From positions 41,162,348 through 41,226,347 of the forward strand of contig NC_134825.1 in assembly GCF_004210375.1 (NCBI RefSeq): a stretch of DNA of 64,000 bases, given 5' to 3'. Below are positions 1 through 64,000 of the stretch, piece by piece. A program made the translations under genes and the position numbers. The notes below the pieces were generated by a model. It did no database searches and was not told the DNA's origin. It saw only the letters and a list, made by a program, of their open reading frames with translations. The stretch comes from Tachypleus tridentatus. Its lineage: Eukaryota > Arthropoda > Merostomata > Xiphosura > Limulidae. How positions within the stretch are numbered: position 1 is the first letter of the stretch; every line of letters starts with the position of its first letter.

Positions 1-2825
1 CTAAAGTATTCACAGTAAATAACATGTTATTTATTGAATATTTTAGAGTAATGTGATTTGTATATAAATGAGCTGTTCCCAGTGTCTTCAGAATGTCAAG
101 TTACCTGAACTATTCGTTCAAGCGTGCGTGGCTCACCAGTGAGCTCGAGGGTTAATGAAGATAAAATTCAAGTGACTGACACAATAAACTTAAGCTTACT
201 TTGAGCTCAAACAGACAAACAGAGCCTAGTGAGTGAACTTTATCCGAGTGTTTATTGTTACGAAGTATACTTTTTGTAATTTGAAGGTTTCAAACAATCT
301 TTAACTCTGTATGCTATACACGTTTTACGTGATAGAAAATCTACTTTTAACCAAAATGTACTCTTCTTGAATTTCATGTAAGTGTTGTGCATCATTTAGT
401 TTCATATGTCACATCGTTATTCACGATTTTCATTCAAGTTACCGTGTGCGTTTTGTTGCTAAGAAACTCAAGCATTCATACACCAGTAGGTAACAAGTCT
501 CAGGATCTTTTGTAAAAGTATTGAAATCCACCTTGTATGCATTGGTTTACTGTGTTCATGTTATACTGTAATATAGAATCCCATAAAAACAATGACAATT
601 TAGAGCCTACTAAATTTATTTGTAGTTAAAAACAAAGCTACGCAGAGGGCTATGTGTACTCTGCCCTCCACGGGCGTTGTAAGTCCGCAGACCTATCATT
701 GTGCCACTAGTTTGAAAACAGACAAAATAAAAAATAAAGGGTCTTTTAGCTTCAGTAGACCGTAGTTTATGATAAGCACTACCTCATTTATCTAAAATGT
801 TTCTCTTCTGAGAATAGATCCTTGTCCCAACTTCATTGACCACAGATATTTTATAATTACATCAAACGCATTTTTGCAATATTTATCTCAAAACCATATT
901 TTTTGTAAATATTCTATCACCGTTCACAAACTTCTCTTCATAACAATCAACAAACTAATTTCACTCGATATCAAATAAATATTAGTATAAAATCTCCATA
1001 CTTGACATACTTTTATATAACATAAAAAGTTGCGAAATATAAGAGTTATTTATGCCTCTTTTAGCAAATAAATTCAACTAAAATGGGAACATGCAATTAA
1101 AAGAGAAAGTATAATTGGGGAAAAAGAGTGGAACTGAACACGTGTAACTCACGAAATTCGAAGAAATCGAAGGTGAATGACCGACAAACACTTGATTTTT
1201 ATAATAATGATTAACGGTTCAAATACTCTAACGAACTGTGGCTGTAGTTCACATATTTGGAGAAAAACAATAAATACCTCACGCTATCTACTTTCAGAAG
1301 AAAACGTGTGAATTAACTTTATGTTTTCTATATTCACGTATTAATGAATTATATCAGATAATCTAATTGAAATAGTAATGACAGAGACCTAAAGTTCAAT
1401 CAGTGACTTTTAATTTTATGGAGAATATGTCAACACATCCTACTTCTTGTAAACTAAGTAGTGAATTTTAAATCCATGACTTAAATATTAGAGATCACGT
1501 AAGCTTTATTTTAAACATACTAATAAGAATCTGTAATTATATTTTCAACAATTCCAAAACGCGTCAATAAAAAAGTCATTAATCTTAATACAAAGTATGA
1601 TTTTATCTAATTAAGTAAAGAGGAAAAATGACGTTTATGTGTGTTATTTATCATTTAATATTATGTTATTATACGAATATTTAGATTACAATGTGACATT
1701 TCCCTCATGACAAAGTGTTTTTAAGAAAGTTCCACCAAACACCTAACTGATTTATTATGGAATACGAATCATTTAGGTTTTACTGAACCGTTTACAGAAT
1801 AATATTTCTTGAAAAGCACTGATTAAAAAAGTGAGGTTATTATTAATTGTAAATATTAAAAACTTCCAGGTATTGCTTTACAAAATGGATATTCATGCAT
1901 ATGCGGCAGAACGTTTTTTTAATAAAATTTAGAAATATACCTTTAAGAATTGAATAATTTTATAATAATGTGTTCATAATTTTCGATACATGAAAAAAGT
2001 AGCGATTTTATCAGTTTTTGTCCAGAGTGTTGTATCAGAGGTGCAGAGGTTAATGACGACTAACCATGTCTTTATTATATTAAAAATCACATATTTTACT
2101 GAGATTTAATATGTGGAGCTAAAGAAACAGTAACTTTTTTATCAGAAGCAAAAATCTGCAAAAGTTACTTTTGTTGATAATAATCAAACAACTTGAGTTT
2201 TGAACTTAAATTTGTAATGCTGTATTACACTTCAACTAACAGAAACACTGTAGAAAGGTACGAAATGAAACATATATTCGAAATAGCTAATAGTAATAAA
2301 AATATATTTATGTATGTATTCAATACGCAAAACTATCGTTGACCCTAACAAATCATTAATATATTATTTTCTTTTACGAATTCCTTAGGGTTTAAACAAA
2401 AGACTTGAAAGACTTGGGATAATTATTAATATTTGATGCTTATGAAGTGAAAGTATTGTTGTTTTTTACTGAAGAATATCTGTCGTCTACCCACAATGGT
2501 AACGAAACGCGGTAGCTAAGGTGTATAAGTCTACTTGTGGTTATTTAAAAATAAACAGATTTAACAATTACAATGTACTATATACGATCACAATATACTG
2601 ATGGTATAGCAGGTAGAACAGCGCCGGAAGGGAAAAGGTTATTTTTTTTTTCCTATAGTGTTGAGCAAATTTTCTCGTAAAACGTGTTTTATATGTTCAA
2701 CTTGTTAGGTTATCTACTAATTGAAGTTAAATGGATTTCACCACACGTGTTCTGTGAATAAACAAAATATTTGAACGTAAATTTTAAAATTAACGGTTAT
2801 TTTAAATGTTCCACTACTAATACAT
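1..2825. other. Array sequence without genes, unit A left part
   Basis: AT-rich non-coding sequence, repeated closely at 31747-34560 and less closely at 18978-21950 and 47628-48895. Apart from a short second-family SINE remnant near 623-708 I see no gene, no long open frame and no splice-bounded coding stretch. Confidence 0.8.
623..708 (-). mobile_element. SINE remnant, second family (unit A)
   Basis: In reverse it holds the tail block of the second tRNA-derived SINE family: CTCTGCCC..CACGGG..GTTGTAAGTCCGCAGAC, then ACAAAGCTACGCAGAGGGCT. The tRNA-like head is truncated. The same remnant is at 32362-32459 (unit C) and 19603-19670 (unit B), so it predates the duplication of the units. Confidence 0.6.
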
Positions 2826-3125
2826 TTTGTTCAAACAGTGTATAATACGGTTACAAAATGAAAACAGTATACTTAAAGAAAAAACACAAAGGAAAGACAT
2901 ATATGTCAGAGCAAAGGGAATATATATATATTATTCAATTCATAGAAATACGTTCGATGCGAAAGTATTATATCATTTTTCATTGTTTAAACAGCTTTTC
3001 AAAATACGTGTTTACATACAAAGATGGGGTTGACGAAGTAAAGTTTGAATATGTAAATCTGATAACAATGAGGAATAGTAGCACCTAAATGTCATATAAA
3101 TATTACTGTGAGACGTTAATTTCAT
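2826..3125 (+). repeat. Initiator-tRNA 5' flank segment (unit A)
   Basis: About 300 bases directly upstream of the tRNA gene, with an AT-rich stretch around 2920-2945 (TATATATATATTATTCAATT). Counterparts lie before the tRNAs in B (21950-22240), C (34560-34860) and D (48895-49196). Extra copies without a complete tRNA occur at 29607-29804 and 50668-50880. Short open frames inside it (such as 2827-3033) recur only because the DNA is duplicated. A role in tRNA transcription is possible, but nothing in the sequence proves it. Confidence 0.7.
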
Positions 3126-3197
3126 AGCAGAGTGGCGCAGTGGAAGCGTGCTGGGCCCATAACCCAGAGGTCCGTGGATCGAAACCACGCTCTGCTA
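3126..3197 (+). tRNA. Initiator tRNA-Met (CAT), intact, unit A
   Basis: A 72-base cloverleaf with the hallmarks of eukaryotic cytosolic initiator tRNA. The acceptor stem AGCAGAG/CTCTGCT starts with an A1-U72 pair. The anticodon stem ends in three consecutive G-C pairs around loop CCATAAC. The T loop reads ATCGAAA, with A54 and A60 in place of the usual T54 and pyrimidine 60. The T stem CGTGG/CCACG pairs fully. The internal pol III promoter is present: box A TGGCGCAGTGG and box B GGATCGAAACC. A TTTT run at 3206-3209 would end transcription. No intron, and no encoded CCA. It delivers methionine to the start codon. The same 72 bases are found in units C and D. Confidence 0.97.
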
Positions 3198-3205
3198 ATA
3201 TTACG

Positions 3206-3209
3206 TTTT
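3206..3209 (+). terminator. Pol III terminator of tRNA-iMet, unit A
   Basis: First run of four T downstream of the mature tRNA 3' end, eight bases after it. Confidence 0.75.
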
Positions 3210-3640
3210 CATAACTTCATTTCTCGGTGATCAATGTCATTTAATTCATTTCAAACTAATAAGTACTGCTAGGAGCTTCTTTGTTCTCTATTATATATTA
3301 ATAATTCTTGATGTACTTACACTAATTAGGGTTTTGTATTCCATCGTTAGTTTGCTGCGTGTTTTAGTCTTTTCTTTTCACATGCCTTCCTTCATTTCAT
3401 GTGTATATAGTTTGTTATAACGTAAAACATATTGGAACATAAAAAAACGAAAATACATTGCACCAGCTGAAATGATCCCAGGTTATATGGAGGGTTTTGG
3501 AGGTGTTAGCGAAAGTAGGACCTACGTTGTGCTGGGGATACATCGTCAATCAGTCTTAACATCCATTCGCCAGTTTCACAAAATAAGTTTGCTCCCATTT
3601 TCCTATCATCAAATAGAATAGATAACTTTCTTCCTCCAGA

Positions 3641-3740
3641 AGGAATGCAGTTAGTCATCACCACCCACCGCCAAGTCTTCGGCTACTCTTTTATCAACGA
3701 ATAGCGGGATTGATCGTCACATTATAACGCCTCACTTTAC
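3641..3740 (-). mobile_element. SINE family 1 fragment (unit A)
   Basis: Central part of the tRNA-Thr-like SINE, in reverse: the AGTCATCACCACCCACCGCCAA block and the ACGAATAGCGGGATTGATCGTCAC block. Head and tail are missing. Unit C has the same fragment at 35375-35474. Unit B keeps a much more complete copy at the same place (23410-23687), so A and C share a later trimming. Confidence 0.8.
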
Positions 3741-3744
3741 AACC

Positions 3745-4563
3745 AAGTATACTTGTCTTGTCTTGTATGTCTTGTCTCACACGTACACAATAACCTAGCA
3801 TCGTTTCTGTAGATTCGTCAATAGTGTAAGCAATTTTGAATCATAAAGCAACAGTAAAAAATTTCTTTTTCTGGCAGAATCTCAATGGAAACATTTTAGA
3901 TCATTATATAAGCTCACATCTAAAGGGACCGCTTCTGAATTACTTTTATACTTGCAAGGTCTAAGAATGCCAAGCGAAATCCCAAATAAGAGTTTGTAGA
4001 ATGTTGTTAAACAAGAAGTTCAGTGAGTTTTAAGAAACACATATCGTTTGTGACTAAAATATACCTATTTCTACAGTGTTTCAACGTAACAAGATATTAA
4101 GAACTTGTCCAGGGCTCGTGGTACAATTCCACAACCTTATGAAACGTTCTCTCTTACGGTGCTGACTATAGAGATAATAGAATGTAAGTTATGAATGTTT
4201 ATTTAAAGTTCTTGGATCTCTCCAGCATTGTTTTCATTTAAGATTCTCTTTTTCTACGTCATAACAAGTCTGTGCAACGCTACCTTGAATTTTTGGAAGG
4301 AATTAGAAATGATATGATAATGCTTTTTGTTCAGTATGTCACCTATCCGTAGAAATATGCTTTTTTTAGAAATTACTCTCGTGAATATGACCGCTTATGG
4401 TGTTCACTACTTTAACGCAGTTAAACATGAGAAAATTTCATTTAAGTAGCTTTAACCTCTTATGTTTTCTGTCTGTTAAAGACCCCTAATCATTAAGCTA
4501 CTTTGTCAAAAGATGTTTTCGTTTAACGTTATTAGGTTCTATGTACATTTTCCAGACTCGTTA
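3745..4563. other. Array sequence without genes
   Basis: Non-coding unit sequence matched at 35480-36296 (C) and 23700-24559 (B). I see no gene or RNA structure here. Confidence 0.7.
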
Positions 4564-4574
4564 AGTTAATAAAG

Positions 4575-4703
4575 TTGTTGTTGTTGTTTGAATTAAGCAC
4601 AAAGCTACAGAATGGGCTATCTGTGCTTTGCCCACCACGGGTATCGAAACCCAGTTTTTAGCGTTGTAAGTACGCAGACATACCGCTCATCTTCTGGGGG
4701 GCC
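4575..4703 (-). mobile_element. SINE family 2, with target duplication (unit A)
   Basis: Complete copy in reverse: a tRNA-like head with a box-B-like GGTTTCGATAC, a body with TGGGCAAAGCACAGATAGCCCA, and a (CAA)n tail. It is flanked by AGTTAATAAAG (4564-4574) and AGTTAATCAAG (4704-4714). Unit B holds the uninterrupted site at 24560-24570. The insertion therefore happened in the common ancestor of A and C. Confidence 0.88.
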
Positions 4704-5934
4704 AGTTAATCAAGAGTAAAAACATTTCTCAAAGAACTTTTCAATATATTGCATACACTTCTGTGATTTTGTGAGAAGTAAATTTTACATTCCTATTAAA
4801 GTACTTATGAAAAATACAATAACCTAATTATTTACATCTAGATGAGTTATGTATTTGTAAACCTACTCTTTAAGCCTTAGATTTGTTTTCACTCGTTAGA
4901 TAAAGTTTCGGGGGAAATACTCATGTTACGAAAGTTATATGGAAGGATTTCTGTGTATTTGAGAAACAAAATATATATAAACGTCAATGACACTAACTGA
5001 GCACAGTCGCTAGTAATTCAAGAAAAACTTTTCTCGAATTATAAACAATATAGCAGAACTCATAACACAAATAAGCTAATTGTGTGTTTAATCCATGTGT
5101 AGAAACGGCAACGTATGTCTTGAGCGGTTCTTTGACTTGATTTGTAAATGAACACGGTTCAGTCGGATGAATAAATAGATATTAATACACACTCTACGAT
5201 CGCTGTAGTAGTGCTGTGAAAACATCATAGACTTATCGGGTTTCATGGTTTAAACGCTTTAAGTCATGTTGTTTGTAATTAATATTTTCAACGTTTATTT
5301 TATTTGCATTTGGTGCGAATTCATCAGTTGGAAGTGTATTCTATTCTAAGGGCTCTAAAGGTGTTCTACAAAGATATCTTTCAAAAGTATGTGACTTAAA
5401 AATAATTTCACACTCTTTCTTTATAATGCAATTATTCTGAATATTTGAAAGTATGTAGTTATTGTTTTTTCTACAAATTCTTGTAGAATGTTGATGCTAA
5501 ACATAAAGCGTTAATTAAAAGTAAGATAATAAATAACTACGACGCCCAGAGGACGTATAAGGCATTTGTGAGAATAAAAAGTAAACTAGTCCACAGTATG
5601 TTACGGTACAAAATAAAAAGAAAAAAAATTAATTTTAATCTGTTGATTTAGTGAATAGAAGTTCAGAGCTACAGTTTATGATGAAAAAAAAGAAATTTAA
5701 CAAAGTGATATGTTGAAAACGATGTCACCTGTTATTATGAACTTCTACAAAAAATATCTTCGAAATAATAGTATTTTATTTCACCATTCGTGTTTTTTTA
5801 GTAATCAGATATCTAATATATTTTACTGTTTTACCCACACTTATTGTATGGACTGTAGATGTATGGAAATGTGTGCCGAATATTCCGATATTTTATCATT
5901 TAAAACACTCTGGTATAAACAATGTAATATATTT

Positions 5935-5999
5935 AGCAGAGTGATGCAGTTGTAGCGTGCTGTACTCATAACTCTGTGGATAGAAATTACGTTCTGCTA
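5935..5999 (+). pseudogene. Degraded initiator tRNA-Met, B-like tract of unit A
   Basis: The 65 bases keep both ends (AGCAGAG and TTCTGCTA) and part of box A (GATGCAGT). The anticodon stem, variable region and T arm are eroded and seven bases are missing. The same relic is at 25493-25557 (identical) and 37233-37297. It marks an older tRNA duplication within the unit. Confidence 0.8.
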
Positions 6000-7805
6000 G
6001 ACAGATTTCTGGATTTTGATAATTTCTTAACGTCATTAATACATTTTTAGCAATTTTCTTTTTTCTTACAACATATGTTTTCTTTCTCTTGTGTGATTGT
6101 AATTTACTTTATATAACAGAATACCCAAATATTTTGTCTTCTTTACATATATTCTCTTAATAACGTAAAACTACGCATGCGTTAACAAATCATAGACCAC
6201 ACATTATATTTTAATTTAATATAAATTTTCAATTTTATGTAATGTAATAAAACATTGAGATAACGAATAGTAAAATTTTCCATTTCTCTTCTCAACCGTG
6301 TAAAGCTAAACAAAATAGTCTATTGATTGTAATTAATGTTACTTTAAATAATGTCTATTATTTTAATAAAAATACTTCACCCTATTAATTAGCGTTTTGG
6401 AGTAATTGCAGGTAAATAAGTTTTATTAGTGATATTAAAAGGTCAGTTTATAACCAATTCAATTCACATTAAAATATTTAGATGTTGAAGAACGTCTTTG
6501 TTTTTGGGTCACACGTACACAATAACCTAACACACAGTTACACAAACATTTTATATCTTATTTAAACGAATAATATAACGCAGATATAACTGGACTTAAT
6601 TTGAATTTTTAATTCCATGTAATGTGATAAAACAACAATATAGATAAATAACACAATTTGTGTAGAGTAAGTTTAGTATTTCATTCCTTTAAAGAAATAA
6701 CGATTTTAATAATATTAGTCTATGGATTGTAGATAATCTGGTTGTTTAAATAAATTAATTTAACGCAGATATAACTGGATTGTAGATAATCTGGTTGTTT
6801 AAATAAATTTGGATAATTTTAAAAAAACGCCACAGCGCTTTAATAAGTGTGCCTGATTATAATTTTGGTGTAATTACAGGTAACTGGGTTTTTTTGGTAA
6901 TATTCAAAAAGTCACTTAATAAATATCAACTATTTTTGAAATAACTTTGTACTTTTAACATGAGCTATATCTTTGTCATTATCCTTGTCTCTGTTTTTGA
7001 GGTATTTTTTTTATGAATGTTGATTATAATTGTTTTACCTATCTATTCTTTAACGAAGTTTTAATAATAATATTATTTTAAATTATTTTCCCTCTGTATT
7101 TCTCCTGTGTATACTCGTCTCTTCTGTCTTAAAATTTTCAAAAAGGTTTTCATTTAATTTTATTTTTATTATTTTCACATTCATTATTTCTTTTCTTCTA
7201 TTTCTTCATCTTCTGTCTTTCTTTTTTATTCCAAACACTTCTCTATCAACTGCCATTCCTTCAATTTTCAGTGGATAAAGTAAAACTTGGTACTATCATG
7301 TCATGATCTAATTTAATCATACATTTTTTTTTTTTTATTCATGTTTTTTATATAGATTTTGTAGAGTCAAAAGTCAAACTAACCAAAAATGTAGACTTGC
7401 CTTTCTATGTGGTCCTATTTGTAGCAATCAATATGAAATATAGTAGAAATATGAAATGTTCATGCGTCCAACACAATTAAATAAAAAAGGTTGGGTGTGC
7501 GTATTTTGAATTATTTCAGGTGTGTCAAGTGTCGCAGACATATATGGTCCTGTGGCATTACTCATTACTCGGCCGTACTTTAAGAAATTTACATGAGAAT
7601 TTAAATAAAAACTCTTTCATATAAGTCTCGTGTATTGACAAACAAAAGTGGTTTACTTGATAATTGTTAAAAAAGTAAAATAGGATGAAGATGCATCAAA
7701 ATCTTAACAGTTAGTTCTCCATATTTCAGGGATTTAGGTCAAGATACTTCTTCACAGTTCACATACATTTACATTCCAAAATGCGTGGTATGTCCATTTT
7801 TGGTC
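6000..7805. other. R segment of the unit, no genes
   Basis: An internal repeated segment that begins with ACTACGCATGCGTTAA and ends with CATTTTTGGTC. Its counterparts are 25558-27317, 10350-11830 and 39930-41450, with shortened ones after 22984 and 49945. It includes a pyrimidine-rich stretch (about 7130-7260) that gives spurious open frames. No gene is visible. Confidence 0.75.
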
Positions 7806-8345
7806 GTAACAGAATACATAAATATTTTGATGTCTTCTCAGGGGCATAGCCAGAAATGGCCATTGGGGGGGGGGTTAGTCTGAGTGCTTGATGAAAGCGT
7901 CGCAGGCGCGAAGCCATGCTAGAGGGGCCCGTGGCAAGGCCCTCTCCAGAAAATTTTATAAATAGAAACATAAAAAAAGCCTGATTTATGCATTCTGAGA
8001 CCACGTTTTTGGTAAATTTCATCATCGCACACTGAGGTGTTTGTCTTATTTTTTTAAATCATAAATAAATATATAGGCATATTTATATAATATATAACTT
8101 AAAATTATCAGGCCCAGCAAAGTAGGCCTACAGTCCTGTCATCAATATATAAAATAAGAGTCACTCAGGAGAGTGCAAAATATATGTATAGTGTCTACAA
8201 TCTGTATTCAAATAACACGGACAGTGTATGTTTAGATTTCCTGGATTTCAAGAAATAATTTCACAAATAAACAGCGGGTGGCACCGTGGCCGGCTAGCAG
8301 CACCATGGCACTAATCTAGTCCTCAAATTCAAAATGAAATAATCA

Positions 8346-10138
8346 ATGCCTGTAATACTCATGTTCTTGATGCTTTGGTCAACAGGGTTAAAGTGTTTCT
8401 CAATATTAGCTGATGAAACAACAGATATTTCAGGCATTGAATATTTGGCGCTGTGTGATAGATATTTGCTTGCCAATGACAACTCTGTTGCAATGAGAAA
8501 AAATTTTTTGCAATTTATACCTGTTTATGATGTGACAGGCAGAAACCTGGCTGATGTTATCATAACCAATCTGACAAAATATGGTATTGACATGGCTTAT
8601 CTTCGAGATCAAGGATACGACAGTGATTCCTCTATGAGTGGGAAATTCAATGGTGACCAGAGACACGGCCCGGCATGGCCGAGCGTGTTAAGGCGTTCGA
8701 CTCGTAATCCGAGTGTCGCGGGTTCGAATCCCAGTGGCACCAAACATGCTCGCCCTTTCAGCCGTGAGGGCGTTATAATGTGACGGTCAATCCCACTATT
8801 CGTTGGTAAAAGAGTACCCCAAGAGTTGGCTTTGGGTGGTGATGACTAGCTGCTTTCCCTCTAGTCATACACTGCTAAATTAGGAACGGCTAGCACAGAT
8901 AGCCCTCGAGTAGATTTGCGCGAAATTCAAAACAAAGGAACCAGAGACACAACTGATAACTTCCCACTTGCACCCTATGTACACTGCAGTGCCCATTCCC
9001 TAAACTTGGCTATTTCTGATGCTTGTAAAGAAGTTCCTGTGAGAAATTGCATAAGAGTAATTTCTAGGACTGAAAACTTTCTCAATACACCCAAACGAAA
9101 GCACGTTTTGGCTCTTTCGGTGGAGAATAAAGCACCTGAATCGAAAAAAAAAAAGTTTGAAAGGTCTCTGCTCCACCCGGTGGGTTGAGAGGCAGGATTC
9201 AGTAATTGTCTTTCTAGAATTAATCCATGCAGTTGCAGATACCCTTGAGACCATATTAGGTTGGCAAGACAGAGATTCTGCTACGCAAGCCAATGAATTG
9301 TTGTGTTCTATAGCACAGCCAGAATTCATCATCACTCTACTTACCATTGCTAAATTGTTTTCCGTCAGTTTACCTCTGTGCAACTTACTGCAGCAATAAA
9401 ACATTAGGTTAGGTGTTGCGATGCATCACACAGAAATAGTAGAAAATTTAATCCGTTCACTCAAAAATAATACTGTGAATGAATTTAACAACATTTTCTG
9501 TGAGGCTCAAACTATGTGTAGGGAGCTTCAAATTGACATCGTAATGCCAAGGCAGGCTAAAACGTTCTAACCCACAAAACACTAGCCCTGAGGAGTACTT
9601 TCGTATTGTTGTACTGGTACCATTTGTTGATCACTTTCTTTCACAAATATGTGACTGTCTGTCCAGTCACAAAACTCTCCTTACAAACTTCATGCGTCTA
9701 CTACCATCAGGATCTACCACAGAACGGTCAGAACCTACAGCACAACAATGTGACCAAATTAAAAAGTTGGTCAACATATACATGGCTCACATTGACAGCA
9801 CTTCACTAGTTGCAGTGGGTGAACTTAGGGTTTTGTACAAATCACTTATGAACAACAGACCAAACAATGTCATACATTCATATGCAATGTACAATGCATA
9901 AATGTTCCTTGTCATTTCTAGACTGTTGAAAGTAGTTGCTACGCTGCCTGTGTCAACAAGAACAGTGGAACGGTCGTTTTCAACTCTCAGAAGACTCAAA
10001 AGGTATTTGAGAAATACCACCACTGAAGATCGATTGAATGGCCTGGCCTCATTATACATTCACCGTTATATTAAAGTTGAACCAAATTGTGTTGTAGATG
10101 TCCTGGCAAGAACGAACAGGCGTTTGAGCCTTTCATAG
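8346..10138 (+). pseudogene. hAT transposase remnant (ZMYM1/DUF4371-like), unit A
   Basis: Conserved blocks lie in order in three different frames. ADETTDISG and FIPVYDVTGRNLADVI fall in 8346-8650. VHCSAHSLNLAISDACK is near 8970-9030. STRWVERQDSV lies at 9160-9200. The C-terminal dimerisation block LPVSTRTVERSFSTLRR runs through 9935-9990. In this family the protein cuts and pastes the element. Here a 270-base SINE splits the DUF4371 region, the frame changes at least twice, and stops occur between blocks, so no active protein can be made. The unit C copy has the same architecture. Confidence 0.88.
8667..8938 (+). mobile_element. SINE family 1, nested in hAT (unit A)
   Basis: Complete copy. 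The tRNA-Thr(CGT)-like head starts with GGCCCGGCATGGCCGAG and has box B GGTTCGAATCC. The long body contains CACTATTCGTTGGTAAAAG and GGTGGTGATGACTAGCTG, and the tail is GCGCGAAATTCAAAACAAA. It is flanked by an 11-bp target duplication ACCAGAGACAC (8656-8666 and 8940-8950). The same insertion is in unit C. Confidence 0.95.
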
Positions 10139-10345
10139 ATATTCGATTGTATTTGTCTAGTTCTGACAAAACTTTCTGTATTAGAAGTGTTCAATCAGAA
10201 ATTTGCATTTGAACATTTCTTGTGTGTGAAATTATCTGTCATGCAATCACGGATCTTTATGAAACTTCACAGGTGGCAACTGAACTTGTCTAAAACGTTT
10301 GGGTCCATGGGAAAGTTAACCCCAAGCCCCCCTTGGCTACGCCCC

Positions 10346-12566
10346 ATATATTCTCTAAGTAACGTTAAACTACGCCTGCGTTAACAAACCATAGACCATA
10401 CTTTGATTTAATTTAAATTTTAAATTTTATGTAGTGTAATGAAACATTGAGATAGAGAATAGCTATTGAATAAAGTAAAATTTTATTCTTATTTTCTCAA
10501 CCGTGTAAAGCTAAACAAAAATGGTCTGTTGATTGTTAATAATCTGATTCGTTAAATTATGTTTTATTATTTTAATACAAATACTTCTCCCTATTAATTA
10601 GCGTTTTGGAGTAATTGCAGGTAAATAAGTTTTATTAGTAATATTAAAAGGTCAGTTTATAACCAACTCAATTCACATTAAAATATTTAGATGTTGAAGT
10701 ACGTTTTTGTTTTTGTGTCACTTGTACACAATAACCTAACACACAGTTACACAAACATTTTATATCTTATTTAAACGAATAATATAACGCAGATATAACT
10801 GGACTTAATTTGAATTTTTAATTCCATGTAATGTGATAAAACAACAATAAAGATAAATAACACAATTTGTATAGAGTAAGTTCAGTATTTGATTCCTTTA
10901 ATGAAATAACGATTTTAACAGTCTTAGTCTATGGATTGTAGATAATCTGGTTGTTTAAATAAATTTGGATGATTTGAATGAAATACTTCAGTGCTTTAAT
11001 TTGTGTGCTTCACTATAATTTTGGTGTAATTACAGATAACTAAGTTTTTTTGGTAGTATTCAATAACTCGCTTGATCAACTATTTTTGAAATCATGTTCT
11101 ACTTTTAACTTTTATAAGACGTTTCAGATGAGCTATATCTTTGTCATTATCTTTGACTCTGTTTTGAGGTATTTTTTATGAATGTTGATAGTAATGTTTG
11201 ATATATTTTTTGTCTTATCTATTCTTTAATATATTTATAATAATAATAATTTTAAATTATTTTTCCCTTTCTATCTCTCCTGTATATACTCGTCTCTTCT
11301 GTCTTAACCTTTCCAATAAAATTACATTTAATTTTATTTTTATTATTTTCACATTCATTATTTCTTTTTCTTTTATTTCTTCTTCTTCTTTCTTTCTTTT
11401 ACCAAACACTTCTCTATCAATTGCCATTCCTTCAGTTTTCAGTGGATAAAGCGAAACTTGGTATAATCATATCATGGCCTAAATTAATCATACAGTTTTA
11501 TATTTTTTAATTCAAGTTTTTAATACAGATTTTAAAATAAGTCAAACCACCCGAAAATCTAGATTTGGCTCTCTATGTAGTCATATTTGCCTTAATCAAT
11601 ATGAAATCTGGCAGAAATATTAAATGACCATGCGCCCAACACATATAAATCAGAAAAGTTGGGTGTACATGGTTCTGTCGCATTAGTCATTACTCGGCCG
11701 TATTTTAACCAATTTACATGAGAATTTAAAGAAAAAACTCTTTCATATAAGTTTCGTGCATTGACAAACAAAAATGGTGAACCTGACAATTGTTAGAAAT
11801 TCAAATCGGATTATATGCACATTTTTTTGGTCATATTATGAAAGCCAGAAAGTTAAAATAAACTCATTGGAGATTTAGTGTATCATTCAGCCCCGTTTAG
11901 ACCAACTTACATGCAAGGCGGCAAAGAGGTACTTTTCTACAGCTCCTCTAAACTGGCACCCTATAAATTTGGACTTGCTCGTTTTCAGTAATAAATGGGT
12001 GATTGAGAAGCCAAAGGTTGTTGTTCTTTACAACTACGACACAGTATTCATATTTTGGTCAAGTTACCAGAGATGTAGCACAAATATACCTTTTTAAACG
12101 TTTTAAACAGAGATGTGGACAGCTTTGATATTTTTCTCTTTTTGCTCAATTTTTAGGAAGAAAAGAACAATTGGTCTGTACCTCTAGTAATGTAGATGGT
12201 ATTTAGTAAAAATATACCTCTTTGCACGTAACAAACAGTGATATAGACAATTGTCGATATTTTTTTGTGTTTTTCATTATTTTCATGGTGATAGGTAGGC
12301 CATGATGGAATTCGTGATGGAGACATACTGCATTCTTCCCTTAAATTCTTTAATGTCTTTTTCTATATAGTCTCGTAATTATCTCATGTTTCTAACTGCT
12401 ACATCTATCCTTCAAACCTTCTTTTACTGCCTATAACAAGGTGCAGATCTGTCTAATCCAAAAGTCAATGCTAAAATATTTAGCGTGAATTATTTTTAAA
12501 TGTTTCCTCCCTTTTCTACTACACATGCCATATCGATACTCAACCATTTAACCTAGAATTCACAGA
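10346..12566. other. Unit sequence without genes (second R segment)
   Basis: A diverged repeat of the R segment (10350-11830), followed by sequence shared with C (41450-42180) and in part with B (27320-27784). Pyrimidine-rich tracts near 11340-11420 explain the open frame there. No gene seen. Confidence 0.7.
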
Positions 12567-12832
12567 GACTTGACAAGGTGATTTAGACACCCGACTTGTA
12601 ATCTTAGAGTCCAGAGTTCGAATCTTTATTGCACCAAACATGATTGCCCTTTTAGCAGTGGGGGGTAATGTAAAGTGACGGTCAATCCCACTATTCTTTG
12701 TAAAGGAGTAGTCCAATAGTTGGCAGTAGGTGGTGATGACTTGTTTCATTTCCTCTAGTTTTACACTGCTAAAATAGGGACGGATATCGCAGATAGCCCT
12801 CTTGTAGCATTGCGCGAAATTCAAAACAAACC
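12567..12832 (+). mobile_element. SINE family 1, old copy (unit A)
   Basis: Full-length but diverged: head with GACTTGTAATC and GAGTTCGAATC, body with GGTCAATCCCACTATTC and TAGGTGGTGATGACT, tail GCGCGAAATTCAAAACAAA. The unit C counterpart is 42181-42445. Confidence 0.88.
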
Positions 12833-13700
12833 ATAGAATCCCAATATATTTCATTCTATATCTGTTTACGTTATTTCAATTTATAATGAACTGAGCCTTC
12901 GATTTAATCTCTTTTAGTGTTATTATCATAAGTTCTGTGGTTAGTTCGGAAGTAAACTGGAAAAAAGTTTTTTGTTGTGAAAATATCTACAAATTATTCG
13001 TGAACATGGTCAAACTTCTAGCAAAACAAAACCTAAAACATCTTTGAAAAAGTAGGTTGTCACTCCTTGTCTCTAATGCTATTAAAATCATGATTCTCAA
13101 AAATAACAACAAAGAAATGAAATAAAGCTGTCGTAGCTTGTCAGAAATATGTCTAGATCCAGCTATTAGTTTTACTAGCCGATCTTCCAGAGACACAGAC
13201 TGAACTTTTTTGTTCTTTCAAGATTCAACCATATCACAATCACGTACTAGATTTTTTCACAAACATTAGTTCTAACCTCATTACATATATATACTTAATA
13301 AAACAACATAAACATAAGATTTAGTCAAATATCTTGATTATTTAAAAGTATAGAGAATAGTTCCAGAACTCTCACTTGGTTGATGATAAGGAACGCTAAT
13401 TTTGATTCATACGAAAACTATTATCTTACTGACAAACATGTTTGTTTGTTTTTTCGTTTTTGTTCTACTGAATCACGAGCAATTAAAATACTCAACTCAA
13501 ATCTGTTTTCTTCGTAGGTAACACTAATAAGTACACAATTTTCATAATTTGTATAGGGGTATGTGAAGAACGTGCAGTTACTATATTGAAGCTGTGCATT
13601 AATAATTAATAAACACATAACCGGTAACAACATTAGTAGTTTAAACTAGATTTCGTAAAATGAATGCGGGACTCTAGTAGATAAAGAAAATTCGTGAAAT
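12833..13700. other. Array sequence without genes
   Basis: Shared with unit C 42446-43312 and absent from B. Short open frames on the minus strand differ in ends between A and C and show no family signature. Confidence 0.6.
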
Positions 13701-13773
13701 TATTGGCGTTGTGTGGTTTCGATTCACGAATTTTGGGGTTATTAGCCCAGCACACTTTTATTGCGTCTTTCTG
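13701..13773 (-). pseudogene. Degraded initiator tRNA-Met, inverted (unit A)
   Basis: Read in reverse it keeps GTGTGCTGGGCTAATAACCCC and the T-arm TGAATCGAAACCACAC of the initiator tRNA. The anticodon is changed to TAA-like and the acceptor stem no longer pairs. The copy at 43313-43385 in unit C is almost the same. Confidence 0.75.
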
Positions 13774-15090
13774 ATATTATTGTACAGTCTTAATAATAAA
13801 GCTTACGAAGGTTAATAAATAAACGTTTTTAATCGTATTTTCAAATATTGTATAATAAATAACAATATTATTGAAAATTGTATCAACGTCACACCTACTA
13901 TCAGTTTTATGTACGTAAGCTCCATGACGTTAAGCCTAGAAAAAAATATTTTTTAGTTATTTTAAAAGGAAAGAAAAATACAATAGTTATTCTCCGAAAT
14001 TCAATTTATGAGTTCGATAACATATCATCATTTATGACGAAAAATTTACCAAGCTCGTATACAGTAACGACGGTTATGTGTTCGTCGTTGGTTGATGTTG
14101 TTTTCTATATAAAACTTGTAGTTAGTATGAAAGTTATATATCAATTTAGCTACAATGTGGAATTCTAATAAGCTGAAATTTACATGTTTTGAATTCACAC
14201 AAATACTTTGTTACTTTACACACACAAAAGAAAAATATTTGTTCCTTTATATAATTAGCAATAGTCGAAGGTTGAACATACTTTTGCGTATCTTCAACGT
14301 CCTTAAAAGATTAAACAAGTCTTACCCCTTCCTAAGAGGCTCAAAACTCTTTTCACGAAAAATGTAGTTTAAAAGTTCGAAGCAAATACGTTTTTAATTC
14401 TAACACTGCTCTGCATTCGATAACATCGGTACTTTACATTTTTTGGGCATGTTTTGATTTTTAAGTTAGCTTCACTGACTAAAGTCATGTTTTAAAGAAT
14501 AATATTCATCTGAGTATCGGGTTACCGGCTGAGACAACCGAGGGGAATCGTACCTCTGATTTTAACGTTGTAAAACCCAAGTCTCCGTGGAATGTGGTAC
14601 GTTTTTGAAGTTAATTGACCCAGGTTAGTCGTCACTAAACTTTGGCACGAGATCACAAACCATAGAACTATATTATTGCATTCGCTTTTTCTTTCTGGAT
14701 ATTTGGATATGCTGAAATTTCGATACCCAGGATGGTCAATTGCAAAGTACCTCATTATTGTATTAAAATATTCATTTGAACATTCATGATAAACTATTTT
14801 CAAAACTCACTTTCCTTGACACATTTTGATTTACTTACATAAAAAAAAGAAATTATTTATGTAACTTAAAACGACATTTCCTACGACATAGTAATATATT
14901 AAACTATGAAGCTGTTGTTAGCTAGAGTAACCAGACTTTGTTAGTAGAAAAATTAAATATCACAAAATAAATATTTCTTTTTACGAGAGATAGAACCTGA
15001 CATTATAATTCTACAGTTACTATGGAAATATTGTAGAAAGCAATGCAAAAGGATACAACTCTATTACTCGGAAAAGAGAATTTTTCTATA
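13774..15090. other. Array sequence without genes
   Basis: Shared with unit C 43386-44708, and in a much older, diverged form with 51030-51600. It contains a third-family SINE remnant at 14513-14592. No gene seen. Confidence 0.6.
14513..14592 (-). mobile_element. SINE family 3 remnant (unit A)
   Basis: In reverse: TTTTACAACGTTAAAATCAG, AGGTACGATTCCCCTCGG and TGTCTCAGCCGGTA, which is the tRNA-like head and start of the body of the third family. The counterpart in C is 44125-44200. Confidence 0.65.
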
Positions 15091-15168
15091 TGTCTCCATA
15101 TTTGAGTAGTGTAGGTCTAGAGGGAAGGTAGCTAGTCATCTCCACTAACCACCAACTATTTGGTTTCT
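15091..15168 (-). mobile_element. SINE family 1 fragment (unit A)
   Basis: Only the central block survives (GTGTAGGTCTAGAGGGAAGG, then CACTAACCACCAACT). The counterpart in C is 44709-44785. Confidence 0.7.
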
Positions 15169-15624
15169 TCTTTACTTATTATGGCGAGAATGAACAATAC
15201 AGTATGCATCAAACAGAGTTCTGAAATTATGAAGTAAATCAGAAGCGTGATATTTTTTATTGGTACAACTTGTTTACATGGAAAATAAATTCACTTATCG
15301 TGATCTACAGATAATATTTATATAATAAAATTCATTCTATGTGTGCGTGTCGTTTAACTCATCGTACTGACTTCTAAGTGCTGCCCAATGAATCGTCTCA
15401 GACCAGAAGTTGCACAAAGGTAAAGCTTTTCACCCAGCCCCTAAGGGTACCCAGGTATTTGACGAAAACACTTTTGTTGTGGTACTCCAACAGCGGACCT
15501 AAAATCTGGCACTGTTTTAGATTAGAGCACGAAATAAGTGTGCCTACTAATTACCGTTCGTAACTTGGCTGAAGAAATTAAATATTCATAATTCATATTA
15601 TCTAACAGAAAAAGAATTGATTAT

Positions 15625-15897
15625 TTATTTTTGAAATTTGGGGAAAGCTACAGAAGGGCCATCTGCACTAGCCGTCCCTAATTTTAACGTAAAAGACAAG
15701 AGGGAAGGTAGCTAGTCATAACCACACACCGCCAAATCTTGGGCTACTCTTTTACCAACGAATAGTGGAGAGTTGATCGTCACGTTATATCACTCCCACA
15801 GATAAAAATGCAAGCATGTTTGGTGTGACGGGGATTCAAACTCTCGACTATCAAACTACGAGGCGAGTTCCTCAACTCTCTGGACATCTGGCTGGGC
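15625..15897 (-). mobile_element. SINE family 1, old copy (unit A)
   Basis: Full-length in reverse, from the tail (GGGGAAAGCTACAGAAGGGCC) to the head (GGGGATTCAAACTCTCGAC, ACTACGAGGCGAGT). Also at 28455-28733 (B) and 45240-45496 (C), so it predates the present units. Confidence 0.85.
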
Positions 15898-15910
15898 AAA
15901 AAGACAAATT

Positions 15911-15980
15911 TTGCAAAGCGCGGCTTTGATCCGTAGAGCTTAGGTTTATGGGCTCATCACGCTTCCACTGCACCACTATA
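15911..15980 (-). pseudogene. Degraded initiator tRNA-Met, inverted (unit A)
   Basis: In reverse it reads GTGGTGCAGTGGAAGCGTGA, then GCCCATAAACC, then GATCAAAGCCGCGC, a clearly recognisable initiator tRNA with changes in every stem. The unit B counterpart is 28744-28813. In C the region is deleted. Confidence 0.78.
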
Positions 15981-16056
15981 ATGTGGAAAAAAAATGAAAA
16001 CAGTAAATTTAGCATTACCATTGCTTTATAACAGTCCCTCATGCCTCCCGTTAGTT

Positions 16057-16330
16057 GTTTGTTTTTGAACTTCGCACAAAGCTACATGAGGGCTGTCTGT
16101 GCTAGCCGTCCCTAATTTAGAAGTGTAAGACTAGAGGGAAGGCAGCTAGACATCACCACCTACCGCCAACTCTTGGGCGTCTCTTTTACCAACGAATAGT
16201 GGGATTGACTGTACCATTATAACGCCCCCACGGCTGGGAGGGCGAGCATGTTCGGCGCGACTCGGGCGCGAACCCGCGACCCTCAGATTACGAAGCGCAC
16301 GCCTTAAAGCGTTAGGCCACTCCGGGCCCC
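16057..16330 (-). mobile_element. SINE family 1 (unit A only)
   Basis: Well-preserved full-length copy in reverse, ending in a head with CGAACCCGCGACCCTC and GCGTTAGGCCACTCCGGGCC. It lies in the 1.2-kb stretch that unit C lacks. I see none at the equivalent place in B. Confidence 0.9.
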
Positions 16331-17278
16331 CCTCCCGCTAAAAGTGTTGTTATTTGTTTATGTAAAAGTAACTGAGTAAAACCTTATAAACCTTATTAAC
16401 AGATGACGAAAATTAAGTTAAAATTTTATATCTTCAAACTTTCAAGTGTATTTTAAAAAGTAAAATTATATGTTAAGCAGTATTACCAGACTTTCAGTGG
16501 ACACAATTATTTTAAAAAATAGCCTCTTAAGCCTAATAATACTTTCAAGACAATGGTTGTTTAAACTTGAACATTATAGGAACAAATAAGAGGAGGTCTA
16601 CCTTTAATAATAATTATTATTATTATACAAAATATTTATTCCCTAATTTGTTTTATATTTCCTGGGAACAGATTTTCCACATTTTCGACGAAATATATTA
16701 ATTTAAATTCTTTGTGTCACTTATTTCATTTTCGCATATTCAAAAACACTATAACTATTTTTTAACTTACCGTGCATTTACGTACACTTTTTTAATTAAT
16801 AATTCTCTTCTATAACCAGAGTTTTGACACTATTTTACTCTTTTTCAATCATTCTTTCAATCATCGCGTCCGGTCCAAATGTGTACAATTGACCGTTGTT
16901 AATCTTTGAAGTATTTAAACATTGTTTTTCTTTCTTTAATGTTATTATTCTTCCCTCTTGCTTATCTGCCGCATTTTAATTCTCGCATCAATTCTGTTCT
17001 CGTCCCACTTAATTTAATAACTTTGATATATTTCTTTTATTCCATCTATTATTTAATGCACTAATAATAATGACAATATTTATATTTCCTTTTTTCTAAT
17101 TTATTATTTCTGTAGATTTCTTTTTTCCAATGAGAAATACATTGGAAAAAACTTTTTGAAAAATACTTTAGAAAATATACATTTTCTTATTTTTTATTTA
17201 TTTTTTCTTAAGTTTTAATATATATTTTTCATTCTGTCAAATCCTTTTGTAGTTTCTTGCTATTTCAAAGTGGCAAAG

Positions 17279-17377
17279 CATCCAACGCTAAAAACTAGGT
17301 TTCGATACCCATGGTGGGCAGAGCACAGACAGCCCATCCCCAAGCTTTACGCTAAACATAAAATAAACAGACATTTC
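17279..17377 (+). mobile_element. SINE family 2, truncated (unit A)
   Basis: ACGCTAAAAACTAGGTTTCG, ATACCCATGGTGGGCAGAGC and the tail TTTACGCTAAACATAAAAT. Orthologous copies at 30115-30238 (B) and 45648-45772 (C). Confidence 0.75.
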
Positions 17378-17606
17378 TTGCATTTTTCTTCTTGCTTAAC
17401 ATTCCACTGGATATGCCTTTAATAGTTTTTTTTTTATCTTATTTAATATTTAATGTTCATCAATAAAGTTACATTACTTTTTCAGAGCAACAAGCGCTAT
17501 ATCTAAATTTCTAATCTTCATTTCATACATTCCAGAATGTGTAGTTCTGTCTAATCCAACTGCTCATTTTAATATATCATACCCTAATCCTTTCCTTTTG
17601 CCCCTC

Positions 17607-17732
17607 AGTGGCTCAGCGGTATGTCTGCAGACTTACAACGCTAAAAACCTGGTTTCAATACTCGTGGTGAGCAGAGCACATATAGCCCATTGTGTAGCTT
17701 TGTGCTGAATTCAAAACAACAACAACAATTCT
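17607..17732 (+). mobile_element. SINE family 2 (unit A)
   Basis: Complete: CAGTGGCTCAGCGGTATGTC, ACTTACAACGCTAAAAACC, GCAGAGCACATATAGCCCA, and a tail of repeated CAA. Orthologous copies at 30757-30875 (B) and 45991-46122 (C), so older than the array units. Confidence 0.85.
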
Positions 17733-18977
17733 TTCATTTTTTTCATCTTTTCCTACATTATAATTCACTCCATTTCTGCTTACTTTAAATTATATTTATT
17801 GTAAACTTGAAAATTTCGTGACGATACTGGGATGAAAAATACTTTCATTATGCTGAGGTGTTTTAATGAAATCACCATATTAATCGTCACTTTGTGCAAA
17901 AGAAAAAAATTAATTACTTACAAAATATTTTGATTAAAATCAATAAAAATAACAATGTCTGAAAAACATAAAAAAATTACTGAAGCTGTTTTAATCAAAA
18001 GAGAACAGGATACATTGCTCCTGATTCTTTCATGTGCTTTGTATGACATTTCAAGTTTTCAAAATAAAATCATCTTTTTTGGTGTCAAGATTTCTATTTT
18101 GTTGTATCGTTTGCAGCGTATAATGAATTTACAATCGTTTCATTCAATGAAGAACTATTTTTGTTTCGAATCACACATAAATAACGAAATACTAAAGCCA
18201 ATAAAACTAAAACAAAAGAGACAATAACCCTAATATACCAAAGAAAGCAGAAATTAAAAAAAAAACCCATAAAACTAGCCACGTCTCTGTACTCATCTGT
18301 CACCATTTTGTTTTACTTATGTTTTTGTGCTATTACTCTATTATTTTTCTGTAGATGTGACTGAATAAAGCAATAAGAGGTAAAATAAAATAATTTCACT
18401 GTCTATAATTTCTTATAAAGAACTACAATAGAAGGAATGAGAAAAATATTTTACCTTCTAGGTCAGAGATGAAAGCATACGACTATCTTTTATCTGAAGT
18501 TTTACTAACATTTTGTACTGCTTTTCACAATAATATTTCGAAAATCAAGACTTCTAACTTCAGACACATAGTTTAGTAGTTTCTCGAAACTTCAGTCACT
18601 CATCGAGCCAAAGAAAACTTTTTTTAATTAAACAGAGTAAAGTCGAACACGACAGATAAGGAAAAATTGAGTTAAGTTTAGTGTGTCAGGAAAAGAGTTA
18701 AGAGCATGGTAGTTAGGGGAAAAACTTAGCGGTGTCCCCTTCTCTTGTTGCCCTGAGTACGTACTTATTTTGCTTAATGGTTAATCCAGGGCTGGCTAAG
18801 GTAGGTAATATAGAAGATACAGTTTAATATCAGTATGAAAAAGGTAGAAAATAAAGTGTGTTTTCCAATATATATAAAAAGAAAATCATGAAATTATAAA
18901 CACGGGCTGATTACTGTTTACGTTATGGTTTCTTTCTTTGCTAAATTGCCGTTTTGTCTTATTATAAACCTCGTTTT

Positions 18978-21299
18978 CTAGAGTATTCATAGTATGTAAT
19001 ATGTAATTTATTGAATACTTTAGAGTAATGTGGGATGTATATAAACGAGCTGTTACCAGTGTCTTCAGAATGCTAAGTTACCTAAATTATTCGTTCAACC
19101 GTGCGTGGCTCACCAGTAAGCTCGAGGGTTAATAACGATAAAATTCGAGTTGTATTCATGTGACTGACACAATGAACTTAACCTTACTTTGAACTCAAAC
19201 AGACAAACAGAGCCAAGTGACATTTATCAGAGTGTTTATCGTTACGAAGTATACTTTTTTGTAATTTGAAGGTTTCAAACAGTCTTTAACACTGTATGCT
19301 ATACACGTTTTACGTGATAGAAAATATACTTTTAACTTAAATGTACTCTTCTTGAATTTCATGTAAGTGTTGTGCAGCATTTAGTTTCGTATGTCACATC
19401 GTTATTCACGATTTTCACTAAAGTTACCGTGTACGCTTTGTTGCTAGGAAATTCAAGCATCCATAGACCAGTGGGTAACAATTCTCAGGATCTTTTGTAA
19501 AGGTACGCAAATCTATCTCCTATGGACTGGCCTAGTGCGTACATGTTAGACACTTGTATTGAAGCCCATCAAAAAATAACGATAAATTAAAGCCTACTAA
19601 ATTTGTTTGTACTTAAACACAAAGCTACGCAGAAAGCTGAACTGTACTCTACCCACGGGCATTGTAAGTCCACTAGGGGCAAAACATTTGAATTATCCAA
19701 TATGCATTTGCAACACTAAAGAGTTTCTCTTCTTAGAATAGATCCTTGTCCCAGCTTCATTGACCACAGTTATTTTCTAATTACATCAAACGCATTTTTG
19801 CAATATTTATCTTAAAACCACATTTTTTGTAAATATTCTATCATCGTTCACAAACTTCTCTTCATAACAATCAACAAACTAATTTCACTCGATATCAAAT
19901 AAATATTAGTATAAACTCTCCATCCTTGACGAACGTCACTAACCAACAAACACTTGATTTTTATAATTATGATTAACAATTCTGGCATTCCAAAGAATTG
20001 TGGCTGCGAGATTACATATTGAAAAGTAAATCACATCAACTTTCAGAAGGCACAGTAAGAATCAAGTTTAGTTTTTTTTTTTATATTCACGGATAACTGA
20101 ATTATACAATTGTGAATCTGTTTAAAATAGTAATGATAGAGACCTAAGGTTCAATCAGTGACTTTTAATTTCATAGAAAATCAGTTTTTTGTCAACACAT
20201 CCTAAACTAAGTAGTGAATTTTAAATCCATGACTTAAATATGAGAGATAACGTAAGCTTTATTCTCAACATACTAATAAGAATCTGTTATTTTCTTTTCA
20301 ACAATTACAAAACGCATCAATAAAAAAAGTCATTAATCTTAATACAAAGTATGATTTTATCTAATTAAGTAAAGAGGAATAATGACGTTTATGTGTGTTC
20401 TTTATCATTCAATATTATGTAATTATACAAATATTTAGATTACAATGTGACATTTCCCTCATGACAAAGTGTTTTTAAGAAAGTTCCACCATACACCTAA
20501 CTGATTTATTATGGAATACGAATCATTTTGGTTTTACTGAACCGTTTACAGAATAATTTTTCTTGAAGAGCACTTATTAAAAAGTAGGTTTATTATAAAT
20601 TGTTTTCTTCTGAAAGAGTGTTTGAAAAATTTTAACCATTAAAAACATCCAGGTATTGCTTTACAAAATCGTTATTTATGCACATGCGACAGAACGTTTT
20701 TTTCATAAAATTTAGAAATATACCTTTAAGAATTAAATTATTTTATAATGATGTGTTTATATTTTCCGATATATGAACAAAGTAGTGATTTTATCAGTTT
20801 TTGTTCAGAGTGTGGTATCAGAAGTGCAGAGGTTAATGACGACAAACCATGTCTTTATTATGTTAAAAATCACATATTTTACTGAGATTTAATATGTGAA
20901 GCTAAAGAAACAGTAACTTTTTGGTTAGAGGCAAAAATCTGAGAAAGTTCCTTTTGTTGAAATTATCAAGCAACTTGAGTTTTAAACTTAAATTTGTAAC
21001 GCTAGAGTATATTTCAACTAACACAAACTTTGAAGAAAGATATAAAATAAAACATATATTCGAAATAGCTAATAGTAATAAAACTATATTTATGTATATA
21101 CTTTATACGATGAACTATCCTTGACCCTAACATATCATTAACACATTGTTTTCTTCTAAGAATCCCTTTTGCTTCACCAAAAACTTTAAATACTCGTCAT
21201 AATTATTAATATTTTTGTACTTAGAAGTAAAAGTATTGTTGTTTTTATGAAGGGATATCTGGCGTCTGCCCACAAAGGTAACGAAACGCGGTAGCTAAG
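18978..21299. other. Array sequence without genes, unit B left part
   Basis: Diverged counterpart of A 1-2520, with several deletions. It includes the second-family SINE remnant at 19603-19670. No gene seen. Confidence 0.7.
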
Positions 21300-21321
21300 G
21301 TGTATAAGACCGCAGTCCTAC

Positions 21322-21514
21322 CTGACATGGCCAGACAGTTAAGTAATCTAAGGGTCGCGGGTTCGAATCCCCGTCATACCAAACATACTCGTCCTTTCAG
21401 CCGTGGTGGCGTTATAATAGTACAGTCAATCCCACTATTTGTTGGTAGAAAAGTAGCCCAAGAGTTGACGGAGGGTGGTTATGACTAGCTGTCTTCCTTC
21501 TAGTGTTATACTGT
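21322..21514 (+). mobile_element. SINE family 1, 3'-truncated (unit B)
   Basis: Head with GGTCGCGGGTTCGAATCC and most of the body. It breaks off after CTAGTGTTATACTG, before the tail. The same insertion is complete in unit D (48175-48451). A and C lack it and instead share a deletion at this place. Confidence 0.85.
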
Positions 21515-22240
21515 CCACCATTGTGCCCTAAGTAAAAATAACAATCGACTTTATACATGCAGCTGTTAGTAGTGACAGAACCAATGGGTTTCTTTTTAAA
21601 AAACGTAAGTATTTTTATTTGAATATTGTACATTTAACCATGACTTGTAGTAATTGAAAAAGAAACAGATTAAACAATTTGAACACGAACTTAGTACGGT
21701 CATGATATACTGATGTTACAGCAGGTAGAAGAGCGCCGGAAGAAAAAAGTGATTTTTTTTCTTCGATGTTGAGAAAATGTTTCTCGTAAAACGTGTTTTG
21801 TGACCTGTATGTAGAACTTGTTTGATTATTTACTAACGGAAGTTAAATAGATTTCACGACACTTTTTATGTGAATGAACAAAACATTTGAACATAAATTT
21901 TAAAATTGATGGTTATTTTAAATGTTCCACTACAAACACAGTTTGTTCAAATAGTGTATAATACTGATACTAAATGAAAACAGAATGTTTGAAAGAAAGA
22001 CCTAAAAGAAAGACACATGTCTGAAAAAGGGTATATGTCTATATATATTATTCAATTCATAGAAATACGTTTGATGCGAAAGTATTATATTATTTTTCAT
22101 CGTTTAAATAGCTTTTCAAAACACCTGTTTACATACTAAGATACCGTTGACGATGTATAGTTTAAATATATGAATCTAATATAAATCCTGATATATCACC
22201 TAAAAATCATATAGATATTACAGTAAGAGTTGCATTTCAT

Positions 22241-22305
22241 AGCAGAGTGGCGCAGTGGAAGCGTGTTGGTCCCACAGGTCAGTGGATCGAAACCACACAC
22301 TGCTA
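22241..22305 (+). pseudogene. Initiator tRNA-Met with deleted anticodon loop, unit B
   Basis: The 5' half, including box A, is identical to the intact genes. Seven bases are gone from the anticodon arm, so no CAT anticodon remains, and the T arm and acceptor stem carry several changes (CACACTGCTA in place of CACGCTCTGCTA). It cannot fold as a working tRNA. Box B (GGATCGAAACC) and a T run at 22314-22318 remain, so it might still be transcribed. Confidence 0.9.
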
Positions 22306-23409
22306 GCATTACGTTTTTGCAAATTCCTTTCTTGTTCATGAAAGTTATTTAATGTACTTTAAACTATGAAGTATTGCGAAAATTTTTTTGTTATCTATTA
22401 TATATTTCAATTTTTTGCTGTACGTATAATTACACTAGTTAGATTTAGTTTTAGTATTTTATTTTTACACGACTTCCTTCATTTTATATGTATATAGTTT
22501 GTTATAAACAAACCGCAAGATAAATAAAATTGAAAACACTGCGCTAATTGAAATGATCCCAGGATATATGGCATAGAATGTATCCTATAGTTTTGGAGGA
22601 AATAACGGAAGTAGAACTCATATTGCGATGGGGATTCATCGTCTACTAGTCTTAACATCCATTCGCCAGTTTCACGTAATAAGTTTGTTCCCACTTTCCT
22701 ATAATCAAATAGAATACATTACTTTCTTCTTCATCAAATGTGAATATCATTTTTTGCTTCCTTCTCTTTTCGTCTTGTTTAAAATTTATTTTGATATTTC
22801 AAATACTTTAACCATTTCTCTTTTCCTATATCTTTACTGTCTCTAAAAGACCTGTATAATATTCTCACGTGATTCTTCAACTTACAATTGCTGTTTTCAT
22901 TCTATTGTGGGATTCCATTTTATCATATGTAACAGACAGTTGCATATATATTTTTATGTCTTCCATAAATATTTTCCATAAATGACGTAAAACTACGCAT
23001 GCGTTAATAAATCATGCAGCACAGATATCTTTGGATTTAATTTGAATTTTTAATTTCATGTAGTGTAATGAAACACTGAGATAAAGAATATCGTTTGAAT
23101 AGAGTAAAACTTTCCTTTCCTTTTCTTTAACCAAGTAAAGTTAAATAAAAATGGTCCATTGATTGTAAATAATCTGGTTCTGTAAATAATATTGGATTAT
23201 TTTAATAAAATACTTCACTCTAGTGCTTTAAATACCTGATTATTATTTTCGAGTAATTGCCATTAATATTAAAATGTTCACCTTACAAACAATTAAGTTA
23301 ACATTTAACTATAATCAGATGGTAAAGTATTGTTCTTATCTCACATGTACACAATTACCTAGCGTCGTTACTACAGATTCGTCAGTAGAGTGAGTCGTTT
23401 TCTTTCCTA
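22306..23409. other. Unit B, shortened R segment, no genes
   Basis: Contains a short R-segment copy from 22984 (ACTACGCATGCGTTAATAAATC). Units A and C have lost this copy; D has it from 49945. No gene seen. Confidence 0.65.
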
Positions 23410-23687
23410 AAGCTGTTTGTTTGTTTTTTTTCGCGGAAAGCTACACGAGGACTATCTGCACTAACCGTCCCTAATTGAACAGTGTGAGACTAGAGGGAAA
23501 GCAGTTATTCACCACCATCCACCGCCAAGTCTTCGGCCATTCTTTTACCAACAAATAGCGGGATTGACTGTCACATTATAACGCCTCCACGGCTGATAGG
23601 ACGAGCATGTTTAGAGCGACCAGAATTTTTATCCGCGATTCATAGATTACGAGTCGAACGACTTAAACTATCTGGACCTTCTGGGCC
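23410..23687 (-). mobile_element. SINE family 1 (unit B)
   Basis: Full-length diverged copy in reverse, from the tail (GCGGAAAGCTACACGAGGAC) to the head (GATTACGAGTCGAACGACTT, CTGGACCTTCTGGGCC). A and C keep only its central 100 bases. Confidence 0.88.
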
Positions 23688-24674
23688 TCCTATCCTAAAG
23701 CAACAACAGAAAAGTGCAATTTCTTGCAGAATATCAATAAATGAATGGTGTCAGTTGCTTATGGAATGTGCGAGTTTAAATATTACTGCTTAAAAAGGTT
23801 GCATGTACATCATTTTAATCATTTTAGATCATAATATAAGCTTACAACGAATGTGACTGCATCTGAATTACTTTTATAGTTGTAAGGTCAGAGAATGCCT
23901 AGCGGAATGTCAGATAAGTATTTGTCCAAGTTTTTTCAAATTCAATGCGTTTTAAGAAGCTCATGTCGTTTGTTAGTAAAATATACCTATTTCTTTAGTG
24001 CTTCAATGTACAAAATATTGAGAACTAGTTCAGCGCTCATGGTACAATTATACAACTTTATGAAACATTCACTCCTACTGTGCAGATTATATAGATAACA
24101 GAATGTAAGTTATGAATATTTGTTTAAAGTTCTTCGATCTTTCCAGCTAAGATTCTCTTTTTCAACGTTATTACTAGTCTGTGCAACGCTACTTTTAATT
24201 TTTGGAAAATATTAGAACTGATATGAGAATGTTTTTGTTTAGTGTGCCACCTATCTGTAGAAATAAGAGTTCTTTTTTTAGAAGTTAGTAACGTGAATAT
24301 GACTGCTTATAGTGTTCACTACTGTGATGTGGTAAAACGTGAAAAATTTTCAGTTAAGTAACTTTAATTTCACATGTTTTCGATCTGTTATAGACGCCTT
24401 TTTGTAAGCTATTTAGTCTAAAGATGTTTTCGTTTAATGTTATTAGGTTCTCTGTTTCTTTTGAAAATATGTTATTGCTCGCAAAGCTGATTGTCTGGAG
24501 TAAACTTTTGACTAAGTGTGAAAATACTGCACAAAAAAAGTTCAGTTTCCAGACTCTTCAGTTAATAAAGAGTATATACATTTCTCAAGGAATTTTACAT
24601 TCCTATTAAAGTACTTAAGAAAAACACAACAACTTAATTATATCCATGTAGATGAGTTATGTAGTTGTAAACCT

Positions 24675-27317
24675 TGTGAATGAACACGTTTCAGTCGGAT
24701 GAATAAATAGATATTAATACACACTCTATGATCGCTGTAGTAGTGCTGTGAAAACATCATAGACTTATCGGGTTTCATGGTTTAAACGCTTTAAGTCATG
24801 TTGTTTGTAATTAATATTTTCAACGTTTATTTTATTTGCATTTGGTGCGAATTCATCAGTTGGAAGTGTATTCCATTCTAAGGGCTCTAAAGGTGTTCTA
24901 CAAAGATATCTTTCCAAAGTATGTGACTTAAAAATAATTTCACACTCTTTCTTTATAATGCAATTATTCTGAATATTTGAAAGTATGTAGTTATTGTTTT
25001 TCTACAAATTCTTGTAAAATGTTGATGCTAAACATAAAGCGTTAATTAAAAGTAAGATAATAAATAACTACTCACCACAGTTAACCGCAGTTGCAGTTGA
25101 CGCCCAGAGGACGAATAAGGCATTTGTGAGAATAAAAAAGTAAACTAGTCCACAGTATGTTACGGTACAAAATAAAAAGAAAAAAATTAATTTTAATCTG
25201 TTGATTTAGTGAATAGAAGTTCAGAGCTACAGTTTATGATGAAAAAAAAGAAATTTAACAAAGTGATATGTTGAAAACGATGTCACCTGTTATTATGAAC
25301 TTCTACAAAAAATATCTTCGAAATAATAGTATTTTATTTCACCATTCGTGTTTTTTTAGTAATCAGATATCTAATATATTTTACTGTTTTACCCACACTT
25401 ATTGTATGGACTGTAGATGTATGGAAATGTGTGCCGAATATTCCGATATTTTATCATTTAAAACACTCTGGTATAAACAATGTAATATATTTAGCAGAGT
25501 GATGCAGTTGTAGCGTGCTGTACTCATAACTCTGTGGATAGAAATTACGTTCTGCTAGACAGATTTCTGGATTTTGATAATTTCTTAACGTCATTAATAC
25601 ATTTTTAGCAATTTTCTTTTTCCTTACAACATATGTTTTCTTTCTCTTGTGTGATTTTAATTTACTATATATAACAGAATACCCAAATATTTTTGTCTTC
25701 TTTACATATATTCTCTTAATAACGTAAAACTACGCATGCGTTAACAAATCATAGACCACACATTATATTTTAATTTAATATAAATTTTCAATTTTATGTA
25801 ATGTAATAAAACATTGAGATAACGAATAGTAAAATTTTCCATTTCTCTTCTCAACCGTGTAAAGCTAAACAAAAATAGTCTATTGATTGTAATTAATGTT
25901 ACTTTAAATAATGTCTATTATTTTAATAAAAATACTTCACCCTATTAATTAGCGTTTTGGAGTAATTGCAGGTAAATAAGTTTTATTAGTAATATTAAAA
26001 GGTCAGTTTATAACCAATTCAATTCACATTAAAATATTTAGATGTTGAAGAACGTCTTTGTTTTTTGAGTCACACGTACACAATAACCTAACACACAGTT
26101 ACACAAACATTTTACATCTTATTTAAACGAATAATATAACGCAGATATAACTGGACTTAATTTGAATTTTTAATTCCATGTAATGTGATAAAACAACAAT
26201 ATAGATAAATAACACAATTTGTGTAGAGTAAGTTTAGTATTTCATTCCTTTAATGAAATAACGATTTTAATAATCTTAGTCTATGGATTGTAGATAATCT
26301 GGTTGTTTAAATAAATTTGGATAATTTTAATAAAACGCCACAGCGCTTTAATAAGTGTGCCTGATTATAATTTTGGTGTAATTACAGGTAACTAGGTTTT
26401 TTGGTAATATTCAAAAAGTCACTTAATAAATATCAACTATTTTTGAAATAACTTTGTACTTTTAACATGAGCTATATCTTTGTCATTATCCTTGTCTCTG
26501 TTTTTTTGAGGTATTTTTTTATGAATGTTGATTATAATTGTTTTATCTATCTATTCTTTAACGAAGTTTTAATAATGATATTATTTAAAATTATTTTTCC
26601 CTGTGTATTTTTCCTGTGTATACTCGTCTCTTCTGTCTTAACATTTTCAAAAAAAAGTTTTCATTTAATTTTATTTTTATTATTTTCACATTCATTATTT
26701 CTTTTCTTCTATTTCTTCATCTTCTGTCTTTCTTTTTTATTCCAAACACTTCTCTATCAACTGCCATTCCTTCAATTTTCAGTGGATAAAGTAAAACTTG
26801 GTACTATCATGTCATGATCTAATTTAATCATACATTTTTTTATTTTTTAATTCATGTTTTTATATAGATTTTGTAGAGTCAAAAGTCAAACTAACCAAAA
26901 ATGTAGATTTGCCTTTCTACGTGGCCCTATTTGCAGCAATCAATATGAAATATAGTAGAAATATGAAATGTTCATGCGTCTAACACAATTAAATAAAAAA
27001 GGTTGGGTGTGCGTATTTTGAATTATTTCAGGTGTGTCAAGTGTCGCAGACATATATGGTCCTGTGGCATTACTCATTACTCGGCCGTACTTTAACAAAT
27101 TTACATGAGAATTTAAATAAAAACTCTTTCATATAAGTCTCGTGTATTGACAAACAAAAGTGGTGGACTTGATAATTGTTAAAAAAGTAAAATAGGATGA
27201 AGATACATTAAAATCTTAACAGTTACTTCTCCATATTTCAGGGATTTAGGTCAAGATACTTCTTCACAGTTCACATACATTTATATTCCAAAATGCGTGG
27301 TATGTCCATTTTTGGTC
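24675..27317 (+). repeat. Unit B partner of the tract copied in unit A
   Basis: Near-identical to 5144-7805. It contains the uninterrupted hAT target (25694-25701) and a degraded tRNA. Compared with A it has a 28-base segment near 25072-25100 that A lacks. Confidence 0.85.
25493..25557 (+). pseudogene. Degraded initiator tRNA-Met (unit B)
   Basis: Identical to 5935-5999: both tRNA ends kept, the middle eroded, seven bases short. Confidence 0.8.
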
Positions 27318-28454
27318 ATATTATGCGAGCCAGAAAGTAAAATAACCCCCTTGGAGATTTGGTGTATCATTCAGCCCTGTTTCGACCAACTAACTTGTAA
27401 TTTGGCAAAGAGGTACGTTTCTACAGCTCCTCCAAACTGGCACCCTTTAAATTTGGACTTCCTCGTTTTCAGTGACAAATGGGTGATTGAGATGGCAAAG
27501 GTTTTTATTTGTTTTTTTTTTACAACTACGCCATTGTATTCATATTTTGACTAAGTTACCAGAGATTTGGTACAAATATACCTTTTTACAGGTTTCAAAC
27601 AGAGATATGGACAGTTTTGAAATATTCGTCTTTTGCTCAATTTTTTAGGATGGAAAGAACAATTCATCTCTACCTCTAGTAATGTAGACGGTATTTAGTA
27701 AAAATATACCTCCTTGCACGTAACAAACAGTGATATAGACAACTGTCGATTTTTTTGTGTTCTTCATTATTTTCAATGTGACAAGTTTGACCAAGAAACT
27801 TTGTCATATGATCTTCCAAAGTGTAAAATGTTTTGAAAGAAAGGTACAGATATCATAAAATGACACCCTATCTTTTGATAGCAGAAACACTTTACGAAAT
27901 TTATTTTTATTAACTTACATACTGTATTTTTGTCTAACACAAAAACTAACCTCTTAGAAAAAATAATAAAGATAAAACTTCCCTTTTATTCAACTACCAC
28001 ACCTATTATAGCGAGAATGAATTATACTGTATGCATCAAAGAGAGCTCTGAAATTAGGAAGTAAATAAGATACGAAATTTTTTTTTTCATTTGTGCAGCT
28101 GGTTTACATGGAAAATAAATTCATTTAACGTGGTATTTTCATAATATTTATGTAAAACGATTCATTCTATGTATGTGTGTCGTGTAACTCAGTGCCCTAA
28201 TTTCTAAGTGGTGGCGAATGAATCGTCTCAGCCCAAAAGTTTGCGCAAAGGTAAAACTTTTCTCCCAGCCCCTTAGGATACCCAGATATTTCACGAAAAC
28301 ACTTTTGCTGTAGATCTCCAGCAGCGGACCGAAAATCTGGCACTGTTTCAGATTAGAGTACGAATTAAGCGCTACCACTGATTACTGTTCGATCGTAACT
28401 TGGCTGAAGAAATTAAATATTGATTATAGTGCAAAATTATATTAAACAAAATAG

Positions 28455-28733
28455 TGTGATTGTTTGTTTTTGAATTTCGGGGAAAGCTACAGAATGGCTA
28501 TATGCACTAGCCGTCCCTAATTTTGCCGTGAAAGACAAGAGGGATGACAGCTAGGCATCACCACTTATCGCCAACTCTTGGGCTACTCTTTACCAAAGAA
28601 TAGTGAAATTGACCGTCACATTATAATATCCACACAGCTAAAATGGCGAGCATATTTGGTGTTACGGTGATTTGAACCCGCGACTCTCAAACTACGAGGC
28701 GAGTGCCTTAGCCATCTGGCTATAACGGGCCAA
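28455..28733 (-). mobile_element. SINE family 1, old copy (unit B)
   Basis: Orthologue of 15625-15897, with head GTTACGGTGATTTGAACCC and the end TGGCTATAACGGGCC. Confidence 0.85.
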
Positions 28734-28743
28734 AAGGCGATTT

Positions 28744-28813
28744 TTTCAGAGCATGGCTTCGATCCATAGAGCTTTGGGTTTTGGGTTTAGGACGCTTCCA
28801 CTGCTCCACTTTA
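28744..28813 (-). pseudogene. Degraded initiator tRNA-Met, inverted (unit B)
   Basis: Orthologue of 15911-15980. In reverse it keeps GGAGCAGTGGAAGCGTCC and GGATCGAAGCCATGC. The anticodon stem is disrupted. Confidence 0.75.
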
Positions 28814-29606
28814 CTGTGGAAAAAAAAAAAGTGAAAACATTAAATCAAGCATTACCTTCGCTTTATAACAGCCTTTCATGCCTCCTGTTAAAAGTGTTGG
28901 TATTTGTTTATGTATAAGTAACTGAGTAAAAACTTATAATTTATTTAGAGAACGAAAATTAAGTTAAAATTATATATCTTCTAAATTTCAAGTGTATTTT
29001 AAAAAGTAAAATTATATGTTGAGCAGTATCATCAGAGTTTCAGTGGGACACAAGTATGTTTTTTTTTTTGAATACGTTCACAACAATAATATATAAACAC
29101 AAATTTTAGCAGCTTTAAAATTGTAGGATCATACGAAAATTTTTTTGTTTAACTTCAAACATTCTATACGTTTGAAGACTTAGGTTGTATCTCGGTGAAG
29201 AAATAGAAACTCTGTCTTAGCCTTTATAATTCTATTAAGGCCATGGTTGTTTAAACTTGGACATTATAGTGACAAATTAGAGGAAGTTTACCTTTAATAA
29301 TAATAATAATAATAATTATACAAAATATTTATTCCCTAATTTGTTCTATATTTCATCGGAAAGGATTTTCCAAATTTTCGTAGAAATATGTTTTATTTAA
29401 GTTCTTTATATCACTTATTCTATTTTCGCATATTCAAAAACACTATAACTATTTTTTGTAATTTACCGTACAGTTTTATTATTGATATTTTTTTTTATAA
29501 CAAGAGTTTTCACACTATTTTCCTCTATTCAACCATTCTTTCAATCATCGTCTCAAGTCTAAATGTGTACTATTGTACGTTGTTAATCCTTGAAGTATTT
29601 ACACAT

Positions 29607-29827
29607 ATATATTATTCAATTCATAGAAAGACGTTCGATGCGAATGTATTATACTATTTTTCATTGTTTAAATAGCTCTTCAAAACACCTGTTTAATTCT
29701 AAGATATCATTGACAATGTATAATTTAAATATATAATTCTAATGGTAATCTTGAAAGTAACACCTAAAACTCATGTAAATGTCACAGTGGCAGGTGTTTC
29801 TCATAGCAAAATGGCGCAGTGGAAACA
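29607..29827 (+). repeat. Insert copied from tRNA 5' flank plus 5' half of tRNA
   Basis: A 221-bp copy of the initiator-tRNA upstream segment that ends with the first 22 bases of the tRNA (AGCAAAATGGCGCAGTGGAAAC, 29805-29826, one substitution region near base 5). It sits between two perfect 24-base direct repeats (29583-29606 and 29828-29851). Unit A has that sequence only once, at 16897-16925. Confidence 0.82.
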
Positions 29828-30114
29828 TTAATCCTTGAAGTATTTACACATTGTTTTTCTTTCTTTAATGCTGTTATGCTTCCCTTTTGCTTATCTGCCG
29901 CATTTTATTTCTCGCATTAATTCTGTTCTCTTCCCACTTCATTTAACTTTGATATATTTCTTTTATTTCCTGTATTATTTAATGCACTATTAATAATGAC
30001 AATATTTATATTTCCTTTTTCCACTGTATTTTTTCTGTATATTTATATTTATTCTTTCTTCAGTTATAACATATGTTTTTCATTTCATCAAATCCTTTTG
30101 TCGTTTCTTGCTAT

Positions 30115-30238
30115 CTCTCGGTGGTATAGCAGTGTCTCCACAGACATACAACGCTAAAAACTGGGTTTCGATACCCATGGCGGGTAGAGCACAGATAGTC
30201 CCATATGAAACTTTACGCTAAACATACAATAAACAAAT
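30115..30238 (+). mobile_element. SINE family 2 (unit B)
   Basis: Orthologue of 17279-17377: GGTGGTATAGCAGTGTCTCC, ACGCTAAAAACTGGGTTTCG and the AAACATACAATAAAC tail. Confidence 0.78.
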
Positions 30239-30258
30239 GTTTCTTGCATTTTTCTGTT

Positions 30259-30534
30259 GTTGTTTTTTTTTATTAATTTTGCGCAAAGCTTCTCGAGAGC
30301 TATCTGCGATAGCCATCTCTAATTTAGCAGTGTAAGATTAGAGAGAAGGCAGCTAGTCATCACCGCCCACCGCCAAATCTTGGGTACTATTTTACCAACG
30401 AACAGTGGGATTGACCGTCACATTAAAACGGCCTCACGGCTGAGAAAGCGAGCATGTTTAGTGGGACCAGGATTCGAACCAGCGACCCTCGGATTACGAG
30501 TGGAACGCCTTAACACACTTAGCCATGCCCGGCC
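30259..30534 (-). mobile_element. SINE family 1 with target duplication (unit B only)
   Basis: Full-length in reverse, ending in TTAGCCATGCCCGGCC. Flanked by TTTTCTGTT at 30250-30258 and 30535-30543. A and C have no SINE at this point. Confidence 0.9.
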
Positions 30535-30756
30535 TTTTCTGTTAGGATTATTGCTTAACATTCCACTGGATATGCCTTTAATAGTATTTTATCTTATTTA
30601 ATATTTAATGTTCATCAATAAAGTTACATTACTTTTTCAGAGTAACAAGCGCAATATTTAAATTTCTAAACTTCATTTCATACATTCCAGAAGGTGTAAT
30701 TCTGTCTGATTCAACAGCTCATTTTAATATATCTTACCCTTATCATTTAATTTCGC

Positions 30757-30875
30757 CCCCCCAGTGGCTAAGCGGTATGTCTGCAAATTTACAACCCTAT
30801 TAACGGGGTTTTGATACCCATGGTGGGCAGAACACAGATAGCCCATTGTGTAGCGTTGTCCTTAATTCCAAAGAA
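30757..30875 (+). mobile_element. SINE family 2 (unit B)
   Basis: Orthologue of 17607-17732, diverged (CAGTGGCTAAGCGGTATGTC, TGGGCAGAACACAGATAGCC). Confidence 0.8.
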
Positions 30876-31746
30876 CAATCCTTTCATTTTTTCTCTTTTT
30901 CTACATTATAATTCACTCCATTTTTGTTTACTTCAAATTATTTTTATAGTAAACTTGAAAATTTCGTGGCGTTACTAGGATGAAAAACATAAATAATTGT
31001 TAAAGCTGTTTTAACAAAAAGAGAACAGGATACATTGCTCTTGATTCTTTCATGCAGCGTTTTATGAATTTACTATTGTTTCATTTAAAGAAGAACTTTT
31101 TTTTTCAAAACACACATGAATAATGCAATACTAACGCCAATAAAACTAAACCAAACGAGACAAAAACCCAAATATAACGTACGAAAGCAGAAGTTGAAAA
31201 AAACATAAAACCAGCCACGTCTCTGTACTCATCTGTCACCATTTTGTTTCACTTATGTTTCTGTGGTATTGTACTCTTATTTTTCTGTTGATGTGACTGA
31301 ATAAAGTAATTAGAGGTAAAAGAAAACAGTTTCACTGCCTATAATTTTTTATAAATAGCTACAACAGAAGAAATGGTTAAAAAATATACTTTATCTCCAA
31401 GGTCAGAGATGATAACATAAGATCATCTTTTATCTGAAGTTTTACCAACATTTTGTACTGCTCTTTACAGTAATCTTTTGCAAATCAATGACTTATTACC
31501 CTCGAATACATAGTTTAGTAGTTTCTCGGAACTTCAGGTTAATCCAGGGCTGGCTGTATACCAGTATAAGATAGGTAATATGAAGATACAGCTCGATATC
31601 AGTATGAGAGAGGTAGAAAATAAACCGTGTTTTACAATATATAAAAGCGAAAATCATTAGGTTATAAACATGGGCTGATTACTGTTTACCTTTATGATTT
31701 TTTTCTTTGCTAAATTACCGTTTTGTCTAATAATAACACTCGTTTT

Positions 31747-34700
31747 CTAAAGTATTCACAGTAAATAACATGTTATTTATTGAATATTTTAGAGTAATAT
31801 GATTTGTATATAAATGAGCTGTTCCCAGTGTCTTCAGAATGTCAAGTTACCTAAACTATTCGTTCAAGCGTGCGTGGCTCACCAGTGAGCTCGAGGGTTA
31901 ATGAAGATAAAATTCATGTGACTGACACAATGAACTTAAGCTTACTTTGAGCTCAAACAGACAAACAGAGCCTAGTGAGTGAACTTTATCCGAGTGTTTA
32001 TTGTTACGAAGTATACTTTTTGTAATTTGAAGGTTTCAAACAATCTTTAACTCTGTATGCTATACACGTTTTACGTGATAGAAAATCTACTTTTAACCAA
32101 AATGTACTCTTCTTGAATTTCATGTAAGTGTTGTGCAGCATTTAGTTTCGTATGTCACATCGTTATTCACGATTTTCATTCAAGTTACCGTGTACGTTTT
32201 GTTGCTAAGAAACTCAAGCATTCATACACCAGTAGGTAACAAGTCTCAGGATCTTTTGTAAAAGTATTGAAATCCACCTTGTATGCATTGGTTTACTGTG
32301 TTCATGTTATACTGTAATACAGAATCCCATAAAAAACAATGACAATTTAGAACCTACTAAATTTATTTGTAGTTAAACACAAAGCTACGCAGAGGGCTAT
32401 GTGTACTCTGCCCTCCACGGGCGTTGTAAGTCCGCAGACCTATCATTGTGCCACTAGTTTGAAAACAGACAAAATAAAAATAAAGGGTCTTTTAGCTTCA
32501 GTAGACCGTAGTTTATGATAAGCAATATCTCCTTTACATAAAATGTTTCTCTTCTGAGAATAGATCCTTGTCCCAGCTTCATTAATAACAGTTATTTTCT
32601 AATTACATCAAACGCATTTTTGCAATATTTATCTCAAAACCACATTTTTTGTAAATATTCTATCATCGTTCACAAACTTCTCTTCATAACAATCAACAAA
32701 CTAATTTCACTCGATATCAAATAAATATTAGTATAAAATCTCCATCCCTGACATACTTTTATATAACATAAAAAGTGGCGAAATATAAGAGTTATTTATG
32801 CCTCTTTTAGCAATTAAATTCAACTAAAATGGGAACATGCAATTAAAAGAGAAAGTATAATTGGGGAAAAGAGTGGAACTGAACACGTGTAACTCACGAA
32901 ATTCGAAGAAATCGAAGGTGAATGACCGACAAACACTTGATTTTTATAATAATGATTAACGGTTCAAATACTCTAACGAACTGTGGCTGTAGTTCACATA
33001 TTTGGAGAAAAACAATAAATACCTCACGCTATCTACTTTCAGAAGGAAACGTGTGAATTAACTTTATTTTTTCTATATTCACGTATTAATGAATTATATC
33101 AGATAATCTAATTAAAATAGTAATGACAGAGACCTAAAGTTCAATCAGTGACTTAATTTTATGCAGAATATGTCAAAACATCCTACTTCTTGTAAACTAA
33201 GTAGTGAATTTTAAATCCATGACTTAAATATCAGAGATCACCTAAGCTTTATTTTAAACATACTAATAAAAATCTGTAATTATATTTTCAACAATTACAA
33301 AACGCGTCAATAAAAAAGTCATTAATCTTAATACAAAGTATGATTTTATCTAATTAAGTAAAGAGGAAAAATGACGTTTATGTGTGTTCTTTATCATTTA
33401 ATATTATGTTATTATACGAATATTTAGATTACAATGTGACATTTCCTCATGACAAAGTGTTTTAAGAAAGTTCCACCAAACACCTAACTGATTTATTATG
33501 GAATACGAATCATTTTGGTTTTACTGAACCGTTTACAGAATAATTTTTCTTGAAGAGCACTGATTAAAAAAGTGAGGTTATTATTAATTGTAAATATTAA
33601 AAACATCCAGGTATTGCTTTACAAAATGGATATTCATGCATATGCGGCAGAACGTTTTTTTAATAAAATTTAGAAATATACCTTTAAGAATTGAATAATT
33701 TTATAATAATGTGTTCATAATTTTCGATATATGAAAAAAGTAGCGATTTTATCAGTTTTGTCCAGAGTGTTGTATCAGAGGTGCAGAGGTTAATGACGAC
33801 TAACCATGTCTTTATTATATTAAAATCACATATTTTACTGAGATTTAATATGTGGAGCTAAAGAAACAGTAACTTTTTTTATCAGAAGCAAAAATCTGAA
33901 AAGTTACTTTTGTTGATAATAATCAAACAACTTGAGTTTTGAACTTAAATTTGTAATGCTGTATTACACTTCAACTGACAGAAACACTGTAGAAAGGTAC
34001 GAAATGAAACATATATTCGAAATAGCTAATAGTATATAAAAATATATTTATGTATGTATTCAATACGCAAAACTATCGTTGACCCTAACAAATCATTAAT
34101 ACATTATTTTCTTTTACGAATTCCTCAGGGTTTAAACAAAAGACTTGAAACACTTTGGATAATTATTAATATTTGATGCTTATGAAGCAAAAGTATTGTT
34201 GTTTTTACTGAAGAATATCTGTCGTCTACCCACAATGGTAACGAAACGCGGTAGCTAAGGTGTATAAGTCTACTTGTGGTTATTTAAAAATAAACAGATT
34301 TAACAATTACAATGTACTATATACGATCACAATATACTGATGTTATAGCAGGTAGAACAGCGCCGGAAGGAAAAGGTTATTTTTTTCCTATAGTGTTGAG
34401 CAAATCTTCTCGTAAAACGTGTTTTATATGTTCAACTTGTTACGTTATTTACTAACGGAAGTTAAATGGATTTCACCACACGTTTTCTGTGAATAAACAA
34501 AATATTTGAACGTAAATTTTAAAATTAATGGTTACTTTAAATGTTCCACTACTAACACATTTTGTTCAAACAGTGTATAATACGATTACAAAATAAAAAC
34601 AGTATACTTAAAGAAAAAACACAAAGGAAAGACATATATGTCAGAGCAAAGGGAATATATATATATTATTCAATTCATAGAAATACGTTCGATGCGAAAG

Positions 34701-34860
34701 TATTATATCATTTTTCATTGTTTAAACAGCTTTTCAAAATACGTGTTTACATACAAAGATGGGGTTGACGAAGTAAAGTTTGAATATGTAAATTTGATAA
34801 CAATGAGGAATAGTAGCACCTAAATGTCATATAAATATTACTGTGAGATGTTAATTTCAT
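31747..34860. other. Array sequence without genes, unit C left part
   Basis: Near-copy of A 12-3125, with the same second-family SINE remnant (32362-32459) and tRNA 5' flank (34560-34860). No gene seen. Confidence 0.75.
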
Positions 34861-34932
34861 AGCAGAGTGGCGCAGTGGAAGCGTGCTGGGCCCATAACCC
34901 AGAGGTCCGTGGATCGAAACCACGCTCTGCTA
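34861..34932 (+). tRNA. Initiator tRNA-Met (CAT), intact, unit C
   Basis: The 72 bases are identical to the gene at 3126-3197, with all initiator hallmarks (A1-U72, three G-C pairs above the CCATAAC loop, A54 and A60), box A and box B. A TTTT run follows at 34941-34944. Its 5' flank differs from unit A at only a few positions, which fits recent duplication of the whole unit. Confidence 0.97.
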
Positions 34933-34940
34933 ACATTACG

Positions 34941-34944
34941 TTTT
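34941..34944 (+). terminator. Pol III terminator of tRNA-iMet, unit C
   Basis: First TTTT run, eight bases after the tRNA 3' end. Confidence 0.75.
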
Positions 34945-35374
34945 CATAACTTCATTTCTCGGTGATCAATGTCATTTAATTTATTTCAAACTAATGAGTA
35001 CTGCTAGGATTTTCTTTTGTTATCTATTATATATTAATAATTTTGATGTACTTACACTAATTAGGTTTTTGTATTCCATCGTTAGTTTGTTGCGTGTTTT
35101 AGTCTTTTCTTTTCACATGCCTTCCTTCATTTCATGTGTATATAGTTTGTTATAACGTAAAATATATTCGAACATGAAGAAATGAAAATACATTGCACCA
35201 GTTGAAATGATCCCAGGTTATATGGAGGGATTTGGAGATGTTAGCGAAAGTAGGACCTACGTTGTGCTGGGGATACATCGTCAATCAGTCTTAACATCCA
35301 TTCGCCAGTTTCACATAATAAGTTTGCTCCCAGTTTCCTATCAGCAAATAGAATAGATAACTTTTTTTTCTAGA

Positions 35375-35474
35375 AGGAATGCAGTTAGCCATCACCACCC
35401 ACCGCCAAGTCTTCGGCTACTCTTTTATAAACGAATAGCGGGATTGATCGTCACATTATAACGCCTCACTTTAC
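35375..35474 (-). mobile_element. SINE family 1 fragment (unit C)
   Basis: Same trimmed central fragment as 3641-3740. Confidence 0.8.
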
Positions 35475-36307
35475 AACCAAGTATACTTGTCTTGTAAGTC
35501 TTGTCTCACACGTACACAATAACCTAGCATCGTTTCTGTAGATTCGTCAATAGTGTAAGCCATTTTGAATCATAAAGCAACAGTAAAAAATTTCTTTTTC
35601 TGGCAGAATCTCAATAGAAACATTTCAGATCATTATATAAGCTCACATCTAAAGGGACCGCTTCTGAATTACTTTTATACTTGCAAGGTCTAAGAATGCC
35701 AAGCGAAATGTCAAATAAGAGTTTGTAGAATGTTTTTAAACAAGAAGTTCAGTGAGTTTTAAGAAGCAAATATCGTTTGTGACTAAAATATACCTATTTC
35801 TACAGTGTTTCGACGTAACAAGATATTAAGAACTTGTCTAGGGCTCGTGGTACAATTCCACAACTCTATGAAACGTTCTCTCTTACGGTGCTGACTATAG
35901 AGATAATAGAATGTAAGTTATGAATGTTTATTTAAAGTTCTTGGATCTTTCCAGCATTGATTTTCATTTAAGATTCTCTTTTCTCTCAACGTCATAACAA
36001 GTCTGTGCAACGCTACCTATAATTTTTGGAAGGAATTAGAAATGATATGATAATGCTTTTTGTTCAGTATGTCACCTATCCGTAGAAATATGCTTTTTTT
36101 AGAAATTACTCTCGTGAATATGACCGCTTATGGTGTTCACTACTTTAACGCAGTTAAACATGAGAAAATTTCATTTAAGTAGCTTTAACCTCTTATGTTT
36201 TCTCTCTGTTAGAGACCCCTAATCATTAAGCTACTTTGTCAAAAGATGTTTTCGTTTAACGTTATTAGGTTCTATGTACATTTTCCAGACTCTTTAAGTT
36301 AATAAAG

Positions 36308-36437
36308 TTGTTGTTGTTGTTTTAAATTAAGCACAAAGCTACAGAATGGGCTATCTGTGCTTTGCCCACCACCGGTATCGAAACCCAGTTTTTAGCGTTG
36401 TGAGTCCGCAGACATACCGCTCAGTTTCTGGGGGGCC
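36308..36437 (-). mobile_element. SINE family 2 (unit C)
   Basis: Orthologue of 4575-4703. Left target copy AGTTAATAAAG at 36297-36307; the right copy (AGCTACTCAAG, 36438-36448) has mutated. Confidence 0.85.
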
Positions 36438-37232
36438 AGCTACTCAAGGGTAAAAGCATTTCTTAAGGAACTTTTTTAATATATTGCATACACTTCTGTG
36501 ATTTTGTGAGAAGTAAATTTTACATTCCTATTAAAGTACTTACGAAAAATACAATAACTTAATTATTTACATCTAGATGAGTTATGTATTTGTAAACCTA
36601 CTCTTTAAGCCTTAGATTTGTTTTCATTCCATAGATAAAGTTTCGGGGGAAATACTCATGTTACGAAAATTATATGGAAGGATTTCAGTGTATTTGAGAA
36701 ACAAAATTTATATAAACGTCGATGACACTTACTGAGCACAGTCGCTAAAGGACTAAATAAACAAAAATAAAGCGCTATTTAAAAGTAATTTAATAAATAA
36801 CTACTCACGTATTAACCGCAGTTGTAGTTAACGCCCAGAGGACTTATAAGGCATTTGTAAGAATAAAAATGTGAAATAGTCCACAGTATGTTACGGTACA
36901 ATATTAAAAAGAAAGAATTTTAATTTTAATCTGTTGATTTAGTGAATAGAAGTTCATAGCTACTGTTTATGACGAAAAATGTTAAAGGAATTTAACATAG
37001 TGATATGTGTTAAAAACGATGTCACCTGTTATTATGAAGTTTTACAAAAAATATCTTTGAAACAATAGTATTGTATTACACCATTTTATTTTTTTTTAGT
37101 AATCAGATATCTAATATATTTTACTGTTTTACCCACACTTATTGTATGGACTGTAGATGTATGGAAATGTGTGTCGAATATTCCAATATTTTATGATCTA
37201 AAACACTCTGGTATAAACAATGTAATATGTTT

Positions 37233-37297
37233 AGCAGAGTGATGCAGTTGAAGGGTGAATCACTCATAACTCTGTGGACAGAAATTACGTTCTGCTA
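37233..37297 (+). pseudogene. Degraded initiator tRNA-Met (unit C)
   Basis: Third copy of the relic at 5935 and 25493, with further changes in the middle (TTGAAGGGTGAATCACTC). Both ends are still recognisable. Confidence 0.75.
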
Positions 37298-37883
37298 GAT
37301 AGTTTTCTGGATTTTGATCATTTCTTGTCGTCAATACTGAATTTTAGCTATTTTTTTTTCGCCTACAACTTATGTTTTCTTTTTCTTGTGTGATTTTAAT
37401 TTACTATATATAACAGAATACATAAATATTTTTATGTCTTCTCAGGGGCGTAGCCAGAAATGGCCATTGGGGTTTAGTCTGTGTCCTTGATGTGTTCCGT
37501 GGCAAGGAATCTCCCGGAAATTTTAAATAAAAAACATAAAAAAAAGCCTGAATTATGCATTCTGCGACCACCTTTTTGGTACATTTCAGAATGGCACACT
37601 GAGGTGTTTTTCTTATTTTTTTAAATCATAAATAAATATATAGGCCTATATATATAATATATAACTTAAAATTATCAGGCCCAGCAAAGTAGGCCTAGAG
37701 TCCTGTCATCAACATATAAAATATGAGTCACTCAGGAGAGTGCAAAATATATGTATAGTGTCTACAATCTGTATTCAAATAACACGAACAGTGTATGTTC
37801 AGATTTCCTGATTTCAAGAAATAACTTCAAAAAATAAACAGCGGATGCACCGTGGACGGCTAGCAGCACCATGGCACTAACCT

Positions 37884-39710
37884 AGTCCTCAAATTCAAAA
37901 TGAAATCATCAATGCCTGTAATACTCATGTTCTTGAGGCTTTGGTCAACAGGGTTAATGCTGCAAAGTGTTTCTCAATATTAGCTGATGAAACAACAGAT
38001 ATTTCAGGCATTCAACAGTTTTCGCTGATTGTTAGATATTTGCATGCCAATGATAACTTTCTTGCAACGAGAGAAGATTTTTTTGCAATTTATACCTGTT
38101 TATGATGTGACAGGCAGAAACCTGGCTGATGTCATAATAACAAGTCTGACAAAATATGGTATTGACATGGCTTACCTTCGAGGACAAGGGTACGACAGTG
38201 ATGCCTCTATGAGTGGGAAATTCAATGGTGACCAGAGACACGGCCCGGCATGGCCGAGCGTGTTAAGGCGTTCGACTGTAATCCGAGTATCGCGGGTTCG
38301 AATACCGGTGGCACCAAACATGCTCGCCCTTTCAGCCGTGGGGCGTTATAATGTGACTGTCAATCCCTCTATTCGTTGATAAAAGAGTACCCCAAGAGTT
38401 GGCGGTGGGTGGTGATGACTAGCTGCTTTCCTCTAGTCATACATTGCTAAATTAGGAACGGCTAGCACAGATAGTCCTCGAGTAGCTTTGCGCGAAATTC
38501 AAAACAAAGGAACCAGAGACACATAACTGATAACTTCACACTTGCACCCTATGTACACTGCAGTGCCCATTCCCTAAACTTGGCAATTTCTGATGCTTGT
38601 AAAGAAGGTCCTGGGGGAAATTGCATAAGAGTAATTTCTAGCACTGAAAACTTTCTCAATACACCCAAACGAAAGCACGTTTTGGCTCTTTCAGTGGAGA
38701 ATAAAGCACCTGAATCGGAAAAAAAAGTTTGAAAGGTCTCAGCTCTACCCGGTGGGTTGAGAGGCAGGACTCAGTCATTGTCTTTCTAGAATTAATCCAT
38801 GCAGTTGCAGACACCCTTGAGACCATATCAGGTTGTCAAGACAGAGATTCTGCCACGCAAGCCAATGAATTGTTGTGTTCTATAACACAGCCAGAATTCA
38901 TCATCAATTTACTTACCATTGCTAAATTGCTTTCCTTCAGTTTACCTCTGTGCAACTTACTGCAGCAATAGAACATTGATTTAGGTGTTGCAATGCATCA
39001 TACAGAAATAGTGAAAGATTTAATCCGTTCACTCAGAAATAATACTGTGAATGAATTTAACAACATTTTCTGTGAGGCTCAAACTGTGTGTAGGGAGCTT
39101 CAAATTGACATCATAATGCCAAGGCAGGCTAAAACGTGCTAACCCACAAACCACTAGCCCTGATGAGTACTTTCGTATTGTTGTACTGGTACCATTTGTT
39201 GATCACTTTCTTTCACATATATGTGACCGTCTGTCCAGTCACAAAACTCTCCTTACAAACTTCATGCGTCTACTACCATCAGGATCTACCACAGAACGGT
39301 CAGAACCTACAGCACAACAATGTGACCAAATTGAAGAGTTGGTCAATATATACATGGCTCACATTGACAGCATTTAACTAGTTGCAGTAGGTGAACTTAG
39401 GGTTTTGTACAAATCACTTATGAACAACAGACCAAACAATGTCATGCATGCATATGCAATGTACAATGCATAAATGTTCCTTGTCATTTCTGGACTGTTG
39501 AAAGTATTTGCCACGCTGCCTGTGTCAACGAGACCAGTGGAACGGTCGTTTTCAACTCTCAGAAGACTCAAAAGGTATTTGAGAAATACCACCACTGAAG
39601 ATCGATTGAATGGCCTGGCCTCATTGTACATTCATCGTGATATTAAATTTGAACCAAACTGTGTAGTAGATGTCCTTGCAAGAACGAACAGGCGTTTGAG
39701 CCTTTCATAG
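37884..39710 (+). pseudogene. hAT transposase remnant (ZMYM1/DUF4371-like), unit C
   Basis: An open stretch from about 37886 reads through NEIINACNTHVLEALVNRVN and ADETTDISG. A one-base T insertion near 38088 shifts the frame to FIPVYDVTGRNLADVI. After the SINE follow CSAHSLNLAISDACK, STRWVERQDSV and the dimerisation block VERSFSTLRRLKRYLR, in changed frames. The N-terminal part is slightly longer in phase than in unit A. The element cannot encode an active transposase. Confidence 0.88.
38242..38510 (+). mobile_element. SINE family 1, nested in hAT (unit C)
   Basis: Same insertion as 8667-8938, with the target duplication ACCAGAGACAC at 38231-38241 and 38512-38522. A few private changes separate the two copies, for example one base missing in the anticodon region. 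Confidence 0.95.
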
Positions 39711-39916
39711 ATATTCGATTGTATTTCTCTAGTTCTGACAAAACTTGCTGTATTAAAAGTGTTCAAACAGATATTTGCATTTGAACATTTGTTGTGTGTG
39801 AAATTATCTGTCATGCAATCACGGATGTTTATGAAACTTCACAGGTGGCAACTGAACTTGTCTAAAAGGTTTGGGTCCATGGGAGGGTTAACCCTAACCC
39901 CTTGGCTACGCCCCAA

Positions 39917-42180
39917 TGTCTTTATACATATATTCTCTTAGTAACGTTAAAGTACGCCTGCGTTAACAAACCATAGACCATACTTTGATTTAATTTAAAT
40001 TTTAAATTTTATGTAGTGTAATGAAACATTGAGATAGAGAATAGCTATTGAATAGAGTAAATTTTTATACTTATTTTCTCAACCGTGTAAAGCTAAACAA
40101 AAATGGTCTGTTGATTGTTAATAATCTGATTCGTTAAATAATGTTTTATTATTTTAATAAAAATACTTCACCCTATTAATTAGTGTTTTGGAGTAATTGC
40201 AGGTAAATAAGTTTTATTAGTAATATTAAAAGGTCAGTTTATAACCAACTCAATTCACATTAAAATATTTAGATGTTGAAGTACGTTTTGTTTTTGTGTC
40301 ACTGTACACAATAACCTAACACACAGCTACACAAATATCTTATACCTTATTTAAATATCTGTGTATCAATGATGTAAAACCATGCTTGTGTTAACGATTA
40401 ATATAACGCAGATATAACTGGATTTAATTTGAATTTTAATTCCATGTAATGTGATAAAACAACAATAAAGATAAATAACACAATTTGTATAGAGTAAGTT
40501 TAGTATTTGATTCCTTTAATGAAATAACGATTTTAACAGTCTTAGTCTATGGATTGTAGATAATATGGTTGTTTAAATAAATTTGGATGATTTGAATGAA
40601 ATACTTCAGTGCTTTAATTTGTGTGCTTCACTATAATTTTGGTGTAATTACAGATAACTAAGTTTTTGGTAATATTCAATAGGTCGCTTGATCAACTATT
40701 TTGAAATCATGTTCTACTTTTAACTTTTATAAGACGTTTCAGATGAGCTATATCTTTGTCATTATCTTTGACTCTGTTTTGAGGTATTTTTTATGAATGT
40801 TGATAGTAATGTTTGATATATTTCTTTTGTCTTTCTATTCTTTAATGAATTTATAATAATAATAATTTTAAATTATTTTTCCCTTTGTATCTCTCCTGTA
40901 TATACTCGTCTCTTCTGTCTTAACCTTTCCAATAAAATTTCATTTAATTTTATTTTTATTATTTTCACATTCATTATTTCTTTTTCTTTTATTTCTTCTT
41001 CTTCTTTCTTTTTTTTTTCCAAACACTTCTCTATCAATTGCCATTCCTTCAGTTTTCAGTGGATAAAGCGAAACTTGGTATAATCATATCATGGCCTAAA
41101 TTAATCATACAGTTTTATATTTTTTAATTCAAGTTTTTAATACAGATTTTAAAATAAGTCAAACCACCCGAAAATCTAGATTTGGCTCTCTATGTAGTCA
41201 TATTTGCCTTAATCAATATGAAATCTGGCAGAAATATTAAATGTTCATGCGCCCAACACATATAAATCAGAAAAGTTGGGTGTACATGGTTCTGTCGCAT
41301 TAGTCATTACTCGGCCGTATTTTAACCAATTTACATGAGAATATAAATAAAAAACTCTTTCATATAAGTTTCGTGCATTGACAAACAAAAATGGTGAACC
41401 TGACAATTGTTAGAAATTCAAATCGGATTATATGCACATTTTTGGTCATATTATGAAAGCCAGAAAGTTAAAATAAACTCATGGGAGATTTAGTGTATCA
41501 TTCAGCCCCGTTCAGACCAACTTACATGCAAGGCGGCAAAGAGGTACTTTTCTACAGCTTCTCTAAACTGGCACCCTATAAATTTGGACTTGCTCGTTTT
41601 CAGTAATAAATGGGTGATTGAGAAGCCAAAGGTTGTTGTTCTTTACAACTACGACACAGTATTCATATTTTGGTCAAGTTACCAGAGATTTGGTACAAAT
41701 ATACCTTTTTAAACGTTTTAAACAGAGATATGGACAGCTTTGATATTTTTCTCTTTTTTGCTCAATTTTAGGAAGAAAAGAACAATTGGTCTCTACCTCT
41801 AGTAATGTAGATGGTATTTAGTAAAATATATCTCCTTGCACGTAACAAACAGTGATATAGACAATTGTCGATATTTTTTTGTGTTTTTCATTATTTTCAT
41901 GGTGATAGGTAGGCCATGATGGAATTCGTGATGGAGACATACTGCATTCATCCCTTAAATTCTTTAATGTCTTTTTCTATATAGTCTCGTAATTATCTCA
42001 TGTTTCTAACTGCTACATCTATCCTTCAAACCTTCTTTTGCTGCCTATAACAAGGTGCAGATCTGCCTAATCCAAAAGTCAATGCTAAAATATTTAGCCT
42101 GAATTATTTTTAAATGTTTCCTCCCTTTTCTACTACACATGCCATATCGATACTCAACCATTTAACCTAGAATTCACAGA
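39917..42180. other. Unit C, R segment and following sequence, no genes
   Basis: Counterpart of A 10346-12566. It includes one extra R-like insertion near 40345-40390 (ATCAATGATGTAAAACCATGC). No gene seen. Confidence 0.65.
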
Positions 42181-42445
42181 GACTTGACAAGGTGATTTAG
42201 ACACCCGACTTGTAATCTTAGGGTCCAGAGTTCGAATATTTATTGCACCAAACATGATCGCCCTTTTTAGCAGTGGGGGTAATGTAAAGTGACGGTCAAT
42301 CCCACTATTCTTTGTAAAGGAGTAGTCCAATAGTTGGCAGTAGGTGGTGATGACTTGTTTCATTCCCTCTAGTTTTACACTGCTAAAATAGGGACGGATA
42401 TTGCAGATAGCCCTCTTGTAGCATTGCGCGAAATTCAAAACAAAC
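42181..42445 (+). mobile_element. SINE family 1, old copy (unit C)
   Basis: Orthologue of 12567-12832. Confidence 0.87.
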
Positions 42446-43312
42446 CATAGAATCCTAATATATTTCATTCTATTTCTGTTTACGTTATTTCAATTTATAA
42501 TGAACTGAGCCTTCGATTTAATCTCTTTTAGTGTTATTATCATAAGTTCTGTGGTTAGTTCAGAAGTAAACTGGAAAAAAGTTTTTTGTTGTGAAAATAT
42601 CTACAAATTATTCGTGAACATGGTCAAACTTCTAGCAAAACAAAACCTAAAACATCTTTGAAAAAGTAGGTTGTTACTCCTTGTCTCTAATGCTATTAAA
42701 ATCATGATTCTCAGAAATAACAACAAAGAAATGGAATAAAGCTGTCGTAGCTTGTCAGAAATATGTCTAGATCCAGCTATTAGTTTTACTAGCCGATCTT
42801 CCAGACACACAGACTGAACTTTTTTGTTCTTTCAAGATTCAACCATATCACAATCACGTACTAGATTTTTCACAAACATTAGTTCTAACCTCATTACATA
42901 TAAATACTTAATAAAACTACATAAACATAAGATTTAATCAAATATCTTGATTATTTAAAAGTATAGAGAATAGTTCCAGAACTCTCACTTGGTTGATGAT
43001 AAGAAACGCTAATTTTGATTCATACGAAAACTATTATCTTACTGCCAAACATGTTTTTTTTTTTTTCGTTTTTGTTGTACTGAATCACGAGTAATTAAAA
43101 TACTCAACTCAAATCTGTTTTCTTCGTAGGTAACACTAATAAGTATATAATTTTCATAATTTGTATAGGGGTATGTGAAGAACGTGCAGTTACTATATTG
43201 AAGCTGTGCATTAATAATTAATAAACACATAACCGGTAACAACATTAGTAGTTTAAACCAGATTTCGTAAAATGAATGCGGGACTCTAGTAGATAAAGAA
43301 AATTCGTGAAAT

Positions 43313-43385
43313 TATTGGCGTTGTGTGGTTTCGATTCACGAATTTTGGGGTTATTAGCCCAGCACACTTTTATTGCGCCTTTCTG
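43313..43385 (-). pseudogene. Degraded initiator tRNA-Met, inverted (unit C)
   Basis: Orthologue of 13701-13773, nearly the same sequence. Confidence 0.75.
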
Positions 43386-44124
43386 ATATTATTGTACAGT
43401 CTTAATAATAAAGCTTACGAAGGTTAATAAATAAACGTTTTAATCGTATTTTCAAATATTGTATAATAAATAACAATATTATTGAAAATTGTATCAACGT
43501 CACACCTACTATCAGTTTTATATACGTAAGCTCCATGACGTTAAGCCTAGAAAAGAATATTTTTTAGTTATTTTAACAGGAAAGAAAAATACAATAGTTA
43601 TTCTCCAAAATTCAATTTATGAGTTGGATAACATATCATCATTTATGACGAAAAGTTTTCCAAGCTCGTATACAGTAACGATGGTTATGTGTTCGTCGTT
43701 GGTTGATGTTGTTTTCTATATGAATCTTGTATTTAGTATGAAAGTTATATATCAATTTAGCTACAATGTGGAATACTAATAAGCTGAAAATTACATGTTT
43801 TGAATTCAAATACTTTGTTAGTTTACACACACAAAAGAAAATTATTTGTTCCTTTATATAATTAGCAATAGTCGAAGGTTGAACATACTTTTGCGTATCT
43901 TCAACGTCATTAAAAGATTAAACAAGTCTTACCCCTTCCTAAGAGGCTCAAAACTCTTTTCACGAGAAAATGTAGTTTAAAAGTTCAAAGTAAATACGTT
44001 TTTAATTCTAACGCTGCTCTACTTTTGATAACATCAGTACACTACATATACTGGGCATGTTTTGATTTTTAAGTTAGTTTCACTGACTAAAGTCATGTTT
44101 TAAAGAATAATATTCATCTGAGTA

Positions 44125-44200
44125 TCGGGCTATCTGCTGAGACAACCGAGGGGAATCGTACCTCTGATTTTAACGTTGTAAAACCCAAGACTCCGTGGAA
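44125..44200 (-). mobile_element. SINE family 3 remnant (unit C)
   Basis: Orthologue of 14513-14592. Confidence 0.62.
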
Positions 44201-44708
44201 TGTGGTACGTTTTTGAAGTTAATTGACACAGGTTAGTCGTCACTAAACTATGGCACGAGATCACAAAACATAGAACTATATTATTGCATTCGCTTTTTCT
44301 TAGTGGGTATTTGGATATGCTGGAATTTCGATACCCAGGATGGTCAATTGCAAAGTACCTCACTATTGTGTTAAAAAATATTCATTTTAACATTCATGAT
44401 AAACTATTTTCAAAACTCACTTTCCTTGACACATTTTGATTTACTTACATAAAAAAAGAAAAAGAAATTATTTATGTAACTTAAAACCACATTTCCTACG
44501 ACATAGTAATATATTAAAATATGAAACTGTTGTTAGCTAGAGTAACCAGACTTTGTTAGTAGAAAAATTAAGTATCACAAAATAAATATTTCTTTTTAAG
44601 AGAGATAGAACCTGACATTATAATTCTACAGTTACCATAGAAATATTGTAGAAAGTAATGCAGAAGGATGACAACTCTATTACTCGGAAAAGAGAATTTT
44701 TCTATATG

Positions 44709-44785
44709 TGTCCATAATTGAGTAGTGTAGGACTAGAGGGAAGGTAGCTAATCATCTTCACCAACCACCAACTATTTGGTTTTTC
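44709..44785 (-). mobile_element. SINE family 1 fragment (unit C)
   Basis: Orthologue of 15091-15168. Confidence 0.68.
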
Positions 44786-45239
44786 CTTTACTTATTATGG
44801 CGAGAATGAACAATACTGTATGCATCAAACAGAGCTCTGAAGTTATGAAGCAAATAAGAAACGCGATTTTTTTTATTGGTACAACTTGTTTACATAGAAA
44901 ATAAATTCTCTTATCGTGATCTACAGATAATATTTATATAATAAAATTCATTCTATGTATGTGCGTCGTGTAACTCATCGTACTGACTTCTTTGTGCTGC
45001 CCAATGAATCGTATCAGACCAGAAGTTTGCACAAAGGTAAAGCTTTTCATTCAGCTCCTTAGGATAACCAGGTGTTTCACAAAAACACTTTTGCTGTGGT
45101 TTTCCAACAGCGGACTTATAATCTGGCACTGTTTTAGATTGAAGCACGAAATAAATGCGCTTACTAATTACCGTTCGTTACTTGGCTGAAGAAATTAAAT
45201 ATTCATAATTCATATTATTAAACAGAAAGAGAATTGATT

Positions 45240-45496
45240 ATTTATTTTTGAACTCCAGCTCCAGAAGGGCCATCTGCACCAGCCGTTCCTAATTTTTACG
45301 TGAAAGACAAGATGGAAGGTAGCTAGGCATAACCACACACCGCCAACTCTTGGGCTACTCTTTTACTAACGAATAGTGGGGTTGACCGTCACCTTATATC
45401 ACCCCCACAGATAAAAAAGCAAGCATGTTTGGTGTGACGGGAATTCAAACCCGCGACTCTCAAACTACGAGGTGAGTGCCTTAACTATCTGGCCAT
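45240..45496 (-). mobile_element. SINE family 1, old copy (unit C)
   Basis: Orthologue of 15625-15897. It ends at a deletion that removed the inverted tRNA relic and the next SINE present in unit A. Confidence 0.83.
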
Positions 45497-45647
45497 ATTT
45501 CCTTTTTCCAATGTATTTTTTCTGTAGAAAAAACGTTTTGGAAAATACTTCCAAAAATACTTTTTTGTTATTTCTTATTGATTGTTTCTTAAGTTTTAAT
45601 ATATATTTTCCATTTTATCAAATCCTTTTGTCGTTTCTTGCTATCTC

Positions 45648-45772
45648 AAAGTGGCACAGCAGTATCTCCGCAGACATCCAACGCTATAAACTAGGTTTCG
45701 ATACACATGATGGACAGAGCATAGACAGCCCATCCCAAAGTTTTACGCTAAACATAAAATAAACAGACGTTC
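45648..45772 (+). mobile_element. SINE family 2 (unit C)
   Basis: Orthologue of 17279-17377 with a longer head (AAAGTGGCACAGCAGTATCTC). Confidence 0.77.
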
Positions 45773-45990
45773 CTTGCATTTTTCTTGTTACTTAATATAC
45801 CACTGGATATGCCTTTAATAGTTTTGTATTTTCTTTAATATTTAATGTTCATCAATAAAGTTGCATTACTTTTTCAGAGTAACAAGCGCCATATCTAAAT
45901 TTCTAAACTTCATTTCCTGCATTCAAGAAGGTGTAGTTCTGTCTAATCCAACAGCTCATTTTAATATATATTACCCTAATCCTTTCTTTT

Positions 45991-46122
45991 GGCCCCTTAG
46001 CGGCTCAGCAGTATGTCTGCAGACTTACTACGCTAAAAACCGGGTTTCGATACTCGTGGTGAGCAGAGCACAGATAGCCCATTGTGTAGCTTTGTGCTTA
46101 ATTCAAAACAACAACAACAATT
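45991..46122 (+). mobile_element. SINE family 2 (unit C)
   Basis: Orthologue of 17607-17732, ending in repeated CAA. Confidence 0.82.
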
Positions 46123-47343
46123 CTTTCATTTTTTTATCTTTTTCTACATTATAATTCACTCCATTTCTGCTTACTTTAAATTATATTTATTGTAAACTTG
46201 AAAATTTCGTGGCGATACTGGGATGAAAAATACTTTCATTATGCTGAGCTGTGTTAATGAAGTCACCATATTAATCATCACTTTGTGCAAAAAAAAGAAA
46301 ATAATTATTTACAAAATATTTTGATTAAAATCAATAAAAATAACAATGTCTGAAAAATGTAAAAAATTGCTAAAGCTGTTTTAATCAAAAGAGAACCGGA
46401 TTCATTGCTGCTGCTTTTTGTATGTGCTTTGTATAACATTTCACGTTTTCAAAAGAAAATCATACTTTCTGGTGTCAAGATTTCCATTTTGTTGTATCGT
46501 TTGCAGCGTATAATGAATTTACAATCGTTTCATTCAATGAAGAACTATTTTTATTTCGAATCACACATAAATAATGAAATACTAAAGCCAATAAAACTAA
46601 AACAAAAGAGACAATAACCCTAATATACCAAAGAAGGCAGAAATTCAAAAAAACATAAAACTAGCCACGTCTTTGTACTCATCTGTCACAATTTTGTTTC
46701 ACTTATGGTTCTGTGGTATTACACTATTATTTTTCTGTAGCAATAAAAGGTAAAAGAAAACAGTTTCACTGTTTATAATTTCTTATAAAGTATTACAACA
46801 GAAGGAATGAGTGAAAAAATATTTTATCTTCTAGATCAGAGATGAAAGCATACGATTATCTTTTATCTGAAGTTTTACTAACATTTTGTTCTGCTTTTCA
46901 CAGTAATCTTTCGAAAATCAATGACTTCTAACTTCAGACACATAGTTTACTGGTTTCTCAAAACTTCAGTCGCTCACCGAGCCAAAGAAAATTTTTTTTA
47001 ATAACACAGTGTAAAGTTGAACACAAACAGATAAGGAAAAAATCGAGTTAAGCTTAGTGTGTCAGAAAAAGAATTAAGAGCATGATACTTAGGGGAAAAA
47101 ATTAGCGGTGCCCCCCGTCTCTTGTTTCCCTGAGTACGTACTTATTTTGCTTAATGGTTAATCCAGGGCTGGCTAAGGTAGGTAATATAGAAGATACCGT
47201 TCGATATCAGTGTGAAAGAGGTAGAAAATAAAGTGTGTTTTCCAATATATATAAAAAGAAAATCATGAGGTTATAAACATGGGCTGATTACTGTTTACGT
47301 TATGGTTTCTTTCTTTGTTAAATTGCCGTTTTGTCTTATTATA

Positions 47344-47605
47344 TTGGGCCTGGCAAGGCCAAGCGTAATCCGAGGGTCGCGGGTTCGAGCCCGCGTCGCG
47401 CTAAACATGCTCGCCCTCCCAACCGTGGGGGTGTATAATGTTACGGTCAATTTCTCTATTCGTTGGTAAAAGAGTAGCCCAAGAGTTGGCGGTGGGTGGT
47501 GATGACTAGCGGCCTTCCCTCTAGTCTTACACTGCTAAATTAGGGACGGCTAGCACAGATAGCCCTCGAGTAGCTTTGTGCGAAATTCCAAAACAAACAA
47601 ACAAA
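47344..47605 (+). mobile_element. SINE family 1 with target duplication, C/D junction
   Basis: Fresh-looking copy with GGGTCGCGGGTTCGAGCCC and the canonical body. Flanked by an 11-bp duplication GTCTTATTATA (47333-47343 and 47606-47616). The ends of A and B are uninterrupted here. Confidence 0.95.
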
Positions 47606-48174
47606 GTCTTATTATAACCCTCGTTTTCTAGAGTATTCATAGTATGTAATATGTAATTTATTGAATACTTTAGAGTAATGGGGGTTGTATATAAATGAGC
47701 TGTTACCAGTATCTTCAGAATGTTAAGTTACCTAAATTATTCATTCAACCGTGCGTGGCTCACCAGTGAGCTCAAGGGTTATAAAATTTGATTTGGATTT
47801 ATGTGACTGACACAGTGAAGGTAACCTTACTTTGAGCTCAAACAGAAAAACAGAGCCAAGTGACTGAACTTAGTCTGATTGTTTATCGCTACGAAGTATA
47901 CTTTTTGTAATTTGAAGGTTTAAAACAATCTTTATCTCTGTATGCTATACTCCAGATATATAGTCTAGTAGTTTCTAGAAAGTGTAGTCACTTACCGAAC
48001 CAAAGAAAACTTTTTAACAATACAGAATAAAGTCAAACATGACAGATAAGGTCAATTATAAAAAAGACTGGATTTTGGTACTTATGAAGTACAAATATTG
48101 TTGTTTTATTAAGGATATCTGTCGTCTGCCCACAATTGTGACGAAACGCGGTAGCTAAGGTGTTTAAGTCCACA

Positions 48175-48451
48175 TTCCTGCCCGGCATGGCCAGATGGTT
48201 AAGGCACTCGACTCGTAATCTGAGGGTTGCGGGTTCAAATCACCGCCACACCAAACATGTCGCCTTTTTAGCGGTGGGGGCATTATAATGTTACACTCAA
48301 TCCCACTATTCGATTGTAAAAGAGTAGCCCAAGAGTTGGCGGTGGGTGGTGATGACTAGTTCTCTTTCCTCTAGTCTTACACTGCAAAACTGGGATGACC
48401 AACGCAGATAGCCCTCATGTAGCTTTGCGTGAAATTCAAAACAAACAAACC
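48175..48451 (+). mobile_element. SINE family 1 with target duplication (unit D)
   Basis: Complete copy. Target duplication AAGTCCACA at 48166-48174 and 48452-48460. Same insertion as the truncated one in B (21322-21514), so it entered the ancestor of B and D. Confidence 0.93.
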
Positions 48452-49196
48452 AAGTCCACACTCGTATCATTGTGCCGTAAGTAAAAGTATCAATCGACTT
48501 TATACATGCAGCTATTATTAGTGACAGAATCATGGGTTTCTTTTGGAAAAAACGTAAATATTTAAAGCTGAATATTGTACATTTAAGCATGACTTGTAGT
48601 AATTGAAAAATAAACAGATTTGACAACTACAACGTACTTTATACGATCACAATACACTGATGTTATCGCAAGTAGAAAAGCGCTGGATGGGAAAAGGTGA
48701 TTTTGTTTTTCTACAGTGTTGAGCAAATTGTTCTGGTAGGTAAAACGTGTTTTGTGGCCTATATGTACAACTTGTTTGATTATTTGCTAACAAAAGTTAA
48801 ATGGATTTAACTTCACATTTTCTGTGAACGAACAAAATATTTGAGCGTAAATTTTAAACTTGATGGTTATTTTAAATGTTCCACTACTAACACATTTTGT
48901 TGAAATAATGTATAAACTGATACTAAATAAAGGCAGTATACTTAAAAAAACCAAAAGAAAGACACATATGTCTGAGCAAAGGATATATATATATATATAT
49001 GTATTATTCAATTCATAGAAATACGTTTGATACGAAAGTATTATATTATTTTTCATCGTTTAAATAGCTTTTCAAAACACCTGTTTACACATTAAGATAC
49101 CGTTGACGATGTATAATTTAAATATACAAATGTAATATAAATCCTGATATAACATCTAAAGATCATATGGACATTACAGTAAGAACTACATTTCAC

Positions 49197-49268
49197 AGCA
49201 GAGTGGCGCAGTGGAAGCGTGCTGGGCCCATAACCCAGAGGTCCGTGGATCGAAACCACGCTCTGCTA
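49197..49268 (+). tRNA. Initiator tRNA-Met (CAT), intact, unit D
   Basis: Again the same 72 bases as in units A and C, although the surrounding unit belongs to the diverged B/D subfamily. That contrast suggests selection or conversion keeps the tRNA itself uniform. Box A TGGCGCAGTGG, box B GGATCGAAACC, and a TTTT run at 49277-49280. Only a few bases separate the acceptor end from AT-rich flank, as in the other units. Confidence 0.97.
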
Positions 49269-49276
49269 GCATTATG

Positions 49277-49280
49277 TTTT
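49277..49280 (+). terminator. Pol III terminator of tRNA-iMet, unit D
   Basis: First TTTT run, nine bases after the tRNA 3' end. Confidence 0.75.
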
Positions 49281-50667
49281 CATAATTTCTTTTCTTGTTC
49301 ATCAGTGTTGTTTACTTTACTTTAAACTTATAAGTACAACCAGTGTTTCTCTTCTAATCTATTATATATTTCTAATTTGTGATGTACTTATAATCACGCT
49401 AATTAGATTTTTTTATTCCATCGTATGTTTGCTGCATGTTTTAGTCTTTTCTTTTCACACGCCTTCCTTCATTTTATATGTATATAGTTTGTTATAACAA
49501 TAAACAAACCACAACATAAAAAACAATGAAAAACACTGCACCAATTGAAAAGATTTCAAGGCATATGGCATGCAATTATCCTTGATTTTGGATGTCATAG
49601 CGGAAGTAGGACCCACGTTGTGCTGGAGATATATCGTCTATCAGTCTTAACCTCCATTCACCAGTATCACAAAATAAGTTTGTTCCCATTTTCCTGTCAT
49701 TAAATAGAATGCATTACTTTTTTCTTCATCAAATGTGATTTTCATTTTTCCTTCCTTTTGTTTTCGTCTTGTTTAATATTTCAAATACTTTAACCAATTC
49801 TTTCTTATTGTATCTTTGCTGTCTCTTATACAGTTACATAATATTCTCACGTGCATTCGTCAACTAACAACTGCTGTTTTCTTTCTCTTGTGGAACTTCA
49901 ATTTATGATATGCAACAGACAGTTACACAAATATTTTTCCATCAATGACGTAAAACTACGCATGCGTTAATAATTCATAGAGCACAGATATATTTGGATT
50001 TAATCTAAATTTCTAATTTCATGCAGTGTAGTAAAACATCGAGCTAAAAAATAACTTTTGAACAGAGTAAAATTTTCCATTTCTTTTCTTTAACCTAGTA
50101 AAGTTAAACAAAAATGGTTTATTGATTGTAAATAATCTGGTTCTTTAAATAATGTTTTATTATTTTAATAAAAATACTTCACCCTATTGCTTATTAGTGT
50201 TTTGGAGTAATTGCAGGTAAATAAGTTTTACTAGTGATATTAAAAAAGTCAATTTATAACCAACTCCATTCACATTTAACTATAATCAGATGTTGAAGTA
50301 CATCTTTGTTCTTGTCTCACACATTTAAACAAGAAAAGTTGGGTTTGCCTGTTTTCAATCATTTTAGGTGGGTCAAGTGTCGCAGACATACATGGTTCTG
50401 AGGCATTAGTCAAATTTTTGGCCGTATTTTGACCAATTTACATGAGAATTTAAATAAAAAACTCTTTTATATAAGTCTCATGTATTGGCAAAAAAATGGT
50501 GGATTGGGTAATTTTAGTAAGTAAAATAGGGTCAAGATGCAACAAAATCTTAACAGTTACTCTGCCATATTTCAGGGATTTTGTTCAAGATACTTTTTCC
50601 CAGTTCACATACATATACATTCCAAAATGCGTGATATGTCCATTTTTGGTCATATTATATATGCTAA

Positions 50668-50880
50668 AGGTTTTTGTTCAAACAATGTATGATACTGATA
50701 CTAAATAAAACAGTATAAATAAACAAAAAAGACATATCTCTGAGTAAAGAACACATATATATTATTCAATTCATAGAAAGACGTTCGATGCAAAAGTATT
50801 ATACTTTTTTAATTGTTTAAATAGCTCTTTAAAACACCTGTTTACGTTCTAAGATACCATTGACGACATATAATGTAAAT
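50668..50880 (+). repeat. Extra copy of tRNA 5' flank segment, no tRNA
   Basis: Matches the segment before the initiator tRNA genes (TTATTCAATTCATAGAAAGACG, AACACCTGTTTACG, AAGATACCATTGACGA). It stops short of the tRNA and runs into a tRNA-like sequence in reverse. Its variant bases (AGAAAGACG) match the insert in unit B at 29607. Confidence 0.75.
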
Positions 50881-50882
50881 TT

Positions 50883-50955
50883 GCGCGACGGGCATTCGAA
50901 CCCGCGCTCCATAGATTACAAATGGACTGCCTTCTCCACCCGACTATTTCGTGTC
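50883..50955 (-). pseudogene. tRNA-like sequence or SINE head
   Basis: In reverse it contains GCGCGGGTTCGAATGCCCGT, with a box-B-like core, and TTTGTAATC where the anticodon loop would be. The T stem has an extra base and the acceptor stem does not pair well. It resembles the head of SINE family 1 but has no SINE body. It could be a decayed tRNA gene or a solo SINE head. Confidence 0.5.
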
Positions 50956-51029
50956 TCATAAAGAAAGATTAACAATTACATTTATATATGTATATATAGA
51001 CTGAGTGTGATTTTATCTCTTTGATGTGT

Positions 51030-51600
51030 TATAATTTTACACATTATTTATATAAAACGAATGTATCGTTATTATCGTGAAATCTTTAGATATTTTATAA
51101 AAGATGACAATATTACTGAAGCTATATCAAAGCAGCATTTATTTATCAAATTCACAAACAAAAGCTACATAACGTTAAGAGTAATTCAGCGTGACAAAAA
51201 ATATTTTGCAGAATTATTTTTTTCTCGAAAAGTTTATGTATCTCGTGTACATTAATAATGGTTATGTGTTGATGGGTGTTTCTTATTTTTCGGTATAGTA
51301 CACTTGCTTAGCAGGGAAGTTGTAAATACAGTTTAGATACAAACTGAATTACAACTCATTACACATTTAGAAATTTAGAATTCAAACTTACATACTTTGT
51401 TAATCTACAAAAAGAATTAAAAATAACTTGTTTTTGTTCTCCTATAATAATGACAATATTTCAAAACCCAACATACACATCATTGACATAATTAAATAGT
51501 CAAACAAGTCCTACGTCAAGGCTCAAAATTTGATTCACTGTATAATGTGATTTAACATTTCGAAACAACAATCACGTTTTTCTTCTGACGCTGCTATATT
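51030..51600 (+). repeat. Old diverged copy of the 13.9-14.5 kb block
   Basis: Collinear short matches to unit A 13860-14470: ACAATATTACTGAAGCTATATCA against ACAATATTATTGAAAATTGTATCA, then TAACGTTAAGAG, then TAATGGTTATGTGTTGATGG, then TCAAACAAGTCCTACG. Divergence is far larger than among the four units. The open frame at 51061-51255 falls in it and is not conserved in A or C. Confidence 0.65.
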
Positions 51601-51960
51601 TTAATAAGAACAGTGTATTGGGATCATCCAGAGGATAAGCCTGAATTTCAAGCCTGTTTTTCTTCTAGTGAAAATTATAGCTCAATAAACGACACTCAGT
51701 TTAATATAAATTATATAAACTTTAACAATGAAAAAAATTATACATGTATGAACTAAACTCTTACCGCACTTTAAATGTTTCAGATTTCAAATAAAACTTA
51801 AAATGGTTCTTTTATAAAATAATATAAAAATACTAAAAGTATGTTTATAAAATGCATATCTTGTATTATTATAGTTCAGGTATAACTCAATAATACAAAT
51901 TATTAAAATAGAAAGTGTATTACTTCTTGATAAACAGGTCTTATGCATGTTTTATCTTAC

Positions 51961-52333
51961 TACCACGAATTTTATCTTTCTTAATACGGTACATTTCTTT
52001 ATTTAATAAACACCTGTTAATCGTCACTAACTTTGATATACAAACTCTGTGCCAAAGCTGACGTTATCACTACCTTTAGATAATGTGGGAAAATTGTACC
52101 TTTAACACATAACGTATTCATGAGCCCTCAAGTTTACTGTTGAGCCACCCATGATATTTATTTATATACTATCTATATTTTTTAATTATTCAAAAAAAGG
52201 TATAGACTATGTAGTATAAATACTTAAATAAACATAAAGGCTATAAAAATCTAAACGACAATTTAACAAAGAAAAATCATAAGCGTAAACAATAATCAGT
52301 TCATGTTTTTAACCTCACAATTTTCTGCTTCAT
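51961..52333 (-). repeat. Old inverted copy of the unit junction
   Basis: Read in reverse, 52333-52256 matches the end of unit C (47267-47335: GAAAAT, GAGGTTA, AACATG, CTGATTA, TGTTTACG, TTTGTTAAATTG). Continuing, 52200-52130 matches the start of a unit (TTGAATA, GTATATAAA, GTGGCTCA, CAGTAA). The match then fades. It is the only inverted unit fragment I found and lies at the array's right edge. Confidence 0.6.
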
Positions 52334-53079
52334 TTTGTCGAAACATGCCTTTTTAATCCCTTCTTAAAACTGATGTCCAGCTGTATTTACGTTTTACGTG
52401 GATATGGTGTAAGTTGTGTAATATCTTCAGTATCTTAGGTGCTGTCATTATTGCTTGAACTCGTCCTGGTTCTTTCGGATGTATTAAGAATGTTTTCTAA
52501 TGGTTATTGTGTCATCCTATGTTACTCTTTCTTCTACTGGCTTTTGTTGTTGTTATTTGGTGTAGGTTATCATGTTCTTGTTGTTCTCTCTTCAACGATA
52601 GACAAACTGCTCCTACGTTGTGCAGTTTGTTTGTGTTTAATATGCTGGTCATTGTACTATAATTATCTGTTGTCCACAAAGATGGCCCCCTGTGTTATTG
52701 ATATTCTTTGTACAACGAACTTATGTTTATACTAAAAGAAAAATATGTGTAATGCTGACTTTCAGTTTTATTTGATGTGTGACCTGTGGAATTGGACTTA
52801 ATGTCCAAAAAACAGTATCAGGACCCAGTGATTGAAACCGGATTCAGAATCAAATCAAATAGTTTTGAAACTTACCTTTAAAGTTTTCAAATTAATAGAA
52901 TGAGTTAACTCAACTCAATTATGTAAATTGACTATTTTTCATACTTGAAATAATTTATGATTTTAACGAATTTGTAATAGAGCGACGACTGTGGCCAGAA
53001 CTCACTTCAAGCATTTCTCGCTATTTTAAAAACTACTAAAATAAGGACTTTAGCATGTAGTTTCAGTAAGTTCTCTCCC
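52334..53079. other. Array-flanking sequence, no confirmed gene
   Basis: Less AT-rich than the array. A long hydrophobic open frame on the plus strand (52439-52735) comes from T-rich sequence. Neither strand shows a recognisable protein motif or a convincing splice-bounded exon. Confidence 0.5.
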
Positions 53080-53193
53080 CCGCTGGTATAGCGGAAAGTC
53101 TAAGGATTTACAATGCTAAAATTAAGGATTCGATTCCTCTCGATAGACTCAGTGGATAGCCAGATCTGGCTTTGCTGTACGAAAACACAGACA
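53080..53193 (+). mobile_element. SINE family 3
   Basis: Head CTGGTATAGCGGAAAGTCTA, GGATTTACAATGCTAAAATT and GATTCGATTCCTCTCGAT. Body ACTCAGTGGATAGCC and GGCTTTGCTGTACG, and a short CA-rich tail. Confidence 0.83.
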
Positions 53194-53267
53194 CACACGG
53201 TAAGTACCTTTATAAAATTCTTATTCAAAGAAATATTTCGAAGCATTTTATTGGTAAAATCACAAAT

Positions 53268-53375
53268 CAGCGGTAAGACTAAGGATTTACAACGCTAAAA
53301 TCAGGGGTTCGATTCCCTCTTGGTGGACTCAGCAGATAGCCCCATGTGGCTTTGCTGTAAGAAAACACACACACA
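53268..53375 (+). mobile_element. SINE family 3, second copy
   Basis: Starts inside the head (CAGCGGTAAGACTAAGGATT), then CAGGGGTTCGATTCCCTC, ACTCAGCAGATAGCC and a (CA)n tail. It lies 75 bases after the previous copy, in the same orientation. Confidence 0.83.
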
Positions 53376-53635
53376 GCAAGTATATTTATGAAAAATCTCA
53401 TTCACGAAAAATATGTCGAAGCATTTTATTGCTAAAATCACAAGAACAGTAACAAAATAAGATTGATATACTCCCAATCAGAAAAGTAAGCATTGAAAAG
53501 CTAACGTTTTGCTGCGTATTTTCACAGAATAATGTTGAAGAAAAACGTGTTAACTTTAAACGCCTTATTAAAATACGTTTCATGTCAACAAGTTCAGAGT
53601 GTAAAACTATAAGTTCGTTTCGAATATTCGCACAA

Positions 53636-53797
53636 ATTACACAAACTGTATATGCACTATCTGTTCCCTATTTTTGAACTTAGCGACCGGAGGGAAGATA
53701 ACTGGTTAATAGGCGCACGGCGAAGTCTACTCTAATAGTGTGATTTCACGGTTACTCTCAAAACGCACCCACTGCCCCAAATTAGGAGCGCGATTTT
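53636..53797 (-). mobile_element. SINE family 1 remnant cut by the gap
   Basis: Weak reverse matches: TATGCACTATCTGTTCCCTA, GACCGGAGGGAAGATAACTGG, ACGGCGAAGTCTACTC, AATAGTGTGATT. It runs to the start of the N run. Confidence 0.55.
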
Positions 53798-54297
53798 NNN
53801 NNNNNNNNNNNNNNNNNNNNNNNNNNNNNNNNNNNNNNNNNNNNNNNNNNNNNNNNNNNNNNNNNNNNNNNNNNNNNNNNNNNNNNNNNNNNNNNNNNNN
53901 NNNNNNNNNNNNNNNNNNNNNNNNNNNNNNNNNNNNNNNNNNNNNNNNNNNNNNNNNNNNNNNNNNNNNNNNNNNNNNNNNNNNNNNNNNNNNNNNNNNN
54001 NNNNNNNNNNNNNNNNNNNNNNNNNNNNNNNNNNNNNNNNNNNNNNNNNNNNNNNNNNNNNNNNNNNNNNNNNNNNNNNNNNNNNNNNNNNNNNNNNNNN
54101 NNNNNNNNNNNNNNNNNNNNNNNNNNNNNNNNNNNNNNNNNNNNNNNNNNNNNNNNNNNNNNNNNNNNNNNNNNNNNNNNNNNNNNNNNNNNNNNNNNNN
54201 NNNNNNNNNNNNNNNNNNNNNNNNNNNNNNNNNNNNNNNNNNNNNNNNNNNNNNNNNNNNNNNNNNNNNNNNNNNNNNNNNNNNNNNNNNNNNNNNN
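53798..54297. other. Assembly gap, 500 N
   Basis: Exactly 500 undetermined bases, a round number usually used for gaps of unknown size. The left side belongs to array-flanking repeat sequence and the right side to unrelated sequence. Any open frame across it is meaningless. Confidence 0.98.
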
Positions 54298-54874
54298 CAT
54301 TGCTCTATCAATGTATGACAGTTAAGAAGCTATATATTACAAACAATATAAACAACAAACACACAATTATTACCGAAATGAGTATATTTAATGTATAATA
54401 GCTGTTACATTTAAATGGACGAAAAATATGTATACAAACATTTCGTTACTTTTGATTTAATATTTCACACAAGGTTTAACATTATATATTGTAATAAATA
54501 TACACTGCAATAAAGGAAATAATAAAAAACATGAAAAAAACGCTTGTGAATTGTTGAACTAAAGCCACAGTCTCTTAAATTTCAATAATAGTTATGAATG
54601 TTCCGATAAAATGTTAAGACTAAGTTTTTAGAGTTTATATTTAATTTGCTTGTACATAAATGTAAATAGTTAACTTACTATGTAAGTTTCTGCTAAACCA
54701 ATTATATCAATGATGGTGAATTTAAAAATTTTGTGAGTATCAATCCCATTAGTGTAATTGTATAGTGTGGAGATAAAAGCCATCTTGATTTCTCTTAACT
54801 CTAGAGTGAACATATTAACAATGGCTGTTTTATAAATTCGTTTATTAATTCTATTTCTCAGTTTTGAAGAAAAA
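54298..54874. other. AT-rich sequence without genes
   Basis: Nothing recognisable. The minus-strand open frame reaching 54670 is an overlapping frame that continues past the candidate exon described next. Confidence 0.6.
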
Positions 54875-55084
54875 TCAGGTTTGTTTCCGAGCTTTTCCAA
54901 TGATAAACGTATCTTGGCTGTCAGAATTTTCAATGAGAATAACAACCTTTTTTTTTCGATGTCCTTGTTTACTATTTGGTTTAACGATAATAAGTTCATC
55001 GTAATTGTTCACATTTCTAGGAAACAGAGGTCGCTGGATATATTCTTTAATAGCTTTTCCTTGTTTTGACGCTGGTGTTTCTCT
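54875..55084 (-). CDS. Candidate terminal coding exon, unknown protein
   Basis: On the minus strand a strong acceptor (TTCTACATCTTCAG, 55098-55085) is followed by 69 open codons and a TGA. The peptide runs from RETPASKQGKAIKEYIQRP through NNYDELIIVKPNSKQGHRKK to DTFIIGKARKQT. Its mixed, lysine-rich composition looks more like protein than the surrounding AT-rich DNA. There is no methionine start, so it would be an internal or last exon entered in phase 0. It lies 1.36 kb downstream of the membrane-protein exons on the same strand. It could be an alternative 3' exon of that gene, the end of another gene, or chance. No family recognised, and no AATAAA close behind it. Confidence 0.35.
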   Translation of the reverse strand, partial: RETPASKQGKAIKEYIQRPLFPRNVNNYDELIIVKPNSKQGHRKKKVVILIENSDSQDTFIIGKARKQT

Positions 55085-56438
55085 CTGAAGATGTAGAATA
55101 TAGTTATGTTTAGTGGTGCAACACTCAAAATTTGAGTAATAATTTTACTATAACATGCATAAAACCAAATAAATGTTTCTATAAAAATAATAAAATATGA
55201 AATTGGTTTCAGTTATCTCATAAATGTTTTCTGGAAACTAGAAAACTATTTCAAACATTGCTTAACGCAGTGAATAAAGAATGATATACAGCAGACAATA
55301 GCTTAAATACTGTTTTCCATTTATATTTTACACGTTCACAAAGGATAACTAGATTGTTTATATTATTGTCTAGACAAGATGAAAGTACGGTAACAATTAA
55401 ATGTCAAGTGTTCTACTCAATTTATTGTTATATAACTAGACAAGATGAAAGTACGTTTATAATTAAATGTTAAGTGTTCTACTCAATTTGTTGTTATATA
55501 AATTAAACATGAAAAGTTATGTGATCTGAACTTCAAACAACTGGTTATTTACTTTATGTTACAGAGAGAAATGGTATTCAAACTGTCTTATTTTTTTGCA
55601 ACTTTGGAATAAATCACGCACCCTATAGCGTTTTAAAACAATCAATAATCTTAGTAAAGTCCAAAAGAAGAGAACTGGATATTTCACTAAATGTCTTTGA
55701 GACCAATGAAAGTTGGCTGACAGTCAAAAGAAGAAAAAAAACTGTTGTAAAATGTCTGAAAGCGTCATCAACAAGATATAGTTGAACCACTTGCAACAAA
55801 ATGGCACAAATACACTGGTACTTGGCTAAGAAGGTCCCAATCCACCTTTAAAGCAAGTTGCCGTTATATACCGATTATGTGTAACCTGATAATATCTGAA
55901 TCAGATGTTCAAAGCTCAACATGACGTCATTTCATTGTACATACAGTTAAAAAAAAACGAAATAAAGTGAGCAATATGAGCGGAAATGATATATTATGGT
56001 GCCACTAATGTACAAACTAATTCGCTTTATTATCAGTAGTGGTAGTATGTATGTGAATGAAAAAATTACGAAAGGGCATTCTGATCTTTATGTTTTCCAG
56101 ATGTTATTAATGCTATGGACATCAGTAAAGGTAATGCGAACTTCTTACACAATCATATATTGTTATGATTGGCTCTGTGTTCAGTTTAATGGATGGTTAA
56201 TTGTCTTCCAACATGTACTAAGATTGAAGAAGAGGTGATTCATCAGTTTAACTAGCATATAGACTTATAAGACCTCAATGGTATCAAACATGTATAAGTC
56301 TATTTTGGAGAAAAAAAAAAATGCACGCATTCAAACGACTCTGAACATTAAAGATTCTCTGAACGCATCATTTTTTTAACTATAAAAATGTGAATTTACT
56401 TGCATTAAATATTAATTATAACGTAAGATGAATAAGAA
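55085..56438. other. Intergenic or intronic sequence
   Basis: Contains a two-copy tandem repeat (55372-55501) and, in reverse, a strong pyrimidine tract ending in CAG near 55722 with no clearly coding exon after it. No gene confirmed. Confidence 0.55.
55372..55501. repeat. Two-copy tandem repeat, about 65 bp
   Basis: CTAGACAAGATGAAAGTACG followed by AATTAAATG and AGTGTTCTACTCAATTT occurs twice in a row, with a few differences between the copies. Confidence 0.85.
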
Positions 56439-56733
56439 CTAAATTGAATTTCGAACCAAAGTATTCCTTTCTTCTAGGTCATTTTCATATATCGTCTCCA
56501 GGGTTGTTCGTTTGGTCACTTTTTGCTTTCTTCGTATATTAGTTTTTGTCTTCTTAACATTCTTTGCAGAGACCTTCTTCTCACATTCAGGGATCAGTGG
56601 CATAGCCTCCAAAATATCCAATTCATCAGTGGTTATCTTTACATCACCAAGCTGTTTGTGTTCGACACGGTTTTTCAAAACATTCCGTTCTTCCCGAGGT
56701 TTAGATTTCCAGGTGTAGAAAAAACAAAGAACG
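56439..56733 (-). CDS. Exon 4, last (end of helix and cytoplasmic tail)
   Basis: 295 bases after acceptor CATGCAG (ending 56734). One base completes a Cys codon with exon 3, then 97 codons and TAG (56441-56439). It finishes the helix (VLCFFYTW) and encodes the tail. The tail is rich in Lys and Arg (KKTKTNIRRKQKVTKR) and has an acidic patch DELDILEAMPLIPE. No AATAAA appears within about 100 bases after the stop. Confidence 0.8.
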
Positions 56734-59036
56734 CTGCATGATCATTACAGAAAATAAATAAATAAGAATCACGTGTTTCAAGTCCATTAAAATACATATT
56801 GTAATTAAATAAGCTATGGATAATGCGTCACAGTTAAAACTTACAGTCGTAACTTACCACAAAGCAGTAAGACACATCATAATGAGTGCTGTCCGCCAAG
56901 CACATCTTGGAACTGTAAATTTTGACGCCAAGTGAAGCGTAGCCTTCGAAACCACTTCAATTCGATCTTAAGACAGAGAGTCGTATTTAAAATCAGTTTA
57001 CGTACTCCACCGGTCACGTAAAACAGAAAAATAAAACTTCAAATGTAAGTTAACAATAATAGTAATGTGTATAATTCTTTAAGTTCAACAATAATCTTCA
57101 TTAACATATTAAAAATTTCAATTAAATAAATATGATATTTCTTACATGTATAATATATTTTCATATTAAGCATTGATAACAACCTTTACAATTTGACAAC
57201 TGTATATATACATTTTATCTTTACACATTAAACAGATAATTAGCAAAGAAAAATGACGCCTGTTGTATTATTTGAGCTCCTTACTAGTAGACAAATAGTA
57301 CAGTTGTGTAATAACAACAACTATATAGTTATATAACGGGAAATCAATTAGGTTTTCCAACATATTTACATTGTGAGACGATATATCACGAAACCTACTG
57401 ACTTTCCATTCCAAACACACGTGATCAGACTATATAAGAAAAATCTCGACATTTTCTTTACGATAATTTACATATTATACAACTCAGTATAACACAGTGA
57501 GTTAAATCAACTTAGATTCATTAAAACTGTAAAGATGTATAACACAAATTAAACAAACTGTCTTTCCATTGACTACTTAATAAAGTCAGTTTGTTTAATC
57601 GCTATTCACTTACTGTGTTAAGTTTTATAATTAGCTTCTCTTATTTTGGTACATTATTCTTTTATGCTATCGAATCGTATGCACTGAATGGTAGTTTCTG
57701 CGTTTTTATAACACTATTAAAAACAGTAATTTTTACAAATTTGTCTTTACTCTAAATTTCCCAGATAAAGAACGATACCATTTTGACCAGAAACACTGAA
57801 CGTCGTACGTCACTACTGATGAAGTTTTTTCGCTTACTTGGTAACAATTCTTTCCAATAGTTTTATTCAGAACTTATGAGATGGTGCTAACGTTTTGATA
57901 ATCCAATGTTATTATTACCTCATATTAAAACATTTGTTTAGTATTTTGACAAATTACTTTATTTTATCACAAAAACGACATTATGTACACAAAATAAACA
58001 TATTAAACATAGATATAAGTTATGTTTTGGGACATACACTGTTTTAGTTAAATATCTTGGTAACAGTTCTTTCTAAGATAAAAGTTATGTTTTGGGACAT
58101 ACACTGTTTTAGTTAAATATCTTGGTAACAATTCTAAGATATAAGTTATGTTTTTCTAAGATATAAGTTATGTTTTGGGACATACACTGTTTTAGTTAAA
58201 TATCTTGGTAACAATTCTTTCTAAGATAAAAGTTATGTTTTGGGACATACACTGTTTTAGTTAAATATCTTTGGTCTTTTTAGTAATAATGTGACGCACA
58301 CAGATGTGCTATCGAGACACCGTAATATTTGTTTTTCAATTTCGCGAATACCTGAACGAGGACTTTCAGCGCTAGCCGTTCCTAATTTTGAAATGATACA
58401 CTGGAGGTAAGACAGCTATTCAATACTATTTGTCGTAAATGTTTGAGCTCATCTTTAAAAAGAGTAGTATGATTTCTCAGTAAAAGCAAAGCTTTTTAAT
58501 GCATTAAAAACCATGAAAGTTATGAAGAAGTATCGTATTATAACAATCTGCCTGAACAAAAATAAACATCTTTAAAATGTTAAGGAAACAATAAAATAAA
58601 ACTTTAAAACCCTTTTGTTCCATTACTTCTACAAAGATCTTTATTATCAGCTCCTTCTTCATCAGTAATTTTATCTCCAGGACAAGGTATACAGGCGTCA
58701 GCAGCAAAAGATGCCATGTAAGTCCCTCCTGGACACGGCAAGCAGTGAGTTTGGGATCCGTTATCATAGTGTCCAGGAGGACATGGATCTAAAAGCGTTA
58801 AAAGTACATAGTTAAGCATTGATTTACCCACAGTGTTAATTTTATTGTTCTAACAACGTCCTTAGTATCAAAAAACGTATTTGTTTAACTAAAATTCCAT
58901 ATTTTTAAAAGTATTTCATCTATTTGTGTTTAGTGTGAACAGTTTAAAGTAATTGAGTATCATATATACTTACAACACCTGTTAACATCTCTTTGGTATC
59001 CACGAGTACAGTTGAGATTCTCGGCTGGAATATACA
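56439..59036 (-). CDS. Type I membrane protein with GCC2/GCC3 Cys-rich repeat (3' exons)
   Basis: Four minus-strand exons (59036-58974, 58788-58627, 56966-56858, 56733-56439) join without a frame error into 208 codons ending in TAG. Order of parts: a short segment with an NCT glycosylation sequon; an ephrin-receptor-like cysteine-rich repeat (CPPGHY, CLPCPGGTY, CIPCPGD, DLC); a stalk of about 30 residues; one hydrophobic helix ending FFYTW; then KSKPREER as a stop-transfer signal and an 89-residue basic tail. The tail has EAMPLI, which fits the acidic-dileucine [DE]xxxL[LI] signal for adaptor-dependent sorting, and TIYENDL. Such repeats occur in SVEP1, SCUBE, ELAPOR and other cell-surface or secreted proteins; I cannot say which, if any, is orthologous. 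The 5' exons lie upstream, beyond 59037, and were not found in the window. Splice-phase agreement is the main support. Confidence 0.8.
56858..56966 (-). CDS. Exon 3 of visible set (stalk and membrane helix)
   Basis: 109 bases. Acceptor CTCTCTGTCTTAAG (ending 56967), donor TTTGTG|GTAAGT (56857-56852). It encodes RIEVVSKATLHLASKF, then VPRCAWR, then the first half of a membrane helix (TALIMMCLTAL). A second possible acceptor, TTTACAG, would start the exon at 56912 in the same phase and remove 18 residues of the stalk. The exon ends in phase 2. Confidence 0.78.
57548..57599. repeat. Short perfect inverted repeat
   Basis: ATTAAACAAACTG (57548-57560) and CAGTTTGTTTAAT (57587-57599), with a 26-base loop. 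It lies within an intron. Confidence 0.8.
58014..58271. repeat. Minisatellite, 65-bp period
   Basis: Four full copies of a unit starting TTATGTTTTGGGACATACAC and ending TTAAATATCTTGGTAACA. The core TATGTTTTGGG starts at 58021, 58086, 58169 and 58234. An extra partial copy at 58147 breaks the 65-base spacing. Confidence 0.9.
58333..58445 (-). mobile_element. SINE family 1 fragment
   Basis: Tail half in reverse: CAATTTCGCGAATAC, CGAGGACTTTCAGCGCTAG, CCGTTCCTAATTTTGAAATG. Strongly diverged, inside an intron. Confidence 0.6.
58627..58788 (-). CDS. Exon 2 of visible set (GCC2/GCC3 repeat)
   Basis: 162 bases, symmetric phase 1. Acceptor CGCTTTTAG (ending 58789), donor AGAA|GTAATG (58626-58621). 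It carries the six-cysteine pattern of the repeat with CPPGHYDNGSQTHC, CPGGTYMASFAADAC and the closing DLC. Without splicing the frame reads on only seven more codons to a TAA at 58604. The donor is moderately strong, but the phase it leaves matches exon 3. An NGS sequon is present. Confidence 0.85.
58974..59036 (-). CDS. Exon 1 of visible set (linker with NCT sequon)
   Basis: 63 bases, phase 1 at both ends, with acceptor CAG before it (59039-59037) and donor GTAAGT after it (58973-58968). It reads YIPAENLNCTRGYQRDVNRC, and the last base joins the next exon to make Tyr. The two cysteines and NRCYPCPPG junction fit the start of a GCC2/GCC3 repeat. Confidence 0.8.
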
Positions 59037-59754
59037 CTGAAGAAAACAACAGAGAGTTAATATTTTTTTAGCACGTTTTGTGTCACCGTTGGAATTTTAA
59101 GGTTTTTCACAATGAGCACGACGCACTAGTTATAATATTAAGTATGACTCACTCTGTAAAATAACAACATAAATGTTACTTTTTGTGAGAAAAATAAAAC
59201 GTGTCAAAACAGTTTCTTAACAGTAGACTTTTGTTTCTTTATGTACTTCCTAATGGAGTTAACTAATGAAACTAATCACACAAACTTGGAAATTTATGAA
59301 ATTACACACGATCTTTTTTTTATTGGTACATTTGATTTTTGTTGGTGTTTCCCTTGTAAAATTTTTATTTGTCACAGTTAAACGTGAAACCGTTGTCACT
59401 GGTTATGTTAATATCAGGTATGAAAATACAGGTTATTTTGGGAATATTACGTTGGTAAAATGTATCAGTATATGATTGTGTCTTGCAAACAACAAAATAT
59501 CAAATAATATCCGAGTAATGCAGAAATTGGATGAAATGCATTCCGAGAAAATTTTTCATTTAAAGTTAATATAAAATCAAATACTTAATTTTTTGTGGAT
59601 TTATCAAGATAAATAACAATGCGATCTAACACATTTCACTGTAAATTTAAAGTATTGTTTATTCAAAATACGTTCTTAAAACTTCGTAGATATGATTTGT
59701 ATCTTTACAGTTCATAAGATTTTGATTCAACATTCATAAGTTGAGTTCATTATA

Positions 59755-59856
59755 TCAAAATAACTTTGGAGCCTCATCACTCTCTACAGGTTTACCATAA
59801 TCCATCTGGTCTCTGATCACATAGAAATCTATAATTACTACATCAGTGACACGTGA
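59755..59856 (-). pseudogene. Coding-like stretch, unidentified
   Basis: After CACACACTTACCAG (in reverse) come 33 open codons ending in TGA: SRVTDVVIIDFYVIRDQ, then MDYGKPVESDEAPKLF. The composition is protein-like. Phase 0 does not fit the phase-1 exons of the neighbouring gene. It could be a decayed exon or chance. Confidence 0.25.
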
Positions 59857-60444
59857 CTGGTAAGTGTGTGTGTGTGTACAATAACATGCATATCTATCTA
59901 ATTACTCAGCGGTTAGAAGACTGAGATATTTTTTACGTACTGTTGCCTGGGACACTTCAGCGTTTTTTATCCTGACATTTGTGTTCGTACGACTTGTTGC
60001 ACGTCTTTTTTATGAATTGTTCATAAATTATTTTGGCGAACCAAAATTATTTTTCGGTGCTCTTAAATACAATAAATATCTTTGTTTCGAAAAATTTAAA
60101 TTCTCATTTGAATATATTTTCATATTTGGGCATATAAAAATTTACATTGGAAAGGTCTGTTACAAACCTTTCCCAAAAGCAACCAATTTTCGATTACATC
60201 ACACCATTTACGAAATGTTAAGCAATGTCATGAAGTTGTTCTGATAAATTCTGTTCTATCGTGACTTTATATCAGATTGAGTCACATTATATGCCAGGTT
60301 GCATATTCAATATTGTTTTGGCATGGCTTACTAATCCTTATAAACTATAAAGTATTATTGCTGTGAACATTAGTGGCAGCCTCTGACTAATACTGTATGT
60401 TTATTTCAGGAGTACCGATAAGATTACGGGTTCGTCTTTATCAC

Positions 60445-60471
60445 TGCCCTGAAATAGTTCTTTTCAGGGCA
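60445..60471. other. Perfect 10-bp hairpin
   Basis: TGCCCTGAAA (60445-60454), loop TAGTTCT, TTTCAGGGCA (60462-60471). It lies within the coding-like remnant described above. Confidence 0.8.
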
Positions 60472-60480
60472 TCTTTAACA

Positions 60481-60594
60481 TCAACTGATGGAATGTGATG
60501 CATCTTTCATAAGTATATTATAGCTGTCAATATCAACATCTTCAAATAATCTTTTGACCCACTTAGCACCTTGGAGTTGGGCAATATCAGCCAT
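60481..60594 (-). pseudogene. Coding-like stretch, unidentified
   Basis: 37 codons from an ATG: MADIAQLQGAKWVKRLFEDV, then DIDSYNILMKDAS, ending in TGA. In a shifted frame just before the end a second protein-like run follows (IPSVDVKDALKRTISGQ). Another precedes the ATG (TTLFVRPYTDPSNQDSSNG). Three protein-like pieces in changing frames suggest a decayed coding sequence. No family recognised. Confidence 0.3.
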
Positions 60595-61934
60595 TACTGG
60601 AGTCCTGATTAGATGGATCAGTATATGGACGAACAAAGAGTGTAGTATTGATGGTAACATTTAAAGTAATTATATGTGGATATGTTTACCAATACTTATT
60701 CATACCACACTTCAACATCGACATTTCCTCTCATTAAGATTAAGAAAAACTAATTTCATGTTATCTCTAATGTAATAATTCATTGTGAGTAATTTTAATA
60801 TTGTTGTCATAATCTATTTTATGCATTTATATTTCTGAGGAACCAACTTGAAGCTAATGAATTTTGCAGACATTCTACAATGGGTAATTTAAAACTTTTT
60901 ATCACAGAACTCATATATAATTCGACGTTTTTAGGTTATAAAGCGATTAGGAAGGAGATTTGAGATACGGTGATATAGAGAAACCTCAGTCAACAGCACG
61001 ATACTCACCCAGTCAATAACCCCAAATACAATAAACAAAATACTTAAATTCTTGTAAAAAAATATAAAGCAAATACAATACTAATGTCATTTATAAAATA
61101 TTTTATGGCAACTTCAACGTATTTTACGTCGGAGAAACAAGCCCAAAACTCAAAACAAGATTCATGTAACACACGTTTATTTAACACTGCAACTCAAATA
61201 AATATACTACATGTAACATTTAAATGCGAAACAGAGAATCCAACATCATTAGACGATAAACCAAATAATTCCTTGTAATACAAGAGCAAACACACATTAA
61301 ACCAATATAAAAAACACACTTTGATATCTGTATTAATAAGATTTAATAAATCTTGTTCGGTGTATTATAGTTTGAAGATGATACTTTTAATTTACAATAT
61401 TTTATAATTTACAAAATATTCTGAAAATACTAAGAGTAATGCAGATAGTATTAATGGGAAATTACACGAAGGTTGTTAAAAACTATCATATGAAAATATG
61501 ACAGTTCAATTTTCATTATAATTAAATGACATAAAAAAACGTATCGTTTCATGAACGAAATCGATAAAAACACAGTTTAATTAACGTAGATGAGAGTATT
61601 TTAAAATTCCTATCTGATGCAGTAAGAACAGTTTGATCAGCAGAGACAAATCCATAAAGAAATTATTTACTCTTTAGGTGAACAAACGAATAATATGAAT
61701 TATTTGACTCAACCAACTGAAAACCATGATTGGAAAAGTATTCAGATCATTGGTAAGTATCACTAATATATCAACACATATCAGAAAAAACAAAATGAAA
61801 TATATAAAACAAGAGCTGAGTTGTTAGTTTTCAATGACAAAATTCAGAATAACTGACAGTAGTTCGCTTTACAGTGGAAAACAGTAGATCGGAGTTAGCT
61901 CAGTTAGTACAAGCACTGAATGTGACCGCAAATA

Positions 61935-62291
61935 GAAAGTTAAGTTCTTGCTTTCTCCTCCAAGTAAGCTATCAAATCTATTAAACAAAAGCGAAAGATC
62001 ATCTCACACTTGCAGTTTGTGGTCCTACACATAGTTATCAGATTTTCATTTATTACATGTGAACTGACATTAATACAGCTACAATTAGAGATACCTTGAA
62101 AATGTTTAGACAAGTTACACAGAAATGTACTTATTGTAGCTGTATTAATATCATAATATCAGTCCACGTGTAATACATGAAAATCTGATAACTATATACA
62201 GGGACCACAAACTGTAAGTATGAGGTAATCTTTCACTTTTGTCTAATATATTTGATAGCTAACTTGAGTAGAAAACAAGAACTTAACTTTC
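61935..62291. repeat. Fold-back (inverted-repeat) element
   Basis: Left arm 61935-62085 and right arm 62133-62291 are reverse complements over about 150 bases with scattered mismatches, around a 47-base spacer. Matching blocks include AAAGTTAAGTTCTTG with CAAGAACTTAACTTT, TAGTTATCAGATTTTCAT with ATGAAAATCTGATAACTA, and TTAATACAGCTACAAT with ATTGTAGCTGTATTAA. Just left of the arm is GGAGTTAGCTCAGTTAGTAC, which resembles a tRNA box A. It may be a fold-back transposon or a SINE inserted in inverted duplicate. Confidence 0.88.
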
Positions 62292-62336
62292 TAATTAACT
62301 GTAGAGAATGAAAAGCTTTTCGAATGATCAAGCACA

Positions 62337-62452
62337 CATAGTTTTTCTTATAACAAAACCACATCGGGCTATTTACTGTGTCTACCGAGGGCAATCGAAC
62401 TCCTGATCTTAGCGTTGTAAATCCATTGACTTACCGCTGTTCCATCGGGAGA
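62337..62452 (-). mobile_element. SINE family 3
   Basis: In reverse: GTCTCCCGATGGAACAGCGG, GGATTTACAACGCTAAGATC, GGAGTTCGATTGCCCTCGG, then ATAGCCCGATGTGGTTTTG and a tail. Confidence 0.83.
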
Positions 62453-63282
62453 CTATTTCATTAAAACAATAACTCCATGAACATAGTTATTTAATGTTAA
62501 GTGTTAACTGATTTTATCTGTTGTCAGTCCAAAACTGGTTGCTTATCAGTTCGATTATAAGACTATAATCGTAACGTTTTTTAATTAATGATTAAATGGT
62601 ACAATAGATTATATTACACATTTTAAAGCTGTGAGTTTTTGTTTCTATTTTTCTCTGTAAATATGCACTCTACTTAAACTAAACACATACTTATACGACT
62701 TGGATTTAAATCTATTCATAAAGAATGTGAAAAAACAACGTATTTGCAAGTCATTTGAAAATACTGAATCACAAGAATAAGAGGATCAATTTAAAAGAAA
62801 ACACCAGTTTTAACAAATGAAGTTTTAATTAAAATTCCTTTTAACCAAAGAAATTATTCAGTCACATTTATTCCAGTTTAAACATTAAATCATCGTGTAA
62901 TATCATTGCTTCGCCAACTTAAACATTTTCTACCCATCCTGTACATATTTTACAACGCATAAAGAAAAAATATTTTTATTGCTATAGATGAGACCTACTA
63001 ACGGGTTCTAGCATTAAAGTAATCATCTAAAACGAGATTTTCGCACACCACAGACTTAAAATCAGTAATGAGCATATTGAGAAAAATGAGGCAGAAATAT
63101 TTGCGAGCAAATGTGGCATTAAACATAATTATTAGGATTCACTAACATCTGCACTCTCCATCAAAACGTTTTACTATTAAAGAAACATCCGTTCACGGTA
63201 AGAACGAAAATATTTAATTTGTATACGTAAAAATAAATGTAGAGCTAAGTTGTTTATGTTTGTGTGTTTTTTTTCCTTTAGT
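62453..63282. other. AT-rich sequence without genes
   Basis: Nothing recognisable on either strand. Confidence 0.6.
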
Positions 63283-63482
63283 AGGGCCAGCATCCTCGTC
63301 TTTTCAACCGTGGGGGCGTTATAATGTGACGGTCAATCCCACTATTCGTTGGTAAAGAGTAGCCCAAGAATTGGCGGTGGGTGGTGATGACTAGCTGCCT
63401 TCCCTCTAGTCTTACACTACTAAATTAGGGACGGTTAGCACAGATAGCCCTCGAGTAGCTTTGTGCGAATTTAAAAAAACAA
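63283..63482 (+). mobile_element. SINE family 1, 5'-truncated
   Basis: The head is reduced to GGGCCAGCAT. The body from CAACCGTGGGGGCGTTATAA to the tail GAGTAGCTTTGTGCGAATTT is well conserved. Confidence 0.92.
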
Positions 63483-63595
63483 ACTTCTTTTAGCAAAGCC
63501 ACGTCGGGCTATCTGCTGAGCTCACCGAAGGATTTCGAACCTGTGATTTTAGCGTTGTAAATCCGTAGACTTACCTCTGTACTAGTGGGGAGCAG
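63483..63595 (-). mobile_element. SINE family 3, adjoining the family 1 copy
   Basis: In reverse: CTCCCCACTAGTACAGAGGT, GGATTTACAACGCTAAAATC, GGTTCGAAATCC, then GAGCTCAGCAGATAGCCCGA. Its tail meets the tail of the preceding SINE, so the two lie tail to tail. Confidence 0.83.
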
Positions 63596-64000
63596 AGCTT
63601 AGCTAGCAAAAAAAAAAAAAGAGAACTGAACGGCGGTGGTATTAACAGTTTGAAACTACTATAGAGAAACTTTAAATAGATTGAAAGTGTAGTGATCAGT
63701 AGGATATCTTTACAGTTACAAAATTTTAACCAAATCTTTGAATTCCTAAGGTTGATTTGTCAGAGAGTATCTTGTTTACTTTTAGCTTCGTTAACTACCA
63801 AGCTCTGTAAGAGAAAAATCAGGAATTCCATAGCTCTAACCAATGAATACAAATAAATATCACAAACATATAGTAAGATTGATAAAATATTGGTTATCGA
63901 ACCCGGCTTGGTTTTTAATAAACTAATTTCAAATGCTTTACAAACGATTATTAATGACAGAATTAATTTTCATGGGAAATATAAATTTTTCTTCCTATGA
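63596..64000. other. AT-rich sequence without genes
   Basis: A short A run at 63609, otherwise nothing recognisable. Confidence 0.6.

Follow-up and report, generated by a model that had tools for sequence, protein, structure and literature searches.

The window, the whole stretch of 64,000 nucleotides analysed here, forms the right end of an array of about 202 kb on contig C1 of Tachypleus tridentatus (41.0099–41.2115 Mb), populated by sites derived from initiator tRNA-Met (iMet) genes. Four head sites, A to D, follow one another on the plus strand at 3126, 22241, 34861 and 49197, which bears out the head-to-tail series described in the first-pass annotation. Sites A (3126..3197), C (34861..34932) and D (49197..49268) are intact initiator genes of the A20 form with TTTT 8 nt downstream, and each is called by ARAGORN and Rfam RF00005 (57.7 bits each) with a CAU anticodon and a cloverleaf fold. 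The flanks of D differ from those of A by about 18%. Site B (22241..22305) is a pseudogene whose anticodon arm has lost 7 nt; it fails in these searches, which give three genes in the window rather than four.

An A1-U72 end pair is a mark of initiator tRNAs. Each of the 72-nt genes A, C and D has this pair, lacks base 17 and carries A20, A54 and A60, under a base numbering assigned in the present analysis. Of these features, A20, A54, A60 and the lack of U17 are given as initiator marks in yeast in PMC10602860. The TTTT after A, C and D matches a Pol III T-run terminator, and 16 of 18 head sites have a run of at least four Ts at a distance of 8–9 nt downstream. Upstream of each head, the landmark GGTAGCTAAGGTGT occurs exactly and once (0.25 matches are expected by chance when up to two mismatches are allowed); the extra SINE-like stretch that was reported to follow it in both B and D is indeed there.

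Contrary to what had been proposed, a unit is more than a single tRNA position with little else around it: by profile search, the window has 11 iMet-derived sites, comprising A, C and D, the deleted B and seven decayed copies. Class R1, with a 7-nt deletion and substitutions, lies on the plus strand at 5935..5999 and 25493..25557, with a second variant at 37233..37297. The remaining copies are on the minus strand: R4 at 13702..13773 and 43314..43385, R2 at 28747..28814, and R3 at 15912..15977, the flanks of which are about 80% like those of R2 and include a SINE-like repeat. Two orphan pieces of B-type head 5' flank lie on the plus strand, one that runs on for about 20 nt within the gene (29605..29824) and one near the right end of array homology (50755..50880). 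Unit A also holds a broken transposase-like stretch (8343..9898, plus strand), within which a SINE-like repeat matches 8667–8936. One of the four pieces of this stretch searched matches DUF4371, which we take to be a mark of transposases, and this was the single match in a Pfam search of ten open frames from the units, chosen from a much longer list. The units may thus still carry a host protein gene.

Extent of the array and its second locus

The profile search covered a 256-kb region and found 45 iMet-derived sites in the array (30 on the plus and 15 on the minus strand) and none in the remaining 54 kb or so. The annotated span began at the first base of the window, but the first site of the array lies 152 kb farther upstream. 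Nor is the proposed 13–19 kb unit the basic one, as there are two upstream runs of three A copies at 5.3 kb spacing. Self-alignments give many offsets with many blocks at 96–99%. Initiator identity and tandem arrangement both stand: several copies lie head to tail with homologous spacers between them, as in other tandem tRNA gene arrays. Slightly more than half of the exact initiator copies of standard form found in the assembly are in this array.

A second locus lies on the same contig at about 33 Mb, 8 Mb away, inverted and shorter, and 97–99% identical at both edges: the left flank (40991001–40994000) matches it at 99% and window positions 51001–53700 match it at 97%. A 22-kb stretch covering C and D has a 98.7% match there, and 8 iMet-derived sites were found in the 40 kb searched, compared with 45 in the 41-Mb array. 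On sequence grounds, this second locus would be either an allele misplaced by the assembly or a real duplication. We consider the chances evenly balanced that the two loci are the long and short alleles of a length-polymorphic tandem repeat, both kept in the assembly. The presence of both array edges and of the C-D stretch at 33 Mb speaks for this, as does the difference in site number. So do near-identical duplicates for three of the three left-side pieces tried, among them the 40.89-Mb piece, with a 99% copy at 38.95 Mb, and the 40.70-Mb piece, with matches on C5 at 100% and 99%. However, the copies are inverted and 8 Mb apart on one contig, neighbouring pieces find their partners elsewhere rather than in a single collinear block, and the repeat to the right of the assembly gap at 53798..54297 (500 N, right of the array) had no match at 33 Mb among the 40 candidates scored. 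The matches expected from a true inverted segmental duplication would be no different. Two alleles would in any case be compatible with the birth-and-death array proposed below.

Another 500-N gap lies upstream, within the array. With two gaps in or beside it, the order of the array may partly be a product of assembly. That the assembler multiplied copies of a unit is quite unlikely: in spite of the gaps and of a likeness of 98–99% between some copies, the copies differ by about 1–20%, with private deletions, insertions and substitutions, and about 61 kb are continuous between the two gaps.

Decayed copies and relationships among the units

The extra iMet sites are short, they lie in either orientation and the window has many SINE-like repeats, all of which would suit a tRNA-derived SINE family rather than remains of array genes. 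We regard this as very improbable. R4 with its flanks has five matches in the genome, all of them in the 41-Mb array and the 33-Mb locus, and matches to R2 that include flank are confined to the same two loci (the search skips very common words, so this absence is not absolute); further matches of R2, on C1, C8 and C11, extend over nothing but its tRNA part. In the lack of dispersed flanked copies, a SINE origin is rejected for R2 and R4, the two classes searched individually; pieces of R3 surfaced in the R2 search.

Head-flank identities are 96.4% for A-C, 83.7% for B-D, 81.8% for A-D and 80.1% for A-B. The likeness of A and C extends over kilobases (1–5012 against 31747–36747, 96.8%), and A-B identity falls far short of it, at 80.1% as against 96.4%. 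The division into A/C and B/D subfamilies is upheld, with B and D lying together on one side of a branch with 100/100 support that separates them from the A-type copies in a maximum likelihood tree of head flanks with the tRNA removed. This tree took in 21 of 22 head sites (41081910 was left out, and two rows were less than half filled). In it, the sister of B is a copy 58.5 kb upstream (support 96/93), that of D is a copy in the 33-Mb locus (100/100), and A and C as a pair are rejected (p-AU 0.006). Eleven of its 18 inner branches are open and most of those within the A clade are weak, as is expected if conversion is common, and the tree is thus only a rough picture.

Best partners in 1-kb bins switch along the window. 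Those of A lie at 41.110–41.154 Mb, 26–57 kb upstream (98.6–99.8%); those of C at 41.022–41.032 Mb, about 171 kb upstream, or in the 33-Mb locus (98.0–99.6%); and from 44 kb on, the sole close partner of D is the 33-Mb locus. Judging from these alignments, A and C are 96.4% alike but are not recent sisters. A patch of unit A (5142..7805, plus strand) is 97% identical to 24674–27317 in unit B, probably through conversion or unequal exchange, whereas other A/B blocks are about 80–87% identical, which indicates that the units are mosaics.

The first-pass annotation envisaged one old A/B duplication followed by a single recent copying of the resulting 31.7-kb dimer. The greater likeness of A to C than to B and the features common to B and D are in its favour, but it is scarcely tenable: recent copying of A-B into C-D would leave B-D about as similar as A-C, and the values are 83.7% and 96.4%; the A+C pair is rejected, B and D each have a closer sister elsewhere, and the mosaic units have nearer partners outside the window.

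A probable birth-and-death history of initiator genes

Very probably, this is a birth-and-death array of initiator tRNA-Met genes, a layered mosaic around a constrained gene that is recopied by unequal exchange and conversion. It would have started from an old block in which each strand had iMet genes, several in all, and which was recopied repeatedly by unequal exchange as the putative engine, with patchy conversion, at scales of about 5.3 kb, 12–19 kb, 29–32 kb, 58 kb and larger, giving a mosaic that resembles a higher-order repeat. The majority of copies would then decay; the same 7 nt, between CCCA repeats flanking the anticodon loop, appear to have been lost independently in two head lineages. 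Some copies have changes at G18, G19, G53 or C56. A few intact copies would supply the standard initiator tRNA through their internal Pol III promoter.

Copy 41015090 is a hybrid, its 5' flank being of the R1 type and its 3' flank of the A type, indicating that exchange passed through the gene. As to a preference of rearrangement breakpoints for tRNA genes, single cases only are seen, namely this hybrid and the orphan flank at 29605–29824. Copy 41094135 was rejected as a second breakpoint, since the greater part of its A-type 5' flank is displaced by about 300 nt in the upstream direction, pointing to an insertion beside the gene.

Despite their diverged flanks, the genes of A and D show no difference in 72 nt, where about 19 are predicted from the flanks (Poisson P 4e-9). 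On the path from A to D, conversion restricted to the tRNA gene could give the appearance of constraint. Among young A-type copies, no constraint on the tRNA relative to its flanks is detectable: 10 substitutions are seen and about 14 would be expected (P 0.18, or 0.06 when the count is taken as 8).

The array is of a known kind, but unusually layered. The tandem tRNA repeat of Xenopus laevis also has kilobase-scale units that include Met tRNA genes; it differs in having several tRNA kinds per unit and in being very regular. In the human genome, PMC4041453 describes a variable number tandem repeat at 1q23.3 with a GC-rich 7.3-kb unit of one size and 9–43 units per allele. The large unit of a tRNA-containing tandem repeat is common to both systems, while the C1 array has about 31% GC and is a decayed mosaic in which a single kind of tRNA recurs, its heads 5.3 to at least 19 kb apart. 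In humans, lengths vary between alleles, whereas on C1 the longer version at 41 Mb and the shorter one at 33 Mb are two places in one assembly, allele or paralogue. Animal tRNA clusters, for example in zebrafish and stickleback, group many genes and pseudogenes with fast turnover, according to PMC2888827, in which clustered means less than 1,000 nt apart; the C1 sites, kilobases apart, would not count as clustered under that threshold.

Among the literature matches listed, none had a title that dealt with nuclear tRNA arrays of horseshoe crabs, most subscription journals lying outside the coverage, and the main text of the T. tridentatus draft genome paper uses the term tRNA 0 times (PMC7011531). 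As befits a horseshoe crab genome, the coagulin family PF02035 has 19 matches in it and 0 in 14 control genomes, and one exon agrees with the solved coagulogen 1aoc at every position of a 48-residue stretch.

A20 and G20 initiator genes

The genome has further tandem Met-tRNA arrays, with initiator genes on C13 and, by their core, elongator genes on C8. They have tandem spacing in common with the C1 array, but theirs is short and regular, and the C13 genes are of the G20 form: all 78 C13 initiator copies found have G20 in place of A20. The three C13 units read have one tRNA-Met gene each, at spacings of about 2.3, 2.3 and 2.8 kb; their spacers are about 73–86% alike in the main alignments and their 72-nt genes are identical, and G20 thus looks constrained or homogenised. 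Nothing resembling the C1 heads was found in the spacers of these C13 units. The C8 runs have a spacing of about 1.92 kb and are identified by a 30-base elongator-Met core alone. Of the exact A20 initiator genes, 11 were found, and 9 of them are in the 41-Mb array and its 33-Mb partner. Initiator tRNAs are described as having three unusual bases in the elbow, and the G20 form is without one of these.

It is possible, if doubtful, that there are two initiator populations in separate arrays, A20 mostly in the C1 array and its partner and G20 in the 78 C13 copies, perhaps stage-specific (egg versus body, for instance), and that the standard supply is set by the small and unstable C1 set.

The level of initiator tRNA can limit translation, and it is therefore of interest where and how its genes multiply. 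Definitions based on spacing (below 1 kb) would miss arrays such as that on C1, in which one locus preserves every stage that a tRNA gene goes through: intact copies, copies recently hit at bases of the promoter boxes, pseudogenes, remains on both strands and an exchange hybrid. The split between A20 and G20 initiator genes is directly testable by tRNA sequencing.

Gene sites in the window and across the array

ARAGORN and Rfam call three tRNA-Met genes in the window (C1:41162348–41226347), at about 3125–3198, 34860–34934 and 49197–49268 (units A, C and D), while the corresponding site of unit B, at position 22241, has a 7-nt deletion in its anticodon arm. Self-comparison bears out the tandem pattern of the first-pass annotation, in which four head-to-tail units each centre on one initiator tRNA-Met (iMet) position. 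The landmark GGTAGCTAAGGTGT has one exact occurrence upstream of every head. The three longest A/C blocks are 93.6–96.8% identical and the A/B and B/D blocks mostly about 78–90%, with a single A/B patch reaching 97%. With the tRNA removed, head-flank identity is 96.4% for A-C, 83.7% for B-D, 82.0% for C-D, 81.8% for A-D, 80.6% for B-C and 80.1% for A-B.

A profile search (E up to 1) of the 256 kb around the array (C1:40990001–41246347) finds 45 iMet-derived sites, 30 on the + strand and 15 on the −, all within 41009868–41211544 and 11 of them inside the window. By our own sorting these comprise 12 A-type heads (one with a 7-nt deletion), five B-type heads (all with such a deletion), one D head, and four classes of decayed copies: R1 (12 sites), R2 (8), R3 (3) and R4 (4). 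The unit, previously described as containing one tRNA, is therefore a higher-order unit with several older gene sites. In the assembly searched (2.167 Gb, 205 contigs), R2 matches that take in its flank, and all five matches to R4 with its flanks, are confined to this array and a second locus at 33 Mb on the same contig.

The deleted A-type copy, 41108529, lacks every other B change, so that its deletion and that of B look like separate events; both can be read as 7 nt lost between CCCA repeats in CCCATAACCCA.

The second locus and the order of duplication

The 33-Mb locus (C1:32.99–33.03 Mb) is inverted and shorter; the 40 kb of it that were read contain eight iMet-derived sites. It matches a 22-kb stretch spanning C and D at 98.7%, the left flank of the array at 99% and window positions 51001–53700 at 97%, and may be either an allele or a paralogue of the 41-Mb array. 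On the 41-Mb side, a 500-N gap is followed by a large repeat with copies on C9, C10, C13, C19 and elsewhere, mostly at 90–99%; neither search placed a copy at 33 Mb among its 40 scored candidates. Window positions 58301–61300 on to C1:41245347 belong to this repeat, in which two probes separated by 21.7 kb have counterparts at similar spacing on C9 and C19. Window positions 61930–62296 (about 365 bases) are self-complementary at about 80%, and an open frame with a THAP domain in the right flank (L026:1654–1977) perhaps derives from a mobile element. Near-identical copies of C1:40700001–40701500 occur on C5 (100% and 99%), and one of C1:40890001–40891500 at C1:38.95 Mb (99%); these are either large duplications of recent date or allelic contigs left in the assembly.

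Similar blocks are separated by offsets from 5.3 kb to more than 170 kb, and there are two runs of three A copies at 5.3-kb spacing. Scored per 1-kb bin, the best partners of window positions 1–25000 are all 98.6–99.8% identical and change repeatedly: 41.118–41.122 Mb for 1–5000 (41.136 for the first bin), 41.110 Mb for 5001–6000, 41.139–41.154 Mb for 6001–21000 and 41.125–41.129 Mb for 21001–25000. Unit C (31001–42000) is closest to 41.022–41.032 Mb or the 33-Mb locus (98.0–99.6%). From 42001 onward the best partner is the 33-Mb locus (96.5–99.7%), and from 44001 onward the array itself offers no 1-kb bin partner above 93.4%.

A maximum-likelihood tree built from all but one (41081910) of the 22 head flanks, 21 in total with two rows less than half filled, places D as sister to the 33-Mb D (100/100) and B as sister to 41126070 (96/93); branches among A-type copies are mostly weak. 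The pairing of A with C, named in the first-pass annotation ahead of the tree, is rejected (p-AU 0.006). Its B/D subfamily survives insofar as both lie on a common side of a 100/100 branch separating them from all A-type copies, but the B-D split is old. In copy 41015090 the 5′ flank is of R1 type and the 3′ flank of A type, so an exchange ran through the tRNA gene. Just upstream of one A-type tRNA gene, at a distance of some 10–15 bases, lies an insertion of about 300 bases (C1:41093827–41094135); tRNA-targeting elements insert in such positions.

Constraint and decay of the copies

Along the path from A to D there are 0 changes in the 72-nt gene versus about 19 predicted from the flanks (Poisson P 4e-9), which argues that the gene has been kept over long times, although conversion confined to the tRNA would also yield the A-D identity. 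Constraint is not visible in young copies, since the A clade (14 rows) shows 10 changes where about 14 are expected (P 0.18, or 0.06 with a count of 8). Nine of these 10 substitutions fall in six full-length copies, two of which (41055265 and 41060563) carry the same substitutions, and one in a deleted copy. Seven of the nine affect G18, G19, G53 or C56, a set chosen after the data were seen and including one case that may stem from the R1 hybrid; these positions belong to the gene's internal promoter boxes and to the elbow. TTTT follows 8–9 nt downstream at 16 of 18 head sites, the exceptions being 41074570 (T run at 22 nt) and 41120944 (no T run within 40 nt), both with changes of this type.

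Methionine tRNA arrays in the genome

Coagulin (PF02035), a horseshoe-crab family, has 19 matches in this genome and 0 in 14 control genomes, and one exon matches the solved coagulogen 1aoc, which comes from Tachypleus tridentatus, without a difference across 48 residues; the animal is therefore likely a Tachypleus.

By hand tally the whole assembly contains 93 initiator genes with up to two mismatches, more diverged copies being excluded: 13 on C1, one each on C8 and C11, and 78 on C13; the pattern read backwards gives 0 matches. There are 11 exact copies with A at base 20, of which six lie in this array, three at the 33-Mb locus, one on C8 and one on C11; the array has four more A20 copies with one or two mismatches. 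All 78 C13 copies carry G at base 20 (our own numbering), 62 of them otherwise exact and identical. They form three groups of short-unit tandem arrays on both strands (9463402–9770009, 14801404–15003819 and 170183026–170703507); units, one read per group, agree at about 73–86% in their main alignments and have an identical 72-nt gene. According to one study of yeast initiator tRNA, the elbow has non-canonical bases at A20, A54 and A60, likely conserved in eukaryotes, and changing A20 and A60 did not affect m1A58 formation (PMC10602860).

A 30-base core of elongator tRNA-Met is matched at 38 places in the assembly (hand tally), all at two mismatches and none closer. Of these, 32 lie in two C8 runs, defined by core matches alone, with neighbours mostly about 1.92 kb apart: 100940747–100975413 (− strand, 19 matches) and 102699272–102726857 (+ strand, 13 matches). 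Oppositely oriented and 1.7 Mb apart, they resemble the inverted pair of C1 loci. Together, the C13 groups and C8 runs indicate that tandem arrays recur in this genome for the Met tRNA kinds covered; among these arrays, the one on C1 looks old and broken up. It is real, and tandem tRNA arrays as such are already known; what surprises is its layering and the A20/G20 split, rather than the (A-B)(C-D) dimer of the first-pass annotation.
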